64,000 nucleotides of DNA, from NCBI RefSeq assembly GCF_017916275.1, contig NZ_JAFMST010000001.1, positions 62,001 to 126,000 of the forward strand. Reading direction: 5' to 3'. Source of the stretch: Rubellimicrobium arenae (GTDB lineage Bacteria > Pseudomonadota > Alphaproteobacteria > Rhodobacterales > Rhodobacteraceae). Numbering within the stretch: position 1 is the first letter of the stretch; each line of letters starts with the position of its first letter. The notes below the pieces were generated by a model. That model was given only the letters and a program-made list of their open reading frames with translations. It was not told the DNA's origin and made no database searches. This document shows positions 1-64,000 of the stretch, one piece after another. A program made the translations under genes and the position numbers.

Positions 1-2
1 CG

Positions 3-122
3 ATCAGCGGCCTGGCTCCGGAAACGCAGCAGGACCTGCTGGCACGGGCGGTCAGCGAAGGTTGGGACCAGTCCAGGTTCGATGCGGCGCTGGATGCGCA
101 GGAGGCCAAGCGCCGCCCATAA
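3..122 (+). CDS. C-terminal fragment of an unrecognised protein (start lies outside the window)
   Basis: An open frame enters from the left edge and ends at a TAA at 120-122, giving the last 39 residues of a protein (ending DAQEAKRRP). The stretch is hydrophilic and alpha-helix-like, rich in Ala, Gln, Glu and Asp, with no motif I recognise. It sits 71 bases before a carbohydrate ABC importer on the same strand, so it could be the last gene of an upstream sugar catabolic unit; that is inference from position only. No function is assigned. The main support is that the frame runs unbroken from the edge with codon use like that of the neighbouring genes. Confidence 0.45.
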   Translation: MSGLAPETQQDLLARAVSEGWDQSRFDAALDAQEAKRRP

Positions 123-140
123 CGCAGGGACCAGGGGATC

Positions 141-157
141 CGCCAAGCCGTTTGGCG
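141..157 (+). promoter_or_regulatory. Short inverted repeat upstream of the sugar-binding protein gene
   Basis: CGCCAA (141-146) and TTGGCG (152-157) form a perfect 6-bp inverted repeat with a 5-base loop, between the preceding stop and the strong ribosome binding site GGGGAGGA of the next gene. It could be an operator half-site pair or a small hairpin. No promoter boxes are obvious. Low confidence. Confidence 0.3.
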
Positions 158-193
158 AAGACAACGGGCAACAATAAAGGGGAGGACTAACAA

Positions 194-1138
194 ATGAAAT
201 CCATGCTGAGATCGGTTGCGGCCGCGGCGGTCCTGACGATGGCTGCGCTGTCGGGCGCAGCCCATGCCGAAGGCGAGCAATTCGTCTGGATCAGCCACGG
301 GCCGGACAGCGACAGCTGGTTCAACGTGATCAAGAACGCCATCCAGATCACGAACGAACAACTTGGCGTCACGACCGAGTACCGCAATCCGCCGACCGGC
401 GACCTTGCCGACATGGCGAGGATCGTGCAGCAGGCCTCGGCCGCCGGCGTGGACGGCATCATCGTCACGATCGCGGATTTCGACGTGCTGAAAGGGCCGA
501 TCGAGGATGCCGTCGCCAAGGGCATCCCGGTCGTGACCGTGAACTCGGGCACGGTCGAGCAGAGCAAGGAACTTGGCGCGCTGCTGCACGTGGGCCAGCC
601 GGAGTACGAGGCGGGGCTGGGCGCGGGCGAGCGGGCCAAGGCTGAAGGCATCACGTCCTTCCTTTGCGTGAACCACTTCATCAGCAACCCGGTCTCGGTT
701 GAGCGGTGCCGCGGCTTTGCCGATGGGATCGGGGTGGAGCTGGGCAACCAGATGATCGACTCCGGGATCGACCCGTCGGAGGTGCAGAACAAGGTCATGG
801 CCTACCTGACCGCCAACCCGGACACGGGGGCGATCCTGACGCTTGGCCCAAATTCGGCCGAGCCGACGATCCGCGCCGTCAAGGAGCTTGGCCTCGACGG
901 CGAGATCTACTTCGGGACCTTTGACCTGTCGGCCGAGATTTCGGCGGCCATCAAGGACGGCACGATCGACTTCGCGATCGACCAGCAGCCCTTCCTTCAG
1001 GGATCGATCCCCATCGAGGTGCTGACGGCCTATGTCCGCTACGGCGTCGCGCCCGCGAACTCGATCTTCACCGGCCCCGGCTTCGTGACCAGCGAGAACA
1101 TCGAGATGGTGGAATCGCTCGCCGGCCAGTTCCGCTGA
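194..1138 (+). CDS. Periplasmic sugar-binding protein of a carbohydrate ABC importer (Peripla_BP_4 type)
   Basis: This 314-residue protein begins with a Sec signal peptide (basic start, Ala/Leu core, AHA-EG cleavage region near residue 25). The rest is a ribose-binding-protein-like fold: an N-terminal lobe starting FVWISHGPDSDSW, a middle segment VVTVNSGTVEQ, and a C-terminal lobe with LTLGPNSAEPTIRAVKELG typical of LacI/RbsB-like binding proteins. It would capture a sugar or polyol in the periplasm and deliver it to the permease encoded next. The start is supported by GGGGAGGA 9 bases upstream. It is the first gene of a three-gene importer and is followed by a perfect hairpin (1148-1174). 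The substrate cannot be read from sequence; fructose, ribose, xylose or inositol are all possible for the family. Confidence 0.9.
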   Translation: MKSMLRSVAAAAVLTMAALSGAAHAEGEQFVWISHGPDSDSWFNVIKNAIQITNEQLGVTTEYRNPPTGDLADMARIVQQASAAGVDGIIVTIADFDVLKGPIEDAVAKGIPVVTVNSGTVEQSKELGALLHVGQPEYEAGLGAGERAKAEGITSFLCVNHFISNPVSVERCRGFADGIGVELGNQMIDSGIDPSEVQNKVMAYLTANPDTGAILTLGPNSAEPTIRAVKELGLDGEIYFGTFDLSAEISAAIKDGTIDFAIDQQPFLQGSIPIEVLTAYVRYGVAPANSIFTGPGFVTSENIEMVESLAGQFR

Positions 1139-1147
1139 TCCGCCTGC

Positions 1148-1174
1148 GGCCGGGACGCTGTCCGCGTCCCGGCC
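1148..1174 (+). other. Intercistronic hairpin after the sugar-binding protein gene
   Basis: GGCCGGGACG (1148-1157) pairs perfectly with CGTCCCGGCC (1165-1174) across a 7-base loop. There is no run of T after it, so a partial terminator or a 3'-end stabilising structure is more likely than a full stop. In ABC importer operons such hairpins keep binding-protein mRNA more abundant than permease mRNA. Confidence 0.7.
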
Positions 1175-1199
1175 CATTCTGCCCTTTGAGGATAATCTC

Positions 1200-2318
1200 A
1201 TGACCGACGCAGCCAACGCTGCGCCCGACGAGCGCATCAAATCGGTCTCGCCCTTGCGGCGCGCCCTGATCCGGCCCGAGCTGGGGGGGATCTGCGGCAC
1301 CATTCTCGTCTTCATCCTTTTCGGTGCGATTGCCGGCAACTCCGGCATGTTCGCGGCCGAGGGAATCCTGAACTGGACCGTGGTGTCCGCGCAGTTCATG
1401 ATCATCGCCGTGGGCGCCTGTCTCCTGATGATCGCGGGCGAGTTCGATCTGTCGGTCGGATCGATGATCGGCTTTTCGGGCGCCGTGATGGCCATCCTGT
1501 CGGTGTATCTGGGCTGGCCGCTTTGGGCTGCGATCCTGTTCACCTTCGCGCTGTGCATGGCGATCGGTGCGCTGAACGGCTGGCTGGTCATCCGCACCGG
1601 GCTGCCCTCGTTCATCGTCACGCTGGCCTTCCTGTACGTCCTCCGTGGCCTGACCATCTGGGGGTCGGTCTACTTCACGCGCCAGACCATCATCAGCGGC
1701 GTGACCGAGCGGGCCGAGGGGGACTGGCTGGCTCCGGTCTTCGGGGGGAAGGTGCTGACCTCGTTCTTCCAGTGGATGGGAGAGAACGGCTGGATCGCCA
1801 CCTTCGCCCGAGGGAGCCGGGCGGGCCAGCCCGTCGTGGACGGCATCCCGATGCTGGTGGTCTGGGCCCTTGCGCTCGTGATCTTCGGGCACTGGCTCCT
1901 CACGCGCACCAAGTTCGGCAACTGGATCTTCGCGTCGGGCGGGGACGAGCAGGCTGCGCGCTACGTCGGCGTGCCGGTGAACCGGGTGAAGATCCTGATG
2001 TTCATGTTCTCGGCCTTCTGCGCGACGATCTTCGCCACCGCCCAAGTGATGGAGTTCGGTTCGGCTGCGGCGGATCGGGGCCTTCTGAAGGAGTTCGAGG
2101 CGATCATCTGCGTGGTGATCGGCGGCGCCCTCCTGACGGGCGGGTACGGCTCGGTCATCGGGGCGGCGCTGGGCGCGGTCATCTTCGGCGTCGTGCAGCA
2201 AGGGCTGTTCTTCGCCAACGCGGAAAGCTCGCTGTTCCGCGTCTTCCTGGGCGCGATCCTTCTGATCGCGGTGATCATGAACACCTACATCCGCCGCATC
2301 ATCACGGGGGAACGCTGA
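1200..2318 (+). CDS. Carbohydrate ABC importer permease (BPD_transp_2, RbsC/FrcC-like)
   Basis: This 372-residue integral membrane protein forms the channel of the importer. After a cytoplasmic tail of about 35 residues there are roughly ten hydrophobic segments. Family landmarks are visible: [34 protein letters not shown], and a glycine-rich [19 protein letters not shown] near the C terminus. An extra soluble stretch (about residues 160-200, with [16 protein letters not shown] at its end) interrupts the membrane region, as in some xylose or inositol permeases. The gene follows the binding protein by 61 bases, which contain the hairpin, and its stop shares one base with the ATG of the ATPase gene (TGATG), so the two are translationally coupled. 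Confidence 0.9.
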
Positions 2319-3097
2319 TGGCCATGCCCATTGTCGAGATGCGCGACATCCGAAAGCACTTCGGTCATGTGATCGCACTCAACGGCGTTTCCTTCGACGT
2401 CCGCGCGGGCGAGTGCCATTGCCTTCTGGGGGACAACGGCGCGGGCAAGTCGACCTTCATCAAGACGATGTCCGGGGTCCACCGCCCGTCCTCCGGGGAA
2501 ATGCTGCTCGAGGGGACGCCTGTCTCCTTCGAAAGCCCGCGTGACGCGATGGCCGCCGGTATCGCCACGGTCTACCAGGACCTTGCGATGATCCCCCTCA
2601 TGAGCGTGAGCCGCAACTTCTGGATGGGGCGCGAGCCCGAGAAGGGCGTCTGGCCGTTGCGCACACTGGACCTCAGGAAGGCCGACGAGGTCACGATGGT
2701 CGAGATGAGGAAGATGGGGATCCAGCTGCGCGGCCCCGATCAGGCGGTCGGCACCCTTTCGGGCGGAGAGCGGCAGACCGTCGCCATCGCGCGGGCGGTC
2801 TACTTCGGGGCCCGCGTCCTGATCCTCGACGAGCCGACCTCTGCGCTGGGCGTACGACAGACGGCCAATGTGATCGGCACCATCGATCGGGTCCGCAAGC
2901 AGGGCATCGGCGTGGTCTTCATCACCCATAACGTGCGCCATGCGCTTGCTGTGGGGGACCGCTTCACCGTGCTCAACCGGGGCCAGACGCTTGGGACCGC
3001 AGTGCGCGGGGAGGTGGATGCCCCGACGCTGCAGGACATGATGGCGGGGGGGCATGAACTTGCCGACCTCGAGACGTCGCTGGGCGGAACGATCTGA
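2318..3097 (+). CDS. Carbohydrate ABC importer ATP-binding protein (FrcA-like)
   Basis: This 259-residue cytoplasmic ATPase powers the importer. It has Walker [10 protein letters not shown] (about residues 36-44), a Q-loop VYQDLAMIP, the signature [14 protein letters not shown], Walker [13 protein letters not shown] and the switch histidine in [10 protein letters not shown]. The single nucleotide-binding domain distinguishes it from the double-domain RbsA/XylG ATPases and matches the FrcA type, which pairs with a single permease gene as here. Its ATG overlaps the permease stop, so the start is well placed. Nothing in the motifs looks degenerate. Confidence 0.92.
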
Positions 3098-3157
3098 TCC
3101 GCCTGCCGGCCCGCTCGCCCTGATCCGTCCTGCCGCAGCCGACGCGGGCGGACGACG

Positions 3158-4324
3158 TCAGAGCTTCGGCAGCCGTTCGGTCGGAAGCGTCCAGTCGACG
3201 AGCGGCGTATCCGGAGCCGCCAAGGCGTCCTTGAGGCAGCGGATCATCCTGAGCCTGTTGGAGCGGAAAGGCTGGACCTCGCGGGGGCCGTGGGTCCGGA
3301 GCCACTCCTTGACCCGGCCTGCGATGGGGTAAAGGTCCACGGAGTCCTCGGGAACGGCAGAGGCCAACCCAGACTCCAGGTCCTTGGGTTCGCTCGTGTA
3401 CAGGTCGGTTGCCGCGGCCTCGAGCGCGAACCGGTCGGCAAAGGCCAGCCCTGCGGCCAGCATGAGGTCGGGCACGGACATCTGCCGGACGATCCACTGC
3501 GTCACGTCCTCTCCGTCGACCAAGGCCGCCACGCGGACAGCTTGCGCGGGCGCGCCTGCCTGCCAGAGGATCTTGATGCGATCCCGGGCCTCCCGGTCGG
3601 GTGCGGCAAGGACAAGCAGCAGCGCGGACCGGCCTGACAGGGGATCGTCGGACAGGGCATGGCCGGTCAGGTGCGGCAGGACAGCCTGGGGCATGCCCAG
3701 GAGCACGGCGGCATGAAGCGCCTGCGCAGCCACGCCGGGGTCGGAGTCGTCCGCCGCCTCCAGGACCTGCGCGGCCACGTCCACTCGCCCCAACATCGCT
3801 GCCAAGCCAAGGGCGGCGGCCCGGAGCCGTGGTGATGCGGCGCCGATCAGGTCGCGAAGCCGGGCCTTGGGGTCGATGGCGAGCGCCAAGCAGGCTGCGA
3901 CGGCCAGTTCCAGAAACTCCGGGCTTCCCCGGCCGACCCAGCCAGGCAGCGCTTGGCGGACATGGACCGGGTCGGACCAGGCCACCGCTCCCAGGATGCC
4001 GTTCCGTGCGGGACCATCTCCGAAGCGCCGGAACAGATCCTCTTGCTGGGCCAGGCTCCCGTCCAGGATGGCGAGCCATGAGGCGACGAACACCTCGCCA
4101 CCCCCTCCGTAGAGCTCGAGGTTCTCGGACGCGATCCGGTGGGCACCCTCGGGGTCGAGCGTCAGGGCGGCAAGGTTCGCGCCGAGCCGCCGTTCCAGCG
4201 CCCGAGTGTGGTTCCGATCGATCGCGGGACTCTCCTGCTGGTCACGCCATTGGAGCCACAGGAACGAGGACTCCTCCACGTGCATGCGCAGGATGTGGGG
4301 ATAGGGTCGCAGGTCCCGGCGCAT
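3158..4324 (-). CDS. TIGR02270-family protein of the type VI accessory cassette (HEAT-like repeats)
   Basis: This 388-residue protein begins MRRDLRPYPHILRMHVEESSF, matching the family pattern in which a short I-L-x-x-H-x-E-E-x-x-F-L-W motif opens the protein. The rest is alanine- and leucine-rich helical repeat sequence (for example LRAAALGLAAMLGRVDVAAQVL and DDSDPGVAAQALHAAVLLG), like HEAT-type repeats. The family is regularly found in T6SS accessory islands; its biochemical role is not established to my knowledge. The start was chosen because its ATG overlaps the TGA of the upstream DUF3396 gene by one base (ATGA). It is the last gene of the cassette. It could be a structural adaptor or a second immunity-type protein. 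Confidence 0.75.
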   Translation of the reverse strand: MRRDLRPYPHILRMHVEESSFLWLQWRDQQESPAIDRNHTRALERRLGANLAALTLDPEGAHRIASENLELYGGGGEVFVASWLAILDGSLAQQEDLFRRFGDGPARNGILGAVAWSDPVHVRQALPGWVGRGSPEFLELAVAACLALAIDPKARLRDLIGAASPRLRAAALGLAAMLGRVDVAAQVLEAADDSDPGVAAQALHAAVLLGMPQAVLPHLTGHALSDDPLSGRSALLLVLAAPDREARDRIKILWQAGAPAQAVRVAALVDGEDVTQWIVRQMSVPDLMLAAGLAFADRFALEAAATDLYTSEPKDLESGLASAVPEDSVDLYPIAGRVKEWLRTHGPREVQPFRSNRLRMIRCLKDALAAPDTPLVDWTLPTERLPKL

Positions 4325-5229
4325 CAGAGCCCTTCGGGGAGCGTGAACCGCCGGAGCCAGTCCAGCGTCGTGGCCGGGTCCCATTTCGACCCGCGGAAGG
4401 TGGGATGCCGGGCGACCTGAAGCGGCAGCAGGGCCGCTGCGATCCGCCGATACGCCGAGAGATCCTCGAAACGGTTGCGGTCCCCGAGGATCGGAGCCTC
4501 GCCCGCCCGGAGCAGCACGCAGGTTCCGAGGTCCGTCGATCCCTCGGCCGCGTCCCGGGCCCGCCCAAGCGCCAGGCGCAACTCGGCCGTGGCGACCGGC
4601 CCGATGGCGGTCAGCCAGTTGACGCACTTGTAGCCCCGCTTCATGACCGAGGCGGTAAGCTCCACGTCCACGACCTCCGGCCCCCAGAAACGGCGCGACA
4701 GCGCGAAGATGCGGTCGGCCGAGGCGGCGTCATATCGATCGTTCGGGCGTCCCTGGAAGAAGAAGCCGCCATAGGCCGACAGGACCGGCAGCTGGGGCAG
4801 GAGCAGCTCGGCAAAGCGAAGAAGCTGCCCGGGCGGGAGGTCGGCCTCGAACTCGAAGCGGCAGAAGCTGGCATGGTCGGGCTCGGTGTACGGACGGTAG
4901 CCGTGATGCATGAAAAGGCGGGCGTCGCGCTCTGCCGCTTCCTGGAACCCATAGCCCCAGACGTCACCGCGGCGCAGGTCGGGGCGTTGCACTCGGTCGT
5001 GGTAGGCCTTGGCCTCGGGGGTCCAAGCCTTGAGGAATGCGTAATCGAGCGTGGCCTTGTAGATGCCGAAGCTGTCTCCGAAGACGCTCTCGTAGAGGTC
5101 GAACACGCGCTTGGCGGTTCGCGGGCCCGGCGGTTCCCCCAGGAACACGACGAGGTGGGTCTTCAGCTCCACGAGAAGTCCCGGCCCGTCACGGTCGGGC
5201 AGGGGGGTGTTGATGGGGGAGACGATCAT
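4324..5229 (-). CDS. DUF3396 (TsiV-type immunity) family protein
   Basis: This 301-residue protein fits the DUF3396 family, several members of which are immunity proteins against T6SS nuclease effectors. Supporting segments are LVELKTHLVVFLGEPPGPRTA near the start, the FCRFEFEADLPPG strand region, YGGFFFQGRPNDRYDAA in the middle and GYKCVNWLTAIGP in the C-terminal third. There is no signal peptide or membrane segment, so it should act in the cytoplasm. It lies 12 bases after the SMI1-like gene and overlaps the next gene by one base, consistent with co-expression beside the DUF4150 effector. Neutralising that effector is inference from position. Confidence 0.75.
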   Translation of the reverse strand: MIVSPINTPLPDRDGPGLLVELKTHLVVFLGEPPGPRTAKRVFDLYESVFGDSFGIYKATLDYAFLKAWTPEAKAYHDRVQRPDLRRGDVWGYGFQEAAERDARLFMHHGYRPYTEPDHASFCRFEFEADLPPGQLLRFAELLLPQLPVLSAYGGFFFQGRPNDRYDAASADRIFALSRRFWGPEVVDVELTASVMKRGYKCVNWLTAIGPVATAELRLALGRARDAAEGSTDLGTCVLLRAGEAPILGDRNRFEDLSAYRRIAAALLPLQVARHPTFRGSKWDPATTLDWLRRFTLPEGL

Positions 5230-5241
5230 GTCTCCCTCCGA

Positions 5242-5760
5242 TCAGTTATCGGGGAGAGCGTCGCGGTCGCGGCGTTCTTCGTCGAGGGTGGTCCTGAGGT
5301 TGCCCCGAAGCTCCTCGAGATACGCGCGGAACGTGTCGGCCGTCCTCGGAAAAAGATCGATCGTCACAGTGAGGACGCCCAGCTCGCCGTCGGACCGTGG
5401 GCGCGCGACGTCCAGGCTCATGAACTCCTGGGTGACACCGCCACCGATGATGATGTCGGTGGCCGTGGGAAAGGCTTCGACCGCCTCGTCGGTCGGCTCG
5501 AAGCGCCGGGCGACGATGTCCGCCACGGATCTGAGGCCGAAATCCTCCGCGAAGAGGTGCTCCACGCCATTGAACGAGGCCAGCGCCTCCCGAAGCGACG
5601 GCGGGGTCCCGAGGCCCTTGTCACGGAAATAGGCATCCAGCCGCGTCAGGTCCTCGGCCGAGGCCGGAGGGCCGGGCACCGGGTCGCTCAGGCCCGGATA
5701 GAAGGCGTGGACCGCGCTTTGCAACTCGATGATCTCGGCGATCAGGTCGGCTATGGGCAT
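5242..5760 (-). CDS. SMI1/KNR4 (SUKH)-like candidate immunity protein
   Basis: This 172-residue soluble protein has the SUKH layout: a short N-terminal helix, then PPASAEDLTRLDAYFRDKGL followed by PPSLREALASFNGVEHLF, which resembles the family pattern of a P-S-x-x-D-[IL] helix and a F-N-G turn. A beta-rich C-terminal half contains TDIIIGGGVTQEFMSLDVA and an acidic helix. SUKH proteins are the commonest immunity proteins of contact-dependent and T6SS nuclease toxins. The ATG at 5758-5760 lies inside the end of the effector gene (10-base overlap), the expected arrangement for an effector-immunity pair. The family assignment is moderate because the fold signature is weak at sequence level. Confidence 0.6.
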   Translation of the reverse strand: MPIADLIAEIIELQSAVHAFYPGLSDPVPGPPASAEDLTRLDAYFRDKGLGTPPSLREALASFNGVEHLFAEDFGLRSVADIVARRFEPTDEAVEAFPTATDIIIGGGVTQEFMSLDVARPRSDGELGVLTVTIDLFPRTADTFRAYLEELRGNLRTTLDEERRDRDALPDN

Positions 5761-6767
5761 TTGCAGTTCTCGTGGGGTTTCGCCAGGGGGGCCGGCTGGC
5801 CTGGCTTGGGCTTGAGATCCTTCTTGTCCATGCTGGGCCCGACCGTCTGGTTGACCCGGCTGTCGGCCCATCTCATGTTGGCCGAGGTGAGCGGCCCGCT
5901 CAAGCTCGCCGGATGCATGTGGTCCGGATTGAACGACGGGGTGCCGCTGCGCGCGGGCGGTTCGCCCTTCTTGCCTTCCGCGCTCTCCCGCCACGCCTTG
6001 TGGACGCAGTCGGCCTCCTCGGCCGGCGGCGCGGGCGGGCTGTAGAAGAAGGCCTTCACCTGAGGGCTGTCGGGCCCATGCGTTGCGACAGCCTGTTGGA
6101 ACTCCCGTGTGAAGTTGCGAAGGCTCGCGTCATAGGCCAGCCGTTGCCTGGTCCCCGCCGCGGCATGGCCCGGACTGTCGATGGCCTTCTTGGGCGCGGT
6201 GGATTCATTGTAGGCCTTGGCCATGCTGCAGACCTGGGCGGCCTGGCAGCTGTTCCATGGCCGTGACTTCTTGGAGGTCTTCTGCTTGCAGTCCGGCGCG
6301 ATCGGGACCTCGACGGGCTTGCCCTGCGCGGTGCCGGCGTCCGTCCCCATCATCGTGGCGCCGGTGTTGGGCGGCGTTCCCCCATCGGCGCAGTTGTTCA
6401 GCATCTGCTCGCCATGCAGATGGGGCGGCTTTCCCTCGATCTTCACGGTCAGGGAGCCGGGCGGGATGAACTTGGTTACCCCGTGGGCATTGGCCGAGAT
6501 CAGGCCCCCGCCGGTTCCCTTGCTCGCGATGTCGCCGATGCTCTTGAACGTCGCCTGGCCAATGGCGACGGTCGTCTTCTCGATCTTGACGGTCTGCGAA
6601 TAGCCCGAGGGCGACAGGTTCGACATCCCGGTGTTCGGCAGGGGGGTTGGCACGAACGGGGCTGGCGGGCCCGGCATCTTGCAGACGTTCGGGGTCGTGG
6701 CCTGGGATCTCGCGATGCAACCCTTGGTGACCGGACTCTTGGGGGGGTGGATCGAGACCGTCCGCAT
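5751..6767 (-). CDS. DUF4150/PAAR-like protein with C-terminal candidate toxin domain
   Basis: This 338-residue protein is the likely effector of the cassette. Residues about 1-140 match the DUF4150 (PAAR-like) domain: PPKSPVTKGCIARSQATTPN, TPLPNTGMSNLSPSGYSQTV, GDIASKGTGGGLISANAHGV and NCADGGTPPNTGATMMGTD. Such domains cap the T6SS spike. The C-terminal part carries several cysteines (NSCQAAQVC, final ENCKCP) and a FNPDHMHPASLSG motif followed by RWADSRVNQTVGPSM, which looks like a His-containing nuclease core of the HNH/His-Me-finger kind; that reading is inference. The ATG overlaps the TGA of the gene before it, and the 3' end overlaps the SUKH-like gene by 10 bases. Confidence 0.75.
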   Translation of the reverse strand: MRTVSIHPPKSPVTKGCIARSQATTPNVCKMPGPPAPFVPTPLPNTGMSNLSPSGYSQTVKIEKTTVAIGQATFKSIGDIASKGTGGGLISANAHGVTKFIPPGSLTVKIEGKPPHLHGEQMLNNCADGGTPPNTGATMMGTDAGTAQGKPVEVPIAPDCKQKTSKKSRPWNSCQAAQVCSMAKAYNESTAPKKAIDSPGHAAAGTRQRLAYDASLRNFTREFQQAVATHGPDSPQVKAFFYSPPAPPAEEADCVHKAWRESAEGKKGEPPARSGTPSFNPDHMHPASLSGPLTSANMRWADSRVNQTVGPSMDKKDLKPKPGQPAPLAKPHENCKCP

Positions 6768-7819
6768 CAGCCGCCCCTCTCCGTCGGGCCGACAAGGGCC
6801 ATGGCCCGCAGGCCGCTCTCCGAGCTGGCCGCGAGCAGGGTTCTCGGTTTCGGGTCCTGGCTGCCGTTCAGAAAGGCGAGCGCCACGAACAGCGGACCCG
6901 TGGCAGCCCCCATGTCCCCCCAGCCGGTGGCCGGCGCGAGATAGTCGGTGACGTTGTCGAACCGGCGCCCGTCCCGGATGGCCATGAAGCCCCACTCATC
7001 CGAGCGGTAGCGCTCGCCGTTCTGGTCTGAAACGATGGCGTTGATCCGGTCGCTGCCATGCAATGCACGGAGGATGTGCCCCAGGGCCTCGGACAGGCCG
7101 CGGCCAAGGCAGACGCCGTCCTCGGCCTTGATCGGGACCGGCTCGACGGCGCGGGAGACCGACAGCACGGGCATCCTTGCGGGGAATCCCATCGACCGGG
7201 CCAGGGCCTCGGACGTCGCCAGGCAGACCGCCGCCCCTTCGGCCGGAGCAAAGGCCGATCGTCCGGTCGCATTGAGAAGCTGCCGGTGCGCCTCCAGCCA
7301 GTCGATGGTGTCGGCATCGAAATAGGACTCCGCGCCCGCGATCAGGACCGCGTCGGTCTCGCCGCGCTGGATGGCGGCATGGGCGACCCCAAGAGCCTCA
7401 AGTCCGCCTGCATGGCCGGACGTGCGGATATGCACGCGGTCCGGCGCAAGGGGGCCGAGGTCGAGGCGTGCCAGGCCGTCGCGGAGCCGCCCTGCATCGG
7501 TGGCCGAGAACCCCGGACGAGGCTCGGGCAGGTTGAGGAGCAGGGGCAGCGCGAGCGGGCCGTTCACTCCGGCCGGAAGCGACATCCTCAGATCCCGGAA
7601 TGCGAGGTCCAGCAAGGCCGCCAGCCGCTCGGCCCCGCGGCTTGCCGGATTCAGGTCCGGGTCCCACCCGCCGACGATCCGGTCACCGTTGCCGTCCACC
7701 ATCTGCCTGTGCTCGCGGATGCCGCTCAGCCCCGCCCGGAGGGCCAGCCAGGACGATGGCGCGGAGGGGCCGAGTGGTGTTCGGGCTCCGACCGCCACCA
7801 CTGCCACCCTGCCAGTCAT
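6767..7819 (-). CDS. Beta-ketoacyl-synthase-fold protein of the T6SS cassette, catalytic cysteine absent
   Basis: This 350-residue protein has the thiolase-like layout of ketosynthases: an opening GRVAVVAVGARTPLG with a W-x-x-L-R-A-G-x-S segment, a central GETDAVLIAGAESYFDADT and a C-terminal ISDxNGE-like element (VSDQNGERYRSDEWGF) followed by GWGDMGAATGPLFVALA. At the place where a ketosynthase has its A-C-S nucleophile this protein reads TSGHAGGLEALGVA, so the cysteine is missing. It is therefore probably a binding or scaffold relative rather than a condensing enzyme. Proteins of this type recur between DUF2169 and DUF4150 genes in T6SS islands. It overlaps both neighbours by 3-4 bases, showing tight coupling. 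Confidence 0.7.
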   Translation of the reverse strand: MTGRVAVVAVGARTPLGPSAPSSWLALRAGLSGIREHRQMVDGNGDRIVGGWDPDLNPASRGAERLAALLDLAFRDLRMSLPAGVNGPLALPLLLNLPEPRPGFSATDAGRLRDGLARLDLGPLAPDRVHIRTSGHAGGLEALGVAHAAIQRGETDAVLIAGAESYFDADTIDWLEAHRQLLNATGRSAFAPAEGAAVCLATSEALARSMGFPARMPVLSVSRAVEPVPIKAEDGVCLGRGLSEALGHILRALHGSDRINAIVSDQNGERYRSDEWGFMAIRDGRRFDNVTDYLAPATGWGDMGAATGPLFVALAFLNGSQDPKPRTLLAASSESGLRAMALVGPTERGG

Positions 7820-8829
7820 GCGGCGTAGGGCCTTTCCTGGATCAGCGTCCTTTCCAGGTAGTCGGGCTCCCGCGGGATCATGATTTCGCTGTTCCAGATC
7901 ATCTGCAGCCGTCCCCGGTCTCCGAAGTAGTCCGGTTCGATGATGACGCAGACCAGACGGGGGCGGTGGCGGACCTGACGGCCGTCATGGAGCGACAGGC
8001 AGGTCAGGCCAATCTTGGGCAGTCGGAAGCTGAGCCGCCCCGTTGGCGTAAGGTTCACGAGGTCCACCTGTTCGCCCCCGCGCAGATACGAGGCTGTCTG
8101 CTGATCCTTTGGCGCGCATTGCTGGCTATGGCGGGACCAGTTCGATGGCAGCAGCGGCATGACCTTGGCCTCCCATTCCGCGTCATAGGTGCCCGTCAGG
8201 CCGGATCGGGGGCTCCAGTGGATGGGGATGGCCGAGAAGCCGGCCGGCCTGCTCGGATCGGCGGGATCGATGACCTGAGGAAGCCGGTCGCCTTCGCGGG
8301 CTGCCGCCGCTCCGAATGCCCCTGTCCCACAAGGGTTCCGGGCCTCGTAAAGGTGGTCGCGCGGATTAGTGGCGGTCCGGTGATAGCCGCCGAGGGCATT
8401 CTGCCAGGTGATGGGAACGGTCTGCGCCGGATTGGCCGGCCCGATGGCCAATCGGCTCCCGCCGCGGTCCACCCAGAACCGAGGGCCGTGAAGCTCGACC
8501 TGCTTGGTGATCCCGCCGAGCCGGAAGCCCGCGCCGAAGCGCGTCGTCGGCCGGCCGTCGGGCGCAAAGCCCGTTGCGTTCAGCACGATGTCCGTGGTCG
8601 GCCGGAGCGGCAGGATATCGGCCTCGTACCGCAGGGAGGGGTTCCCCGGATCGCCGGAAAAGGTCGGCAAGGTTCGCACCGGCTCCTGTTCGTCGGCCAA
8701 CTCGACGTCGCCATCGTAGGACACCTCGAACGTCCCCTTGATGCCCACCAGCCAGGCATGGACGCCAGCCTGATCCCTCCACCAGAGACCGTCCGCCGTG
8801 TAGGGAGTCTGGTTGACGGTCGCCCACAT
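7816..8829 (-). CDS. DUF2169 domain protein (T6SS effector-loading adaptor family)
   Basis: This 337-residue protein matches the DUF2169 family: an N-terminal N-Q-T-P-Y-x-A-D segment, WWRDQAGVHAWLVGIKGTFEV, a RPTTDIVLNATGFAPDG strand pair, then GPRFWVDRGG, NALGGYH, RNPCGTGAFG and a FSAIPIHWSPRSGLTGTYD block. These elements are diagnostic in my experience of this family. DUF2169 proteins are linked genetically to PAAR-like DUF4150 proteins and are thought to help mount effectors on the secretion spike. It begins 27 bases after the DUF6484 gene and overlaps the ketosynthase-like gene by 4 bases. There is no signal peptide, consistent with a cytoplasmic chaperone role. Confidence 0.85.
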   Translation of the reverse strand: MWATVNQTPYTADGLWWRDQAGVHAWLVGIKGTFEVSYDGDVELADEQEPVRTLPTFSGDPGNPSLRYEADILPLRPTTDIVLNATGFAPDGRPTTRFGAGFRLGGITKQVELHGPRFWVDRGGSRLAIGPANPAQTVPITWQNALGGYHRTATNPRDHLYEARNPCGTGAFGAAAAREGDRLPQVIDPADPSRPAGFSAIPIHWSPRSGLTGTYDAEWEAKVMPLLPSNWSRHSQQCAPKDQQTASYLRGGEQVDLVNLTPTGRLSFRLPKIGLTCLSLHDGRQVRHRPRLVCVIIEPDYFGDRGRLQMIWNSEIMIPREPDYLERTLIQERPYAA

Positions 8830-8856
8830 CCTGTTGCCACACCCTGTCGGCCGCGA

Positions 8857-9288
8857 TCAGTTCAACTGGACCGACCCGCCCTTGATGCGATTGCTTCCCG
8901 ACGACCGGCTCAGCAGGTCGGTGCCTCGGATCGAGATGCGGCCGTCCTCGAACATCGTGATGCTCGCTTCCCCGCAGCGCAGTTCGATGCGCCTCCGCGC
9001 CTCCAGTCGGACGATCTCGCCGTCGCCGACCACCGTGACCTCGCTCGTGCCCGGACCTGGCCGCACCAGCCGTCCGACGACGATCGGGCGGAGCGGGTCG
9101 CCTTCCATGAACATGATCGCCACCTCGGCGCCGATGTCGTCGGTCCCCAGGGCCTGAAGGCTCTTCGCCTGGATGGCGACGTCCCTTGGATTGCCAGGAA
9201 ACACGACGCTGGGCGCTCCATCCTCAAAGCCAAGGATCATGCCCAGCACGACGCCCTCGATGCGGGCTTCAGAATCCAGCCGAACCAT
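8857..9288 (-). CDS. DUF6484 domain protein of the T6SS cassette
   Basis: This 143-residue protein has the family's two blocks: an N-terminal GVVLGMILGFEDGAPSVVFPG segment followed by a G-D-P-x-R-P-I-V-V-G element, and a C-terminal LRCGEASITMFEDGRISIRG then SRSSGSNRIKGGSVQLN. The C-terminal block resembles the beta-helical repeats of spike components. It is the first gene of the cassette and therefore nearest the likely promoter in 9289-9771. The role is presumed to be in assembly or loading of the spike complex; the exact function is not established to my knowledge. Confidence 0.8.
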   Translation of the reverse strand: MVRLDSEARIEGVVLGMILGFEDGAPSVVFPGNPRDVAIQAKSLQALGTDDIGAEVAIMFMEGDPLRPIVVGRLVRPGPGTSEVTVVGDGEIVRLEARRRIELRCGEASITMFEDGRISIRGTDLLSRSSGSNRIKGGSVQLN

Positions 9289-9771
9289 GGCGCCATCGCC
9301 TCAGCCGCTTTCAATTCACGAGAACGAGCGTAAACCCGGGTCTGGATCGGCACAAGCGCGATGTTCCGGCATCGAGGCAGTCGGGCTCTGGCCAGGAGCA
9401 TCGGATCTCGGAATCGAACGGGAATGGTCCGGTTGGACGTCGGGTCATCAGGGGACCCAGCGAGGAACGTGGATCTGGTCGGCGTCCGGAGGGGCGGAAC
9501 AACGCGGTGGCTTGGCCCGTTTCCGCTTGGCTGCCCGCGACATCTGTGCCGCAAGGACGGCAATTTGCATGAGCATCATGGCTCGCGCCCAAGATATGGA
9601 GCCTCGGGCGGTTGGGATGCGTGGAGCGGACGGTGCCGCCGAGCGGATTATGGTCGGCAGAGCCGGCGCAGGCGCTCAGGGCGGACTTGGGTCATGACTG
9701 GCCCGCCGAGAGGAGTGTGGGATGTCGATCGTCAATTGTTCGTTCCGTTTCCGAAAGGCCTGAGTGCAACG
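9289..9771. other. Intergenic region between the T6SS cassette and the CDF gene
   Basis: About 480 bases lie between two divergently oriented genes. The stretch should hold the promoters for both directions, but I could not pick out convincing -35/-10 boxes. Open frames here are arginine- and proline-rich and resemble chance translations of GC-rich DNA, so none is called. Confidence 0.5.
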
Positions 9772-10668
9772 ATGACCACTCATCGGCACGGCCCGGGCGA
9801 CGCTGCCCATGATCACGACCATCATGGTGGGGGGGACGAGAGGCGCCTGTTGAGCGCGCTTGTCCTGACCGGTGGCTTCATGATGGCAGAAGCGGTCGCG
9901 GGAGTGGTGTCCGGCTCGCTCGCGCTGATCGCTGACGCCGGGCACATGCTCACTGATACGGCGGCGCTGGGCCTGTCGTGGTGGGCGGCCCGGGTCGCCC
10001 GCCAGCCGGCGACGCCCGAGCGGACCTTCGGACAGCATCGCTTCCAGGTCCTCGCGGCGCTGGTGAACGGCTCGGGGCTGATGGTCATCGCGTTCTGGAT
10101 CGCGGTCGAGGCCGTCCGCCGCCTGGCTGCGCCGGTCGAGGTGCTGGGGGGTACGATGCTGACGGTCGCGATCCTTGGCCTCATGGTCAACGTCGCGTCG
10201 TTCCTGATCCTGCATGGCGGCTCGCACGGGAACCTCAACATGCGTGGCGCCCTGCTCCATGTGGTCGGGGACATGCTCGGATCGGCGGCGGCGATCCTCG
10301 CGGCAGTCGTGATCCTGCTGACCGGCTGGACGCCCGCCGACCCGCTGCTATCGGTTCTGGTGGCCGTCCTGATCCTGCGGAGCGCCTGGACCATTGCGTC
10401 GGATGCCTGGCACATCCTCATGGAAGGCACGCCGGAGGGCTTCGATCCCGCTCGCCTCAAGGCTGATCTGATGGCCCATGTGCCGGGCGTGGAAGAGGTC
10501 AGCCATGTCCATCTCTGGTCCCTGACGCCCGATCGGCCACTCGTGACGTTGGATGCGCGCATTTCGGCCGAGGCGGACCATGAGGTGGTCCTTGGGGACC
10601 TCCGCAAGCGCCTGGCCTCCGTTCACCATCTGGCGCACGCCACGATCGAACTCAGCCGGACCGGTTGA
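9772..10668 (+). CDS. Cation diffusion facilitator, zinc exporter (ZitB/CzcD-like)
   Basis: This 298-residue inner-membrane transporter has a histidine-rich N terminus (HRHGPGDAAHDHDHHGG) and six hydrophobic segments. The transport-site motifs are visible: DAGHMLTDTAAL in the second membrane segment and HVVGDMLGSAAA in the fifth, each giving an H-x-x-x-D pair. That pairing is typical of Zn2+-specific CDF members exchanging Zn2+ for H+. A soluble metallochaperone-like domain follows, with VEEVSHVHLWSL. The ATG at 9772 was chosen because the His-rich segment starts directly after it; longer readings upstream are low complexity. It stands alone, so regulation cannot be inferred. Confidence 0.88.
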   Translation: MTTHRHGPGDAAHDHDHHGGGDERRLLSALVLTGGFMMAEAVAGVVSGSLALIADAGHMLTDTAALGLSWWAARVARQPATPERTFGQHRFQVLAALVNGSGLMVIAFWIAVEAVRRLAAPVEVLGGTMLTVAILGLMVNVASFLILHGGSHGNLNMRGALLHVVGDMLGSAAAILAAVVILLTGWTPADPLLSVLVAVLILRSAWTIASDAWHILMEGTPEGFDPARLKADLMAHVPGVEEVSHVHLWSLTPDRPLVTLDARISAEADHEVVLGDLRKRLASVHHLAHATIELSRTG

Positions 10669-11590
10669 TCCGAACTCGGAGGTCCGGCCCAGCATGACGG
10701 CAACGTCCCGGTCCGACTGAGCTCTGGCGCCGGAAGCCGTTCCAGCGACGATCAGTTGGTATGTGCCCCAAAGTCGGACGAGGCCGATGCGGTAGACTGG
10801 CCTCTGCCGGACGCGGCAGCGCCTGTCCCATCCTTTGCTGCTGGCATGGGTTCAGATCGCCCTTCGGTCGAACGGAGCAGGCTGCCGGACCGCCATGTCA
10901 CCCGCCCAACAGGGACCATGCTCGCAGGTCATCGTAGAAGATCGGTCTGGAGCGAAGACCTGTTCTTCGCCCGCGGAAGGCTCGGATGGCAACCCGCTGC
11001 GCGGGAAGAGCCGCCGCCTGGCGCTCCGATACTGTCAGGATCGCCGAAGGCGGCTTGCTCCGACCAGCACCCAGATCCCTGTGCCCTTGCTTCTATTCGG
11101 TATGACCGAGGCGGGACTGGCACGCCCCCGAGGTTCTGGTTTCGCAGAGCATGGTGCTTCTGTCTGCCTTCCGCTCCGCCCCTGAGGCGCTCGACGCCGC
11201 TGGGCGGCGCGGCCTGCGCCGATGACGTCGTCATGTGGCGGACCGTCATGGCATCACGGGGGGGGCCGTTGTGCCTGCGGCTCATCGCAGGCCCATCTGG
11301 CAGACCTGGACTTCCCGAGTTCCAACACCCTTGGACTATCGGCGGATCCGGCGTCCTGATCGACCTGCAGGGCGTCAGGCGGTCGATCAGATCTGTCTGC
11401 AGGATAGAGACGCGGACCCCGCTGCTGGCCGCAAGGCAGGGTAGTTCAGGCGTTTCTGCCCGGCTGACGTCTTCTTTGGATCCTCAAGGCCCTTTGAGCA
11501 GACCTGCTGATCGTGAGGGACCATGCGGCCGGAGCTCCGAAGGCCGGCGGCTGCCGACCTTCGGATCCCAGGGAAGCGACCGTTCGTCTA
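10669..11590. other. Long stretch without a convincing gene
   Basis: About 920 bases separate the CDF gene from the cold-shock gene. Open frames on both strands (for example 10756-11754 on the plus strand) are rich in Arg, Pro, Ser and Gly, have no motif or plausible ribosome binding site, and one runs through the antisense strand of the cold-shock gene. Apart from the hairpin at 11536-11565 I see nothing. The region could be decayed sequence. Confidence 0.5.
11536..11565 (-). terminator. Hairpin downstream of the double cold-shock gene
   Basis: TCCGAAGG (11536-11543) and CCTTCGGA (11558-11565) are perfectly complementary, and CGGC/GCCG extends the stem inside after a single mismatch. The structure lies 25 bases beyond the stop of the minus-strand cold-shock gene. 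No T tract follows, so factor-independent termination is uncertain; 3'-end protection is equally possible. Confidence 0.5.
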
Positions 11591-12094
11591 TCAGTCGTCC
11601 GCGCGGAGATTGGTCGCGGCCAGCTTGCCGCTCCGGCTATCGCGCTCAAGGTCGAAGGAAACAGTCTGGCCCTCGCGGAGGTCATGCATGCCAGCGCGCT
11701 CAACGGCCGAAACGTGGACGAAAACGTCATCGCCGCCCGCTTCCGGCGCGATGAAGCCGAAGCCTTTGGACGCGTTGTACCATTTCACGGTGCCCCGGCC
11801 GCTTCCTTCGACCTGCCGGGAGCCACCCCCACGGGGGCCGGCCGACGGACGAGGGGCCGATCGCATGCCGCCGCCCGGCGCGGACCCTGTCAGCCGCAGG
11901 TTGGTCGCCGAGATCTTTCCGGACCGACGGTCAGTCTCGAGTTCGAAGGCGACAAGATCGCCCTCATTGAGGTCCCGCAGACCTGCCCGTTCGAGGGCGG
12001 TGGCGTGCACAAAAACGTCTTGGCCGCCATTGTCGGGCGCGATGAAGCCAAAGCCCTTCGCAGAGTTGAAGAACTTGACAGTACCGTTCGGCAT
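11591..12094 (-). CDS. Cold-shock protein with two cold-shock domains
   Basis: This 167-residue protein contains two CspA-type domains. The first (about residues 1-67) has [20 protein letters not shown] with RNP1 KGFGFIAP and RNP2 DVFVHATAL. The second (about residues 95-167) has [20 protein letters not shown] and [10 protein letters not shown] flexible linker rich in Gly, Pro, Ser and Arg joins them. Such proteins bind single-stranded RNA or DNA and act as RNA chaperones; the two-domain form is common in alphaproteobacteria. The ATG at 12094 is preceded by AGGAG at a good distance. It is monocistronic and has a long upstream region that could form a regulatory leader. Confidence 0.92.
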
Positions 12095-12715
12095 CTTGGA
12101 TCTCCTGTGGTCGCCTGCAGGCTGTAGCATTGGCTTCGCCCCATGGCAAAGAGGGCGTCTTGCCTTATGAATGGACGTAGATCGGGGGCCTTTGTATTTT
12201 CTGCAAGAGCGTTGCGCCCGGGCACCCATGAACACGGCGCAAGATCGTTCAAGGGCAGGGTGGGGCGCAGGGTCTGCTCACCGTCCTTCTGGATGAAGGT
12301 GACGATCTGAGCCGTCCGGGCCCACAAGGCTGAACTCCGCCGAGATGACCGACCAGACTGGGCAAGGTCGTAGGCCGATCATCGCTGACTCTCGATGAAC
12401 GGCAATGTGCTCCCGCCATTGAGCCATGGTGCCGTCGTGCGATCGGTCCCTTATGCCGAGCTCTGTGCATCGGCCCCGACCACCAGTTCCTGCGCAAGGC
12501 GCGACGCCTCTCACGCCCGTCAGGCGCCGGACCGACCTGCGACTCCTGCGGCGTGACCTCCCTGACGCGGCGACTGAGTTGGATGTCGGACCCGACACTG
12601 GTGCGAACGCCACCAGTGCCCCCGCTCGGGGTTCGACGGCCCCTTCTGATGGGGATCTCAGGCGGGGCAGGCACATTGCGCTGCCGCTCCGTGATCGCGG
12701 CGGCGACCGCGGTTG
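12095..12715. other. Intergenic region upstream of the double cold-shock gene
   Basis: About 620 bases without a convincing gene lie between the aminotransferase stop and the cold-shock start (both minus strand). It should contain the cold-shock promoter and possibly a long 5' leader, as cold-shock mRNAs often have. Open frames here lack motifs and ribosome binding sites. I see no clear promoter boxes. Confidence 0.45.
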
Positions 12716-14041
12716 TCAGGGCAGGTTCCTGAGCACGTCGCCCAGCGTTCCGATGAGCTGGTCGATCTCCGGTTTCGAGATGATGAGCGGAGGTGACATG
12801 GCGATGATGTCACCGGTGGTGCGGATCAGGACGCCCTTGTCGTAGGCGTCGAGGAAGGCCTGGAAGGCGCGCTTGGTCGGCTGGCCCGCGATCGGCTCCA
12901 GCTCGACGGCGCCGATGAGGCCCATGTTCCGGATGTCGATCACATGCGGCAACCCCCTGAGGGAGTGCAGCGCGTCCTCCCAGTACGGGGCGAGATCCCT
13001 GGCCCGCTCGAACAGGCCCTCCTCGCGGTAGGTCTCCAGCGTCGCGAGGCCTGCCGCCGAGGCGATCGGGTTTCCTGAATAGGTATAGCCATGGAACAGT
13101 TCGATCAGGTGCTCGGGCCCCTGCATGAAGGCGTCATGGACATCGGCCGTGGTCAGGACCGCCCCCATCGGAATGACCCCGTTGGTCAGGCCCTTCGCCG
13201 TCGTCACCAGGTCGGGCGTCACGCCGAAGTGCTGGGCGGCAAAGGCCGAGCCCAGCCGGCCGAACCCGGTGATCACTTCATCGAAGATCAGGAGGATGCC
13301 GTGCTTTCTCGTGATCGCGCGCAACTTCTCAAGATAGCCCTTGGGCGGCAGCAGCACGCCGGTCGAGCCCGCCATCGGCTCCACGATGACAGCGGCGATG
13401 GTGTCGGCTCCGTGCAGCGCGATGATCCGCTCGAGATCATCGGCCAGATGCGCCCCATGCTCCGGTTGGCCGCGGGTGAAGGCGTTGCGATCCGGAAGGT
13501 GCGTGTGGGGCAGGTGGTCCACGCCGGACAGCAGCGAGCCGAAGACCCGGCGATTGTTGACGATTCCACCGACCGAGATGCCGCCGAAGTTCACGCCGTG
13601 GTAGCCCCGCTCGCGCCCGATCAGACGGGTGCGCTGGCCCTCGCCCCGCGCCCGGTGATAGGCCAGCGCCAGCTTCAGCGCCGTCTCCACCGACTCGGAG
13701 CCCGAGTTGGTGTAGAAGACGTGCGCCATGCCCTCGGGCGCGATGTCGATGAGCCGGTTCGCCAGTTCGAAGGCGAGCGGATGGCCCATCTGGAACGCCG
13801 GCGCGTAGTCGAGCTCGGCCGCCTGCCGTTGGATCGCTTCGGTGATCCGGGGGCGGCAGTGCCCGGCGTTGCAGCACCAGAGCCCGGCGGTGCCGTCCAG
13901 GACCTGACGCCCGTCCGAGGTGGTGTAGTGCATGTCCTTGGCCGCCACGAACATGCGCGGCGCTTTCTTGAACTGCCGGTTGGCCGTGAACGGCATCCAG
14001 AAGGCATTGAGGTCGTTCGGAGCAGAAGCGCGGTCGAGCAT
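12716..14041 (-). CDS. Class III omega-amino acid:pyruvate aminotransferase
   Basis: This 441-residue PLP enzyme transfers an amino group from an omega-amino acid or amine to pyruvate. Family hallmarks are the opening NAFWMPFTANRQFKKAPRM, the substrate-pocket segment GTAGLWCCNAGHCRP, TNSGSESVETALK for cofactor phosphate binding, LIFDEVITGFGR with the PLP-nitrogen aspartate at 254, and TTAKGLTNG with the Schiff-base lysine at 283. The length is normal. It is the last gene of module A, 33 bases after an SDR gene on the same strand. The W-C-C variation and the N terminus fit the beta-alanine/taurine-type subgroup. The actual substrate in this catabolic setting is unknown. Confidence 0.88.
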   Translation of the reverse strand: MLDRASAPNDLNAFWMPFTANRQFKKAPRMFVAAKDMHYTTSDGRQVLDGTAGLWCCNAGHCRPRITEAIQRQAAELDYAPAFQMGHPLAFELANRLIDIAPEGMAHVFYTNSGSESVETALKLALAYHRARGEGQRTRLIGRERGYHGVNFGGISVGGIVNNRRVFGSLLSGVDHLPHTHLPDRNAFTRGQPEHGAHLADDLERIIALHGADTIAAVIVEPMAGSTGVLLPPKGYLEKLRAITRKHGILLIFDEVITGFGRLGSAFAAQHFGVTPDLVTTAKGLTNGVIPMGAVLTTADVHDAFMQGPEHLIELFHGYTYSGNPIASAAGLATLETYREEGLFERARDLAPYWEDALHSLRGLPHVIDIRNMGLIGAVELEPIAGQPTKRAFQAFLDAYDKGVLIRTTGDIIAMSPPLIISKPEIDQLIGTLGDVLRNLP

Positions 14042-14074
14042 GAGACCCTCTTGGGTTCGGACAACGAAAGGGGT

Positions 14075-14827
14075 TCAGGCGACAGCTTGGGCCCCGGTGA
14101 TCTCGACCAGCGAGCCACACATGAAGGCGGCCTCGTCCGAGGCGAGGAAGGCCACCAGCGCCGCGACTTCCTCGGGCTTGCCGATGCGTCCGAAGGGCAC
14201 GAGCCGGTCAAGATCGGCGATGGTGCGGCCTGACCGCTTCACGCCCGCCTCCAGCATGGGCGTGTGGATTTCGCCGGGGCAGACGGCATTCACGCGAATC
14301 TTCTGGGGCGCGTAGTCGCGGGCGAGGTTCTGGGTGAAGCTCGCCACCGCCGCCTTGGTCACGTTGTAGGCGATGTGATTCGGTGCGGGATGGAGGCCCC
14401 ACTGGGACGCCGTGTTGACGATGGCGCCGCCGCCGGCCTCGATCATGGCGGGCAGCGCCGCGCGGCACAGGTGGAACATCGCATCGAGGTTCACGGCGAA
14501 GGACAGCCGCCAGTCGTCCTCCGAGATCGCCAGGAGGTTCCCACGCCGGTTGATGCCGGCGTTGTTGCACAGGACGTCGATGCGACCTTCTCGCGCCAGG
14601 ACGTCCGCGATGATGGCCCGGCAACCCTCGGGGGTCGCGATGTCGCTGGCGAAGGCGCGCGCCGTGCCGCCGGTGGAGCGGATCGAAGCGGCCGTGACCT
14701 CAGCCCCTTCGGCGTTCACGTCGCAGACGACGACGGCCGCGCCCTCCTGCGCGAGGCGCTGGCAGATGGCCGAGCCGATGCCGCCCGCGGCCCCGGTGAC
14801 GATGGCGGTCCTATTGGTAAAGCGCAC
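14075..14827 (-). CDS. SDR-family NAD(P)-dependent oxidoreductase
   Basis: This 250-residue classical short-chain dehydrogenase carries the nucleotide motif TGAAGGIGSA near residue 11, the NNAG motif (LCNNAGI), the catalytic Ser in VNTASQWG and the catalytic Tyr-x3-Lys in AYNVTKAAV. A GTG start at 14827 is chosen because AAGGAG sits 8 bases upstream and no ATG in frame precedes the Rossmann motif at a sensible distance; the natural N terminus then reads VRFTNRTAIV. It lies 11 bases after a second SDR gene. The substrate is not evident. In a hydroxyproline or amino acid operon it could reduce or oxidise a hydroxy- or keto-acid intermediate. Confidence 0.85.
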   Translation of the reverse strand: MRFTNRTAIVTGAAGGIGSAICQRLAQEGAAVVVCDVNAEGAEVTAASIRSTGGTARAFASDIATPEGCRAIIADVLAREGRIDVLCNNAGINRRGNLLAISEDDWRLSFAVNLDAMFHLCRAALPAMIEAGGGAIVNTASQWGLHPAPNHIAYNVTKAAVASFTQNLARDYAPQKIRVNAVCPGEIHTPMLEAGVKRSGRTIADLDRLVPFGRIGKPEEVAALVAFLASDEAAFMCGSLVEITGAQAVA

Positions 14828-14838
14828 TCGCAGACTCC

Positions 14839-15597
14839 TTATCTCAGATAGCTGCCGCCGTTGACGTCGAGCACCGCGCCGTTGAGCGAGACCTGCGAGG
14901 GGCGGAGCGCGAAGGCCACCAGTTCCCCGATCTCGGCGGGCTCGGCCATCTGGCCAACGGGAATGCCCGCCAACGCCGCTGCCTCGCCGTGGCGGGCGAT
15001 GAAGGCTTCGGCCATTTCGGTGCGGACCCAGCCGGGGGCGAGCGCGGTGGCTGTGATGCCCTCGGCCCCAAAGCTTTGGGCGATGGATTTGGTCAGGTTG
15101 ATGAGCGCCGCCTTGGAGGCGCCATAGGCCAGGGCGTCGGCACTGTAGCCCCGCTGCCCCGCGCGGCTGGCGATGTTGACGATGCGCCCTGGCCCATGCC
15201 GCCGGAAATGGGCGATGGCGCACTTGCACAGGTCAGCGGCCGAGAGGAGGTTCACCCGCATCTCGCGGTCCCAGGCCGATTGCCAATCAGGAAGGGGCGC
15301 TTCCACCGAGACCTCGGTGCGGATGCCGGCGTTATTGACGAGACCGTGCAGGCGTCCGCTGATTGCCTCGGCATCGACCCAGAGCTGGGTTGCGCCCCCA
15401 GGGGAGGACAGGTCGGCCTGCAGGCACCAACCCCGACCATCGATGGACCGGAGCAGCCGTTCGGCTCCGTCGCGGTCGCGCCCGTAATGGATGCCGACCC
15501 GCGCGCCCTCGGCGGCCAGGGCGACAGTGATCGCCCGTCCGATGGCTCCGGTCGCACCGGTCACCAGCACATTCAGGCCACTGAGCGGGGCGGTCAT
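14839..15597 (-). CDS. SDR-family oxidoreductase (FabG-like)
   Basis: This 252-residue short-chain dehydrogenase has TGATGAIGRA as the dinucleotide-binding loop, VNNAGIRTE, the catalytic Ser in VNIASRAGQ and AYGASKAAL for Tyr-x3-Lys, ending with the usual VLDVNGGSYLR. All catalytic residues are present. The ATG at 15597 overlaps the stop of the upstream proline-racemase-family gene (ATGA), so translation is coupled. It differs clearly from the SDR that follows it, so the pair is not a recent duplication. The substrate is unknown; its place in the operon suggests it acts on a product of the racemase-family or DapA-family enzyme. Confidence 0.85.
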   Translation of the reverse strand: MTAPLSGLNVLVTGATGAIGRAITVALAAEGARVGIHYGRDRDGAERLLRSIDGRGWCLQADLSSPGGATQLWVDAEAISGRLHGLVNNAGIRTEVSVEAPLPDWQSAWDREMRVNLLSAADLCKCAIAHFRRHGPGRIVNIASRAGQRGYSADALAYGASKAALINLTKSIAQSFGAEGITATALAPGWVRTEMAEAFIARHGEAAALAGIPVGQMAEPAEIGELVAFALRPSQVSLNGAVLDVNGGSYLR

Positions 15598-16619
15598 GGC
15601 TGGCCGACCTGCGGGCCCCAAGTGTCCGACAGCGCAAAACCCGTCGGGAAGGGGTCGTCCGGGCTCATCCACAGCTCCTCGCGGCCGTAGACCCAGGCGC
15701 TTCCGGTGATGCGCGGGCGGACCGCCGGGTAGGGCCCGACTGTTGTGGCCTCGATCACCTCGGCCCGGAACTCGCCGCCGATGATGCTGCGCGAGGTGCG
15801 GCCCTCGCCGGGGGCGATCTCGCCGCGGGCGTGCAGGACGGCAAGATTGGCCGAGCTTCCGGTTCCGCAGGGCGAACGGTCCACCCGGCCGGGCTTGAGC
15901 GTCGTGCAGGTCCGCACCGCTCCGTCGGCGGCGCGGCTGCGGAACATGACATAGGCGATGTCATTGAGGTCCGGGGCCTCGGGATGCGAGACCTGCACCT
16001 GATCGGCCAGCAACGCCTTGATGGCAATCCCGGCCTCGGCCAGCGCGCGGGCGTGCTCGGGCTCGATCGACAAGCCCACCTGATCCACGTCCACGATCGC
16101 GTAGAACACGCCCCCGAAGGCGATGTCGGCACGGATCATGCCCCAGTCGGGCGTTTGCACCACCTGATCCAGCGCGATGGTGAAGGCCGGCACGTTGTCG
16201 AGGCTCACCGAATGGCACCGCCCATTGGTGACGCGGGCGCGGGCCGTGACGAGCCCTGCGGGCGTGTCCAGCCGGACCACGGTCTCAGGCTCCTGCGCAG
16301 GAACGCGGCCCGACTCGATGAGCGCGGTCACCACGCAGATGCAGTTGCTCCCCGACATCGGATGCGCGCGGTCCGCTTGCAGGACGATGAAGCCCGCATG
16401 CGCCTCCGGATGGACGGGCGGGACGAGCAGATTGACCGACATGGCCACGTGGGCGCGCGGTTCGCCGGTCACGAACCGGCGGAGCGAGTCGTCCACGCGG
16501 TTGATGTGGTTCATCTTGTCGAGGAGCGTCGCGCCCGGGATCTCGGGCGCGCCGCCAACGATGACCTTGCCGATCTCGCCTTGGCAATGGACCAGCAGGA
16601 GTTCGAGCGATGCGGTCAT
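15594..16619 (-). CDS. Proline racemase/hydroxyproline epimerase family protein, Ser/Cys catalytic pair
   Basis: This 341-residue enzyme belongs to the PrpA/HypRE family, which epimerises or dehydrates proline and hydroxyproline isomers using two opposed acid/base residues. The first position, Cys in classical racemases, is Ser89 here (HPMSGSNCIC). The second is Cys251 in DRSPCGTGSS. Other landmarks are HCQGEIGKVIVGG at the start and FGGVFYAIVDVD in the middle. The Ser/Cys combination is known in the family and is associated with hydroxyproline epimerases rather than proline racemase, but I cannot fix the substrate. The start was set by the ATGA overlap with the preceding aldehyde dehydrogenase gene. 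Confidence 0.85.
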   Translation of the reverse strand: MTASLELLLVHCQGEIGKVIVGGAPEIPGATLLDKMNHINRVDDSLRRFVTGEPRAHVAMSVNLLVPPVHPEAHAGFIVLQADRAHPMSGSNCICVVTALIESGRVPAQEPETVVRLDTPAGLVTARARVTNGRCHSVSLDNVPAFTIALDQVVQTPDWGMIRADIAFGGVFYAIVDVDQVGLSIEPEHARALAEAGIAIKALLADQVQVSHPEAPDLNDIAYVMFRSRAADGAVRTCTTLKPGRVDRSPCGTGSSANLAVLHARGEIAPGEGRTSRSIIGGEFRAEVIEATTVGPYPAVRPRITGSAWVYGREELWMSPDDPFPTGFALSDTWGPQVGQP

Positions 16620-18094
16620 TTGATGTACCATCCCCAAGGCTCGTCGCTGACGAGGCGGGTGATCTGCTTGGTTTCCAAGTAGTTGTCCAAGCCCCAGCGC
16701 CCGAGCTCGCGCCCGATGCCGGACTGCTTGTAGCCGCCCCAGGGCGCCTCGGTGAAGGTGGGCTGGGAGCAGTTGATCCAGACGATGCCCGCCCGGAACG
16801 CCGCCGCGACCCGTTCGGCCCGCACGTCGTCCCCGCTCATCACCGCGGCAGCCAGGCCGAAGCGGCTGTCGTTGGCGAGGCGGATCGCCTCCTCCTCGGT
16901 GTCGAAGGGGCGGAGGCAGACCACGGGGCCGAAGATCTCCTCGCGCCAGGCGTCGCTGTCGAGGGGGGCATCGGTCAGCACCGTGGGCGCCACGAAGTAG
17001 CCGTGGTTGAACCCCTGCGCCTTGCCCCCGGTGGCGAGCTTGGCCCCCTGTTCCACGGCCCGGTCGATGTGGCTCAGCACGTTGTCGTACTGCACCTTGT
17101 TCACCAGCGGCCCGAGGAGAGTACCCGGCTGGAGGCCGTCGCCGATGCGGATCTTCTCGGCCTCCTCCACCAGCCGCCCGAGCAGGCGGTCGTAGAGCGA
17201 GCGTTCGACCAGCACGCGCGAGGTGGCCGAGCAGACCTGCCCCTGGTTCCAGAAGATGCCGAACATGATCCACTCGACGGCGCGGTCGAGGTCGCTGTCC
17301 CCGAAGACCACGAAGGGCGACTTGCCCCCAAGCTCCAGGCTGATGCGCTTGATGTCGCGGGCGGCCGAGGCCATGATCCGCGACCCCACGGGGCCCGAGC
17401 CGGTGAAGGCGACCTTGTCCACCTGCGGGTGATCGACCAGCGCCTGCCCCACGACCGATCCCTTGCCCGACAGGATGTTGAGGACGCCCGGCGGCAGCCC
17501 GGCCTCCTCGGCAATGGCGCCGAGTTCAAGTGCCGTGAGCGAGGTAGCCTCAGCGGGCTTCAGGACCATGGTGCAGCCGGCGGCCAGCGCGGGCGCGACC
17601 TTCCACGAGGCCATCAGCAGCGGATAGTTCCAGGGCACGATGGCGGCGGCGACGCCCACGGGCTCCCGCACCGCCTTGGATGTGAAGCGGCCGTCGGCCA
17701 GCGGAATCGGCTCGACTTCGCCGTCCAACTCTTCGGCCAGACCGGCGTAGAAGTCGAAGCATCCCGCGGCGTCTGCGAGGTCCCACTCGGCCTCGGGCAG
17801 CGGCTTGCCGTTGTCCATGACCTCGAGGCGAGCCAGCTCGGGCAGGCGGGCGCGGATGCCCTCGGCCATGGCGCGAAGAATCTTGGCCCGCTCGGCCCCG
17901 GTCATGCGCGGCCAAGGGCCTTCGTCGAAGGCGCGGCGGGCGGCGCGGACCGCGGCCTCGGCGTCGGCCTCGGTGGCGGCGGGGATGTGGTGGAAGACCT
18001 CTTCGGTCGCCGGGTTCACGACGGGCAGGGTCTCGCCCTGCGCAGGCGCCGTCCAGCGGCCGTCGATGTAGAGTTCGCTTCTCATGAGGGGCAT
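16616..18094 (-). CDS. NAD-dependent aldehyde dehydrogenase (betaine/amino-aldehyde dehydrogenase-like)
   Basis: This 492-residue aldehyde dehydrogenase oxidises an aldehyde to the acid. It has the cofactor segment IVPWNYPLLMASWKVAPALA, FTGSGPVGSRI, the general base Glu in LELGGKSPFVVF and the nucleophile Cys in FWNQGQVCSATSRVLV. The C-S-A-T-S-R context is typical of betaine and amino-aldehyde dehydrogenases rather than of usual alpha-ketoglutarate semialdehyde dehydrogenases. In this operon it may still oxidise the semialdehyde formed by the DapA-family enzyme. The ATG at 18094 has GAGCGGG directly upstream; a second ATG three codons later (18085) is a possible alternative. The stop overlaps the next start by 4 bases. 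Confidence 0.85.
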   Translation of the reverse strand: MPLMRSELYIDGRWTAPAQGETLPVVNPATEEVFHHIPAATEADAEAAVRAARRAFDEGPWPRMTGAERAKILRAMAEGIRARLPELARLEVMDNGKPLPEAEWDLADAAGCFDFYAGLAEELDGEVEPIPLADGRFTSKAVREPVGVAAAIVPWNYPLLMASWKVAPALAAGCTMVLKPAEATSLTALELGAIAEEAGLPPGVLNILSGKGSVVGQALVDHPQVDKVAFTGSGPVGSRIMASAARDIKRISLELGGKSPFVVFGDSDLDRAVEWIMFGIFWNQGQVCSATSRVLVERSLYDRLLGRLVEEAEKIRIGDGLQPGTLLGPLVNKVQYDNVLSHIDRAVEQGAKLATGGKAQGFNHGYFVAPTVLTDAPLDSDAWREEIFGPVVCLRPFDTEEEAIRLANDSRFGLAAAVMSGDDVRAERVAAAFRAGIVWINCSQPTFTEAPWGGYKQSGIGRELGRWGLDNYLETKQITRLVSDEPWGWYIK

Positions 18095-18099
18095 CCCGC

Positions 18100-19332
18100 T
18101 CAGAACCGGTTGACCCGGTAGGGGTGGAGGTCGATGGGCGGGCGCGCCCCGGTGACGAGGTCGCCGATCAGCCGCCCGGTGGTCGCGGCATAGGTCACGC
18201 CCAGGTGCCCGTGCCCAGTGGCGTAGAAGACGCCCGGCGTCCTGGCCGACCGGCTGAGGATCGGCACCGTGTCGGGCAGGGCGGGGCGGTGGCCCATCCA
18301 TTCGGTCGCCTGCTCCACGCGCAGGTTGGGCAGCGCCTCGCGCGCGCGGCGGACCGTGACCTTGGAGCGGCGGTAGTCCGGCGCGGCGTGCAGGCCCGCC
18401 ATCTCCACCGTGCCGCCGACGCGGATGCCGCCCGCCGTGGGCGTGACCATGAAGGCGCGTGCCGGCCAGATGATCGAATGGCGCAGCGACAGGCCCGGGT
18501 CCATGATCTGCGTGTGGTAGCCCCGCTCGGTCTCCAGCGGGATCGGCTCGCCCAGCAGCGCGGCGAGGATGCCGGTCCAGGCTCCGGCGCAGAGCACGAT
18601 CTCGGAGGCCGGGATCACCTGCCCGTCCTTGAGACGCACCCCGGTGATGCGGTCGGACCGGTCGAAGCCGATGACGTCCCCGCGCTCGATCCGGCCGCCC
18701 AAGGCCTGGAACCGTTCGGCCAGCAGGGTCACGTAGCGGTGCGGCGACTTGAGCGAGCGGTTGTCCGGGAACAGCACCGCCTTGCCGATCCTGGTGGTGA
18801 TCTCGGGCTCCAGGTCGCGGATCGCGTTGTGGCCCAGCACCTCGTAGCCGAAGCCGAAGCGGTCGAGGATCTCGATATGGTCGCGGTCGGCCTTGAACTC
18901 GGCCTCGTCGGTGTAAAGCGACAGGCAGCCGGTCTCGGTCAGCTGGTCGCCCGCCCCGATCTCGCTGAGGAGCGCCTGGGTGTCGCCCAGCGCCAGCTTG
19001 CAAAGGGCCGCGCCCTGTTCCTCGAGCGCCCGCAGGGTCCTGGGGCGGCTCGCCGCGATGAAGCGGAGGAACCAGGGCACGAGCCGGGGCATGTAGCCCG
19101 GCCGGACGCGCACCGGCCCCTCGGGGTCCAGCATCCAGCCGGGGATCTGCTTCCAGACCGAGGGCCGCGACGCCGGCATGAACTCCGTCACCGCGATGGA
19201 GGCCATGTTGCCGAAGGAGGCGCCCATGCCGGGCTCCCCCTTGTCGACCAGCGTCACCTCACGGCCCCGTTTCCGGAGCTCGTGGGCGATGCTCACGCCG
19301 ATGATGCCGGCGCCGACGACGACGGTGCTCAT
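18100..19332 (-). CDS. FAD-dependent D-amino acid dehydrogenase-like oxidoreductase (DadA family, hydroxyproline oxidase candidate)
   Basis: This 410-residue flavoprotein begins with the FAD-binding VVVGAGIIGVSIAHEL and has a second dinucleotide element near LVDKGEPGMGASFGNMAS. Downstream features typical of DadA-like enzymes are IPLETERGYHTQ, GGIRVGGTVEMAG, EWMGHRPALPDTVPIL and the closing GHGHLGVTYAATTGR. It would oxidise a D-imino or D-amino acid such as cis-4-hydroxy-D-proline, passing electrons to a quinone. It sits between the DapA-family and aldehyde dehydrogenase genes, the order expected for the epimerase route. A clear paralog is encoded at 35413-36648 in module C. Confidence 0.82.
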   Translation of the reverse strand: MSTVVVGAGIIGVSIAHELRKRGREVTLVDKGEPGMGASFGNMASIAVTEFMPASRPSVWKQIPGWMLDPEGPVRVRPGYMPRLVPWFLRFIAASRPRTLRALEEQGAALCKLALGDTQALLSEIGAGDQLTETGCLSLYTDEAEFKADRDHIEILDRFGFGYEVLGHNAIRDLEPEITTRIGKAVLFPDNRSLKSPHRYVTLLAERFQALGGRIERGDVIGFDRSDRITGVRLKDGQVIPASEIVLCAGAWTGILAALLGEPIPLETERGYHTQIMDPGLSLRHSIIWPARAFMVTPTAGGIRVGGTVEMAGLHAAPDYRRSKVTVRRAREALPNLRVEQATEWMGHRPALPDTVPILSRSARTPGVFYATGHGHLGVTYAATTGRLIGDLVTGARPPIDLHPYRVNRF

Positions 19333-19333
19333 G

Positions 19334-20239
19334 TCAGGCCGGGACCGCCTCGCGGACCGCCGGAGCGGCGAGGAGCGGCTCCATCGCGGCGCGGAACTCG
19401 GCCTTCTCCTCGTCCGTGAGGGGGCCGAGCGGGGCGCGGCATTCACCGACGGGCAGGCCCTGCAGCTCGCAGCCGTACTTGATCTTCTGCACGAACTTGC
19501 CGGATTCGAGGATGTTCATCGCCCGGAACAGCGTCTTCATCAGGACCTTGGCCGCGCCGAGGTCGCCCGCCCGGTAGAGCCGGTCGAGGTCGCAGCAGGC
19601 CTGGGCCATGCAGTTCGACGGCCCGCAGATCCAGCTGTCGGCGCCCCAGAACATGAAGTCGAGCGCGATGTCGTCCGAGCCCGAGACGAGCTGGAGACGG
19701 CCTTCGTAGCGGCTCGCGATGTCGATGGCCCGCTGCAGGCTGCCCGAGCTTTCCTTGATGCCCAGGACGCGCGGGTTGTCGGCGAAGTGGTCCATCAGCT
19801 CGAAGCTGATGTCCGAGCCGTCCTTGGCCGGATAGCTGTAAAGCACGATGTTGACGTCCACCGCATCCAGCACCGTCTCGTAGTGGCGGATCAGTTCGGC
19901 CTGCGTCGGGCGCGTGTAGAACGGCGGCGCGAGGAGGACGGTGTCGTAGCCGATCTCCTTGGCCATCGCGGTCTGTTCCAGCACCTCGCGCGTGGCGGGC
20001 GCGTTGGTGCCGGCGATCAGGATCTCGTTCGGGAGGGAGAAGTCCTTGACGAACTGGAGGACCTGACGACGCTCCTCAGTCGATTGCGAGAAGTACTCGC
20101 CGGTCGAGCCGTTAGGCACCCAGCCGCTGACGCCCGCGGCGCGCATGTGCTCCAGCAGCCGCTCGAAGGCCTTGAAGTCGATCTTGCCGTCAGTCCCGAA
20201 CGGCGTGACGAGAGCGGGGAGGACGCCCTTGAGCTTCAT
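19334..20239 (-). CDS. DapA-family lyase/deaminase (candidate hydroxy-pyrroline-carboxylate deaminase or keto-acid aldolase)
   Basis: This 301-residue class I aldolase-fold enzyme has the pyruvate-binding loop NGSTGEYFS (about residues 43-51), the proton-shuttling Tyr134 in VLYSYPAKDG and the Schiff-base Lys162 in VLGIKESSG. All catalytic residues are intact. In hydroxyproline operons the homolog removes ammonia from delta1-pyrroline-4-hydroxy-2-carboxylate to give alpha-ketoglutarate semialdehyde. This copy keeps the ordinary G-S-T-G-E loop, unlike the module C paralog (34442-35401), which has G-S-M-G-D-W, so the two probably differ in substrate. It follows the ABC permease gene by 28 bases and precedes the flavoenzyme by one base. 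Confidence 0.82.
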   Translation of the reverse strand: MKLKGVLPALVTPFGTDGKIDFKAFERLLEHMRAAGVSGWVPNGSTGEYFSQSTEERRQVLQFVKDFSLPNEILIAGTNAPATREVLEQTAMAKEIGYDTVLLAPPFYTRPTQAELIRHYETVLDAVDVNIVLYSYPAKDGSDISFELMDHFADNPRVLGIKESSGSLQRAIDIASRYEGRLQLVSGSDDIALDFMFWGADSWICGPSNCMAQACCDLDRLYRAGDLGAAKVLMKTLFRAMNILESGKFVQKIKYGCELQGLPVGECRAPLGPLTDEEKAEFRAAMEPLLAAPAVREAVPA

Positions 20240-20267
20240 GGTATGTTGTCCTTGTCTTGGGCCGCAG

Positions 20268-20933
20268 TCAGGCGGCCAGCTTGCGGAGGATACGGCCTTC
20301 CAGGACCGACACGGCGCGTGTCAGCGGGAAGGCGACGGCGAAGTAGATGAGCGCCACGGCGGTCAGCATCTCGACGGGCCGGGCGGTGTTGTTGGAGATG
20401 TTCTGCCCGACGAACATCAGGTCGGCCATGCCCACCGCCGACACGAGCGAGCTTTCCTTGAACAGGCTGATCGTGTTCGACAGCAGCGTGGGCATGGCGC
20501 GCAGCAGCGCCTGCGGCAGCACGACCGAGGTGACCTGCACCCGCGCGGGCAGGCCCAGCGCGACGCAGGCGTCGATCTGCTCGCGGCTGACGGTCCCGAG
20601 CGAGGAGCGGAACGTCTCGGAGGTGATGGCGGCGGTGTAGAGGGTCAGCGCAATCACGCCGGACACGAAGCTCGACAACTCCACGCCCAGGATGATGGGC
20701 AGGCAGAAGAAGATCCAGAAGAGCTGGATCAGGACCGGCGTGCCGCGGAAGAACTCTACGTAGACCGTGGAGGCGCCGCGCAGCAGGCGGTTTTTCGACC
20801 GGCGGGCGAGGGCCAAGAGGAAGCCCAGGGCGCCCCCGGTGATGATGCAGATCAGCGTGAGGCGGATGGTCAGCCACAAGCCGTAGGCCAAAGCGTCGGC
20901 AAAGCGCAGGACGATGCTGAAGTCGAGTTCCAT
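20268..20933 (-). CDS. Polar amino acid ABC importer permease (HisM/GlnP family)
   Basis: This 221-residue inner-membrane protein has about five hydrophobic helices. The family start ALAYGLWLTIRLTLICI and the YVEFFRGTPVLIQLFWIFF segment are clear. The cytoplasmic coupling loop that contacts the ATPase reads EQIDACVALGLPARVQVTSVVLPQALLRAMP, the E-A-A-x3-G region of amino acid permeases. It pairs with the permease encoded directly upstream (20947-21615) to form a heterodimeric channel. The spacing to neighbours is 13 and 28 bases, so it belongs to the same transcript. The substrate is presumed to be a hydroxyproline-type imino acid from gene context. Confidence 0.9.
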   Translation of the reverse strand: MELDFSIVLRFADALAYGLWLTIRLTLICIITGGALGFLLALARRSKNRLLRGASTVYVEFFRGTPVLIQLFWIFFCLPIILGVELSSFVSGVIALTLYTAAITSETFRSSLGTVSREQIDACVALGLPARVQVTSVVLPQALLRAMPTLLSNTISLFKESSLVSAVGMADLMFVGQNISNNTARPVEMLTAVALIYFAVAFPLTRAVSVLEGRILRKLAA

Positions 20934-20946
20934 GGGGCGTCCTCCT

Positions 20947-21615
20947 TCAAGCCATCGCCACGGACCGGCGCCGTTCCAGCCAGCCCACGAGTTGGCTGAT
21001 CGGGAAGGACACCGCGAAATAGACGAGCGCCACGATGGTGAAGGTCTCGATGGGCCGGTAGGTCTTGGTGGCGAGGCTCTTGGCCTCGTACATCAGGTCC
21101 GGGACCGCGACGATGGCGACCAGCGCGCTTTGCTGGAAGATGACGATGCCGTTGGTCAGCAGCACCGGAATGGCCAGCCGGAACGCCGTGGGCAGGATGA
21201 TGTGCAGCGTGCTTTGCAGCGGCGACAGGCCCAGGGCCACGGCGGCGTCGCGGTGCTCGCGCGGGACGGACTGGATCGCGGCGCGGTAGGCCTCGCCGTT
21301 GAAGGCGGCCAGGTTCAGGCCGAGGGCCACGATCCCCATCGTCATCGAGCCCAGGTAGATGTTGAACAGCATGGGCACGCAGTAGAAGAACCACACGATC
21401 TGCACGATGGCGGGGGTGCAGCGGAAGAACTCCACGAAGGCGGTGGCGGGCACGCGGATCAGGGCCACGCGGCTCATCACGAGGAGGGCGATCACGAAGC
21501 CCAGCACGAGACCGATGACGTTCGCGGCCAGGGTCAGCTGGATCGTGACCCAGAGCCCTTCGAGCAGCGGCCCGAAGTTCCGGGTGACCGCGCCGAGGTC
21601 GAGGGAGTAGTCCAT
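20947..21615 (-). CDS. Polar amino acid ABC importer permease (HisQ/GlnP family)
   Basis: This 222-residue membrane protein is the second channel subunit. It contains LLEGLWVTIQLTLAANVIG, FVEFFRCTPAIVQIVWFFY, the coupling loop REHRDAAVALGLSPLQSTLHI and the C-terminal FTIVALVYFAVSFPISQL. The ATG at 21615 was taken because the reading frame upstream is low complexity and overlaps the ATPase gene, whose stop is 11 bases away. It is about 35 percent like its partner by eye, as expected for a heterodimer rather than a duplicated single permease. Nothing is missing. Confidence 0.9.
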   Translation of the reverse strand: MDYSLDLGAVTRNFGPLLEGLWVTIQLTLAANVIGLVLGFVIALLVMSRVALIRVPATAFVEFFRCTPAIVQIVWFFYCVPMLFNIYLGSMTMGIVALGLNLAAFNGEAYRAAIQSVPREHRDAAVALGLSPLQSTLHIILPTAFRLAIPVLLTNGIVIFQQSALVAIVAVPDLMYEAKSLATKTYRPIETFTIVALVYFAVSFPISQLVGWLERRRSVAMA

Positions 21616-21626
21616 CGCCCGCCCCC

Positions 21627-22403
<777 letters not shown>

Positions 22404-22429
22404 GGCGTCTCCCTCGCGCTGGGGCGGAG

Positions 22430-22452
22430 GGGGCTGCCGCGAAGGCAGCCCC
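22430..22452 (-). other. Intercistronic hairpin after the module A binding-protein gene
   Basis: On the minus strand GGGGCTGCC and GGCAGCCCC (plus-strand 22430-22438 and 22444-22452) form a perfect 9-bp stem with the loop TTCGC. It begins 7 bases past the binding-protein stop and lacks a following T run, as with the hairpins of the other two importers in this window. It is likely to protect the binding-protein mRNA or cause partial termination. Confidence 0.7.
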
Positions 22453-22459
22453 GCTGGGG

Positions 22460-23278
22460 TCAGTTGCTGGCGGCCAGGACCTGGTCCACGGCGTTGTGGA
22501 TCAGCTGGTCGACGTGTCCAGTCGCGACCTTCTCCTCGAGGAAGATGTTCACGACGCTGACATCCTGGGCCGAGAGCGTCGCGGGCAGGCCAAAGGCCAC
22601 GCCCTGCTTGGCCAGCGCCGGGGTCGGGTTGAACGCCACCGCCCAGTCGGGGTTCGACTGCGTGAAGAGCTGGTTGGTGTCCGAGGCGTCCACGAGGATG
22701 TCGGCGCGCTTGGAGACGACCGCGAGGCGCGTCTCGTCGTTCGAGGGCAGGCGCAGGATCGTCGCATTCTTGATCGCGGCGGAGATCGCGGTGTCCTGTG
22801 CGGTGCCGGACATCACGGCAAGAGTCACGCCTTCCTGGTCGATGTCGGCCACGGTCTGCGGGTTCGCCGGGATCTTGGCGTTGTTCTTGTCGTAAGCGAG
22901 CGAGATCTGGTATTCCATCGCCGGGATGGAGAAGTTCACGGCCATCGCGCGCACCGGCGTGCGGTTCAGGGCCAGCGACATGTCCCAGCGGCCGGCTTGC
23001 AGGCCCGCGACGATGTTGTCCCAGGTGGTATCCACGAACTCGGGCTCGACCTCAAGCACGTCGGCGAACTCACGGCAAAGGTCGGCGAAGAAGCCGGAGT
23101 ATTGGCCCGTCGCCGGGTCGCGCATCACGTAGGGCGGGGCCACCGCGGCGCCGCAGCGCAGGACACCATTCGCTTGGACCTGCTGCCAATAGCCGGTCGC
23201 GTCCTGTGCGGAGGCGAGCTGGGCGGCCCCGGCCAAGACGACGGCGGTGGCCGTGGTGGTCATCCATTTCGAAAACAT
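22460..23278 (-). CDS. Periplasmic amino acid-binding protein of an ABC importer (SBP_bac_3)
   Basis: This 272-residue exported protein starts with a signal peptide (MFSKWMTTTATAVVLAGAAQ, cleavage near ASA-QD). The mature part has the cluster 3 pattern: NGVLRCGAAVAPPYVMRDPA, YSGFFADLCREFADVLEVE, TTWDNIVAGLQAGRWDMSLA, then the second lobe and a return segment KQGVAFGLPATL. These correspond to lysine-arginine-ornithine binding protein landmarks for alpha-amino and carboxylate recognition. The ATG at 23278 has AGGAG upstream; longer readings cross into the operator region. It heads the minus-strand operon of module A, opposite the GntR gene, and its promoter must overlap the TGTCGACA repeats. 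Confidence 0.9.
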   Translation of the reverse strand: MFSKWMTTTATAVVLAGAAQLASAQDATGYWQQVQANGVLRCGAAVAPPYVMRDPATGQYSGFFADLCREFADVLEVEPEFVDTTWDNIVAGLQAGRWDMSLALNRTPVRAMAVNFSIPAMEYQISLAYDKNNAKIPANPQTVADIDQEGVTLAVMSGTAQDTAISAAIKNATILRLPSNDETRLAVVSKRADILVDASDTNQLFTQSNPDWAVAFNPTPALAKQGVAFGLPATLSAQDVSVVNIFLEEKVATGHVDQLIHNAVDQVLAASN

Positions 23279-23352
23279 GAGCTTCTCCTGTTGGGGCGAG
23301 CGTTGCGCCGGATCCGCCGGGCTATGCCGGTCTTCATCTTGTGTCAGCACTG

Positions 23353-23420
23353 TGTCGACAGGACTGGAAGATGTCGACAGGCTGGCGACACGTCAAGACA
23401 TTTCGTGCAATGTGTCGACA
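23353..23420. promoter_or_regulatory. Three TGTCGACA palindromes, candidate GntR operators
   Basis: The perfect 8-bp palindrome TGTCGACA occurs at 23353-23360, 23372-23379 and 23413-23420, between the divergent binding-protein and GntR genes. Two copies are preceded by TG (TGTGTCGACA). The same core recurs upstream of the hypD-like gene (34367-34374). Spacing between centres is 19 and 41 bases, so the first two copies are on nearly the same helix face. Binding by the adjacent FadR-type regulator is inference from position and symmetry. Confidence 0.7.
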
Positions 23421-23449
23421 GCCCTCTCTGGACCCACTATCGTCCCGGC

Positions 23450-24193
23450 ATGGATCGGAGCGACATGATGCGGGACGAGATCGAGATCGAGGGCGAAGCC
23501 CGGCCCGCCAAGGGTGCCGGCTGGAAATGGGTTTACGACACCCTCCGCAACGACATCCTTTCGTTGGCGCTCCCTCCGGGAGACCTGCTGGACGAGACCT
23601 CTCTGGCCGAGCGGTTCGGCCTTTCCCGCTCGCCCGTCCGCGAAGCCCTGATCCGGCTCTCGAACGATGCGCTTGTCGTGACGCTTCCCAACCGCTCCAC
23701 CATCGTGGCGCCGATCGACGTGGTGAGCTTTCCCAAATACGTGGAGGCGCTGGACATCCTGCAGCGCATGAACACCAGGCTGGCCGCCGAGCTGCGGACG
23801 CCGGCTGATCTCAAGGCCATCGGAAAACGCCAGAAGGACTTCGAGGCGGCGGTCCGCAAGGGCAACCATCTGGCGATGTCAGAGGCCAACAAGCAGTTCC
23901 ACATGGCCATCGCCAGGGCAGGGCGGAACTCCTACCTCGCTTCGTTCTATGACCGGCTGCTGGACCAGGGCCGGCGCATCCTGCACCTGCACTTCGAGTA
24001 CCTGGAGCGCACCCATGACGGGTATCTCCTGACCGACGAGCACGACCAGATGATCGAGGCGATCCGGGATCAAGACGTGGAGCGCGCCGATGCCCTGGCC
24101 CATGCCCACACACGGCAATTCCGGGACAACTTCATCAACTTCATGACCGAGAACTATTCCAAGGGCGTGACGCTGACCCAGAACGCCCTGTGA
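23450..24193 (+). CDS. GntR-family transcriptional regulator (FadR/FCD subgroup)
   Basis: This 247-residue regulator has an N-terminal winged helix (VYDTLRNDILSLALPPGDLL, then SLAERFGLSRSPVREALIRL and a wing ending TLPNRSTIVAPI) and an all-helical C-terminal FCD domain with NKQFHMAIARAGRNSYL and a late His-rich helix DALAHAHTRQFRDN. The histidines suggest a metal-assisted ligand pocket, although the first ligand is Asn instead of the usual Asp. It lies opposite the module A importer, with three TGTCGACA palindromes between. A close paralog is at 33621. The ligand is probably the imported imino acid or an intermediate. ATGs at 23465 and 23468 are alternative starts. Confidence 0.9.
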   Translation: MDRSDMMRDEIEIEGEARPAKGAGWKWVYDTLRNDILSLALPPGDLLDETSLAERFGLSRSPVREALIRLSNDALVVTLPNRSTIVAPIDVVSFPKYVEALDILQRMNTRLAAELRTPADLKAIGKRQKDFEAAVRKGNHLAMSEANKQFHMAIARAGRNSYLASFYDRLLDQGRRILHLHFEYLERTHDGYLLTDEHDQMIEAIRDQDVERADALAHAHTRQFRDNFINFMTENYSKGVTLTQNAL

Positions 24194-24289
24194 CCGCAGG
24201 TCGGCGGGGGTTGTCCTGACACGGGACGCTCGATCAATGACGCCAGCAGCGCCGGTCGGATGCGAGGACGGGCGAGGAAAGGAGAAGAG

Positions 24290-24994
24290 ATGACAGCAGC
24301 GAAGGTGGCCCTGATCACGGCCGGGGGCAGCGGCATGGGGGCGGCGGTCGCGCGGCGGCTCGCATCGGACGGATATGCGGTCGGTGTGCTGTCGTCCTCG
24401 GGCAAGGGTGAGGCCCTTGCTCAGGAACTCGGAGGCTTCGGCGTCACCGGGTCGAACCAATCCAACGAGGACCTCAAAAGCCTCGTGGACGGCGCGATGG
24501 AGCGCTGGGGCCGCATCGATGCGCTCGTGAACAGCGCGGGCCATGGTCCCCGCGCACCTCTTCTGGAGATCACCGACGAGGACTGGCACAAGGGGATGGA
24601 CGTCTACTTCCTCAACGTCGTCCGCGCCGTACGGCTCGTGGCCCCCATCATGCAGGACCAAAAGGGCGGGGCCATCGTGAACATCTCGACCGCCTGGGCC
24701 TTCGAGCCCTCGGCGATGTTCCCGACCTCGGCCGTTGCCCGCGCGGGTCTCGCGGCCTACACCAAGCTTTTCGCCGACACCTTCGCCGCCGACAACGTCC
24801 GCATGAACAACGTCCTGCCCGGCTGGATCGACAGCCTTCCGCAAGTGGAGGAGCGGCGCGCCGGGGTGCCCATGGGCCGCTACGGCACCGCCGATGAGAT
24901 CGCTGCGACGGTTGCCTTCCTGCTCTCGGACGGCGCGGGCTACATCACGGGCCAAAACCTGAAGGTCGACGGTGGGCTGATGCGGAGCCTCTGA
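24290..24994 (+). CDS. SDR-fold protein lacking the canonical Tyr-x3-Lys motif
   Basis: This 234-residue protein has a good Rossmann start (ALITAGGSGMGAAVARRLA), VNSAGHGPR in place of NNAG and a Ser in VNISTAW. The catalytic Tyr-x3-Lys site, however, reads FPTSAVARAGLAAYTK, with no Tyr or Lys at the proper places. The C-terminal end (ITGQNLKVDGGLM) is normal. It may be an atypical oxidoreductase using another residue or a non-catalytic binding protein. The ATG at 24290 follows AGGAGAAG. It is 96 bases downstream of the GntR gene on the same strand and probably co-transcribed with it. Confidence 0.8.
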   Translation: MTAAKVALITAGGSGMGAAVARRLASDGYAVGVLSSSGKGEALAQELGGFGVTGSNQSNEDLKSLVDGAMERWGRIDALVNSAGHGPRAPLLEITDEDWHKGMDVYFLNVVRAVRLVAPIMQDQKGGAIVNISTAWAFEPSAMFPTSAVARAGLAAYTKLFADTFAADNVRMNNVLPGWIDSLPQVEERRAGVPMGRYGTADEIAATVAFLLSDGAGYITGQNLKVDGGLMRSL

Positions 24995-25066
24995 GCCACC
25001 CTCAGGTCACCGGACCGAAGAACCGGGGGCCATGGGACCGCCGGGTCCGTTCGGGCCGGGCACGGT

Positions 25067-26752
25067 TCACGACGCGCCTTGGATCCAGGCCGGCGACCGC
25101 GCGGGGGCCCGTCCGGTGCAGGCGGCCTCGGCGCACATCGCAAGGCTCCCGAACCGCACCTCACGCTGGCTCAGGCCCGGAGCGTAATGGGCATACTTCC
25201 CCGAGTTGGTCATGAGGACCCGAGCTTCGCGCGGGAAGACCGGCTCGGAGATGGAGCACCAGCACAGGTCCGGCACGATGCGGACACCCGCGGCCACCAG
25301 TCGCTGCTCTGTCCCGTCCGCCCTGATTCGTTCCAGAGTCGCGCGACCCAAGGTGATGATGGCCGTCACATGATCCGAGACCCGGCGGCCGTCCATGAGC
25401 TGGGCAAAAGCGCGGCATTCCGCCTGGGAGAAGTGAGGGCTGCCCAAGGCGACCAGATCCACCTCGGCCGGTCCGGCGTTGAACATCTCCCACAGCCGGG
25501 CGAAGTCGGACGGCGTGATCCGCACCGTCGCCGCATCTGCGGCCAGGGGCAGGTCCGCTTCCGGCGTCAGGTCCCTGATATGCAACATGGGTGAAGCCGA
25601 GGTCGTGCCGAAAGCCGCGCATAGGGCTTTGAGATCATCCTCGTTCGGCGTGGCGTGCTCGAGGCCCTGGATCAGCGGGATGCAGTCCGGGGCCGCCTGT
25701 CCGACCAGCCAGCCAAGCATCGGCCAGAACGCGTCATCCGCATCCTGGGGCCACTCTACCTGGATCAGACGCTGGGGCGCGCGGTGGCGCTCCAGATAGA
25801 CCCCGGATCGGGGGGCGCGTCCGGTCAGGGCGATGCAAAGGTCCAGGAAGTCGGGGTGCTTCACCGTACGGGCGCCGAGGACGCTGTTGGCGTAGATGAC
25901 GGCGTTCGATTCCGCCCAGGCGATGTCCTCGCCTTTGCCGGGTTTGTCGCCGAGCAGGTAAGGGGCGCAGGTGAAGCTCGGCTTTGCCCCCATCTCGACA
26001 TAAGCGTCTGCCAGCCTGCTCGCCGGCCCGCCGAAATCCTCGACGACACCTTGGGAGCGCCAGTTCGCGTGGTCCACCGAGATGGCGTTCATCGTGGTGG
26101 GAACGCGGACCCGACCACCCAGGTCGGCCATCTTCCGGGCAAAGGTCAGAAACGCCGGGCTTGCATAGATGCAGCCGTCGATGTGGACCCGGCTGACGTC
26201 GATCAGACGCGCCGCGTCCTGCGCGATTGCCATCGTGCAGATCGTTTCCATGGCCAACTGCGCCGCCGGACCGAACTCCCCCGCGAGGAAGCGCCGGTCC
26301 TGCCCGTCCAACTCCAAATCGTCGCTGGAAAGGGGCTGGAGGCGGATCGTCCGATGGGGGGTCACCAGCGCGTCCTCGGTGATCTGGACCTCGGGCTCAT
26401 TGGCGACGGCGTCGTAGTCCACCGGCGCGAGCCTCACCACCGCAATCCGGCGATCGAACATCCGCCCGGCAATCAGTGCGCCCAGCGTGAGGATGTCCTC
26501 GCCCTCGCGGAAGATCAGGGCGGCGGGGGCTTGACCTGCCAGGCTGAGGCCCAGGAGGACACCGCTCCCTGTGCAGGAGCCACGGCTGGTCGGCATCATC
26601 ACGACCCGGCCACCAAGGGCCATTCCGTGCTGCGGGTGATGGGCGTCCACGATGACGCCCGTAGATGGGTCCACTCCGCCCCAGAAGCTCAGGCCTTCCT
26701 TGCAGACGAGCACGGGTCCGCGAACCAGGGCTGGAACGATGATCTTTCCCAT
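25067..26752 (-). CDS. Aconitase X, fused type (cis-3-hydroxy-L-proline dehydratase)
   Basis: This 561-residue protein joins the small swivelling domain (about residues 1-135, with MMPTSRGSCTGSGVLLGL) to the large catalytic domain (about 140-561). Segments such as VHIDGCIYASPAFLTFARKM, VPTTMNAISVDHANW, ESNAVIYANSVLGART and MTNSGKYAHYAPGL are aconitase X hallmarks. Fused bacterial aconitase X was shown to be cis-3-hydroxy-L-proline dehydratase, forming delta1-pyrroline-2-carboxylate. Cys262, Cys497, Cys499, Cys540 and Cys545 are candidates for iron-sulfur ligands. It is divergent from a HTH-cupin regulator and an Ldh2-family reductase that could complete the route to L-proline. It is a single-gene unit on this strand. 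Confidence 0.88.
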   Translation of the reverse strand: MGKIIVPALVRGPVLVCKEGLSFWGGVDPSTGVIVDAHHPQHGMALGGRVVMMPTSRGSCTGSGVLLGLSLAGQAPAALIFREGEDILTLGALIAGRMFDRRIAVVRLAPVDYDAVANEPEVQITEDALVTPHRTIRLQPLSSDDLELDGQDRRFLAGEFGPAAQLAMETICTMAIAQDAARLIDVSRVHIDGCIYASPAFLTFARKMADLGGRVRVPTTMNAISVDHANWRSQGVVEDFGGPASRLADAYVEMGAKPSFTCAPYLLGDKPGKGEDIAWAESNAVIYANSVLGARTVKHPDFLDLCIALTGRAPRSGVYLERHRAPQRLIQVEWPQDADDAFWPMLGWLVGQAAPDCIPLIQGLEHATPNEDDLKALCAAFGTTSASPMLHIRDLTPEADLPLAADAATVRITPSDFARLWEMFNAGPAEVDLVALGSPHFSQAECRAFAQLMDGRRVSDHVTAIITLGRATLERIRADGTEQRLVAAGVRIVPDLCWCSISEPVFPREARVLMTNSGKYAHYAPGLSQREVRFGSLAMCAEAACTGRAPARSPAWIQGAS

Positions 26753-27359
26753 GAGAGAGTCCTGCTGAATTGTTCGCGTTCATGTTTGAGACGACCGGCA
26801 CCGGCCGCTCCGAGGACGGGTCGGACGTCCAAGCCCGCGATGTGGCGACAGGATCCCTTGTCTTCCCGATCACGGACCGACTGGGCTGATCCTGCCTTGT
26901 CGGCCTGAAAGGAGGCAGAGTACGGAACCCAGCCCGTCGCGCTCTGCACGGTCGGCATAGCCGGCGGGCTCACGCCTGCATCCCTTGGGGGCCGCTCACT
27001 CCCCGACGAGGTCTGGCGACCGACCGGCCATTCGGCTTTGGCAGCGGTCCGCATGGCGCTGCGGCAGGGCAGTTGCAACGGAGGTTTCCATCCCAATCCG
27101 GGCGAAGTCGATTCCCGGCGGGGACGAGGGGAGATCCACCTCTTGGCGTCGCCTTCCGTGACGCGCGTAAGGTTGTGATCCTGCCGATGCGGCCAGGTGT
27201 CGGACCCGGTGCCTGGTCTGACGACGATATCCCTTGCCAGCATGGACCTCCGGCCGAAGTTGGGCTGGGCAGCCTGCATCCGACAACCACGCCCATCCTT
27301 TGCACAGCTGTCGAACCCACCGTTGCCAGACTTCAAGGCGTATGCTTAGAGTAGCATGG
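26753..27359. other. Intergenic region between aconitase X and the HTH-cupin regulator
   Basis: About 600 bases separate divergent genes and must hold both promoters. I found no convincing gene: open frames on both strands are low complexity and lack ribosome binding sites. No copy of the TGTCGACA operator is present, so regulation here should differ from modules A and C. Clear promoter boxes were not found. Confidence 0.5.
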
Positions 27360-28034
27360 ATGGTAGTAAAAGAAAAAACGATGGCGGATCCGAAAACGGA
27401 TGACGGGCCCGACGGTGGTCATTCAGACGGCGAGGGAAGCTGGGCCGCCGAACGGCAACAGCTCCGGGCCGATCTTGGCCAGCGCATGAAGCTGCTGCGC
27501 CAGGAAGGCGGCCTGACGCTGGATGGTGCCGCCCAGAGGACAGGCTTGGCCTTGTCGACGATCCACAAGATCGAGAATGGCCGCGTGTCTCCCAGCTATG
27601 AGAATCTCGTCCGGATCGCACGCGGCTACGGCGTCGGGATGGAGCGCATCTTCTCATCCGAGGAGACGAGCGGGACGGCAAAGACCCGCATGACCGTCAC
27701 GCGGGCTGGAACCGGAAGCAAGGTCCGCACCCCAGCCTACGAGTACGAAATCCTCTGCAATGCGCTGTCGCAGAAGCGCATCATCCCGCTTTTTGCCAGG
27801 ATCGACCGCCGCGCGCCGATCAGGCCCGACGACATGGACGCCCATGATGGCGAGGAAGCCATCCTGGTGCTGTCGGGCCGGGTCGAACTGCATGTCGAGC
27901 ACTATGCGCCCGTCGTCCTTGCGGTGAACGACTGTGCCTATTTCGACAGCACCTTGAAACATGCCCTTCGTGCCCTCGGCGAAGAGGATGCCAGCATCTT
28001 CTGGGCCTGCACCCACATCGATCTCGAAGGCTGA
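27360..28034 (+). CDS. HTH (XRE) regulator with C-terminal cupin domain
   Basis: This 224-residue protein contains an N-terminal lambda-repressor-type helix-turn-helix (about residues 35-90: LRQEGGLTLDGAAQRTGLA then STIHKIENGRVSPSYENLVRIA) and a C-terminal cupin fold (about residues 120-224) with GEEAILVLSGRVELHVEHYAPVVLA and a late CTHIDLEG. Regulators of this layout often sense small amino acid or carboxylate ligands. It stands directly upstream of the Ldh2 gene and opposite aconitase X, so it probably controls 3-hydroxyproline use. The start is uncertain: ATG at 27360 has GAG upstream, whereas ATG at 27381 would give 217 residues after an A-rich stretch. Confidence 0.85.
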   Translation: MVVKEKTMADPKTDDGPDGGHSDGEGSWAAERQQLRADLGQRMKLLRQEGGLTLDGAAQRTGLALSTIHKIENGRVSPSYENLVRIARGYGVGMERIFSSEETSGTAKTRMTVTRAGTGSKVRTPAYEYEILCNALSQKRIIPLFARIDRRAPIRPDDMDAHDGEEAILVLSGRVELHVEHYAPVVLAVNDCAYFDSTLKHALRALGEEDASIFWACTHIDLEG

Positions 28035-28071
28035 ATCCCAGTCCTTTAGCTTCCAAGGATCAACTGCGCCC

Positions 28072-29109
28072 ATGAGCGAGACACGTCTGATCACCATCCG
28101 CGACCTTGAAGCCAAGGTTACGCGGATCTTCGAAATCTCGGGGATCCGCGCCGAAACGGCAGCCGCCATGGCTCGGGTCATCGTTGCCGGGGAGCGCGAC
28201 AACTGCAAGTCGCATGGGATCTACCGGATCGAAGGATGCCTGCGGGTCCTGCGCGCAGGCAAGGTCGTTCCTGACGCTGTCCCGACGCTCAACGACACTG
28301 GCGGACCGATCCTGCAGGTGCATGCCGGCGGCGGATTTGCCTGTCCGGCATTCGAGGATGGCAAAGACCTCCTGATCGACAAGGCGCGCCGCTTCGGGAT
28401 GGGCGCGATGGTGATCCGCGATTGCCTCCACTTCTCGGCCCTCTGGTATGAGGTCGAGGAACTGGCGAGCCAAGGTTTGGCGGCCCTTTCCATGTGTCCG
28501 AGCTATTCATCCGTGGCGCCTGCGGGTGGAACGACGGCCCTGCTTGGCACGAACCCGATGGCCTTTGGCTATCCCCGTCCCGGCGATCATCCCTATGTCT
28601 TCGACTTCGCCACCAGCGTCGTGGCCCGCGGCGAGATCGAACTGCACCGCCGCGCCGGCAAGCCGATCCCCGAAGGCTGGGCCATCGACTCCGAGGGCCA
28701 GCCGACCACCGATCCCGAAGCCGCCCTTGCCGGGGCGATGCTGCCGTTCGGGGCTCACAAGGGGTCGGCGATCTCGACCATGATCGAGCTCCTCGCGGGT
28801 GCCATGCTGGGCGAGTTCATGAGCGCGGAGGCGCGCGACTTCATCGGCGGAACCACGTTCCTGCCGCGTCACGGTGCTCTGATCCTGGCGTTCGATCCTG
28901 ACAAGTTCTCGGCGGGGAGCGGGCGTGATCCCGTCGCCGAGGGCGAGACGCTGCTCCGATCCATCGAGGGGCAGGGCGCGCGACTTCCATCGCAGCGCCG
29001 GTTCGCGGCAAGGAGTCTGTCGGAGCAGCAGGGGATCGCCCTCACCGCAGCAGAGTTCGAGATGCTCGATCGGTTCGAAGCCCAAGGCTTGGCCGCCGTC
29101 GATCTCTAG
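28072..29109 (+). CDS. Ldh2-family NAD(P)H oxidoreductase (delta1-pyrroline-2-carboxylate reductase candidate)
   Basis: This 345-residue enzyme belongs to the malate/L-lactate dehydrogenase (Ldh2/YlbC) family, which is unrelated to classical Rossmann enzymes. Hallmarks are the catalytic His in NCKSHGIYRIEG, NGGGGFA-like VHAGGGFACPAF, HFSALWYEVEELA, LLGTNPMAFGYPR, DFATSVVARGEI and PFGAHKGSAISTMIELLAG. Members include delta1-piperideine/pyrroline-2-carboxylate reductases that convert the product of 3-hydroxyproline dehydration to L-proline, fitting the aconitase X gene next door. Malate, ureidoglycolate or sulfolactate dehydrogenase are other known activities. The ATG at 28072 is 37 bases after the regulator stop; no strong ribosome binding site is apparent. 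Confidence 0.85.
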   Translation: MSETRLITIRDLEAKVTRIFEISGIRAETAAAMARVIVAGERDNCKSHGIYRIEGCLRVLRAGKVVPDAVPTLNDTGGPILQVHAGGGFACPAFEDGKDLLIDKARRFGMGAMVIRDCLHFSALWYEVEELASQGLAALSMCPSYSSVAPAGGTTALLGTNPMAFGYPRPGDHPYVFDFATSVVARGEIELHRRAGKPIPEGWAIDSEGQPTTDPEAALAGAMLPFGAHKGSAISTMIELLAGAMLGEFMSAEARDFIGGTTFLPRHGALILAFDPDKFSAGSGRDPVAEGETLLRSIEGQGARLPSQRRFAARSLSEQQGIALTAAEFEMLDRFEAQGLAAVDL

Positions 29110-29445
29110 CCCGAGAGCGAGCGTTCAGATTGCGGGGCCAGTCCGCTCAGATGGTCAGGCCGCATTGACCCAGGCCCGGGTTCCGCCCGGGCCATGCTCG
29201 AAGGGTCTGGCCTCTGGTCATCGGCATCAGGATGAGGACGCCGAGGTGCCCTCAGGGTTACAGGCGCGGCTGATGGCTCATGGACAGCGCACGCTCATCA
29301 GGGTGCTCAGCGGCGCCAGAGCAGGTCCGCGCCGGTCCGGAGCAGACCTCCTTTGGCCGTGAGCCAGGATGCCAGGACCGCACGACGGCTGGACCGGTGG
29401 CAGAAGCCTGAGCCGCCTGCAATCAGCCCCTGAACTTGGTGACCT
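29110..29445. other. Convergent intergenic stretch with no gene seen
   Basis: About 335 bases lie between the 3' ends of the Ldh2 gene and the proline-racemase-family gene of module C. I found no credible coding frame, no strong inverted repeat and no tRNA. It marks the boundary between two converging modules. Confidence 0.5.
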
Positions 29446-30474
29446 TCAAAGATCAACAGGCCAGGTGTCCGACAGACGGTATCCGCCCTGGAACGGGTCC
29501 GCTGGATCGACCATCAACTGGTGGGTTCCGACGACCCAGGCCCGACCCGAGATGATCGGGCTGATGCCGGGTGTTCCGTTGATGTCGAGGTCCTGATCAA
29601 TCCGGCAGTGGAACTCGGTGTCGATGATGGACTTGCCGATGAACCGGTCGCCCACGTTCATCCGGCCCTTGGCCCGCAGGACGGCCATGCGGGCCGAGCA
29701 GCCTGTCCCTGTCGGGGACCTGTCGATCTTGCCCGGGCGGATCGCCACTGCGTTCTTGCCGACCAGCACGCCGTTCTCGGTCGTGACCGGGTCGGTGAAC
29801 TGGCAGAAGGAAATGTGGTTCCAGTCGGTGATAGGATGCCGGAAGCCGAGCTGTTCGTTCGCGGCTTTGGTGATCTTCATCCCGGCCACGGCGAGGTCGC
29901 GCGCATTCTCCGGGATGATCGGGATCCCGACGGCCGATGCTTCGACGAGGACGAAGCTGTCACCGCCATAGGCGGTGTCCACAGTCAGCGTGCCGAACCC
30001 TTCGACCTCGAGCTTGGCATCCAGTTTGTCGGCAAAGGACGGCACGTTGCGGACGCTGATCCGCTCGGCCTTGCCGTTCCGGCACTCGGCCTCGACCTCG
30101 ATGAGACCGCCGGGGGGCTCCAGGATCATGCGCGTGATCGGCTCCTGCATCGGGATGATCCCGGTGTCGAGAAGCACCGTCGAGACGCAGATGGAGTTCG
30201 ACCCGGACATCGGCGGCGTATCGGCCGGCTCCATGATGATCCAGCCCATCTGCGCCCGGGGGTCCTTGGGCGGTACCAGCAGGTTCACATGGCGGAAGAC
30301 GCCGCCGCGCGGCTCGTTCAGCACGAAGTTCCGCAGCGTCTCGTCCCGCGCGATCCAGCGGGACTGGTCCCAGACCGTCTCGCCCGGTGGTGGAGCGACC
30401 CCGCCGACGATGACGTCGCCGACTTCGCCTTCCGCGTGGCAGGACACCACGTGGATGATCTTGGATGTGCGCAT
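29446..30474 (-). CDS. Proline racemase family protein with Ser/Thr instead of Cys/Cys (dehydratase candidate)
   Basis: This 342-residue protein opens with [18 protein letters not shown] and keeps the family layout ([32 protein letters not shown]). At the first catalytic position it has Ser90 ([10 protein letters not shown]) and at the second Thr255 ([10 protein letters not shown]), so both thiols of the racemase mechanism are gone. Trans-3-hydroxy-L-proline dehydratases carry Thr at the second site with Cys at the first; this Ser/Thr form is a variation on that theme. A dehydratase rather than racemase is therefore the best guess. It is the last gene of the minus-strand importer operon, 16 bases after the ATPase, so its substrate is probably what that importer brings in. 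Confidence 0.85.
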
Positions 30475-30490
30475 TTGGACGGTCCTCGGC

Positions 30491-31216
30491 TCAGGCTTGG
30501 GTCAGCTTGACGAACGCGGCCGTCTCGGGGTTGCGGGGCGCCTCGAAGATCTGCTGGGGCACGCCGATCTCGGCCATCACGCCCTTGGAGAAGAAGGCGA
30601 CGCGGTCGGACACCTCGCGGGCAAACTTCATCTCGTGGGTGACGCAGATCATCGTCATCCCCTCGGAGGCCAGCATGCGGAGCGTGTCCAGCACCTCGCC
30701 CACGAGTTGGGGGTCGAGCGCCGAGGTCACCTCGTCGAAAAGCATGTAGTCCGGCGACATGGCCAGGGCGCGCGCAATGGCCATGCGCTGCTGCTGGCCG
30801 CCCGACAGGCGCGACGGATACACGCCCAGCTTGTCGGCCAGCCCGACATGGGTCAGCTGCTTGACGGCGATCGCCTCGGCCTCGGCCTTGGACAGCCCCA
30901 GCACCTTGCGGGGGGCAAGCATGACGTTCTCAAGCACGGTCAGGTGCGGGAAGGCGTTCCATTGCTGGAACACGATGCCCAGCTTGCGGCGCAGCTTGTT
31001 GAGATCGGTGCTCTTGGCGTGAACCTCGGTCCCGTCCACCACGATGCGGCCGGAGTTGATCGGCTCCAGCCCGTTGATGCAGGTCAGCAGCGTGGACTTG
31101 CCCGATCCGGACCCGCCGATGATGGTGAGAACCTCGCCCTTGTTCACGGTGAGGTCGATCCCCTTCAGCACCTCGAGAGAGCCGAAGGATTTGCGGACGT
31201 TTTCGATCTCAATCAT
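30491..31216 (-). CDS. Polar amino acid ABC importer ATP-binding protein, module C
   Basis: This 241-residue ATPase has Walker [12 protein letters not shown]-loop [11 protein letters not shown], signature [16 protein letters not shown], Walker [16 protein letters not shown] and the switch His in VTHEMKFAR. It is the energising subunit for the two permeases encoded upstream; its start overlaps the end of the first permease gene by 8 bases. It is shorter than the module A ATPase because it lacks the insertion after the first subdomain. It is analogous to HypP/HypQ-type transport components of Sinorhizobium hydroxyproline operons, an assignment by context. Confidence 0.92.
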
Positions 31217-31862
31217 TGGACCAACGCTTCTCGAGGTAGCCGCCGAAGCGGGCGATGGGGAAACTGATGATGAAGTAGAAGGCCCCGCAGATCAGCAGAA
31301 GGAACAGCGGCTCCTGCAGGCGCGTGATCAGGATCTGGGTCGACTTCAGGAGCTCGGTCACCTGGACGATGTAGACGAGGGCCGAGTCCTTCATCACCCC
31401 GAGGGCGAGGCCGATCCAGGAGGGCAGGGCCACGCGCGTCGCCAGCGGCAGCACGATGTAGGACATGTCCTGCCGCCAGGTCAGGCCCAGCGAGCGGGCG
31501 GCCCGGCGGGTGGTGTTCGGAACGGCCTCGACGGCGCCGCGCACGATCTCGGCGCAGTAGGCCGAGGTGTAGAGCGTCAGGACCATGCAGGCCACCGTGA
31601 AGCCCGACAGGCTTATCCTCAGCACCATGCCGAGGAACGCGTTCACCAGCACGAGCTGGATCAGGAGGGGGATGGAGCGGAAGATATCCAGCACGAACGT
31701 GACAGGAGCAGCCCACCAAGGGCCGACCTGGAACCGGAAGATGCCGAAAACGACGCCAAGAATGGTCCCCAGGATCACCGCGATGGCGGTGACAATCAGG
31801 GTCATTCCCGCGCCTTGGGCCAGGAAGAGCAGGTCGCTCGAGGTGAGAGCAGTTTCAAACAT
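31209..31862 (-). CDS. Polar amino acid ABC importer permease, module C (first)
   Basis: This 217-residue membrane protein contains the family start FLAQGAGMTLIVTAIAVILG, the FVLDIFRSIPLLIQLVLVN segment, and the coupling loop NTTRRAARSLGLTWRQDMSYI before LPLATRVALPSWIGLALG. About five helices are present. It pairs with the permease encoded 12 bases upstream. The 3' end overlaps the ATPase gene by 8 bases, showing translational coupling. Confidence 0.9.
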   Translation of the reverse strand: MFETALTSSDLLFLAQGAGMTLIVTAIAVILGTILGVVFGIFRFQVGPWWAAPVTFVLDIFRSIPLLIQLVLVNAFLGMVLRISLSGFTVACMVLTLYTSAYCAEIVRGAVEAVPNTTRRAARSLGLTWRQDMSYIVLPLATRVALPSWIGLALGVMKDSALVYIVQVTELLKSTQILITRLQEPLFLLLICGAFYFIISFPIARFGGYLEKRWSND

Positions 31863-31874
31863 CGTGCAACGCTC

Positions 31875-32540
31875 TCAGTAGCGGAACAGCCGGGCGGCCA
31901 CGAGCCGCGCCCCGATCTGAACGGTTTTCGTGATCAGGTAGAAGATCACCGCGGCCAGCGCGAAAAGCTCGAAGGTACGGAACGTCAGCGCGTTGAGGTC
32001 CTGCGTCACGCCGTAAAGGTCCGTGTTCATCCCGACCGTGATGCCCAGCGAGGTCATGAGGATCGCCCAGACCATCTGGTTGGTCATCGGCAGGAACGCG
32101 ATGCGCAGCATCTGCGGGAGCACGACATGGCCGAAGGCCCGCACCGGCGTCATTCCAAGCGACCGGGCGGCCCGGGTCTGCGTGTCCGGGATGGCCTTCA
32201 GCGCGCCCCGGAAGTTCTCGGCCAGGTAGCCGGCGTTGTTGAACGTGATCCCGAGGAGCAGGGAGGTATAGGGGCTGAGGTGCAGGCCGAAGCTGCCAAG
32301 CCCGAAATGGGCCATGTAGATCTGGAACAGCGCAGGGGTGTTGCGGGCGATCTCGACCCAGGTCGCGGCGATGCCGGACAGCACGCGATTGCCCGACAGG
32401 CGGAAGCCCGTGAGCAGAACCGCGAGGGCGATGCCGATCAGCATGGACAGGAGCGCGATCTCGATCGTGACCACGGCGCCTTCAAGCATGACGGGCAGCC
32501 GCGCGAACGCCTGCTTCCATTGGAACGTATAAGAGAACAT
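31875..32540 (-). CDS. Polar amino acid ABC importer permease, module C (second)
   Basis: This 221-residue protein is the partner channel subunit: LPVMLEGAVVTIEIALLSML at the start, WVEIARNTPALFQIYMAHFG, then the coupling loop DTQTRAARSLGMTPVRAFGHV and LPQMLRIAFLPMTNQMVWA. The ATG at 32540 is chosen over an upstream ATG at 32579 because the extra 13 residues run into the hairpin after the binding-protein gene. GAGGCGG lies upstream. It is the first membrane gene of the operon. Confidence 0.9.
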   Translation of the reverse strand: MFSYTFQWKQAFARLPVMLEGAVVTIEIALLSMLIGIALAVLLTGFRLSGNRVLSGIAATWVEIARNTPALFQIYMAHFGLGSFGLHLSPYTSLLLGITFNNAGYLAENFRGALKAIPDTQTRAARSLGMTPVRAFGHVVLPQMLRIAFLPMTNQMVWAILMTSLGITVGMNTDLYGVTQDLNALTFRTFELFALAAVIFYLITKTVQIGARLVAARLFRY

Positions 32541-32568
32541 GACCGCCTCGTTTCGGCGTAGAACGGGT

Positions 32569-32597
32569 CGGAGGCGCACGGCGGGCGCGCGCCTCCG
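32569..32597 (-). other. Intercistronic hairpin after the module C binding-protein gene
   Basis: CGGAGGCGC (32569-32577) and GCGCCTCCG (32589-32597) form a perfect 9-bp stem with an 11-base loop, 10 bases past the binding-protein stop on the minus strand. No T tract follows. It occupies the same place as the hairpins in the other two importer operons of this window. Confidence 0.65.
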
Positions 32598-32606
32598 GAA
32601 AGGCGA

Positions 32607-33404
32607 TCAGCGATAGGCGTTCGGGACGGTGAGGCTCGGGACGTCGCCGCCGACCCACTTCGCGTAGAGCTCCTCGTACCGGCCGGTGCGGATCTGCTGG
32701 TTCACGAAGAGGTTCAGGTAGTTGATGAACCCGTATTCCTCACGATTGGTGAAGAGGGCGACGTAGTCGGTGTCGAACGGCGCCTTGCCGACGACGGTGA
32801 TGCCCGGATAGTTGCCGGACTTCACGTTGGCCTGGGCAACCGTGGAGGTGGAGACCGTGGCGTCGAGCTGACCCTGGCTCAGCGCGAGGAACACGTCCGC
32901 CTGGGTCTGGTAGGGGCGGAATTCGCCCTCACCCCAAGCATTGACCTGCTCCTCGAGCGCGATGGCTTCGTAGGTCCCGGCGACGGCGCCGACGGTCTTG
33001 CCCTTCATGCTCTCGAAGGAGGTGACGCCCGAGCTGTCGTTCGAGGTCACGGCCATCTCGAAGGCGAAGTAGGGGATCGAGAAGCCCACGGTCTTGGCGC
33101 GTTCCAGCGTGTCCGAGGTCGAGGCGACGCCCACGTCCACGCGGCCCGACATCAGGGCGGGGATCCGCTCGGGGAAGGGGGTCTCGACGATCTCCGACTG
33201 CACGCCGAGCGCGGCGGCCAGATCGTTGCAGTAGTCGACGTCGAAGCCCTGGGGGTTGTTGTTCTCGTCGCGGAAACCCATCGGCGGGAAGTCAAGAACC
33301 ACAGCGCAGCGCAGCGTGCCGGAGGCGATGATGTCGTCCAGCTTGTCGGCGTGCGCGACGCTGGCTGAAGCCACCAGGGCGGCGGCGGTCAGAAGGGCTC
33401 TCAT
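32607..33404 (-). CDS. Periplasmic amino acid-binding protein, module C (HypM-like)
   Basis: This 265-residue exported protein has a signal peptide (MRALLTAAALVASASVAHA, cleavage before DKLDD). The mature protein starts IIASGTLRCAVVLDFPPMGF, continues with QGFDVDYCNDLAAALGVQ and the typical GRVDVGVASTSDTLERAKTV, then crosses to the second lobe (KTVGAVAGTYEAIALEEQ). These are cluster 3 amino acid-binding landmarks. The ATG at 33404 has GGAGAGA upstream. It heads the importer operon and faces the GntR gene across a 216-base regulatory region. Binding of a hydroxyproline isomer is inference from the neighbouring catabolic genes. Confidence 0.9.
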   Translation of the reverse strand: MRALLTAAALVASASVAHADKLDDIIASGTLRCAVVLDFPPMGFRDENNNPQGFDVDYCNDLAAALGVQSEIVETPFPERIPALMSGRVDVGVASTSDTLERAKTVGFSIPYFAFEMAVTSNDSSGVTSFESMKGKTVGAVAGTYEAIALEEQVNAWGEGEFRPYQTQADVFLALSQGQLDATVSTSTVAQANVKSGNYPGITVVGKAPFDTDYVALFTNREEYGFINYLNLFVNQQIRTGRYEELYAKWVGGDVPSLTVPNAYR

Positions 33405-33620
33405 GGGTCTCTCCACTCTTGATTCGGTTGAACCTCGCACTAACCGTGTCATGCAATTATCAGTTTGGCAAAGGATTTTTAGTATAAGAAAAATTTGGCC
33501 CCGAATCGAATCAATCTTCGGGGAGTCTCTGCCGTGCGGAAACCCTGTGGTGGGTCGGAACTGCCCGCTTGCTCAGGTTCTAGCTTCGTATATCCCTCCA
33601 GCCGTCGGAGAAGGGAAGCC
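33405..33620. promoter_or_regulatory. Divergent promoter region of module C with an inverted repeat
   Basis: This 216-base region is the most AT-rich stretch nearby (about 33450-33496, with TTTTTAGTATAAGAAAAATT), as expected for promoters of the importer and the GntR gene. A perfect 7-bp inverted repeat CCCCGAA/TTCGGGG spans 33499-33523. The TGTCGACA palindrome of module A is absent here; it appears instead downstream of the GntR gene. A TTGGCA element and a TATAAG element are present but only 12 bases apart, so a specific promoter is not claimed. Confidence 0.5.
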
Positions 33621-34349
33621 ATGAGCGACGCGAAAGGCCAGCAAGGAGACCGCAAGCGCGGCTCCGGGGCGAAGTTCGTCTATGAAACGCTGCGGGACGA
33701 GATCCTGAACCTGGTTCTCCTGCCGGGCGAGCTGATCGACGAGATCAGCCTTGCCGAGCGCCTTTCCATGTCGCGGACGCCCGTGCGCGAAGCGCTGGTG
33801 CGGCTGGCGGGCGATGGCCTTGTGACCATGCTGCCCAACCGCTCCACGGTGGTGTCGCAGATCGATTTCCCGAACCTGCACGCGTTCTTCGATGCCCTGA
33901 CGCTCATGTATCGTGTCACCACGCGACTTGCGGCAGAGTTCCACAACAGTGCCGACCTCGCGGCGATCCGGTCCAGGCAGGACGCGTTCTCGCGGGCGGT
34001 GCTGTCGGGCGACACCGCCGGGATGATCCTCTGCAATCGCGATTTCCACGTCGCGATCGCCGAAGCCGGTCGAAATTTTTACTACACCCAGCTTTTCACC
34101 CGATTGCTGGATGAGGGACGGCGCATCCTCAAACTATATTACTACCCAAGCTTCGAGGCCAAGCTGCCGCATCCCTACCTTCTCGAGCACGAGGCTCTGA
34201 TCGGAGCCATCGAGGCGCGCGACATCGACCTGTGCGACCGGCTGGCCAAGGAGCACGCCGACCAGATCGTGCAGCAGATCCAGGAGATGATCGCCAGCGA
34301 CCGTCGCCAGCATATCCCGCTCGCGGGGCGCACCTTGCCGACCGCCTGA
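33621..34349 (+). CDS. GntR-family regulator, FadR/FCD subgroup (HypR-like)
   Basis: This 242-residue regulator is a clear paralog of the module A GntR: FVYETLRDEILNLVLLPGEL, SLAERLSMSRTPVREALVRL, MLPNRSTVVSQIDFP, and in the FCD domain CNRDFHVAIAEAGRNFYYT and LLDEGRRILKLYYYP. The recognition-helix region (LSMSRTPVREALVRL against FGLSRSPVREALIRL) is nearly identical, which would explain why the same palindrome occurs near both genes. GGAGAAGGGAA precedes the ATG. In Sinorhizobium a GntR repressor (HypR) controls the hydroxyproline operon; the same role is likely here. Confidence 0.9.
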   Translation: MSDAKGQQGDRKRGSGAKFVYETLRDEILNLVLLPGELIDEISLAERLSMSRTPVREALVRLAGDGLVTMLPNRSTVVSQIDFPNLHAFFDALTLMYRVTTRLAAEFHNSADLAAIRSRQDAFSRAVLSGDTAGMILCNRDFHVAIAEAGRNFYYTQLFTRLLDEGRRILKLYYYPSFEAKLPHPYLLEHEALIGAIEARDIDLCDRLAKEHADQIVQQIQEMIASDRRQHIPLAGRTLPTA

Positions 34350-34364
34350 CCACCTGCAAACAAT

Positions 34365-34376
34365 CGTGTCGACACG
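34365..34376. promoter_or_regulatory. CGTGTCGACACG palindrome, candidate GntR operator before the hypD-like gene
   Basis: A perfect 12-bp palindrome lies 15 bases after the GntR stop and 65 bases before the start of the hypD-like gene. Its core TGTCGACA is identical to the three copies at 23353-23420. It would place transcription of the catabolic genes under the module C regulator, separate from the GntR gene itself. Confidence 0.65.
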
Positions 34377-34389
34377 GCTCATACAAAGC

Positions 34390-34406
34390 GTATCCTAGCT
34401 GGATAC
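34390..34406. promoter_or_regulatory. GTATCC-N5-GGATAC inverted repeat
   Basis: GTATCC (34390-34395) and GGATAC (34401-34406) form a perfect 6-bp inverted repeat around TAGCT, between the TGTCGACA operator and the AAGGAGG ribosome binding site of the hypD-like gene. It could be a second regulator site or overlap the promoter. Low confidence. Confidence 0.35.
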
Positions 34407-34441
34407 ATCTGCACCCGATCCCACGCCGAAGGAGGCGCTCC

Positions 34442-35401
34442 ATGGACTCCACTATCTTCTCGGGCACGATCCCGGCCCTGATGACGCCCTGCAACCCGGA
34501 CCGGACCCCGAACTTCGACAAGCTCGTCGAGAAGGCGAAGGAACTCGTCGGCCTCGGCATGTCGGCGGTGGTCTATTGCGGCTCCATGGGCGACTGGCCC
34601 CTCCTGACGAACGAATGGCGGATGGAGGGCGTGGAACGGCTCGTGAAGGCCGGGGTGAAGGTCGTGGTCGGCACTGGCGCGGTCAACACCGCGACCGCTG
34701 TCGCCCTTGCGGCCCACGCCCAGAAGGTGGGGGCGCATGGCCTCATGGTCATTCCCCGTCTCCTGTCGCGCGGCACGGTTCCGGCGGCGCAGAAGGCTCA
34801 TTTCAAGGCCATTCTGTCGGCCGCTCCCGACCTTCCGGCCGTGATCTACAACAGCCCCTACTACGGCTACTCGACCAAGGCGGACCTGTTCTTCCAGATC
34901 CGCGCCGAGCATCCGAACCTCGTGGGCTTCAAGGAGTTCGGCGGCTTCTCCGACCTCTCCTACGCCGGCGAGGCGATCACCTCGGGCGGAGACGACATCA
35001 AGCTGATGATCGGGGTCGATACGGCCGTCTATCACGGCTATCTGAACTGCAACGCCGACGGCGCGATCACCGGCATCGGCAACGTGCTTCCGCGCGAGGT
35101 CCTGCACCTGACGGCGCTCTGCAAGGCTGCGATGGCCGGCGACGCCGAAGCCCGGCGCCTTGCCTTCGAGCTCGACAGCGCCATGCAGGTGCTGTCCGTC
35201 GTCGACGCGGGCCCCGATCTCGTGCTGTTCTTCAAGCACATGCTGGTTCTGACGGGCGACGAGGCCTACCGGCTGCACTTCAACGAAAGCGACGAGCTGA
35301 CGGCCAGCCAGCGGGGCTTCATCGAGAAGCAGTTCGCCCTGTTCAAGGCCTGGTACGCCGACTGGTCCAAGCAGCCGCATGCCATGAAGTACGCGGCGTG
35401 A
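34442..35401 (+). CDS. hypD: Delta1-pyrroline-4-hydroxy-2-carboxylate deaminase (HypD-like, DapA family)
   Basis: This 319-residue class I aldolase-fold enzyme has Schiff-base Lys164 (NLVGFKEFGGF) and Tyr136 (AVIYNSPYYGY). The substrate loop reads YCGSMGDWPLL instead of the usual N-G-S-T-G-E, and the segments ALMTPCNPDRTPNFDKLVEK, VIVGTGAVNTA-like VVVGTGAVNTAT and MIGVDTAVYHGYLNC match the Sinorhizobium HypD type as I recall it. That enzyme deaminates the imine of oxidised 4-hydroxy-D-proline to alpha-ketoglutarate semialdehyde. AAGGAGG precedes the ATG. It heads a plus-strand operon with the flavoenzyme and the Cys/Cys epimerase, completing the core trans-4-hydroxyproline route except for the final dehydrogenase. 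Confidence 0.85.
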   Translation: MDSTIFSGTIPALMTPCNPDRTPNFDKLVEKAKELVGLGMSAVVYCGSMGDWPLLTNEWRMEGVERLVKAGVKVVVGTGAVNTATAVALAAHAQKVGAHGLMVIPRLLSRGTVPAAQKAHFKAILSAAPDLPAVIYNSPYYGYSTKADLFFQIRAEHPNLVGFKEFGGFSDLSYAGEAITSGGDDIKLMIGVDTAVYHGYLNCNADGAITGIGNVLPREVLHLTALCKAAMAGDAEARRLAFELDSAMQVLSVVDAGPDLVLFFKHMLVLTGDEAYRLHFNESDELTASQRGFIEKQFALFKAWYADWSKQPHAMKYAA

Positions 35402-35412
35402 CCTTTCAGCCG

Positions 35413-36648
35413 ATGAGCCATGTGATCGTCATCGGAGCGGGGGTGGTCGGCCTGTCGGTCGCCCTTGCAGCCCAGGCGCGCGGGCTCTCCGTCACGGTTG
35501 TCGACCGTGACGGGCCCGCCGCGGGCGCATCGGCGGGCAATGCCGGGGCGTTTGCATTCACCGATATCCTGCCGCTGGCGTCCCCTGGCATCCTGAGAAA
35601 GGCGCCGCGCTGGCTTCTGGATCCGCTCGGCCCCCTGACCGTACATCCCGCCTACGCGTTGAAGATCGCGCCCTGGATGTACCGTTTCTGGCGCGCCTGC
35701 TCGCCCCGCGCCGTGGCGCATTCGACCGTGGCGCAGACCGCGCTGATGGACCTGTCCAAGGCCGAGTTGGAGCCGTTCCTGACCCGGACCGGCACCGATC
35801 ACATGCTGGCCAAGCGCGGGAACCTCCAAGTCTATGAGGGCGAGGCCGAGTTCCGGGCCTCGTTCCCCGGCTGGCAGGCGCGCACGGACCACGGGATCGA
35901 GTTCCACCATCTCGATGCCAAGGAGATGGCCGACATCCAGCCCGGGCTCAGCCCCCGTTTCACGCATGGCACCTTCACGCCCGGCTGGTATTCGATCGCC
36001 GACCCCAAGCTTTATACCCTCGCGCTGGCAGAACGCCTTCAGGCGGATGGCGGGGAGATCCGCCGCGCCGAAGTGGCGGGCCTCGCGTTGTCGGACTCCG
36101 GGGCCAGTGTGATCCTCGCCGACGGAACCAGCCTGCGGGCCGATAAGGTCGTGCTGTCCGCCGGGGCGTTCTCGCATCGGATCGCGCGCACGCTGGGCGA
36201 ACGCATCCCGCTGGAAACCGAACGCGGCTACAACACCACGCTGCCTTCCGAGGCGTTCGACCTGCGGACGCAGATCACCTTCGGCGGCCATGGCTTCGTC
36301 ATCAGCCGGTTGTCCACAGGTATCCGGGTCGGCGGCGCGGTGGAACTCGCGGGCCTGTCGATCCCGGCCAACTTCAAGCGATCCGAGGTCATGCTGAAAA
36401 AGGCCCAGGCGTTCCTGCCCGGCCTGGATCCTACCGGAGGCGTCCAGTGGATGGGCTTCCGCCCGTCGCTGCCCGACAGCTTGCCGGTGATCGGCCCCGC
36501 CCGCGCCACGCCGAATGTCATCTATGCCTTCGGCCATGGCCACCTGGGCCTGACCCAGAGCGCAGGAACGGCCCGGCTCGTGGCCGATCTCCTGACCGGC
36601 AGCAAGCCTTCGATCGAACTCACTCCCTTCTCGCCACAACGGTTCTGA
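35413..36648 (+). CDS. FAD-dependent D-hydroxyproline dehydrogenase-like enzyme (HypO-like)
   Basis: This 411-residue flavoprotein opens VIVIGAGVVGLSVALAAQA, with a second element VVDRDGPAAGASAGNAGA. DadA-like landmarks follow: LDPLGPLTVHPAYALKIAPW, IPLETERGYNTT, GIRVGGAVELAGLS, WMGFRPSLPDSLPVIG and GHGHLGLTQSAGTARL. It would oxidise cis-4-hydroxy-D-proline. It is clearly related to the module A enzyme at 18100-19332. The ATG at 35413 gives the usual family N terminus; a GTG at 35398 overlapping the hypD-like stop (GTGA) is an alternative that adds five residues. The stop is one base before the epimerase gene. Confidence 0.85.
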   Translation: MSHVIVIGAGVVGLSVALAAQARGLSVTVVDRDGPAAGASAGNAGAFAFTDILPLASPGILRKAPRWLLDPLGPLTVHPAYALKIAPWMYRFWRACSPRAVAHSTVAQTALMDLSKAELEPFLTRTGTDHMLAKRGNLQVYEGEAEFRASFPGWQARTDHGIEFHHLDAKEMADIQPGLSPRFTHGTFTPGWYSIADPKLYTLALAERLQADGGEIRRAEVAGLALSDSGASVILADGTSLRADKVVLSAGAFSHRIARTLGERIPLETERGYNTTLPSEAFDLRTQITFGGHGFVISRLSTGIRVGGAVELAGLSIPANFKRSEVMLKKAQAFLPGLDPTGGVQWMGFRPSLPDSLPVIGPARATPNVIYAFGHGHLGLTQSAGTARLVADLLTGSKPSIELTPFSPQRF

Positions 36649-36649
36649 C

Positions 36650-37651
36650 ATGGCTACTCATACGTTCTCCTGCATCGACGGGCACACCTGCGGAAATCCG
36701 GTCCGGCTGGTGTCGGGTGGCGGCCCCCGTCTCGAAGGCGCGACCATGCTCGAACGCCGCGCGCACTTCCTGCGCGAATTCGACTGGGTCCGCACCGGCC
36801 TGATGTTCGAGCCGCGCGGCCATGACATGATGTCCGGCTCGATCCTGTACCCGCCGACGCGTCCCGACTGCGACGTCGCGGTGCTGTTCATCGAAACGTC
36901 AGGTTGCCTGCCGATGTGCGGCCATGGCACCATCGGCACGATCACCATGGGCATCGAGAACGGGCTCATCACCCCGCGCGAGCCCGGACGCCTGTCGATC
37001 GACGCGCCCGCCGGCAAGGTGGACATCGCCTACCGGCAGGAGGGTCGTTTCGTCGAGGAGGTTCGGCTGACCAACGTGGCCTCCTTCCTCCATTCCGAAG
37101 GTCTGACCGCCGAGGTCGATGGGCTGGGGGAGGTCGTCGTCGATGTCGCCTATGGCGGCAACTTCTACGCCATCGTGGAGCCTCAGGCGAACTTCCGGGA
37201 CATGGCCGACTTCACTGCGGGCCAGTTGATCGCCTTCAGCCAGAAGCTGCGCGCGGCCCTGAACGCCAAGTACGAGTTCATCCACCCCGAACATCCCGCG
37301 ATCAACGGGCTGAGCCACATCCAGTGGACCGGGGCGCCCACGGTCGAAGGCGCCCATGCCCGGAACGCGGTCTTCTACGGCGACAAGGCCATCGACCGCA
37401 GCCCCTGCGGGACCGGCACCTCGGCCCGCATGGCGCAACTCGCGGCCAAGGGAAAGCTGTCGGTCGGCGACGAGTTCTGGCACGAGAGCATCATCGGCTC
37501 GATCTTCAAGGGCCGCGTCGAGGCGGCGACCACCGTGACGAACCGCGCGGCCATCATCCCCTCCATCGCGGGATGGGCGCGGATGACCGGCTACAACACC
37601 ATCTTCATCGATGATCGCGATCCCTTCGCTCACGGGTTCGTCGTGAACTGA
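36650..37651 (+). CDS. hypRE: 4-hydroxyproline 2-epimerase (proline racemase family, Cys/Cys pair)
   Basis: This 333-residue enzyme starts TFSCIDGHTCGNPVRLVSGG and has both catalytic cysteines: Cys90 in LPMCGHGTIG and Cys253 in DRSPCGTGTSARM. FVYGGNF-like VAYGGNFYAIVE and the C-terminal RDPFAHGFVVN are also typical. The Cys/Cys pair with hydroxyproline catabolic neighbours points to interconversion of trans-4-hydroxy-L-proline and cis-4-hydroxy-D-proline, the first step before the flavoenzyme encoded just upstream. It belongs to a different subgroup from the two other family members in the window, as shown by its N terminus and the M-C-G-H motif. Proline racemase activity is the main alternative. 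Confidence 0.88.
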   Translation: MATHTFSCIDGHTCGNPVRLVSGGGPRLEGATMLERRAHFLREFDWVRTGLMFEPRGHDMMSGSILYPPTRPDCDVAVLFIETSGCLPMCGHGTIGTITMGIENGLITPREPGRLSIDAPAGKVDIAYRQEGRFVEEVRLTNVASFLHSEGLTAEVDGLGEVVVDVAYGGNFYAIVEPQANFRDMADFTAGQLIAFSQKLRAALNAKYEFIHPEHPAINGLSHIQWTGAPTVEGAHARNAVFYGDKAIDRSPCGTGTSARMAQLAAKGKLSVGDEFWHESIIGSIFKGRVEAATTVTNRAAIIPSIAGWARMTGYNTIFIDDRDPFAHGFVVN

Positions 37652-37723
37652 GGATTGCGCAAATCGCACGTGCTGGACCTAGGCGGTCGCCTTTGCCGCC
37701 CAAGGTCAGCGCTGCCGATGAAT

Positions 37724-37747
37724 GGACCGGGGGCGTTGCCCCGGTCC
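37724..37747. terminator. Perfect hairpin between convergent genes, candidate bidirectional terminator
   Basis: GGACCGGGG (37724-37732) and CCCCGGTCC (37739-37747) form a 9-bp stem with a 6-base loop between the 3' ends of the epimerase gene and the small lysine-rich gene. A pyrimidine-rich stretch follows on the plus strand but no clean T run. The location favours termination in both directions. Confidence 0.6.
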
Positions 37748-37758
37748 GGAAGCCTGAT

Positions 37759-37893
37759 CTACTTGCCCTTCTTCTTGGAAGAGCTGTCCGAATCCAGGAT
37801 CCCCTTGGAGAAGCTCGTCGGAGCAGCCGGAGCCGTCTTGTCCTTCTTCGGCTTCTTTATCTCTTTGTTGGACTTCTGCTGGCCCTTGGGCAT
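37759..37893 (-). CDS. Small lysine-rich protein of unknown function
   Basis: This 44-residue basic protein (MPKGQQKSNKEIKKPKKDK, then an Ala/Pro segment and a Ser/Lys tail ending SSSKKKGK) is preceded by a near-perfect GAGGAGGT ribosome binding site 6 bases before the ATG, the strongest reason to believe it is real. Almost half of its residues are Lys, Ser or Asp. It is probably disordered and could bind nucleic acid, but no function is known to me. Similar tiny M-P-K-G-Q-Q-K-S-N proteins occur in alphaproteobacteria. It stands alone between module C and tRNA-Gln. Confidence 0.75.
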   Translation of the reverse strand: MPKGQQKSNKEIKKPKKDKTAPAAPTSFSKGILDSDSSSKKKGK

Positions 37894-38303
37894 GGGGCAC
37901 CTCCTCGGGGTGTGCGGATGTCCTTGATCCGCGATTGAACTCTGTAACTCGGAACATAGCAGGTTCCGAGCCATAGTCTTGCCCGACATCCACGGAACCT
38001 CGGATCGGAGCAGCGCCGGCAATCCCGCGTCCCCGGGGTTACACTGTGGCCAATGCGAAAGGCACCATCAGTGCGCAGGGGAACGTGAGCCTTCCAAGTG
38101 CCGTCGAACCCAGCATGAGTCTGGTCCGCAGGTCACGAGCTGCGCTACGTGAACATAGGCTGGCCAAGCCATAGCTGGCCCTGATCATATGTGGAACTTT
38201 GGCTGGCAGCTCGGTTCTGGCACAACCATGCTACGCTGCGCGTGCCAACCTGGCTGGCAGGCCGCGAAGATGCCCGCTTCTATCTAATGTAGCTTGGAAA
38301 GTT
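37894..38303. other. Intergenic region between the lysine-rich gene and tRNA-Gln
   Basis: About 410 bases without a convincing coding frame, less GC-rich than its surroundings. It contains several short T-G-G-C-T-G-G words (for example near 38160, 38200 and 38252) but no long repeat. It must hold the promoter of the lysine-rich gene. No other feature seen. Confidence 0.45.
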
Positions 38304-38378
<75 letters not shown>

Positions 38379-38436
38379 TCCGTGCGGCGGGAGATACCCT
38401 TACCCGCCGGGGGGTTCAACCCCCTTCGATCATTTT

Positions 38437-39285
38437 TCAGGGCCGCAGAGGATCCGATTTGGCCAGTCGGTCGAACGCCATCAGCGAGGCCACGACGCTC
38501 TGCATCTGGTCCAGCGGGATCATGTTCGGACCGTCGGATGGAGCGCGGTCAGGGTCTTCGTGGGTCTCGATGAAGACCCCAGCGATTCCCAGCGCGACCG
38601 CGGATCGGGCGAGCACCGGCGCGAACTCACGCTGACCGCCGGATGACGACCCCTGTCCCCCGGGCTGCTGAACGGCATGCGTGGCATCCATGATGACCGG
38701 GTAGCCCGTCCGGGCCATGATCGGCAGCGACCTCATATCGGTGACCAGGGTGTTGTAGCCAAAGGAGACCCCACGCTCGGTCAGGAGGATTCGATCGTTC
38801 CCGGTGCTCTCGACCTTGGCGGCGACATTGGCCATGTCCCAAGGCGCCAGGAACTGCCCCTTTTTCACGTTCACGACGGCTCCCGTCGCGCCGGCGGCCA
38901 GAAGCAGGTCGGTCTGACGGCAGAGGAATGCGGGAATCTGAAGGATGTCGCAGGCCTCGGCAGCGGGCGCGCAATGGTCGGGGCCATGCACGTCGGTCAG
39001 CACGGGGCAGCCGATCGACTCGCGTACGTCGGCGAGGATCCTCAATCCGTCGTCCATCCCCAAGCCGCGCCGACCCGACAGCGAGGTGCGGTTCGCCTTG
39101 TCGTAGCTTGCCTTGAACACATAGGCCGCGCCGGCGGCGGTGCAGGCCTGCGACATCGCCTCGGCGATTCGGAGCGCATGGTCGCGTTCCTCGAGCTGAC
39201 AGGGACCTGCGATGACCGTCAGGGGGCGGTCGTTGCCGATCACGATGTCGCGGACATGCACGTCGCGCTGGGGGGCTTGGGTCAT
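38437..39285 (-). CDS. kdsA: 3-deoxy-8-phosphooctulonate (KDO-8-P) synthase
   Basis: This 282-residue enzyme condenses arabinose-5-phosphate and phosphoenolpyruvate to KDO-8-phosphate for lipopolysaccharide. Hallmarks are TVIAGPCQLEERDHAL, VFKASYDKANRTS, LTDVHGPDHCAPAAEACDIL-type segment with QIPAFLCRQTDLLLAA, VNVKKGQFLAPWDM, LLTERGVSFGYNTLVTDMRSL, DATHAVQQPGG and FIETHEDPDRAPSDGPNM. It has the Asn/Cys-sensitive regions of both metal-free and metal-dependent types; the Cys in GPCQ suggests the metal-dependent class. The length is normal. It is monocistronic here and indicates a Gram-negative outer membrane. Confidence 0.95.
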   Translation of the reverse strand: MTQAPQRDVHVRDIVIGNDRPLTVIAGPCQLEERDHALRIAEAMSQACTAAGAAYVFKASYDKANRTSLSGRRGLGMDDGLRILADVRESIGCPVLTDVHGPDHCAPAAEACDILQIPAFLCRQTDLLLAAGATGAVVNVKKGQFLAPWDMANVAAKVESTGNDRILLTERGVSFGYNTLVTDMRSLPIMARTGYPVIMDATHAVQQPGGQGSSSGGQREFAPVLARSAVALGIAGVFIETHEDPDRAPSDGPNMIPLDQMQSVVASLMAFDRLAKSDPLRP

Positions 39286-39334
39286 GATGGAGTCCTCCTT
39301 GGCCTTGTCGCTCTAGCGCGCGTCCGGCGCCGCG

Positions 39335-40615
39335 TCACGCCCTCTGCCGGACGCCCAGGCTGCGCGCCACGAGCCAGGCAATCGGTCCCGCAGCCACACT
39401 GAGCAGGGCTCCCAGCTTGGCGGCGTCCTGGATCGGATAACCGTGCAACCTCGCATCGGGGGAGAAGGCGACCCCGGCCACGAACAGCGCTACCGTGAAC
39501 CCGATCGCCGCCACGCAGCCGACCACGAGAACGTCCCGCAGGTTCATGCCCCGCGGGAGACCAAGCCGCAGCCCACGCGAGGCAAGCCAGCCGGTGAGGA
39601 GGATGCCGACCGGCTTCCCGACCAGCAGACCGATCAGGACGAGCCAGGTCGGCGCGCCGATGGACGCGAACTCGACCCCGGCGTTGAGAAGGCCGAAGAG
39701 GAACAGGATGAACTCGACCGGCGTCTTCAGCGCGTGCTCGAACTGGTTCAGGATGTCGCGAAGATGCGCCTCCGCTTCGGCAAAGATCCCAAAGCCCCGG
39801 TCGGCGTGCGGCATGGCGGGTATGATCGGCAGAAGGCCCAGCGCGGGATGGAGCCCGGCTTGCTGGAAGGCCAGCCAGCTTAGGGCTCCGGCCGCGAAGT
39901 AGGGCCAGAACGACAGATGCAGGCGCATCCACGTGGCGCGCGGCTGAAGCGGATCGCGCCGATCCAGATGACGGGGAAGCCAGTTGAAGAGGATGTAGGC
40001 CGCGAGGGCGGCGCCAAGGCTCAGCAGCAGCCACTCCGGCGCGACATCCCCCTTTGGGTAGAACACCGCGATGATCAGCAGTCCCAAGGCATCGTCCACG
40101 ATGGCGAGCAGCAGAAGGAACCGAACCGCCGGATGCCCCGCTCCGAAGATGATCCGGGCCACGATGTAGGAAAAGGCGATGTCCGTCGCGGTCGGGACCG
40201 CCCAGCCATGCGCCAGAGCATCATAGGTGGACGACCCAAGAATCGTGGCGAGCAGCAAGTAGACCACCACGGGCCCGGCCATGCCGCCCACCGCGGCCAG
40301 AACGGGCACGAACGCGGATCGTCCACGCAACGAGCCCGCCTCCAGCGCAATGGCCTCCCAGACCTCCTTGGCCGCAATGGCGAAGAACAGGGCCATCAGC
40401 ACGTCGTTGACCAGGTAATGAAAGGTCAGCGTCCGATGAAGCACCGAACCGTCCGCGCCATACTCCGGTTCTCCGATCGGAGAGCGGTCGAGAATCGGCC
40501 AGTCCACGACGGAGTGATAGGAGTGGGGGTCGACGTTGGCCCAGATCAGAGCCAGGATCGCCCCCCCGATCATCAGGAGCGAGTAGTTCGTGACGAAGTT
40601 CCAGACGCGGTACAT
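39335..40615 (-). CDS. nhaA: Na+/H+ antiporter NhaA
   Basis: This 426-residue membrane protein exchanges sodium for protons across the inner membrane. Twelve or so hydrophobic segments are apparent. NhaA signatures are HYLVNDVLMALFFAIAAKEV, GWAVPTATDIAFSYIVA, and LLAIVDDALGLLIIAVFY, which holds the paired aspartates of the ion-binding site. KPVGILLTGWLASRGLRLGL and a final GFTVALFVAGVAF follow. The ATG at 40615 has GGGAGAAG upstream; the earlier frame is antisense to the next gene. It is longer than E. coli NhaA (388 residues) because of a loop near residues 45-65 with DRSPIGEPEYG. It is divergent from the uracil-DNA-glycosylase-like gene. Confidence 0.92.
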   Translation of the reverse strand: MYRVWNFVTNYSLLMIGGAILALIWANVDPHSYHSVVDWPILDRSPIGEPEYGADGSVLHRTLTFHYLVNDVLMALFFAIAAKEVWEAIALEAGSLRGRSAFVPVLAAVGGMAGPVVVYLLLATILGSSTYDALAHGWAVPTATDIAFSYIVARIIFGAGHPAVRFLLLLAIVDDALGLLIIAVFYPKGDVAPEWLLLSLGAALAAYILFNWLPRHLDRRDPLQPRATWMRLHLSFWPYFAAGALSWLAFQQAGLHPALGLLPIIPAMPHADRGFGIFAEAEAHLRDILNQFEHALKTPVEFILFLFGLLNAGVEFASIGAPTWLVLIGLLVGKPVGILLTGWLASRGLRLGLPRGMNLRDVLVVGCVAAIGFTVALFVAGVAFSPDARLHGYPIQDAAKLGALLSVAAGPIAWLVARSLGVRQRA

Positions 40616-40661
40616 GGCTTCTCCCTGGACGGCGTCCGACCCAACTAGGAGGGGATCAGAG

Positions 40662-41312
40662 ATGGAGCAACCAGAACCAAGTGCCGCTCCGGACTGCAGG
40701 AGCCGCGACGTCGCGCAGGCGGTCGGGGATGCTCCGGTCTGGGACCGCATCGCGGCCTGCCGCCTTTGTGCGCCTCGGTTCGCCGCCACGGCCACCCGTC
40801 ATCAGCCCCGGCCGGTCGTCTGGTTCCGATCCGGCGCGCGGCTCCTGATCGCGTCGCAGGCCCCCGGCGCGCGGGCGCACGAATCGGGGATACCCTTCTC
40901 CGACCCGTCCGGCGACCGTCTGCGGGAGTGGATGGGGATCTCCAGGGACGACTTCTACGATCGGAGCAAGGTGGCCATCGTGCCGATGGGGTTCTGTTTC
41001 CCGGGGTACGACAGCAAGGGTGCGGACATCCCGCCGCCCGCCATCTGCGCGCAGACCTGGCGGGATGCATCCATGCGGGCTTTGCCCGACATCGAACTGA
41101 CTCTGGTCGTCGGCGGGACGGCTCAGGCCTGGCATCTCGGCAAGGGGGGCGTTACCGAACGCGTGCGGAACTGGCGCGACCATGCCCCCGGACTGTTCGT
41201 GCTGCCGCATCCATCCTGGCGGAACACCGCCTGGCTCAAGAAGAATCCGTGGTTCGCGGAGGAGGTGCTCCCCGCGCTCCGCGCCCGCGTGCAGGAGGTG
41301 CTCCATGGCTGA
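40662..41312 (+). CDS. Uracil-DNA glycosylase superfamily protein
   Basis: This 216-residue protein fits the UDG-like superfamily seen in alphaproteobacteria: IAACRLCAPRFAAT near the start, LLIASQAPGARAHESGIPFSD, DRLREWMGISRDDFYD, IVPMGFCFPGYDSKGADIPP, LVVGGTAQAWHLG and the closing LFVLPHPSWRNTAWLKKNPWF. The H-P-S-x-R-N-x-x-W region matches the second catalytic loop of the superfamily, and the two early cysteines may bind a cluster or metal. Removal of uracil from DNA is plausible but unproven for this subgroup. AGGAGGGG precedes the ATG. The stop overlaps the SseB-like start by 8 bases. Confidence 0.82.
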   Translation: MEQPEPSAAPDCRSRDVAQAVGDAPVWDRIAACRLCAPRFAATATRHQPRPVVWFRSGARLLIASQAPGARAHESGIPFSDPSGDRLREWMGISRDDFYDRSKVAIVPMGFCFPGYDSKGADIPPPAICAQTWRDASMRALPDIELTLVVGGTAQAWHLGKGGVTERVRNWRDHAPGLFVLPHPSWRNTAWLKKNPWFAEEVLPALRARVQEVLHG

Positions 41313-42054
41313 AACCCCGCTCGCCCGCGCGGCCAAGCTGTTCCTGATGCGGCCCGACGATGACGCGGCCCGCTTGCGCCTCTACGAGGTGCTCTCGGGG
41401 GCGGAACTGGTTCTCCCATTGGCCGGGGAGGTCGAGGGAGAGGACGTGACGCCGGAGACGGTGGTCGTCGGTGACATTCCCCATGTCGTGGCGCATGACA
41501 GCATCAGCGCTTTCGCAGGGACGGCCCCTCGGCCAACGGCGACGCTGTCCGGGCTTGCTCTGGCGCAGATGCTCGAAGGGCAGGGGGCGGGGGCTGCCCT
41601 GCACCTCGAAGGCATGGCCGATCCGCTGCTGATCTCGCCCGAGTCCCTGGACTGGCTGGCCCGGAACCTTGCGGAGGGTCCCCAGCGCGTGGAAGCGCGG
41701 CCGTTGGCGTTGCATCCCCCCAAGGGGCTGCCGACCAGCCTGCTCACCACGCTTGATCGCAGGCTGGCCCAGGGAGAGGGGCTGGCAACGGCCGCATGGC
41801 TGGTCGCCGTGGACTGGTCGGATGGCACACGCGGGCATCTTCTTGCCTTCGTGGGCGCGCGACCGGGGGCCGAGGAGACCCTCGCGGCCGGCATCAACGC
41901 CGCCGTCGCGCTCTCGGGATCCGAAGAGGTGCGGCTGGATGTGACGTTCCTGAACGAGGGAGATGCCGCGCTGGCGAGGATCGCGCGGGTCGGCCTGCGT
42001 TTCGACCTGGAGGATCCCGTGGAGGCGCCGAAGGGACCGCCCCGACTGCGCTAG
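41305..42054 (+). CDS. SseB-family protein
   Basis: This 249-residue cytoplasmic protein has the SseB N-terminal pattern: LARAAKLFLMRPDDDAARLR, LRLYEVLSGAELVLPLAG, a central TLSGLALAQMLEGQGAGAAL segment and a DPLLISPESLDWLA helix. The C-terminal part with LTTLDRRLAQGEGLATAAWL resembles the SseB C-terminal domain. SseB was named for enhanced serine sensitivity in E. coli, but its role is unclear. The gene overlaps the uracil-DNA-glycosylase-like gene by 8 bases, so the two are co-translated. Reaction and partner are unknown. Confidence 0.8.
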   Translation: MAETPLARAAKLFLMRPDDDAARLRLYEVLSGAELVLPLAGEVEGEDVTPETVVVGDIPHVVAHDSISAFAGTAPRPTATLSGLALAQMLEGQGAGAALHLEGMADPLLISPESLDWLARNLAEGPQRVEARPLALHPPKGLPTSLLTTLDRRLAQGEGLATAAWLVAVDWSDGTRGHLLAFVGARPGAEETLAAGINAAVALSGSEEVRLDVTFLNEGDAALARIARVGLRFDLEDPVEAPKGPPRLR

Positions 42055-42112
42055 TCGCAAAGGTCGGCGTTCGACAGTCCCTCAGCTTTCTCGGTGGGGC
42101 GGGCAGGGGTGG

Positions 42113-43042
42113 TCAGTAGCCTGCGGTGCGATCCACGAGATACAGGAGCGGCTCCCCCGCCTGGCCGCGCCGGACATTCTCAGCGATCACGCGCGCAGCG
42201 GTCGAAACCCGGGTGTCGGCAGCGATGTGCGGGGTAACCGTCACGCGGGGGTGCGCCCAGAACGGGTGGTCGGGCGGCAAGGGTTCCGTCCGAAACACGT
42301 CCAGGGTGGCGTGGCCGACCTGCCCCGACCCAAGCGCATCCAGAAGCGCGTCATCGTCGATCAGCGCCCCGCGGCCCGGATTGAGCAGGACAAAGCCTGG
42401 GGCCGGCCATGACAGACGCCGGCGATCCATCAGGTTCTCGGTCTCGGCCGTCAGCGGCATCAGCAGGACGACGATTTCCGCGTCTTCCAGCGAATTCTGC
42501 AACTGGTCCAGACCTGCCAATGTCCGAATGAGACGCGGGTCCTCCTTGGGGCGCCGGCTCCAGCCCGTGACCGGGAAGCCCACCGCTGAAAGAGCGCCGG
42601 CGCAGGCCAGCCCGAGTTCCCCCAGGCCCAGGATCGTCACCGGGCGATCCTGCGCCAGCTTCGGGGGCTCATGCCGCCAGACGCCGTCCTGATGCAGGAT
42701 GTGCGCGTCCAGTCCCAGATGGTGGCGCAGCACATGCCCCAGCACCCATTCGACCATGCCGTGCCGAAGCCCGTCATCGACCATCCGGGCCAGCGGCAGC
42801 CGCAGGGTCGGATTGGACACGATCCGCTCCACCCCAGCCCAGAGGCTCAGAACTCCCTTGGCGCGTGTGAAGGGCGAGAAATCCGACAGCGGCCCGTCCG
42901 GGGCGTAGACGATCCAGTCCACCTCCGAAGGCGGGTGATCCATGGCAAGATCGGCCGAGATTCCGACTGCAGCCAACGCCTTCGGCAAGGCGTCGTTGTA
43001 CGGCTCCCACAGGCGCTCCGGCCCGGCGAAGAGGATCCTCAT
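42113..43042 (-). CDS. ghrA: Glyoxylate/hydroxypyruvate reductase A-like D-2-hydroxyacid dehydrogenase
   Basis: This 309-residue enzyme reduces glyoxylate or hydroxypyruvate with NAD(P)H. It has the NAD-binding ILGLGELGLACAGALSAVGF, GWSRRPKED, the catalytic Arg region LLNPGRGALIDDDALLDAL, the Glu in DVFRTEPLPPDHPFW and the catalytic His in VTPHIAADTRVS. The opening segment and the W-A-G-V-E-R motif fit the GhrA subgroup rather than SerA. It lies 10 bases after rodA on the same strand and is probably transcribed at the end of the cell-shape operon, an association I have seen in Rhodobacteraceae. Confidence 0.88.
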   Translation of the reverse strand: MRILFAGPERLWEPYNDALPKALAAVGISADLAMDHPPSEVDWIVYAPDGPLSDFSPFTRAKGVLSLWAGVERIVSNPTLRLPLARMVDDGLRHGMVEWVLGHVLRHHLGLDAHILHQDGVWRHEPPKLAQDRPVTILGLGELGLACAGALSAVGFPVTGWSRRPKEDPRLIRTLAGLDQLQNSLEDAEIVVLLMPLTAETENLMDRRRLSWPAPGFVLLNPGRGALIDDDALLDALGSGQVGHATLDVFRTEPLPPDHPFWAHPRVTVTPHIAADTRVSTAARVIAENVRRGQAGEPLLYLVDRTAGY

Positions 43043-43052
43043 GGGATCGGAT

Positions 43053-44192
43053 TCAGCGCGGTCGGTGGACATGGGCGCTCTGCACCAAGCCAAAGGCGAT
43101 CAGCAGCACCAGAAGCTGCGAGCCCCCATAGCTCACCAGCGGCAGCGGAACGCCGACGACTGGCGCCAGCCCCATCACCATCAGCATGTTCACGCAGAAC
43201 AGCAGGAAGAAGGATACGCCGATCCCGGTGATCAGAAGCGAGGAGAAGCGGTCCCGGCACTGCATGGCGGCATGGAACAGGAACAGCAGGATCAGGCCAT
43301 AGAGTGCGAGAAGGGTGATCGACCCCATGAACCCGAACTCTTCGGCCAGGGTGTTGAAGATGAAGTCGGTGTGCTTCTCGGGCAGGAAGTTCAGCCGCGA
43401 CTGGGTCCCCTGCATGAAGCCCTTCCCGGTCCATCCCCCGGACCCGAGCGCGATCTTGGCCTGGGTGATGTTGTAGCCCGCGCCAAGCGGGTCCTGGGAC
43501 GGGTCCAGGAACGTATCGATCCGTCGGTACTGGTAGTCGTGGAGGAACTGCCATGGCGTCCCCCGGGTCTCGAAGACGGCGTAGACCGCTCCACCGATCG
43601 CGCCGAAGACGGTGGCGAAGTAAGCCCAATGCACCCCCGCGCACCACATGACCGCGCCGCCGGTGCCCAGGATGAGAACCGCCGTCCCGAGGTTCGGCTG
43701 CGCGAGCACCAACGCCACCGGGACGAGGATCAGCAGGAGCGGAGGGATCAGCCAGATGGGGTTCGACACGCGGCGTGGCGGCAGCCAGTCGTAATAGGCC
43801 GCCAAGGCCATGACCAAGGTGATCTTGGCGACTTCCGAGGGCTGGAGCCGCAAGGGCCCGATATCGATCCAGCGCTGGGCGCCCATGCCCACCTCGCCGA
43901 TCAACTCCACCAGGACAAGAAGGCCGATCGACACGAGGTAGGCGATCCAGGAGCTGCCCCGCCAGAACCAGATGGGGATCAGGGCAACGGCCATCATGAG
44001 CAGAAAGCCCAGGCCGAACCTCTGGATCTGCGGCTCGGACCAGATCTCAATGCGCCCGCCCGCGATCGAGTAGAGCATGATGAAGCCCATGCACGATACC
44101 GCGGTCACGAGCAGGACGAGAGGCCAGTTGAGGTACAGGAGCTTCTTCAGCCCGGACGGGACGAACTTGACCTGATACTCGAGGTAGCTCAT
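43053..44192 (-). CDS. rodA: Rod-shape peptidoglycan glycosyltransferase RodA
   Basis: This 379-residue SEDS protein polymerises lipid II into glycan strands during elongation, working with PBP2 (mrdA). About ten membrane segments are visible. SEDS landmarks are AQRWIDIGPLRLQPSEVAKI, VLAQPNLGTAVLILGTG, the large periplasmic loop with GAGYNITQAKIALGSGGWTG and the PEKHTDFIFNTLAEEFGF segment carrying the catalytic Asp, and the closing GLAPVVGVPLPLVSYGGSQ. Its ATG overlaps the mrdA stop by 4 bases. All conserved polar residues I could check are present. Confidence 0.95.
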   Translation of the reverse strand: MSYLEYQVKFVPSGLKKLLYLNWPLVLLVTAVSCMGFIMLYSIAGGRIEIWSEPQIQRFGLGFLLMMAVALIPIWFWRGSSWIAYLVSIGLLVLVELIGEVGMGAQRWIDIGPLRLQPSEVAKITLVMALAAYYDWLPPRRVSNPIWLIPPLLLILVPVALVLAQPNLGTAVLILGTGGAVMWCAGVHWAYFATVFGAIGGAVYAVFETRGTPWQFLHDYQYRRIDTFLDPSQDPLGAGYNITQAKIALGSGGWTGKGFMQGTQSRLNFLPEKHTDFIFNTLAEEFGFMGSITLLALYGLILLFLFHAAMQCRDRFSSLLITGIGVSFFLLFCVNMLMVMGLAPVVGVPLPLVSYGGSQLLVLLIAFGLVQSAHVHRPR

Positions 44193-46147
44193 GCGCGACT
44201 TCCTTCGGGACCAGCCTCGGTCGGCAGCGGGCGGCCTTCCATGATGGCGCGGACACGTTCCTGCATCGCGGCCGCCGTGTCGCGGGCGTCGGAGGGATAG
44301 GCCTCAAGCGGCGGGAAGGTCCCATACAGGGCCTGGAGCGTCACGTCCCGGCCGATGGGGGCGGCGGCCGTGGAGCCCCCGCTCCCGTGCTCCACAACCA
44401 CCGCGACCGCGACACGCGGGTTGTTGTACGGAGCGAAATCCACCCAGAGCGCATGATCCCGCCGGTTCCAGGGCAGATCGGCGTTGGAGGTCACGCCGCG
44501 GGCGCGTTCCTCGGGCGTGATGCGGCGGACCTGACTGGTCCCGGTCTTGCCGGCCATCTCCATGCCGTCGGTCGCGATCCGCGACTTGTGAGCGGTGCCG
44601 CGCTCGTGGTTCACCACGTCGAACATCGACGCGCGTGCGCGGCGCAGCGAGTTTTCGTTGATGCCGAGCGAGGCCCCGGCGCCTGACGGCTGCTCCACGC
44701 CGGCGATCGTCTTGACGAGCCGTGGGATGACCTCGCGTCCCGTCGCGACCCGGGCCACCATCACGGCGAGCTGGAGCGGCGAGGCCAGCACATAGCCTTG
44801 CCCGATCGAGGCATTGACCGTGTCGCCCACCCGCCAGTCGTCGTCGTACTGGGCCGTCTTCCAGGCCCGGTCAGGGGCGACCCCTTCAGCCACCGCCGAC
44901 ATGGGGACGTTGTGCCGGATGCCGACGCCCAGCCTCTTGGCCATGGCGGCGATGGCATCGATGCCGACGCGCTGCCCGACCTCGTAATAGTAGCAGTCGC
45001 AACTGTATTTCAGGCTGTCGTTGAAGTTGACGTTGCCGTGTCCACCGGACTTCCAGCAGTGGAACTTGGTGCCCGACACCTCGGTGTAGCCGCCGCACCA
45101 GACGGTCTCCTCGGGGTCGATCACTCCGGCCTCGAGCGCGGCAAGGCCGGTCACGATCTTGAAGGTCGAACCTGGCGGGTAGGCGCCCTGGACGGCCTTG
45201 GCGGCCAGGGGCCGATAGATGTTCTCGTTCAGGGCGGTCCAGTCGGCGACCGAGATGCCACGCACGAAGAGGTTAGGATCGAAGGACGGCGCGTTCCCGA
45301 CCGCGAGGAGGTCGCCTGACGCGCAATCGATCACCACGCAGGCCGCGCTTTCGCCAGCGAGCCGCGCCTCGACGAAGGCCTGAAGTCCCGCGTCGATGGT
45401 CAGCTGGACGTCCGTGCCCTTGTCGCCTTCGTCGCGCGACAGCTCGCGCATAACGCGACCGACTGAGTTCACCTCGATGCGCTGCGCGCCGGCTTTGCCG
45501 CGAAGCTGGTCTTCGAGCTTGGCCTCGACGCCGGTCTTGCCGAACTGGAACTTGGGGATCTGGAACAGCGGATCCGGATCTTCCATCAGCGACAGGTCAT
45601 AGTCGCTGACCGGCCCGACATAGCCCACCACATGGGCCGTGTCGGGGCCGTGGGGGTAATGGCGCGACAGCCCCACTTCGGCCGTGATCCCTGGAAGTGC
45701 CGGCGCATTGGCCGTCACGCGAGCCACGTCGTCCCAGGACACACGGTCCTTGACCGTGACCGGAACGAACGATGCCACGCGGTCCATCTCCTCCAGCGTC
45801 CGGTCGATCGCCTCCGGCTCGAGCGGCATGACGGCTGCTAATCGCGCGAGCGCCTCTCTCGGTTCGCCCGCCGCCTCGCGGACGATCACGATACGATAGA
45901 CAGGCTCGTTGGTGGCGAGCGGCACGCCGTTGCGGTCGAAGATGAGTCCGCGCGCGGGGGGGATCAGGCGCATGTTGACGCGGTTTTCCTCGGCGAGGAG
46001 CTTGAACTCGTCCGCCTGATCGACCTGAAGCTGCTTCATCCGCCAGCCCAGCACGCCCATGAGCCCGATCTGGGCGGTCCCGAGCAGGACGGCCCGCCGG
46101 GTCATCCGGGGCCAGACTTCCGAACTCTCGTTGCGCTGACGTTTCAT
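44189..46147 (-). CDS. mrdA: Penicillin-binding protein 2 (peptidoglycan D,D-transpeptidase)
   Basis: This 652-residue class B PBP cross-links peptidoglycan during rod elongation. A cytoplasmic tail and membrane anchor (about residues 17-37) precede the non-catalytic pedestal (VNMRLIPPARGLIFDRNGVPLATN). The transpeptidase domain carries Ser327-x2-Lys330 (AYPPGSTFK), Ser382-Cys-Asp384 (KYSCDCYYYEV) and Lys534-Thr-Gly536 (AGKTGTSQV). The length fits MrdA rather than FtsI. The ATG at 46147 overlaps the mreD stop (ATGA) and its own stop overlaps rodA, making a fully coupled pair. Confidence 0.95.
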   Translation of the reverse strand: MKRQRNESSEVWPRMTRRAVLLGTAQIGLMGVLGWRMKQLQVDQADEFKLLAEENRVNMRLIPPARGLIFDRNGVPLATNEPVYRIVIVREAAGEPREALARLAAVMPLEPEAIDRTLEEMDRVASFVPVTVKDRVSWDDVARVTANAPALPGITAEVGLSRHYPHGPDTAHVVGYVGPVSDYDLSLMEDPDPLFQIPKFQFGKTGVEAKLEDQLRGKAGAQRIEVNSVGRVMRELSRDEGDKGTDVQLTIDAGLQAFVEARLAGESAACVVIDCASGDLLAVGNAPSFDPNLFVRGISVADWTALNENIYRPLAAKAVQGAYPPGSTFKIVTGLAALEAGVIDPEETVWCGGYTEVSGTKFHCWKSGGHGNVNFNDSLKYSCDCYYYEVGQRVGIDAIAAMAKRLGVGIRHNVPMSAVAEGVAPDRAWKTAQYDDDWRVGDTVNASIGQGYVLASPLQLAVMVARVATGREVIPRLVKTIAGVEQPSGAGASLGINENSLRRARASMFDVVNHERGTAHKSRIATDGMEMAGKTGTSQVRRITPEERARGVTSNADLPWNRRDHALWVDFAPYNNPRVAVAVVVEHGSGGSTAAAPIGRDVTLQALYGTFPPLEAYPSDARDTAAAMQERVRAIMEGRPLPTEAGPEGSRA

Positions 46148-46677
46148 AGACGGTGCCCCAGTGCATCCACCTCGCCCTGCGCCGGCCGCCGAAGTCCCAG
46201 CGCCACATGCGCCAGACCCGCGATCGCGGGATAAAGGGCAAGGGTCAGTATCACCTGAATCAGCGTGAGGCCCAAGGGCGCCTGTGGTGTCATCACGACA
46301 GCGAGCACCAGACGGTTCACCAGGCCCACGGCGGCGATGCCAGCGCCGACCGCCATCCATTCGCCCAGGAAGAACCCTTTGCGCAACCGCAGCGACCTGC
46401 GCCGCAGCCATTCGGTCATGACGAGCACCAAGCCCGCATACAGCCCGGGCGGTCGTTGGAACAGGAAATCCGCAAGCAGGAACACCGCGGCCGCCACGGG
46501 TGCCGGCAAGGTGTCGGGCCGCCGCGCCGCCCAGGCCGCCGTGACCGCCAGAAGGATATCCGGGGTGGCATAGGGACGCGGCACCATGTTCAGCGGCAGC
46601 AGCGGGGCCGCGATCAGCACGAACGCGAGCAGAAGATAGGTGATGCGGCCGGACCAGGCTCCCCGTCCCTCAGTCAC
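46144..46677 (-). CDS. mreD: Rod-shape determining membrane protein MreD
   Basis: This 177-residue protein has five or six hydrophobic segments (ITYLLLAFVLIAAPLLPL, then RPYATPDILLAVTAAWAARR with the conserved P-D-[IL]-L of MreD, and VFLLADFLFQRPPGLYAGLV). It anchors the elongation machinery in the inner membrane. A GTG start at 46677 is preferred: GGAAGGGG lies at a proper distance, and it overlaps the mreC stop by 8 bases, whereas longer readings run back into mreC. The sequence is poorly conserved in general, so position between mreC and mrdA is the main support along with the P-D-I-L motif. Confidence 0.88.
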   Translation of the reverse strand: MTEGRGAWSGRITYLLLAFVLIAAPLLPLNMVPRPYATPDILLAVTAAWAARRPDTLPAPVAAAVFLLADFLFQRPPGLYAGLVLVMTEWLRRRSLRLRKGFFLGEWMAVGAGIAAVGLVNRLVLAVVMTPQAPLGLTLIQVILTLALYPAIAGLAHVALGLRRPAQGEVDALGHRL

Positions 46678-47647
46678 TGGGGACCCCTTCCGGTGGGGTG
46701 GCCGGCGCGGCAGCGGTTCCGGCCAGAAGGTCCGGGGGCGGCGGCGGCGGGCCATAGACCTCCTGCGGCTCGACGGGCTCGAGCCCGGCGGTCGGCACGA
46801 TCAGGCCGCCCGGATCCGCGATCGATTCGACCAGTGGGCTGCGCAGGACGCGAACGAACTCCAGCTGCTCGTAATCCGCAGCCAGGCGAAGCCGCAGCCG
46901 CCCGTCGGTGCCTTGGGCCACGCGTCCCACGAGAAGCCCTGCCGGAAAGAGTGCGCCGTCCCCCGCGGTCACGACCCGATCGCCAGGACGCACCGCATCC
47001 CGATTCTCGACGAAGTCGAGCAGCGGATAGAAGGAGTTGTCGCCCGTCAGGATCGCCTTCTGCTCCGACGGCTCGACGGTGACCGGGATCCGGCTCGAGG
47101 TGTCGGTCAGGAGGATCACACGGCTCGTCTTCTCCCCCACGCCGGAGATCCGGCCGACAAGGCCCATGCCGTCCATGGTGGGCCAGCCGTCGATGATCCC
47201 GTCGCGCCCTCCGACATTCAGCAGGACGGATTGCCGGAACGGGCTTCCCGAATCCGCCATGACCGTTCCCGTGATGTAGGTGAGGGCGGGATCCAGGCTA
47301 ACGTTGTTCAGGTCGCGAAGCTTGGCGTTCTCCTGCTCCAGCCGAAGCGCAGCTTCGCGCCAGACCGTCATCTGCTGCAACTCGCGCCGCAGTTCGAGGT
47401 TCTGCTCGTGGATGCGGTCGTAGCTGCGGAAGTCCTCGGCCAGCTTCACGAGGCCGGTCACCGGCGCCATCATCCAGTCGAGACGGGGCACCACCGCATC
47501 GACGACCTGCGCGCGCAGACGTTCGACCCGGGGGGAATCGATGCGCCAGACAAGGAACAGCGCAAGGCAGCCAAGGACCATGAGTCCCACCAGGAGGCGG
47601 CGCAGAGGCTTGGTGAACTCCTCGCCGCGATCACGCTCCCTGGCCAT
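46670..47647 (-). CDS. mreC: Rod-shape determining protein MreC
   Basis: This 325-residue protein has a short cytoplasmic tail, a membrane anchor near residues 15-37 (LRRLLVGLMVLGCLALFLVW), a coiled coil (about residues 70-110: LELRRELQQMTVWREAALRL) and a beta-domain with GRDGIIDGWPTMDGMGLVGR and GDRVVTAGDGALFPAGLLVGRV. It bridges PBP2 and the cytoplasmic MreB filament. A proline-rich C-terminal tail (EVYGPPPPPPDLL) follows. It begins 14 bases after mreB and overlaps mreD. Confidence 0.93.
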   Translation of the reverse strand: MARERDRGEEFTKPLRRLLVGLMVLGCLALFLVWRIDSPRVERLRAQVVDAVVPRLDWMMAPVTGLVKLAEDFRSYDRIHEQNLELRRELQQMTVWREAALRLEQENAKLRDLNNVSLDPALTYITGTVMADSGSPFRQSVLLNVGGRDGIIDGWPTMDGMGLVGRISGVGEKTSRVILLTDTSSRIPVTVEPSEQKAILTGDNSFYPLLDFVENRDAVRPGDRVVTAGDGALFPAGLLVGRVAQGTDGRLRLRLAADYEQLEFVRVLRSPLVESIADPGGLIVPTAGLEPVEPQEVYGPPPPPPDLLAGTAAAPATPPEGVPSD

Positions 47648-47661
47648 CGGGCCCCCTGGTC

Positions 47662-48762
<1,101 letters not shown>

Positions 48763-48942
48763 TTATAGGCATAAGGCCGGATAGGCGAAAGGGCGCATCA
48801 CGGAGCCGTGCGGCGCATTTCCGCCATGGGAGCCAAGTCCTGCGCCGGATGCATAGCTGAAGCCATGTTGCCGGATGTTGACCGCCTGCCTCTGGCTTTT
48901 CCATTCTGGACGTGCGGGGCGACTCGCCCCGGGCGGGCCAAC

Positions 48943-50211
48943 ATGTTCCAGCAACCCAAGATCGTGACGACCCTTCAGGGGTACGATGGGCTCCAGTTGC
49001 GTGCTGACATCCTGGCGGGAATCACCGTCGCGATGCTGGCCATTCCCTTGTCGCTCGCCATTGCCATCGCCTCCGGGGTGCCTCCGGGGAGCAGCCTCGT
49101 GACGGCCGTGGTGGCCGGGATCCTGATCTCGGCCCTGGGCGGGAGCCGGGTGCAGATCGGCGGGCCGACTGGCGCGTTCATCGTGGTCGTGGCGGGCGTG
49201 GTCGCAACCAAGGGAATCGATGGGCTGGTGGCGGCGACGTTCCTCGCCGGGCTCCTGCTCGTCCTCGCCGGTGTGCTGCGGGCCGGACGGCTCATGGAAC
49301 TGGTGCCCGAGGCCGTGATCAACGGCTTCACGATCGGCATCGCGGCGATCATCGCCACGTCGCAACTCAAGGATCTCCTGGGCCTGCATCCTGCGCATGA
49401 TCCTGCAGATCTCCTGGAGAAGGTGCCGGCGCTCTGGGCGGCGCGGGGCACGTTGAGCCCTTCCGCGCTGTTCGTGGGCGCCACGACAGCAGCCCTGATC
49501 GTCGGGCTGCGCCGGATAGCCCCTCGCTGGCCGGGGCTGATCGTGGCGATGGCGCTGGGCTCGGCCCTGGCGGCAGTCGTGCCCGGGGTGGAAACCTTGG
49601 GCGACCGCTTCGGTGCGCTTCCGTCCGGGTTGCCGGTGCCGCGTCTGCCGGACCTGAGCGCTGGCCGGGTCTGGGATCTTCTGCCCTCGGCCCTGGTCAT
49701 CGCCTTCCTCGCGGGGATCGAGTCGCTCCTGTCCGCGACCGTTGCAGATCGCCTGATCCGGGGGAAGCACCGGCCGGATGCAGAGCTTGTCGCGCAAGGG
49801 GTGGCAAATCTCGGGTCCGCGCTGTTCGGAGGACTGCCGGCGACCGGGGCCATCGCGCGGACCGCCACGAACGTGCGGGCGGGCGGGCGGACGCCTGTGG
49901 CCGGGATCGTCCATGCGATCGTGGTGCTGGTCGTGATGATGCTGGCCGCGCCCTTGGCCGGGCACCTCGCCATGCCGGCGCTGGCCGCCCTGCTGATCGT
50001 CACCGCCTGGAACATGAGCGAGCCGCACAAGTGGCGCGGCTATGCGAAGGAGGGCTGGGCGGCCCTCCTCCTGCTCGTCACGACGTTGGTCCTGACCGTG
50101 GCGGTCGACCTGACGGTCGCCATCGGGACCGGGATCGTGCTGGGCCTGGCGCTGCGCCGCCTCGGACCAGGGTCCGGGGCGGCGTCCGGGGATCAGCCCG
50201 CGTCGCGGTAG
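48943..50211 (+). CDS. SulP-family anion transporter without a STAS domain
   Basis: This 422-residue membrane protein has the SulP core: RADILAGITVAMLAIPLSLAIA, GGSRVQIGGPTGAFIVVVAG, LVPEAVINGFTIGIAAIIA, IAFLAGIESLLSATVADRL and GLPATGAIARTATNVRAGGRT. It would import sulfate, bicarbonate or another anion with Na+ or H+. The C-terminal cytoplasmic STAS domain normal for this family is absent: the protein ends about 20 residues after the last membrane segment. The stop overlaps the convergent leuA gene by 19 bases. The ATG at 48943 puts the start right before the conserved core; an earlier in-frame ATG near 48865 is possible. Confidence 0.85.
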   Translation: MFQQPKIVTTLQGYDGLQLRADILAGITVAMLAIPLSLAIAIASGVPPGSSLVTAVVAGILISALGGSRVQIGGPTGAFIVVVAGVVATKGIDGLVAATFLAGLLLVLAGVLRAGRLMELVPEAVINGFTIGIAAIIATSQLKDLLGLHPAHDPADLLEKVPALWAARGTLSPSALFVGATTAALIVGLRRIAPRWPGLIVAMALGSALAAVVPGVETLGDRFGALPSGLPVPRLPDLSAGRVWDLLPSALVIAFLAGIESLLSATVADRLIRGKHRPDAELVAQGVANLGSALFGGLPATGAIARTATNVRAGGRTPVAGIVHAIVVLVVMMLAAPLAGHLAMPALAALLIVTAWNMSEPHKWRGYAKEGWAALLLLVTTLVLTVAVDLTVAIGTGIVLGLALRRLGPGSGAASGDQPASR

Positions 50212-51755
50212 CTGACCGTCTTCGTGTCCTCGCCAGGGGCGGACTTCTCGCGCCGGACGATCAGGCGGTTGATCGCATTGATGTAGGCCTTGGCGCTGGC
50301 CACGACCGTATCGGTGTCGGCGGACTGGCCGGTCGCGATGCGGCCCTGTTCCTCCAGCCGGACGGAGACCGTCGCCTGCGCGTCGGTGCCTTCGGTCACG
50401 GCGGCGACCTGATAGACCTGCAGCGTCGCCCCATGGGGGTAGAGCGCCTTCACCGCGTTGAAGGTGGCGTCGACCGGGCCGTCGCCGGTGGCGGTCGTGC
50501 TGCGCTCGGCCCCGTCGATCTCCAGCACGATGTCCGCCTTCTGGGGACCGTCGGTGCCGCAGATCACCCGCAGGTGCTTGAGCCGGATGTGGTCCTGGCT
50601 CGCGTCGTTCTGGGTGACGAGCGCGATGAGGTCCTCGTCGAAGACCTCCTTCTTGCGGTCGGCGAGGTCCTTGAAGCGCACGAACACGTCGTTGAGCTGG
50701 TTGTCGGCGAGGTCGAAGCCCAGGTCCCTGAGCTTGGCCCGCAGGGCCGCGCGACCCGAGTGCTTGCCCATCACCAGGTTGGTTTCGTTCAGGCCCACGT
50801 CGGTCGGGCGCATGATCTCGAACGTCTCGGCGTTCTTGAGCATCCCGTCCTGGTGGATGCCCGATTCATGCGCGAAGGCGTTCTTGCCGACGATGGCCTT
50901 GTTGAACTGGACCGGGAAGCCGGACACGGTGGCGACGCGGCGCGAAACGTTCATGATCTTGGTCGTGTCGATGCCCGTCCTGTAGGGCATGATGTCGTGC
51001 CGGACCTTGAGGGCCATCACGACCTCTTCCAGCGCGGTGTTGCCCGCCCGTTCGCCCAGGCCGTTGATCGTGCATTCGACCTGCCGGGCCCCGGCCTCCA
51101 CGGCGGCGAGCGAGTTGGCCGTCGCCATGCCGAGATCGTTGTGGCAGTGGGTCGCGAAGGTGATCTCGTCCGCGCCGGGCACCCGCTCCAGCAGCATGCG
51201 GATCAGCGCGGCGCTTTCGCGGGGCGCGGTGTAGCCCACCGTGTCGGGGATGTTGATCGTTGTCGCGCCCGCCTTGATGGCGATCTCGACCACGCGGCAG
51301 AGGTAGTCATGCTCGGTCCGGGTGGCGTCCATCGGCGACCACTGCACGTCCTCGCAGAGGTTGCGGGCATGGGTCACCGTCTCATGGATGCGCTGGGCCA
51401 TCTGGTCCATGTCCAGATTCGGGATCGCGCGGTGGAGCGGCGAGGTGCCGATGAAGGTGTGGATGCGCGGGCGCCGGGCGTGGCGCACGGCCTCCCAGCA
51501 GCGGTCGATGTCCTTGAAGTTGGCGCGGGCCAGTCCGCAGATGCTGGCGTTCTGCGTGGCGCGGGCGATCTCGCTCACCGCCTTGAAGTCGCCTTCGGAG
51601 GCGATCGGGAAGCCCGCCTCGATGATGTCCACGCCCATCTCGTCGAGGAGCTGGGCGATCTCCAGCTTTTCCTCGTGGGTCATGGTGGCGCCGGGCGACT
51701 GCTCGCCGTCGCGGAGCGTGGTGTCGAAGATCTTGACGCGGTCGGTCTGGGTCAT
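50193..51755 (-). CDS. leuA: 2-isopropylmalate synthase
   Basis: This 520-residue enzyme catalyses the first committed step of leucine synthesis from 2-ketoisovalerate and acetyl-CoA. It has IFDTTLRDGEQSPGATM, the metal and base residues in ATHCHNDLGMATANSLAAV, ECTINGLGERAGN and HESGIHQDGM, with a C-terminal leucine-sensing domain (about residues 390-510). The length is typical. A leader peptide with five consecutive Leu codons lies 75 bases upstream (51830-51871), so leucine-dependent attenuation is likely. AAGGA precedes the ATG by 10 bases. The 3' end overlaps the convergent SulP gene by 19 bases. Confidence 0.96.
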   Translation of the reverse strand: MTQTDRVKIFDTTLRDGEQSPGATMTHEEKLEIAQLLDEMGVDIIEAGFPIASEGDFKAVSEIARATQNASICGLARANFKDIDRCWEAVRHARRPRIHTFIGTSPLHRAIPNLDMDQMAQRIHETVTHARNLCEDVQWSPMDATRTEHDYLCRVVEIAIKAGATTINIPDTVGYTAPRESAALIRMLLERVPGADEITFATHCHNDLGMATANSLAAVEAGARQVECTINGLGERAGNTALEEVVMALKVRHDIMPYRTGIDTTKIMNVSRRVATVSGFPVQFNKAIVGKNAFAHESGIHQDGMLKNAETFEIMRPTDVGLNETNLVMGKHSGRAALRAKLRDLGFDLADNQLNDVFVRFKDLADRKKEVFDEDLIALVTQNDASQDHIRLKHLRVICGTDGPQKADIVLEIDGAERSTTATGDGPVDATFNAVKALYPHGATLQVYQVAAVTEGTDAQATVSVRLEEQGRIATGQSADTDTVVASAKAYINAINRLIVRREKSAPGEDTKTVSYRDAG

Positions 51756-51785
51756 GACGTGCTAATCCTTGGGGTTTCTCCTGAT

Positions 51786-51832
51786 CCGGCGCCGATGACC
51801 CCCCTGAGCGGCGCGCCGGAAAGGCCCGCTCA
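51786..51832 (-). promoter_or_regulatory. Candidate leuA attenuator with two mutually exclusive stems
   Basis: On the minus strand after the leader-peptide stop, two perfect 7-bp stems overlap. Stem A pairs TGAGCGG with CCGCTCA (plus-strand 51805-51811 and 51826-51832). Stem B pairs CCGGCGC with GCGCCGG (51786-51792 and 51813-51819). The loop of A holds one arm of B and the loop of B holds one arm of A, so they cannot both form in a simple hairpin. No T run follows stem B, so the mechanism could be transcriptional or could hide the leuA ribosome binding site. Confidence 0.6.
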
Positions 51833-51871
51833 GAGGCGGCTAAGGAGAAGGAGGAGGGCGCGCGTCGTCAT
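51830..51871 (-). CDS. leuL: leuA leader peptide (13 residues, five consecutive leucines)
   Basis: The reading frame encodes MTTRALLLLLSRL and a TGA stop 75 bases before leuA, with the codons CTC, CTC, CTT, CTC, CTT in a row and another Leu before the stop. Such leaders sense charged tRNA-Leu: when leucine is short, ribosomes stall on the Leu codons and change folding of the downstream RNA. Two alternative stems follow directly (51786-51832). No strong ribosome binding site is visible for this ATG; an in-frame ATG at 51892 would give a 20-residue peptide with GGAAG close by. Leucine leaders are known for leuA of alphaproteobacteria. Confidence 0.75.
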   Translation of the reverse strand: MTTRALLLLLSRL

Positions 51872-51990
51872 GGAGGCGGACCATAACGGCATCTTCCGTG
51901 GGGGGAAAGGGGGCTCGGCCCGTTCCGTCCGATCATCGCTCGCCTTGCGTCGGCCCTTGCCGGCCCGGTCCGGAATTGTAGCCTGAGGGC

Positions 51991-52656
51991 ATGGAAAAAG
52001 GACTGGTGATCGGGGCGTCGGGGGGTGTCGGGGCCGCACTGGCGGAGGCTCTTGAGGCGCAGGGGACCGATGTCGTTCGGCTCTCGAGGTCAAGCCACGG
52101 CCTCGACCTTCGGGACGCCGATTCGATCGAACGAGTCATGGGGCAGGTTCAGGGGCCGTTCGAGGCCGTCCTGATCGCGACCGGCCTCCTGGCCCCGCCG
52201 GGCGAGGGACCCGAAAAGGCGCTGGCCACCATCGATGCGCGCAGCATGGCCGAGGTCATCCAAGTGAACGCCATCGGGCCGTCCCTCCTGTTGCGCCATG
52301 CTCCGCGACTTCTGCCGCGGGGGCGGCGCTCGGTGCTGGGGGTGCTCTCGGCCCGGGTGGGATCGATCGGAGACAACCGGCTGGGCGGCTGGCACAGCTA
52401 CCGCGCCTCGAAGGCGGCGCTGAACCAGATCGTCCGGGGCGCGGCCATCGAGCTGGCGCGGACCCACCGGGAGGCGGTTGTCGCGGCCCTTCACCCCGGA
52501 ACGGTCGCGACCCCCTTCACCTCGGCCTATGAGCCGCCGCGAGGCAAGCTGTCGCCGGACGAGGCGGCGCGGCGGCTGCTGGCCGTGCTGACCCGGTTGA
52601 CCCCGGCCGAGACCGGCCGCTTCTGGGACCACGAGGGGCGGGAGGTGCCCTGGTGA
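51991..52656 (+). CDS. SDR-family NAD(P)-binding oxidoreductase (C-signal-like)
   Basis: This 221-residue short-chain dehydrogenase starts GLVIGASGGVGAALAEAL, has a Ser in GVLSARVGSIGD and the catalytic Tyr-x3-Lys in SYRASKAALNQ, and ends with a T-P-x-x-T-G-R-F-W-D segment (TPAETGRFWDHEGREVPW). That short form and C-terminal signature fit the CsgA/C-signal-like SDRs such as E. coli YciK-like or sniffer-type proteins. The substrate is unknown. It is transcribed away from leuA, with 119 bases between its ATG and the leader-peptide start, and ends 6 bases from the convergent MORN gene. Confidence 0.85.
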   Translation: MEKGLVIGASGGVGAALAEALEAQGTDVVRLSRSSHGLDLRDADSIERVMGQVQGPFEAVLIATGLLAPPGEGPEKALATIDARSMAEVIQVNAIGPSLLLRHAPRLLPRGRRSVLGVLSARVGSIGDNRLGGWHSYRASKAALNQIVRGAAIELARTHREAVVAALHPGTVATPFTSAYEPPRGKLSPDEAARRLLAVLTRLTPAETGRFWDHEGREVPW

Positions 52657-52662
52657 GGGCGC

Positions 52663-54243
52663 TCAGGGTGCGGGGTTCGTGGGGGCAGGGACCGGACTGG
52701 CGGGCGCGTCCGGCGACTCGGCGGGGACCGGGGCCGGCGGGGCCGATCCGTCCGAGGGAACCGTGGTGGCCTGGGCGGGAGCGGCCCCTGCGGGAACATA
52801 GACGCCGTCCTGCCAGCGGCCCTGTTCCACCTGGCCCGAGGCGTAGCGCATGGTGCCCTGGCCCTGGCGGCGGCCGCCCGCGAACTCGCCCTCGTAGACA
52901 TCGCCATTCGCGTAGGTGGCGATCCCGCGTCCGCTGATCGCGCCGTCGGCCCAGTCGCCTTCGTAGCTGAAGCCGTCGCGCATCGTGATCCGTCCATGGC
53001 CGTGGCGCTGGCCGTCCTTGAACCCGCCCGTGTAGACGGTGCCGTCCGCGTAGGTCGCCGTGCCCTCGCCGTTGCGCTGGCCATCGGTCCACTGGCCGTC
53101 GTAGGTGTAGCCGTCCGGGTAGGTCATCTTGCCCTGGCCATGGTTGCGGGCTTGCCGGAACTCGCCTTCGTAGACCATGCCGTTGGCGTAGGTCGCCTTG
53201 CCGCGCCCGTCGATCTGGCCGTCCTTCCATTCGCCTTCGTAGGTCGAGCCGTCGGCGTAGGTGATGCGGCCGGGGACGACCGGGCAATCGGCGCCCCCGG
53301 GCGCAGAGGCGGCGGTGGCCGGCTGGTCCGTCGCGGCGTCGCAGGACGGGGTGGTGTCCGCCAGGTCGTTGCGGAACGGCCCGACATAGACCGAGCCGTC
53401 GGGATAGGTCGCGGTGCCCTGGCCTTCGATCCGGCCCTCGACCCAGGCCCCCTCGTAGCGGTAGCCGTCGGCGCCGGTGAACAGGCCGCGGCCGTGGCGG
53501 AGGTCGCCGTGGAACTCGCCCTCGTAGCGGTCGCCGTTGGCGTAGGTCGCGACGCCCTGGCCTTCGCGCTTGCCGTTCACGAACCCGCCTTCGTAGGTGT
53601 CGCCGTTGGGCTGGGTGAGCTTGCCCCGGCCTTCGATCCGGCCGTCCACCCAGTCGCCCGTGTAGGTGAGCCCGCCGGGCACGGTCAGCGTGCCCTGGCC
53701 CTCGCGGTCGCCGCCGGTGAACTGACCCTCGTAGGCCGAGCCGTCGGGATAGGTGATCCGGCCCTGGCCTTCCTTGACGCCGTTGACCCAGTCGCCCTCG
53801 AAGACCGTTCCGTCGGGCGAGGTCATCTTGCCCTGGCCATGGTGCATCGCGTTCTGGAAGGTGCCTTCGTAGCGGACGCCGTTGGCATAGACGGCGACGC
53901 CCTGGCCGTTGATCTTGCCGTCGTGCCATTCGCCTTCGTAGGTGCCGCCGTCGGCGAAGGCGATCCGGCCCTGGCCCTCGGGCTTGCCGCGGGCGAACTG
54001 GCCTTCGTAGACCGAGCCGTTGGGGAAGGTCGCCCGGCCCTGGCCGCGGATCTCGCCCTCGAACCATTCGCCGGTGTATTCGTAGCCGTTGGGCAGGCGG
54101 TAGGTGCCCTGGCCATGCTGGCGGCCGTTGAGGAACTGGCCCTCGTAGATGCCGCCATCCTCGTACTGCTTGGTCTCGACCGACTGCGCCGCCACGGAGC
54201 TTCCGAGCAACGCCAAGGCCAAAGTGAGTCCGATGCCCCGCAT
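52663..54243 (-). CDS. Exported protein of about nineteen MORN repeats
   Basis: This 526-residue protein starts with a signal peptide (MRGIGLTLALALLGSSVAAQ) and then consists almost wholly of 23-residue MORN repeats with the core Y-E-G-x-[FW]-x-x-G-x-x-x-G-[QR]-G (for example SVYEGQFARGKPEGQGRIAF). Twelve repeats precede, and about seven follow, a non-repeat insert of some 30 residues with two cysteines (PSCDAATDQP to GGADCPVVPG). A Pro/Ala-rich tail ends the protein. MORN repeats form long curved beta-sheets used for membrane or protein contact; here that would be in the periplasm or on the outer surface. The ATG at 54243 opens the signal peptide. Confidence 0.88.
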   Translation of the reverse strand: MRGIGLTLALALLGSSVAAQSVETKQYEDGGIYEGQFLNGRQHGQGTYRLPNGYEYTGEWFEGEIRGQGRATFPNGSVYEGQFARGKPEGQGRIAFADGGTYEGEWHDGKINGQGVAVYANGVRYEGTFQNAMHHGQGKMTSPDGTVFEGDWVNGVKEGQGRITYPDGSAYEGQFTGGDREGQGTLTVPGGLTYTGDWVDGRIEGRGKLTQPNGDTYEGGFVNGKREGQGVATYANGDRYEGEFHGDLRHGRGLFTGADGYRYEGAWVEGRIEGQGTATYPDGSVYVGPFRNDLADTTPSCDAATDQPATAASAPGGADCPVVPGRITYADGSTYEGEWKDGQIDGRGKATYANGMVYEGEFRQARNHGQGKMTYPDGYTYDGQWTDGQRNGEGTATYADGTVYTGGFKDGQRHGHGRITMRDGFSYEGDWADGAISGRGIATYANGDVYEGEFAGGRRQGQGTMRYASGQVEQGRWQDGVYVPAGAAPAQATTVPSDGSAPPAPVPAESPDAPASPVPAPTNPAP

Positions 54244-54674
54244 GGTCGATCCGTGTTTCGCTGTTCCTGCCCGAGGCGGGACACTACCCGCAGCGGACAG
54301 GGGTGACAACAACGGGCCAAACGCATTGCCGCGAGCCGTGGCGGCGAAGCCCGGGCCGTCACGCCGGGTCCGGATCGGACCCGGGTCGCGCCCGGAGAGC
54401 CGCAGGGCCGGCCGCCACGCCGGTCCCCGCGGGGGGCGTGTCCCGACACGCGGCGGCTGGGTCTTTGCGGGGGCGGGACGCCCCCTCCCAGTGGGACGCG
54501 GCACCCGTGCGTCCCCCAAAGAGCATCCCCGGCGGGACCAAAGGGCGGGCGCGGATCCACAAGATGCCTGCGCCGGCCGGACCGGGGTGATGGGCGGCAG
54601 GATGCGGCGGAAAGGTTAACCGGGCCTGAGACCACCGCGCGCCCCACGCAACGGCGGGCGGGCAGCCCCCGCGG
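54244..54674. other. Hairpin-dense intergenic region
   Basis: This 430-base, very GC-rich region between two minus-strand genes contains three perfect inverted repeats: CCGGGTCCG/CGGACCCGG around GAT (54364-54384), GCGTGTC/GACACGC around CC (54436-54451), and GGGGGCG/CGCCCCC around GGA (54469-54485). One may terminate the sugar kinase gene, whose stop is at 54675, and the others may belong to a leader of the MORN gene. No coding frame looks real. Confidence 0.5.
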
Positions 54675-55625
54675 TCAGATCGGGAGGGTGGGGCAGAGGA
54701 GCAGGAGCCGCTCCACGTCCTCGCGGCGGCAGAGGGCCGTGCCTTCGGTCATCACGGCCGCCGAGGCCCCGGCCACCCCCCGCTTCAGAGCCTCTTCCAG
54801 GGGCTCGCCGCGCGCGAGGGCCAAGGTGAAGGAGCCCACGAAGGTGTCGCCCGCCCCCACCTTGCTGCGGACGGGCACGTCCGCCGCCCGCGAGTGGAGC
54901 CGCTGGCTGTCGGTGGCCAGGACCGACCCTTCGGGCCCGCGCGCGACGATGACCAGCCGCGCCACGCCGCGCCGCACGAGGGACTGCGCGAAATCGGCGC
55001 TGTCCTGGAGGTCGAGGAGCCGGCGCCCCGCGAGGTCGTCGGCCTCCTCCTGGTTCATGCGGAGAAAGTCGGGCTGGGCGGGACCCCGGGCGCGGGCCAG
55101 CAGGTGGAGCGCGGGGCCGGAGGTGTCCACGACCACCTCGCAGCCCCTGGCCTGGAGCTTGCCGCAGAGGTCGGGGATCAGGTCCGGCAGCACCCCCGGC
55201 GGCATGGTGCCGGAGATGACCACGAGCCCGCCGGGCTGGGCCGATTCCACGATGGTCTGTTCCGCCGCGATCACGTCGAGGGGACCCCAGGGCGGGCCGG
55301 GGAGCATGAAGCGATACTGCTCGCCCCGCTTCTCGTCGCGGACGGACAGGGAGGAGCGGGTCTCGCCGGGGGCCTTGTGGACGATGAGCTCGATCCCGGC
55401 GGCGCGGAGGAGCTCGGCCAGCGCCTCGCCGTTGCGTCCGGCCAGGGCCACGAGGCAGCGGGAGGTGCCCCCCAGCAGGGCGATGGCGCGGCTGACGTTG
55501 ATGCCCCCGCCGCCCGGGTCGGTGCGCGCCGGGGCGCAGCGGAGCTTGACCCCTGGCATGACGCTGTCCACGGCGGTCGCGAAGTCCAGGGCCGGGTTCA
55601 GGGTGACGGTGAGGATGTCGCGCAT
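54675..55625 (-). CDS. PfkB-family sugar kinase (1-phosphofructokinase/tagatose-6-phosphate kinase-like)
   Basis: This 316-residue kinase has the family start ILTVTLNPALDFATAV, the early glycine motif TDPGGGGINVSRAIALLGG (signature 1) and the catalytic signature 2 SKVGAGDTFVGSFTLALARG, in which the Asp of G-A-G-D is the base. The N-P-A-L-D opening is characteristic of the FruK/LacC/PfkB subgroup acting on phosphorylated sugars such as fructose-1- or fructose-6-phosphate. RMNQEEADDLAG in the middle is also typical. AAAGGGG precedes the ATG. No phosphotransferase genes are near, so a minor 6-phosphofructokinase role is as likely as FruK. Confidence 0.88.
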   Translation of the reverse strand: MRDILTVTLNPALDFATAVDSVMPGVKLRCAPARTDPGGGGINVSRAIALLGGTSRCLVALAGRNGEALAELLRAAGIELIVHKAPGETRSSLSVRDEKRGEQYRFMLPGPPWGPLDVIAAEQTIVESAQPGGLVVISGTMPPGVLPDLIPDLCGKLQARGCEVVVDTSGPALHLLARARGPAQPDFLRMNQEEADDLAGRRLLDLQDSADFAQSLVRRGVARLVIVARGPEGSVLATDSQRLHSRAADVPVRSKVGAGDTFVGSFTLALARGEPLEEALKRGVAGASAAVMTEGTALCRREDVERLLLLCPTLPI

Positions 55626-55678
55626 GGCAAGCCCCTTTGAGGTCGCGCGGACCATGCCGGGCGCGGTCCCGGGATGCA

Positions 55679-55731
55679 ATGGGCGGGGAGGGCGGAGGGC
55701 GGGCCGGCCCCCCGATGGGCGGGGAGGGCGG
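55679..55731. repeat. Direct repeat of a 17-bp G-rich unit, quadruplex-prone
   Basis: ATGGGCGGGGAGGGCGG occurs at 55679-55695 and again at 55715-55731, 36 bases apart, between the MBL-fold and sugar kinase genes. Each copy with its flank gives four runs of at least three G separated by one to four bases, so the plus strand can form an intramolecular G-quadruplex. It lies upstream of the kinase ATG on the non-template strand or in the leader DNA. Confidence 0.7.
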
Positions 55732-55748
55732 GCGCCCCCCGGCCGGGG

Positions 55749-56684
55749 TCACATGAACTGGTAGGTGGCCGGCACCCAGCGGAAGCCGTCGTCCCTGGCT
55801 TCGACGAAGCCCACGCCCGGGGCGGGCATGTGGTAGCCCATCATGGGGATGCGGTCCTGCGCCAGCATCCCGAGGACGCGGCGGCGGGTTTCGGCGGCCA
55901 TGGGCTTGTCCATGTCGTAGGCCACCTCCCAGTCGGGATGCTGCATCGACCAGACGTAGTGGTTCACGATGTCGCCGGTCATCAGGAGCCGCCGGTCGCC
56001 GCTGGACAGCATGAAGGCCATGTGGCCGGGCGTGTGACCGAAGGTTTCCATGGCGGTGATGCCGGGCGCGACCTCGTCGCCCTCGGCGACGAAGGTCATG
56101 CGGTCCTCGAAGGGGCGCACCTTGGATTCGAACATCTCGTCGTTCATGGCGGCCCAGGCGTCGAACTCCTGCCGGCCCGCGACATAGGCGGCCTCGGGGA
56201 AGGTCGGGGCGCCGGAGTCGTCCGTCAGCCCGCCGATATGGTCGGGGTGCATGTGGGTGAGCACGACATGGGTGACGTCGGCGGGGGCGAGGCCCGCCTC
56301 CTCCATGGCCGCGAGGAGGCCGCCCGCCATCATCCCGCTGTCGAACAGGATGCGGTTGTCCCCGGCCGTGACCAGCGTCGGCTGCATGAAGCCCACGGTG
56401 CGGTCGGCGGGGATGAAGTTCTCCTGGCTGGCCTGCTCGAAGGTGGCGTCGTCGACGTTGAGGCCGAAGATCTCGTGCGGGTTGTCCTGCTGGCCCGCCC
56501 CGGCCAGGAGGACGGTCATCTGCAGGTCGCCCAGGTTGAACACGCGGTGCAGGGGGAAGGGCACGGCGGCGGAGGCCCCGTGATCGTCCTGCGCGGCGGC
56601 GGGCGTGGCCCGCAGCGCAAGGTAGGGCGTGGCGAGCGGCAGCGCCGCCCCGGCGATCATCAGCCGGCGTCGTGACAGCTTCAT
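55749..56684 (-). CDS. Tat-exported MBL-fold metallo-hydrolase
   Basis: This 311-residue protein begins with a twin-arginine signal (SRRRLMIAGAALPLATP) and an A-x-A-type cleavage near residue 31. The metallo-beta-lactamase fold motif H-x-H-x-D-H is at residues 144-149 (LTHMHPDHIGG), with the upstream ILFDSGMM strand, later GHTPGHMAFML and LLMTGDIVNHYVW supplying other ligands. Two metal ions and a periplasmic location are expected. The family includes lactonases and beta-lactamase-like enzymes; the substrate is not evident. The DHGA insertion after the signal is unremarkable. Confidence 0.88.
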   Translation of the reverse strand: MKLSRRRLMIAGAALPLATPYLALRATPAAAQDDHGASAAVPFPLHRVFNLGDLQMTVLLAGAGQQDNPHEIFGLNVDDATFEQASQENFIPADRTVGFMQPTLVTAGDNRILFDSGMMAGGLLAAMEEAGLAPADVTHVVLTHMHPDHIGGLTDDSGAPTFPEAAYVAGRQEFDAWAAMNDEMFESKVRPFEDRMTFVAEGDEVAPGITAMETFGHTPGHMAFMLSSGDRRLLMTGDIVNHYVWSMQHPDWEVAYDMDKPMAAETRRRVLGMLAQDRIPMMGYHMPAPGVGFVEARDDGFRWVPATYQFM

Positions 56685-56805
56685 GGTGGAGCCTCCCTGG
56701 CGTCGTGGATGGCCGGGAGCCTAGGGCGCGCCAAGCCGCAGGCCAGCGGGGGCGGCGCGCAGGGGTCTGTTCACCCCCGCACGGCGCGCGGCGGGGCCGG
56801 GGACC

Positions 56806-57198
56806 TCAGTGCCACCACTGGTCGATGGCGGCGATGTCGTCGTCGGACCAGCCGAAGTGGTGGGCGAATTCGTGGATCGTGACATGGTGCACGAGGTCGG
56901 CGATCGTGACGTTCCCCCGCTCGGCCCATTCGTCGAGGATCGGGCGGCGGAACAGCCAGACCGTGTCGGGACCGTTGGGCTGGTCCCAGTTCGATTTCTC
57001 GGTCATGGGGATGCCGTCATAAAGCCCGGTGAGGTCAAAGGGGTCCATCTCCATCTCGGCCAGCATCTCGTCCGAGGCGAAGTCGGTGACGCGGATGACC
57101 ACCGCCTGCGCGGCCTCGCGGAAGGCGGGCGGGAGATTCGCGACGGTGTCGCGGGCGAGCTCCTCGATCTCGTCAAGGCTGGGTGCGATATGGTCCAT
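56806..57198 (-). CDS. Small metallopeptidase-family protein (zincin-like)
   Basis: This 130-residue soluble protein has the zinc motif H-E-x-x-H at residues 109-113 (VTIHEFAHHFGWSDDD) and the family pattern LTGLYDGIPMTEKSN with WLFRRPILDEWA in the middle. It belongs to the short DUF1025/possible zinc metallopeptidase group. The proteolytic target is unknown. It is divergent from gltX, with 66 bases between the starts. The full H-E-x-x-H and a third acidic ligand region are present, so activity is plausible. Confidence 0.82.
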   Translation of the reverse strand: MDHIAPSLDEIEELARDTVANLPPAFREAAQAVVIRVTDFASDEMLAEMEMDPFDLTGLYDGIPMTEKSNWDQPNGPDTVWLFRRPILDEWAERGNVTIADLVHHVTIHEFAHHFGWSDDDIAAIDQWWH

Positions 57199-57264
57199 GG
57201 CGCTTCATATGGACAAAGCAGGGCGTCTGTGGAAGGGCTCGGCCACCTTCGAAGGACCGTGCCC

Positions 57265-58590
57265 ATGACCGTCACCCGCTTCGCCCCATCCCCCACCGGC
57301 TGGATCCATATCGGGAACCTGCGCGCCGCGCTGTTCAACTACGCCATCGCGCGACAGAACGGCGGGACCTTCATCCTGCGCCTCGACGACACCGACCCGG
57401 TTCGATCCAAGGAGGAGTACGTGCAGGGCCTCAAGGAGGACCTGGTCTGGCTGGGCCTGACCTGGGACCGGGAGGAGCGGCAGTCGCTGCGGACGGACCG
57501 CTACGAGGCCGCCAAGCAGCGCATGATCGCGGCGGGCCGGGTCTACGAGTGCTTCGAGACGGCGACCGAGCTGGACCTCAAGCGGAAGAAGCAGCTCTCG
57601 ATGGGCAAGCCGCCGGTCTATGACCGGGCGGCGCTGAAGCTGTCGGACGAGGAAAAGGCCCGGCTGCGCACGGAGCGTCCGTCGCATTGGCGGTTCCTTC
57701 TCGATCCCGGCCGGATCGAGTGGGAGGACGGCATCCTCGGCCCGATCAGCATCGATGCGGACAGCGTGTCGGACCCCGTGATCCAGAAGGAGGACGGGCA
57801 GTGGCTTTACACCTTCGCGTCCTCGGTCGACGACGCGGAGATGGAGGTCACCGATATCGTGCGCGGCGCCGACCACGTCACCAACACCGCGACGCAGATC
57901 CAGATCATCCGCGCGCTGGGCGCCGAGCCGCCGCGCTTTGCCCACCATTCGCTGCTGACCGGCCCGCAGGGCGAGGGGCTGTCCAAGCGGCTGGGCACGC
58001 TGTCGCTGCGGGACCTGCGGGCGCAGGGGCTCGAACCCATGGCGGTGCTGTCGCTGATGGCGCGGCTCGGGTCGTCGGACCCCGTGGAACTGCGAGGGAG
58101 CGTGCAGGAGGTCGTGGACGGCTTCCGGCTGGACAGCTTCGGCGCGGCGCCCACCAAGTTCGACGCCGAGGATCTTTGGCCGCTGACGCAGCGCGTGCTG
58201 TCCGCCAAGCCGCTGGACGCGATCGCGCCAGCGCTGGCCCGGGCGGGCGTGCCGGAGCATCTGCAGGCGGCCTTCTGGACGGTCCTCCACGAGAACGTCG
58301 CCCGGGAAAGCGAGATCGCCGAATGGTGGCGCGTGCTGTCGCAGGGCGGCGTGGGCGTGGCCGCCGAGGAGGACCGCGAGTTCGTCGGTCAGGCGCTGGC
58401 CGCCCTGGGCGAGCCGCCCTACGGCGAGGGGACCTGGGGCGAATGGACCAACGGGCTCAAGGCCAGCACGGGGCGCAAGGGCAAGGGCCTGTTCCAGCCG
58501 CTGCGGCGCCTCGTGACCGGGCGCGACGCCGGGCCGGACATGGGGGCTCTGCTGCCGCTCCTGCAGGTCAAGCCGTCGCTGGCCGGCTGA
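57265..58590 (+). CDS. gltX: Glutamyl-tRNA synthetase
   Basis: This 441-residue class I synthetase charges tRNA-Glu. The HIGH motif is RFAPSPTGWIHIGNLRAAL (residues 5-23) and the KMSKS equivalent is EGLSKRLG (around residues 238-244). It has FILRLDDTDPVRSKEEYV and an all-helical C-terminal anticodon region ending in LFQPLRRLVTGRDAGPDMG. The length is at the short end (usual 460-480). Alphaproteobacteria often carry two gltX genes, one of which may charge tRNA-Gln; with one tRNA-Gln in this window that is worth noting. AAGGA lies upstream of the ATG, and long readings in front are antisense to the metallopeptidase. Confidence 0.95.
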   Translation: MTVTRFAPSPTGWIHIGNLRAALFNYAIARQNGGTFILRLDDTDPVRSKEEYVQGLKEDLVWLGLTWDREERQSLRTDRYEAAKQRMIAAGRVYECFETATELDLKRKKQLSMGKPPVYDRAALKLSDEEKARLRTERPSHWRFLLDPGRIEWEDGILGPISIDADSVSDPVIQKEDGQWLYTFASSVDDAEMEVTDIVRGADHVTNTATQIQIIRALGAEPPRFAHHSLLTGPQGEGLSKRLGTLSLRDLRAQGLEPMAVLSLMARLGSSDPVELRGSVQEVVDGFRLDSFGAAPTKFDAEDLWPLTQRVLSAKPLDAIAPALARAGVPEHLQAAFWTVLHENVARESEIAEWWRVLSQGGVGVAAEEDREFVGQALAALGEPPYGEGTWGEWTNGLKASTGRKGKGLFQPLRRLVTGRDAGPDMGALLPLLQVKPSLAG

Positions 58591-58636
58591 GGGCCCGCGA
58601 TCCCGCCCGGACCCCGGCCTGCGGGTTCGAGCGCGG

Positions 58637-59011
58637 CTACGCGCCCTTGTCCATCTCGTGCATGGACCAAAGGTAGCCCACGAAGGCCCCCTTCACGAGC
58701 CGGAGCACGACCAGCGTCAGGATGGTGATCGAGACCGTCAGGATCAGGGCCAGAACCAGCGGGTCGGGGCGCAGGATGACGAAGCTCCATCCCAGGATCG
58801 GCACCAGCAGGAGCCCGACGATGCTGATGGTGAAGAAGGCCGGACCGTCCGCCGCGCGATAGCGGCCCAGTTCCTCGCCGCATTCGGGGCAGGTGGGCGA
58901 GATCCTCAGGTAGCCGGCGAAGAGCCGTCCCTGCCCGCAATTGGGGCACCGGCCGATGAGGCCGCGCCGCATCGCCCGTCCGCTGTCCCGGTCCGTGCTG
59001 GCGGAAGGCAT
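58637..59011 (-). CDS. DUF983 membrane protein with zinc-ribbon N terminus
   Basis: This 124-residue protein has two C-x-x-C pairs (RCPNCGQGRLF and TCPECGEELGRY) followed by two hydrophobic segments (FFTISIVGLLLVPILGW and LALILTVSITILTLVVLRL). This is the DUF983 layout. The metal-binding ribbon should face the cytoplasm. The function is unknown to me; links to cytochrome oxidase assembly have been proposed for neighbours of the family. It is convergent with gltX and 46 bases from it. Confidence 0.88.
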   Translation of the reverse strand: MPSASTDRDSGRAMRRGLIGRCPNCGQGRLFAGYLRISPTCPECGEELGRYRAADGPAFFTISIVGLLLVPILGWSFVILRPDPLVLALILTVSITILTLVVLRLVKGAFVGYLWSMHEMDKGA

Positions 59012-59109
59012 GGTCCGTCCCCGCGCTGGTTGCCCGCCCCCAACGCCCTGGGGGCGCCGACGTTCCGTGGGGGTCCGGGTCCGGGACCGGGTCCGAGTCT
59101 AGGCCCGTT

Positions 59110-61641
59110 CTATTCCCGCGCGCGGAGGATCCGGGCGGGGCGGGCGGCGAGGGGACGGAGGGCGAAGGCCAGGCCGGCGAGGAGCGTCGTCAGCGTGCCG
59201 CCCAGGATGATGCCCACCGCGTTGCCCCAGACGACGCGGAAGTCCGCGTCCATCACGAAGCGCATCACCGCCCAGGCCCCCAGAAGGCCCGCCGCCAGGG
59301 CCACCACGCCCGCCGCCAGCCCCAAGAGGGCCGCGCGCAAGGCGAAGCTGCCGAGGATCAGCCGCCGTTCCGCGCCCAGCGTCTTGAGGATGGCGGCCTC
59401 CCAGGCGCGGCTCCGTTCCCCGGCGGCGGCGGCCCCGACGATGACCAGGAGACCGGTCGCCAGGGTGGCGAGCGCCGCCACGCGGATCGCGGCGGTGACC
59501 CCCTCGATGATGCGCTGCACCTCCTCGACCGCGTCGCGGATCCGGATCGCGGTGATGTTCGGATAGGCCTGGGCGAGGTCGCGCAGCAGGGGGCCTTCGG
59601 CGGCCTCGGTGGCGTGGATCGTGGCGATCCAGCTATGCGGCGCGCCGGCGAGGGCCGACGGGTTCAGGGACAGGATGAAGCCCAGCCCGGCGCTTTGGAA
59701 ATCGACCTCGCGGAAGTTGGCGATGGTCGCGTCGATGTCGCGTCCGAGCACGTTGAGCGTGAGCGTGTCCCCGATCCTGAGCCCGATCTCCTCGCCGGCC
59801 TCGGCGGCAAAGCTCACCAGGGGCGGGCCGTCGTAGTCCTCGGGCCACCATTCGCCCGCGGTGATCGTGGTGCCGGGCGGCGGCGCGGCCGAATAGGTGA
59901 TGCCCCGGTCACCGTTGACCGTCCAATGGCCATGGGCGACCTCATCGGCGGGGCGGCCGTTGATCTGGGTGATCAGCCCGCGGAGCATGGGCGCGGCCTC
60001 GACCCGCTCCACGCCGGGGCGGGCGGCGAGGCGGCTGCGCAGGTCGTCGATCTGGTCGGGCTGGATGTCCAGGACGAAGTAGGAGGGCGCGACCTCGGGG
60101 AGGTCGCCGGAGATGGCGCGCCGCAGGTTGCCGTCGATCTGGCCGACGGTCGCCAGCACCGACAGCCCCAGCCCCAGGGACAGGACCACGGGCACCGCCT
60201 CGCCGCCATGTGCGCCGATGGCCCCGAGCGCCAGCCGCAGCGCCGGCCGCCCCCGCGCCCGGCCCGAGAGGCGTCGGGCGAGCCGCCGCGCCAGCGTGGC
60301 CGACAGCGCGAGAAGGAGCAGAGCCCCCGCGATCCCGGCCGCCGTCCAGAGCGTCAGCGCCGGAGAGCCCTGGAACCACGAGGCGACCGCCAGGAGCGTG
60401 GCGAGGATGAGGCCCGTCGCCAGAAGGTAGGGCAGGCGCGGCAGCCTGGCCCCGCCCGCGAGCGCATCGCGGAACAGCGTGGCGGCCCGGATGTCCCCGG
60501 CGCGCGCCAGGGGCCAGAGCGTGAAGAGCAGCATGGCGAGCAGGCCGTAGACCAGCGCCTCGCCCAGGGGAGCCCAGTAGAGGCCGAATACGGCGGGCAC
60601 GGGCAGTTGCGCCTCGATCCAGGGCGCGAGGAGCAGGGGCCCGCCCACGCCCAGCATCAGGCCCAGCGCGATGCCGGCAAGGCCGAGCGTCCCGATCTGG
60701 AGGAAGTAGCTCCCGAAGATCGTCGCGCGGGAGGCGCCCAGCGTCCGCAGGGTGGCGATGACCTCGGTCTTGGCCGAAAGGTAGGCGCCGACCGCCGCGG
60801 ACACGCCGACGCCGCCCACCGCCAGACCCGAGAGGCCCACGAGGACGAGGAACCGGCCCAGGCGCTCCACCACCTCCTGCGTGCCGCCCGCGCCGTCCCG
60901 CGCGTCGCGCCAGCGCATCCCCCGGTCCTGCCACAAGGTCGCCGCCTCCTGCGCGAGCGCGTCGAGGTCCGCGTCCGGGGGCAGGTCGAGCCGATACAGG
61001 GTGTTGAAGAGCGTGCCCTCGGCCAGGAGCCCGGACTGGGCGAGATCGGCGCTGAGGACGATGGTCTTGGGGCCGAGCCCGAAGCCGGCGGTGGAGTTGT
61101 CCGGAAAGCGCAGGATCAGCGCGGCCAGCGTGAAGTCCTGCCGCCCCAGCCGCACCTTGTCCCCGACCGACAGCCCGAGCCGGTCGGCCAGCACGCGCTC
61201 CATGACGAGGCCCGGCAGGCCCCCCCCGTCGAGCGCCTGCGCCAGCGGCATCGGCGGATCGAGCTCCACCTCGCCGATCAGGGGATAAGGGTCGTCGACC
61301 GCCTTGACCTGGGTCAGCGCCCGGTCGGCCCGGCCCTCGGGGTCGGCGACCGCGAGGCTGCGGAAGTCCACGACCTCGGACAGGCGGCTGCCGCGGGACT
61401 CGAGCCAGGCGCGCTCCTCCGGAGTGGCGAAGCGGTAGGTCAGCTCGGCCTCGGCGTCGCCGCCCAGGAGCCGCGCGCCCTCGCGCTCCAGTCCGGCCTC
61501 GATGGCGGTGCGGACGGTGCCCACGGCGGCGATGGCCGCGACGCCCAGGAGCAGGCAGAGCAGGAAGATGCGGAACCCGCGCAGGCCGCCCTTGAGGCCG
61601 CCCCGCAGCTCGCGCCAGGCCAGGCGGGCGGCGACGGTCAT
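59110..61641 (-). CDS. FtsX-like ABC exporter permease (YbbP family)
   Basis: This 843-residue membrane protein has the two-repeat FtsX/MacB layout: one N-terminal anchor (GFRIFLLCLLLGVAAIAAVG), a large periplasmic region, central membrane segments (about residues 250-460), a second periplasmic region and a C-terminal trio of segments ending LLAGLAFALRPLAARPARIL. It belongs to the YbbP-type permeases, thought to export or extract lipids, lipoproteins or small molecules. The start overlaps the ATPase stop by 4 bases. The neighbour is an SGNH esterase, reproducing the E. coli tesA-ybbA-ybbP grouping. Confidence 0.9.
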   Translation of the reverse strand: MTVAARLAWRELRGGLKGGLRGFRIFLLCLLLGVAAIAAVGTVRTAIEAGLEREGARLLGGDAEAELTYRFATPEERAWLESRGSRLSEVVDFRSLAVADPEGRADRALTQVKAVDDPYPLIGEVELDPPMPLAQALDGGGLPGLVMERVLADRLGLSVGDKVRLGRQDFTLAALILRFPDNSTAGFGLGPKTIVLSADLAQSGLLAEGTLFNTLYRLDLPPDADLDALAQEAATLWQDRGMRWRDARDGAGGTQEVVERLGRFLVLVGLSGLAVGGVGVSAAVGAYLSAKTEVIATLRTLGASRATIFGSYFLQIGTLGLAGIALGLMLGVGGPLLLAPWIEAQLPVPAVFGLYWAPLGEALVYGLLAMLLFTLWPLARAGDIRAATLFRDALAGGARLPRLPYLLATGLILATLLAVASWFQGSPALTLWTAAGIAGALLLLALSATLARRLARRLSGRARGRPALRLALGAIGAHGGEAVPVVLSLGLGLSVLATVGQIDGNLRRAISGDLPEVAPSYFVLDIQPDQIDDLRSRLAARPGVERVEAAPMLRGLITQINGRPADEVAHGHWTVNGDRGITYSAAPPPGTTITAGEWWPEDYDGPPLVSFAAEAGEEIGLRIGDTLTLNVLGRDIDATIANFREVDFQSAGLGFILSLNPSALAGAPHSWIATIHATEAAEGPLLRDLAQAYPNITAIRIRDAVEEVQRIIEGVTAAIRVAALATLATGLLVIVGAAAAGERSRAWEAAILKTLGAERRLILGSFALRAALLGLAAGVVALAAGLLGAWAVMRFVMDADFRVVWGNAVGIILGGTLTTLLAGLAFALRPLAARPARILRARE

Positions 61642-62336
61642 TCGGCGGCCCGCGCGGCGGCAGGGTCCTCGGCGAGGCGTCCGTCGCGGAGGCGGACCAC
61701 CCGGTCGCAGCGCCCGGCCAGCCGTTCGTCGTGCGTCACGAGGACCAGCGTCGCGCCGGCCCGTTCGCCCAGGCCGAACAGCAGGTCCACGATGGCCTGG
61801 CCATTCGCCTCGTCGAGGTTGCCGGTGGGCTCGTCGGCGAGGAGGAGCCGGGGCCGTCCGACCAGAGCGCGGGCCAGGGCCACGCGCTGCTGCTCGCCCC
61901 CGGACATCTGCGACGGATAATGGTCGGCCCGGGCCGCGAGGCCCACGGCCTCCAGCTCGGCCCGGGCGCGACCGAAGGCGTCGCGCACCCCCGCCAGTTC
62001 GAGCGGGGTCGCCACGTTCTCGAGCGCGGTCATGGTCGGGATGAGGTGGAAGCTCTGGAAGACCACTCCCATATTCTCACGGCGGAAGCGGGCGAGCCCG
62101 TCCTCGTCCATCCGCGTGAGGTCCTGGCCCAGGGCGCGGACCTCGCCCCCGGTCGCCCGTTCGAGGCCGCCCATGAGCATGAGGAGCGACGACTTGCCCG
62201 ATCCGCTTGGACCCACGAGCCCCACGCGTTCGCCCTGCGCCACGCCGAGCGTGATGCCGCGAAGGATCTCCACCGGGCCCGCATTGCCGCGCAGCGTGAG
62301 CCGCGCCTCGGACAGCGAAAGGGCGGGGTCTGTCAT
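61638..62336 (-). CDS. ABC exporter ATP-binding protein (YbbA/LolD-like)
   Basis: This 232-residue ATPase has Walker A VGPSGSGKSS (around residues 41-50), Q-loop VFQSFHLIPTM, signature QMSGGEQQRVALARAL, Walker B LLLADEPTGNLDEANG and the switch His in LVTHDERLA. The D-E-P-T-G-N-L-D sequence is characteristic of the LolD/MacB/YbbA group. It works with the permease downstream. Its ATG shares two bases with the divergent esterase ATG (CATG at 62334-62337), so the two genes must have overlapping promoters. Confidence 0.92.
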   Translation of the reverse strand: MTDPALSLSEARLTLRGNAGPVEILRGITLGVAQGERVGLVGPSGSGKSSLLMLMGGLERATGGEVRALGQDLTRMDEDGLARFRRENMGVVFQSFHLIPTMTALENVATPLELAGVRDAFGRARAELEAVGLAARADHYPSQMSGGEQQRVALARALVGRPRLLLADEPTGNLDEANGQAIVDLLFGLGERAGATLVLVTHDERLAGRCDRVVRLRDGRLAEDPAAARAAE

Positions 62337-63021
62337 GGAGTCTCCTGTCCGGCGTGCGTTCCGGCTGGGATATGGAGGGTGGCGGCGCATCCGCAACCTC
62401 GCTCTCGCGGTGTTGCTCGCTTCGCCCGCCGCCGCGCAGGAGCCCGCCACGCTGGTCGCGCTGGGGGACAGCCTGACGGCGGGTTACGGCCTTGCCCCGG
62501 AGGACGGCTTCGTGCCCCGGCTGGCGGACTGGCTGGAGGGTCACGGCGCGCAGGTCGAGGTCAGGAACGCCGGCGTGTCGGGCGACACCACGGCCGGAGG
62601 GCGGGCCCGCCTGGACTGGGCGCTGGGCGAGGACGCCGACGCGATGATCGTCGCGCTGGGGGGCAACGACTTCCTGCGGGGCATCGACCCCGCCGAAAGC
62701 CGCGAGAACCTCCGCGCGATCCTTCAGACGGCGCGGGACCGCAGCGTCCCCGTGCTGCTGGTCGGGATCGACGCATCGTCGCAGTACGGGCCGGACTACG
62801 AGGCGGCGTTCGACGCGATGTACCCGGAGCTCGGGCGCGAGTTCGGGGTAATGGTGGAGCCCGATTTCTTCGCGGGCCTGCGCAGAGACGGCGCCGGGCT
62901 GGCCGAGGCGCGGGACCGGTATCTCCAGCCGGACGGCATCCATCCCAATGCCGAGGGCGTGGAGCGGATCGTGGACCAGCTGGGTCCGCGGGTGCTGGAG
63001 CTGCTGGAGGCGGCGCGCTGA
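62335..63021 (+). CDS. tesA: SGNH-family arylesterase/lysophospholipase (TesA-like)
   Basis: This 228-residue exported hydrolase has a signal region up to ASPAAAQ (about residue 34) and SGNH blocks: ALGDSLTAGYGL with the catalytic Ser, NAGVSGDTTAGG, IVALGGNDFLRGI with the oxyanion Asn, and LQPDGIHPNAEG with the catalytic Asp-x-x-His. TesA-type enzymes hydrolyse thioesters, arylesters and lysophospholipids in the periplasm. The ATG at 62335 overlaps the ATPase start on the other strand. Both genes probably deal with lipids or membrane components. Confidence 0.9.
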   Translation: MESPVRRAFRLGYGGWRRIRNLALAVLLASPAAAQEPATLVALGDSLTAGYGLAPEDGFVPRLADWLEGHGAQVEVRNAGVSGDTTAGGRARLDWALGEDADAMIVALGGNDFLRGIDPAESRENLRAILQTARDRSVPVLLVGIDASSQYGPDYEAAFDAMYPELGREFGVMVEPDFFAGLRRDGAGLAEARDRYLQPDGIHPNAEGVERIVDQLGPRVLELLEAAR

Positions 63022-63028
63022 GGCGGGC

Positions 63029-63679
63029 CTAGTACCAGGGCTCGCCGGTGGACTGTTCCCAGGCCAGGAGGTCGTTGTAGCTCATGACCGGCCGCAGCGG
63101 GCCGTCGTCGGCGGCGATGTAGTTCGGGTCCTGCGGCAGGCAGCCCCGCCCGCAGAGCTGGCGGACCGTCATCGTGTCCGTGTCCACGTGCCAGAGCCGC
63201 CCGCCCGGCGTGGCGATGTAGCCGTCGATATCGTCGATCGCGTCGGTGGCGACATCCTGCGAGGTCGGCCATTCCGACGCATAATACGGGCTGTAGGTCG
63301 AATGCGTGTGGAACGAGGCCACGAGCCGCATCTCGGGCGGGATCCGGGGCAGGGGGCAGGACGCCTCGGTGCCGCCCAGGATCGGAGTGGACATCCAGGT
63401 GCCGTCCGGGGCCAGCCCGATGTAGCCGCAGAACTCCCGGTTCTCGGCGAAAGAGCGGTGCTGGAGGTCGGTGAGGATCGCGGTGACGAAGGCGCGCTCC
63501 GTCCCGGTGGCGGTCGCCTCGACGACGTCGTGGCGGCGGGCGCCGGGGAACGGGCCGGTGGTCACGATGCGTTCGGACGGGTCGGGACCGGGCGCGTTGC
63601 CGGTCATGTCGGGATAGGGGGCGGCGCAGGCGGCAAGGGCCGCCAGCGCCACGAGGGAAAACGCGGCCAGGCGCGTCAT
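63029..63679 (-). CDS. DUF4329 lipoprotein with JAMM-like motif
   Basis: This 216-residue protein has a lipoprotein signal (MTRLAAFSLVALAALAAC, lipobox L-A-A-C) and a domain with ENREFCGYIGLAPDG, SFHTHSTYSPYYASEWPTSQD and DIDGYIATPGGRLW. The Glu, H-x-H and the trailing T-x-x-D resemble the JAMM (JAB/MPN) metalloprotease motif E...H-x-H-x10-S-x-x-D, with Thr in place of Ser. It should be anchored in a membrane facing the periplasm. Deubiquitinase-like peptidase activity is only inference; DUF4329 has no function known to me. It is convergent with the esterase (7-base gap). Confidence 0.78.
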   Translation of the reverse strand: MTRLAAFSLVALAALAACAAPYPDMTGNAPGPDPSERIVTTGPFPGARRHDVVEATATGTERAFVTAILTDLQHRSFAENREFCGYIGLAPDGTWMSTPILGGTEASCPLPRIPPEMRLVASFHTHSTYSPYYASEWPTSQDVATDAIDDIDGYIATPGGRLWHVDTDTMTVRQLCGRGCLPQDPNYIAADDGPLRPVMSYNDLLAWEQSTGEPWY

Positions 63680-63700
63680 CTGCGCCCGCCGCCTCCCGGC

Positions 63701-63907
63701 TCAGGCCAGCTGAAGGTTGACAGCGGATTCGCGGCCGTCGCGGCCGGATTCGATGTCAAAGGTGACCTTCTGGTTGTCCTTGAGGCCGGTCAGGCCCGAA
63801 CGCTCAACGGCGGAGATGTGGACGAACACGTCCTTCTTGCCGCCATCGGGGGCGATGAAGCCGTAACCCTTGGTGGTGTTGAACCATTTCACGGTGCCAG
63901 TGGCCAT
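63701..63907 (-). CDS. cspA: Single-domain cold-shock protein
   Basis: This 68-residue protein is one CspA domain: [20 protein letters not shown] with RNP1 KGYGFIAP, then [16 protein letters not shown] with RNP2 VFVH. It binds single-stranded RNA and prevents secondary structure. The ATG at 63907 has GGAG at a good distance; an in-frame ATG at 63919 gives four extra residues and is less likely. The 93 bases upstream to the window edge (63908-64000) would be its 5' leader, which may extend further. A second, two-domain member of the family is at 11591-12094. Confidence 0.95.
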
Positions 63908-64000
63908 CGTGGTCTCCATTAAGTTCACTCCGCTCGCGGGATGCAGCGGACCGGCTCGTCAGTGCTGATCGATGCCCTGGGCCGTAACGGAGACAGTGGT

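Follow-up and report, generated by a model that had tools for sequence, protein, structure and literature searches.

Gene content of the locus

The window, by which we mean the whole analysed stretch of 64,000 nucleotides from Rubellimicrobium arenae, carries three members of the proline-racemase family: PR1 (15594..16619, minus strand), which has the catalytic pair Ser89/Cys251 and is predicted to epimerise a hydroxylated cyclic imino acid at C2; PR2 (29446..30474, minus strand), of the T3LHyp dehydratase type II family (NF047722), with Ser90/Thr255; and PR3 (36650..37651, plus strand), a 4-hydroxyproline 2-epimerase with Cys90/Cys253. An earlier note on this DNA had given these coordinates and residue numbers exactly, without the strands. 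The proteins score 388, 439 and 466 bits, respectively, against Pfam PF05544 (cut-off 27), and they are the only members that a search of the genome for this family returned. The three genes belong to two clusters, a point that the earlier note had missed.

PR1 lies in cluster A, an operon on the minus strand that runs from a solute-binding protein (22460..23350), an ABC ATPase (21627..22403) and two ABC permeases (20947..21615, its start chosen in this analysis, and 20268..20933), through a DHDPS-family, aldolase-like protein, DapA_A (19334..20239; PF00701, 221 bits), an FAD-dependent D-amino-acid dehydrogenase-like protein, DadA_A (18100..19332; PF01266, 213 bits), an aldehyde dehydrogenase of the ALDH10 (aminoaldehyde) type and I441 class (16616..18094) and PR1 itself, to two short-chain dehydrogenases, SDR1 (14839..15597) and SDR2 (14075..14827). 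The omega-aminotransferase AptA (12716..14041; NF052567, 771 bits, cut-off 500), 33 bp downstream, is the last gene of the operon, and its next match in the genome is 36% identical. On the plus strand, a GntR-type regulator (23450..24193; TIGR03338 below cut-off) diverges from the operon and is followed by a further short-chain dehydrogenase, SDR3 (24260..24994). The PR1 operon recurs in many rhizobia. In the 72 of 80 PR1 loci that were counted, the eight without room being left out, DadA_A is present in 70, the regulator in 62, SDR2 in 56 and SDR1 in 55.

PR2 and PR3 belong to cluster B, which includes an aconitase X (25067..26752, minus strand; NF051439, 900 bits, cut-off 700; PDB 7cnp, 726 bits), an HTH-cupin regulator (27234..28034, plus strand; Pfam HTH_31 and Cupin_2) and an Ldh2-family reductase (28072..29109, plus strand; PF02615, 306 bits), a predicted pyrroline-2-carboxylate reductase whose best PDB match is the piperideine-2-carboxylate reductase 1wtj (246 bits). 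Upstream of PR2 on the minus strand we assigned by eye an ABC ATPase (30491..31216), which ends 16 bp before PR2 and is 46% identical to the ATPase of the PR1 operon, two permeases (31209..32579) and a solute-binding protein (32607..33452). The PR3 operon, on the plus strand, comprises a GntR-type regulator (33621..34349; assigned by eye, with no NCBIfam match at E 1e-20), a HypD-type deaminase, DapA_B (34442..35401), and an FAD-dependent D-amino-acid dehydrogenase-like protein, DadA_B (35413..36648), 1 bp before PR3. DapA_B passed no NCBIfam equivalog and matches PDB 4mpq, 2hmc and 5czj at 504-515 bits, the last of which we take to be HypD of S. meliloti. Scans for tRNAs and tandem repeats gave nothing bearing on the roles of the enzymes.

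Catalytic pairs and descent

When PR1-PR3 are aligned with eight family members of solved structure, the six pair residues all fall opposite C88 and C251 of ProR from Thermococcus litoralis, that is, in both catalytic columns. The earlier note had named Ser/Thr residues outside these columns as a finding that would count against it, and this objection fails because all six sit inside them. Moreover, Ser89 and Cys251 are invariant in 84/84 rows of the PR1 clade, and a tree built from 93 of 142 collected rows separates the 17 Ser/Thr rows from all others by one branch (SH-aLRT 100). For this tree the PR1 rows were thinned and the PR3-type rows of L096 and L098, with long upstream frames and an unreadable pair, were omitted; the order of its Cys-first rows is unsure because of the long branches among them. 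The catalytic pairs are not noise, and the proposal of the earlier note that the three enzymes have separate specificities gains support.

Three copies inside 22 kb could be taken for recent duplicates of one ancestor that diverged in place. However, PR1-PR3 share 30-39% identity (PR1-PR2 39%, PR1-PR3 31%, PR2-PR3 30%), and a PR1 gene of at least 70% identity occurs in 4 of the 390 genomes from the order. Alignment and tree alike group each of the three with enzymes of other genera, and on this placement in the tree we rejected recent duplication, to which we give a negligible probability. The word 'paralogs' used in the earlier note is therefore apt for old subfamilies and not for recent duplicates. 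Among 198 same-family genomes, R. arenae is the one in which three such genes lie inside 30 kb.

PR2, PR3 and cluster B

PR2 exceeds the curated cut-off of NF047722 (629 against 550 bits), has Ser first, Thr second and the SGSN motif, and is 80% identical to 4k8l and 73% to the solved 4k7g, sharing with both His/Phe/Ile at ligand sites 1, 4 and 5. In the consulted sections of Zhao et al. 2014 (PMC4113996), a Ser90/Thr256 member is solved as a trans-3-hydroxyproline dehydratase with Ser90 named as catalytic; accessions are swapped there between main text and figure legend, and we went by the legend, together with the entry titles of 4k7g and 4lb0. Similarly, the part of Watanabe et al. 2015 (PMC4364671) used here lists the classes Cys-Cys, Cys-Thr, Ser-Cys and Ser-Thr, the last called 'T3LHypD Type II'. 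PR2 is of a known dehydratase type, predicted to act on trans-3-hydroxy-L-proline, and the earlier note was right to read Thr at the second place as a dehydratase mark. The same note considered the Ser/Thr pair unusual and, as PR2 has neither thiol, allowed for chemistry outside the known family repertoire. We find this very improbable, given that an enzyme with the same pair and 73% identity has been solved and assigned as a dehydratase, that PR2 lies over the family cut-off and that a reductase of the expected family is encoded nearby; the puzzle of the 'lost both thiols' is closed.

Mechanistically, Ser90 of PR2 would take the alpha-proton of trans-3-hydroxy-L-proline, with expulsion of the 3-OH, and PR2 would dehydrate rather than epimerise because Thr255, to judge from 4k7g, is not positioned to deliver a proton to the opposite face. 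The Ser/Thr cluster is described in the sections of PMC4113996 consulted as functionally heterogeneous, some members being promiscuous for 4-epimerase and dehydratase activity, so PR2 may do both. The cis-3 isomer would be dehydrated by aconitase X, and the product shared by the two enzymes would be reduced to L-proline by the Ldh2-family enzyme.

PR3 scores 606 bits against NF010578 (4-hydroxyproline epimerase; curated cut-off 376), in agreement with the view of Cys/Cys as the classical epimerase pair, and carries Ser/His/Tyr at ligand sites 1/4/5. In HypE enzymes, according to the part of PMC4364671 used, site 4 is His and site 5 either Cys or Tyr. By these residues and its score, PR3 is a standard 4-hydroxyproline epimerase. 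Its product would be oxidised by DadA_B, and DapA_B would deaminate the resulting imine to 2-oxoglutarate semialdehyde. A semialdehyde dehydrogenase was not found in cluster B, and none of the 23 matches to the KGSADH model in the genome exceeds its cut-off.

PR2 and PR3, with aconitase X, the Ldh2-type reductase, the HypD-type deaminase and the D-amino-acid dehydrogenase, make up a cluster of a known kind. Of the 12 fetched stretches bearing PR2- or PR3-type genes, which were picked by hand, 5 combine genes of the PR2 type, the PR3 type and aconitase X (L150, L153, L155, L156 and L157). Taking family assignments by sequence, the reactions of cluster B from published work on relatives and the substrate of PR1 by inference, we think it highly probable that the locus holds two catabolic clusters side by side, both for hydroxylated cyclic imino acids, with the roles proposed here. 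In two of the three enzymes, the catalytic pair is consistent with both the gene context and the family cut-offs.

PR1 and the routes its operon may encode

PR1 is the more puzzling gene of the set because of its operon. The protein is 52-54% identical to the Ser/Cys 4-hydroxyproline epimerases 4q2h and 4lb0 and groups with them (SH-aLRT 100); the Ser/Cys chemistry described in the parts used of PMC4113996 and PMC4364671 likewise favours the earlier note's reading of Ser/Cys as an epimerase pair. PR1 falls below the cut-offs of all six NCBIfam equivalogs that it matched, including the 4-hydroxyproline epimerase models (230/376, 178/450 and 125/442 bits, score/cut-off). This failure weighs less, and is compatible with the 4lb0 group, because a control gene with 88% identity to 4q2h likewise passes no equivalog (333/550 and 223/376 bits). 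The best equivalog score of PR1 is to the dehydratase family NF047722 (341 bits, cut-off 550); an assignment as type II dehydratase was rejected on this score and on the second residue, which is Cys and not Thr. At ligand sites 1 and 4, PR1 has the same Ser and Tyr as 4lb0 and 4q2h. The 30 columns that are fixed in at least 95% of the 84 PR1-clade rows and differ from both structures include site 5, with Leu for Met. Its structure model (mean pLDDT 89) has the expected fold, with 4lb0 as the best PDB match.

The operon is conserved without the usual deaminase, and may encode an undescribed breakdown route. As an extension of the two-cluster explanation, we tentatively propose, at somewhat less than an even chance, an aldolase (cleavage) route for a 4-hydroxylated cyclic imino acid. 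PR1 would epimerise C2, DadA_A would oxidise the D product, and the imine would open to an omega-amino-4-hydroxy-2-oxo acid, which DapA_A would split by retro-aldol cleavage, yielding pyruvate plus an omega-aminoaldehyde. Oxidation of this aldehyde by the ALDH10 enzyme would give an omega-amino acid, the substrate for transamination by AptA. DapA_A is indeed only 26% identical to DapA_B, none of the 80 PR1 loci holds a DapA_B-type gene at 40% identity or more, and the model of DapA_A (mean pLDDT 93) is nearest to DHDPS and human HOGA (4-hydroxy-2-oxoglutarate aldolase; TM 0.92). No HypD-type PDB chain is among the best 60 of the 113 matches of DapA_A. However, aldolases and dehydratases are not separable by DHDPS-family sequence, and DapA_A lies about 1 bit below the DapA equivalog cut-off (205 vs 206.15); a lysine-biosynthesis role was judged unlikely because a separate gene, C38, passes that cut-off with 301 bits. 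The eight best solved matches of the aldehyde dehydrogenase (574-617 bits, led by the aminoaldehyde dehydrogenase 3iwj; next 460) are aminoaldehyde or chloroplast-type betaine aldehyde dehydrogenases. The enzyme has Tyr160, Trp456 and Ile441 (spinach numbering), and we presume W167, W285 and the WD..D pair to be ALDH10 positions too. Key positions of ALDH10, and its presence in proteobacteria, are given in the part of PMC4046141 consulted. Ile441 is found in 63/63 orthologs, while Phe replaces Tyr160 in 7 of the 63; the residue control covered 20 loci from 22 matches, three partly aligned and some loci overlapping. AptA closes the operon here and adjoins an MMSDH-family gene over cut-off in L042 and L062. 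Against the aldolase route, such an aldehyde dehydrogenase is absent from 17 and AptA from 66 of the 80 PR1 loci as fetched, many of these stretches ending less than 10 kb from PR1, and SDR1 and SDR2 are given no role.

Alternatively, the operon could be a second ordinary trans-4-hydroxyproline pathway, with PR1 as 4-epimerase, DapA_A as deaminase and the aldehyde dehydrogenase acting on 2-oxoglutarate semialdehyde, a reading that we consider possible while leaning somewhat against it. Zhao et al., who assayed 51 proteins, assign the relevant cluster to 4HypE in the sections consulted, on the basis of in vitro results and of neighbouring DAAO, DHDPS and ALDH genes (PMC4113996). In addition, Cys/Cys epimerase genes in L071 and L050 (486 and 515 bits; cut-off 376) sit between DapA_A-type and DadA_A-type genes, and one in L165 (501 bits) lies near an aldehyde dehydrogenase 68% identical to that of cluster A. 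On the other hand, cluster B is already present in the genome, DapA_A and the aldehyde dehydrogenase are of other types, and in L162 a gene 88% identical to 4q2h has DadA, with no relative of DapA_A or of the aldehyde dehydrogenase found within 19 kb. Neighbour names can mislead: taken at the superfamily level, 'DHDPS, DAAO, ALDH' suggests a 4-hydroxyproline pathway, whereas the subfamilies found in the PR1 operon indicate something else.

Should the aldolase route be correct, an operon conserved in many rhizobia degrades an imino acid in a way that the literature searches did not turn up. With a five-membered ring as substrate, the route would lead from 4-hydroxyproline to pyruvate, aminoacetaldehyde and glycine, and would likewise be new. 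Legume hosts of rhizobia make hydroxypipecolates, and we could speculate that the operon encodes a new way of degrading 4-hydroxypipecolate, although the full six-ring route seems unlikely. Ser/Cys C2 epimerisation, D-amino-acid oxidation and retro-aldol cleavage would yield pyruvate and 3-aminopropanal; the plant-type ALDH10 would make beta-alanine, which AptA transamination and an MMSDH-family step would convert to acetyl-CoA. Among the matches listed for 4-hydroxypipecolate, in titles and abstract openings, no bacterial breakdown is described, and were this route true, a Ser/Cys branch of the family would leave hydroxyproline metabolism. The six-ring substrate is disfavoured because a 4-hydroxyproline epimerase is encoded as well in two related operons.

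Several known systems resemble parts of the locus. PR3 has nothing notably different from the Cys/Cys epimerases of NF010578, standing downstream of a HypD-type gene and directly behind a D-amino-acid dehydrogenase gene, in a cluster where no semialdehyde dehydrogenase was seen. PR2 resembles the Agrobacterium vitis dehydratase 4k7g in pair, ligand-site residues and a nearby Ldh2-type reductase; it differs in that its activity is predicted and that its relatives can also epimerise 4-hydroxyproline. PR1 shares its pair and ligand sites 1/4 with the epimerases of A. vitis (4lb0) and A. radiobacter K84 (4q2h), and differs in overall identity, Leu at site 5 and other operon partners. The cleavage proposed for DapA_A recalls the mammalian HOGA1 step, in which a DapA-family class I aldolase splits a 4-hydroxy-2-oxo acid, although identity in the structural match is 27% and the proposed substrate has an omega-amino group. 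Finally, the L-hydroxyproline clusters with LhpA, LhpG, LhpI and LhpL, in the portion of PMC5144071 consulted, likewise combine genes for aconitase X, a reductase, a transporter and racemase-family proteins, whereas here two clusters adjoin, and the second encodes an aldolase-like protein and an ALDH10-type enzyme.

Three paralogs with three catalytic pairs

The earlier note described three proline-racemase-family genes with a different catalytic pair in each, and this observation is confirmed. The three open reading frames are real: PR1 (15594-16619, minus strand, 341 aa), PR2 (29446-30474, minus strand, 342 aa) and PR3 (36650-37651, plus strand, 333 aa) carry exactly the pairs claimed, S89/C251, S90/T255 and C90/C253, respectively, and all six residues align with the C88 and C251 columns of T. 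litoralis ProR. In a Pfam search of the whole genome, they are the only three PF05544 matches.

How rare is this trio? In a survey of 198 genomes of the same taxonomic family, many of them draft, 97 had a family match at E 0.001 or better. Reading the list by eye, we counted at least three members over 200 bits in seven of the 198, and R. arenae alone had three within 30 kb of one contig. Among 390 genomes from the order, 11 carry a relative of PR1 at E 1e-120 or better, four of them (R. arenae included) at 70% identity or more; the one same-genus genome listed has none. Thus, the trio comes from two adjacent clusters, one of which has a patchy distribution. Elsewhere in the window, a long minus-strand open reading frame that, by eye, looks like a MORN-repeat protein contains diverged tandem repeats (69 and 138 bp) at 52854-54072.

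Relationships within the family

In a quickly built, midpoint-rooted tree without bootstrap, the Ser-first rows form a single group (72 rows, SH-aLRT 100) containing the Ser/Thr rows as one clade of 17, and the single Cys/Thr row is placed among the Cys-first rows. Therefore, the second-place change from Cys to Thr arose separately in the Ser-first group. A Ser/Cys gene (L154:3584-4606, also present in L093) shares 55% identity with PR2, branches as sister of the entire Ser/Thr clade (SH-aLRT 95) and may show the state prior to that change. Another racemase-family gene, from Rhizobium phaseoli (L163:9096-10085; 58% to PR3), reads DRSPGGT and has Gly instead of the expected Cys or Thr at the second catalytic position.

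PR1 clusters with 4lb0 and 4q2h (39 rows, SH-aLRT 100), to which it is 54% and 52% identical, and 4lb0 is the first match of its predicted structure. PR1 falls below the cut-off of all six NCBIfam models, which says little because a control gene 88% identical to 4q2h likewise falls below every one.

The PR1 operon and its putative chemistry

The lead worth pursuing is the operon of the Ser/Cys gene PR1. On the minus strand it runs sbp, ATPase, two permeases, DapA_A, DadA_A, ALDH (16616-18094), PR1, SDR1, SDR2 and AptA, with gaps of 56, 11, 13, 28, 1, 5, -4, -4, 11 and 33 bp. Scanning genome contigs, we confirmed 118 stretches and took the best 80 of them as PR1 loci; 72 had room on both sides. 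Among these 72, relatives at 45% identity or more were found for DadA_A and DapA_A (70 each), the GntR regulator (62), ALDH (61), the transporter genes (57-58), SDR2 (56) and SDR1 (55). SDR3 (24260-24994), beside the GntR gene, has such relatives in eight of the 72. Compared with window positions 14075-24994, one stretch (L013) has operon genes 80-93% identical, but PR1 only 77% and SDR1 76%, as if these two had changed faster or been replaced. In a same-family genome, the PR1 slot of an otherwise conserved operon holds a Ser/Cys gene (L160:9179-10174) only 53% identical to PR1, which exceeds none of the NCBIfam cut-offs.

DapA_A is 26% identical to DapA_B, the HypD-type deaminase gene of the PR3 operon, and DapA_B-type genes (at least 40%) were found in none of the 80 PR1 loci. 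The DapA_A model (mean pLDDT 93) is nearest to DHDPS and human 4-hydroxy-2-oxoglutarate aldolase (TM 0.92). For ALDH, the top eight solved matches (574-617 bits; the ninth 460) are aminoaldehyde or chloroplast-type betaine aldehyde dehydrogenases. Its orthologs have Ile441 and Trp456 in 63 of 63, with Tyr160 in 56 and Phe in seven. Seven checked residues, four at what we take to be known sites, are complete in this ALDH only, among the 20 ALDH loci of the genome (three rows partial). In PMC4046141, several of the eight matches are plant ALDH10 by name, and the class with Ile441, the residue found here, is described as without betaine aldehyde activity. AptA exceeds its NCBIfam cut-off, and the runner-up in the genome is 36% identical. 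Its relatives (at least 45%) occur in 14 of the 80 loci, which are not independent (eleven are Rhizobium or other Rhizobiales), and also in one same-family stretch (L151); in Caballeronia (L042) and Azospirillum (L062) AptA adjoins an MMSDH-family gene over cut-off.

We could speculate that a DadA product bearing a 4-hydroxyl would ring-open, giving an omega-amino-4-hydroxy-2-oxo acid that could then be cleaved by a class I aldolase into pyruvate and an aminoaldehyde. A five-ring substrate would yield aminoacetaldehyde and then glycine; a six-ring one would yield 3-aminopropanal and then beta-alanine, the type of compound on which AptA would be expected to act. The aminotransferase would favour 4-hydroxypipecolate as the substrate. 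In 10 of the 80 loci, the DapA_A-type and DadA_A-type genes flank a second racemase-family gene, which is Ser/Cys in eight and Cys/Cys in two (L050 and L071), and an R. etli plasmid (L113) has three Ser/Cys genes inside 10 kb. Both Cys/Cys genes exceed the 4-hydroxyproline epimerase cut-off; such epimerases within two PR1-type operons would favour a five-ring substrate, and they lower the odds of both the aldolase route and the six-ring reading. Alternatively, the operon may be an ordinary second 4-hydroxyproline pathway, because the closest relative of PR1 with assay data is a 4-hydroxyproline epimerase (PMC4113996).

PR2, PR3 and known hydroxyproline clusters

Around PR2 and PR3 lie an aconitase X gene (NF051439, 900 bits; cut-off 700) and an Ldh2-family reductase whose top solved match is piperideine-2-carboxylate reductase. 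The top solved matches of DapA_B are three chains (504-515 bits), among them 5czj, which we take to be S. meliloti HypD. In one Pseudomonas and one Burkholderia genome, a DapA_B-type gene (64% and 66%, respectively) and an LhpA-type epimerase gene are no more than about 4 kb apart. Of 12 hand-picked stretches, all bearing PR2- or PR3-type genes, five combine a PR2-type, a PR3-type and an aconitase X gene. In the draft assembly of Rubellimicrobium mesophilum (L153), a PR3-type gene appears as two fragments and a PR2-type gene as three, with a stop in one of these. The tRNA scan placed a tRNA-Gln gene at 38304-38378, some 650 bp past PR3; island insertion there is only a thought.

The identity of PR2 is 80% with 4k8l and 73% with 4k7g, and it shares His/Phe/Ile with both at three ligand sites chosen from PMC4364671. 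PMC4113996 presents 4k7g as the dehydratase of A. vitis with pyrrole-2-carboxylate; it names Ser90 as the catalytic residue and describes the pose of Thr256 as non-catalytic. The Ser/Thr pair, put forward earlier as unusual, is thus already described there and in PMC4364671, where Ser-Thr enzymes are called T3LHypD Type II. PR3 passes the 4-hydroxyproline epimerase model NF010578 (606 bits; cut-off 376) and has Ser/His/Tyr at the same sites. Overall, the PR2/PR3 cluster belongs to a type of hydroxyproline cluster already known (PMC5144071), and the His and Tyr of PR3 at the last two sites match those published for HypE (PMC4364671).
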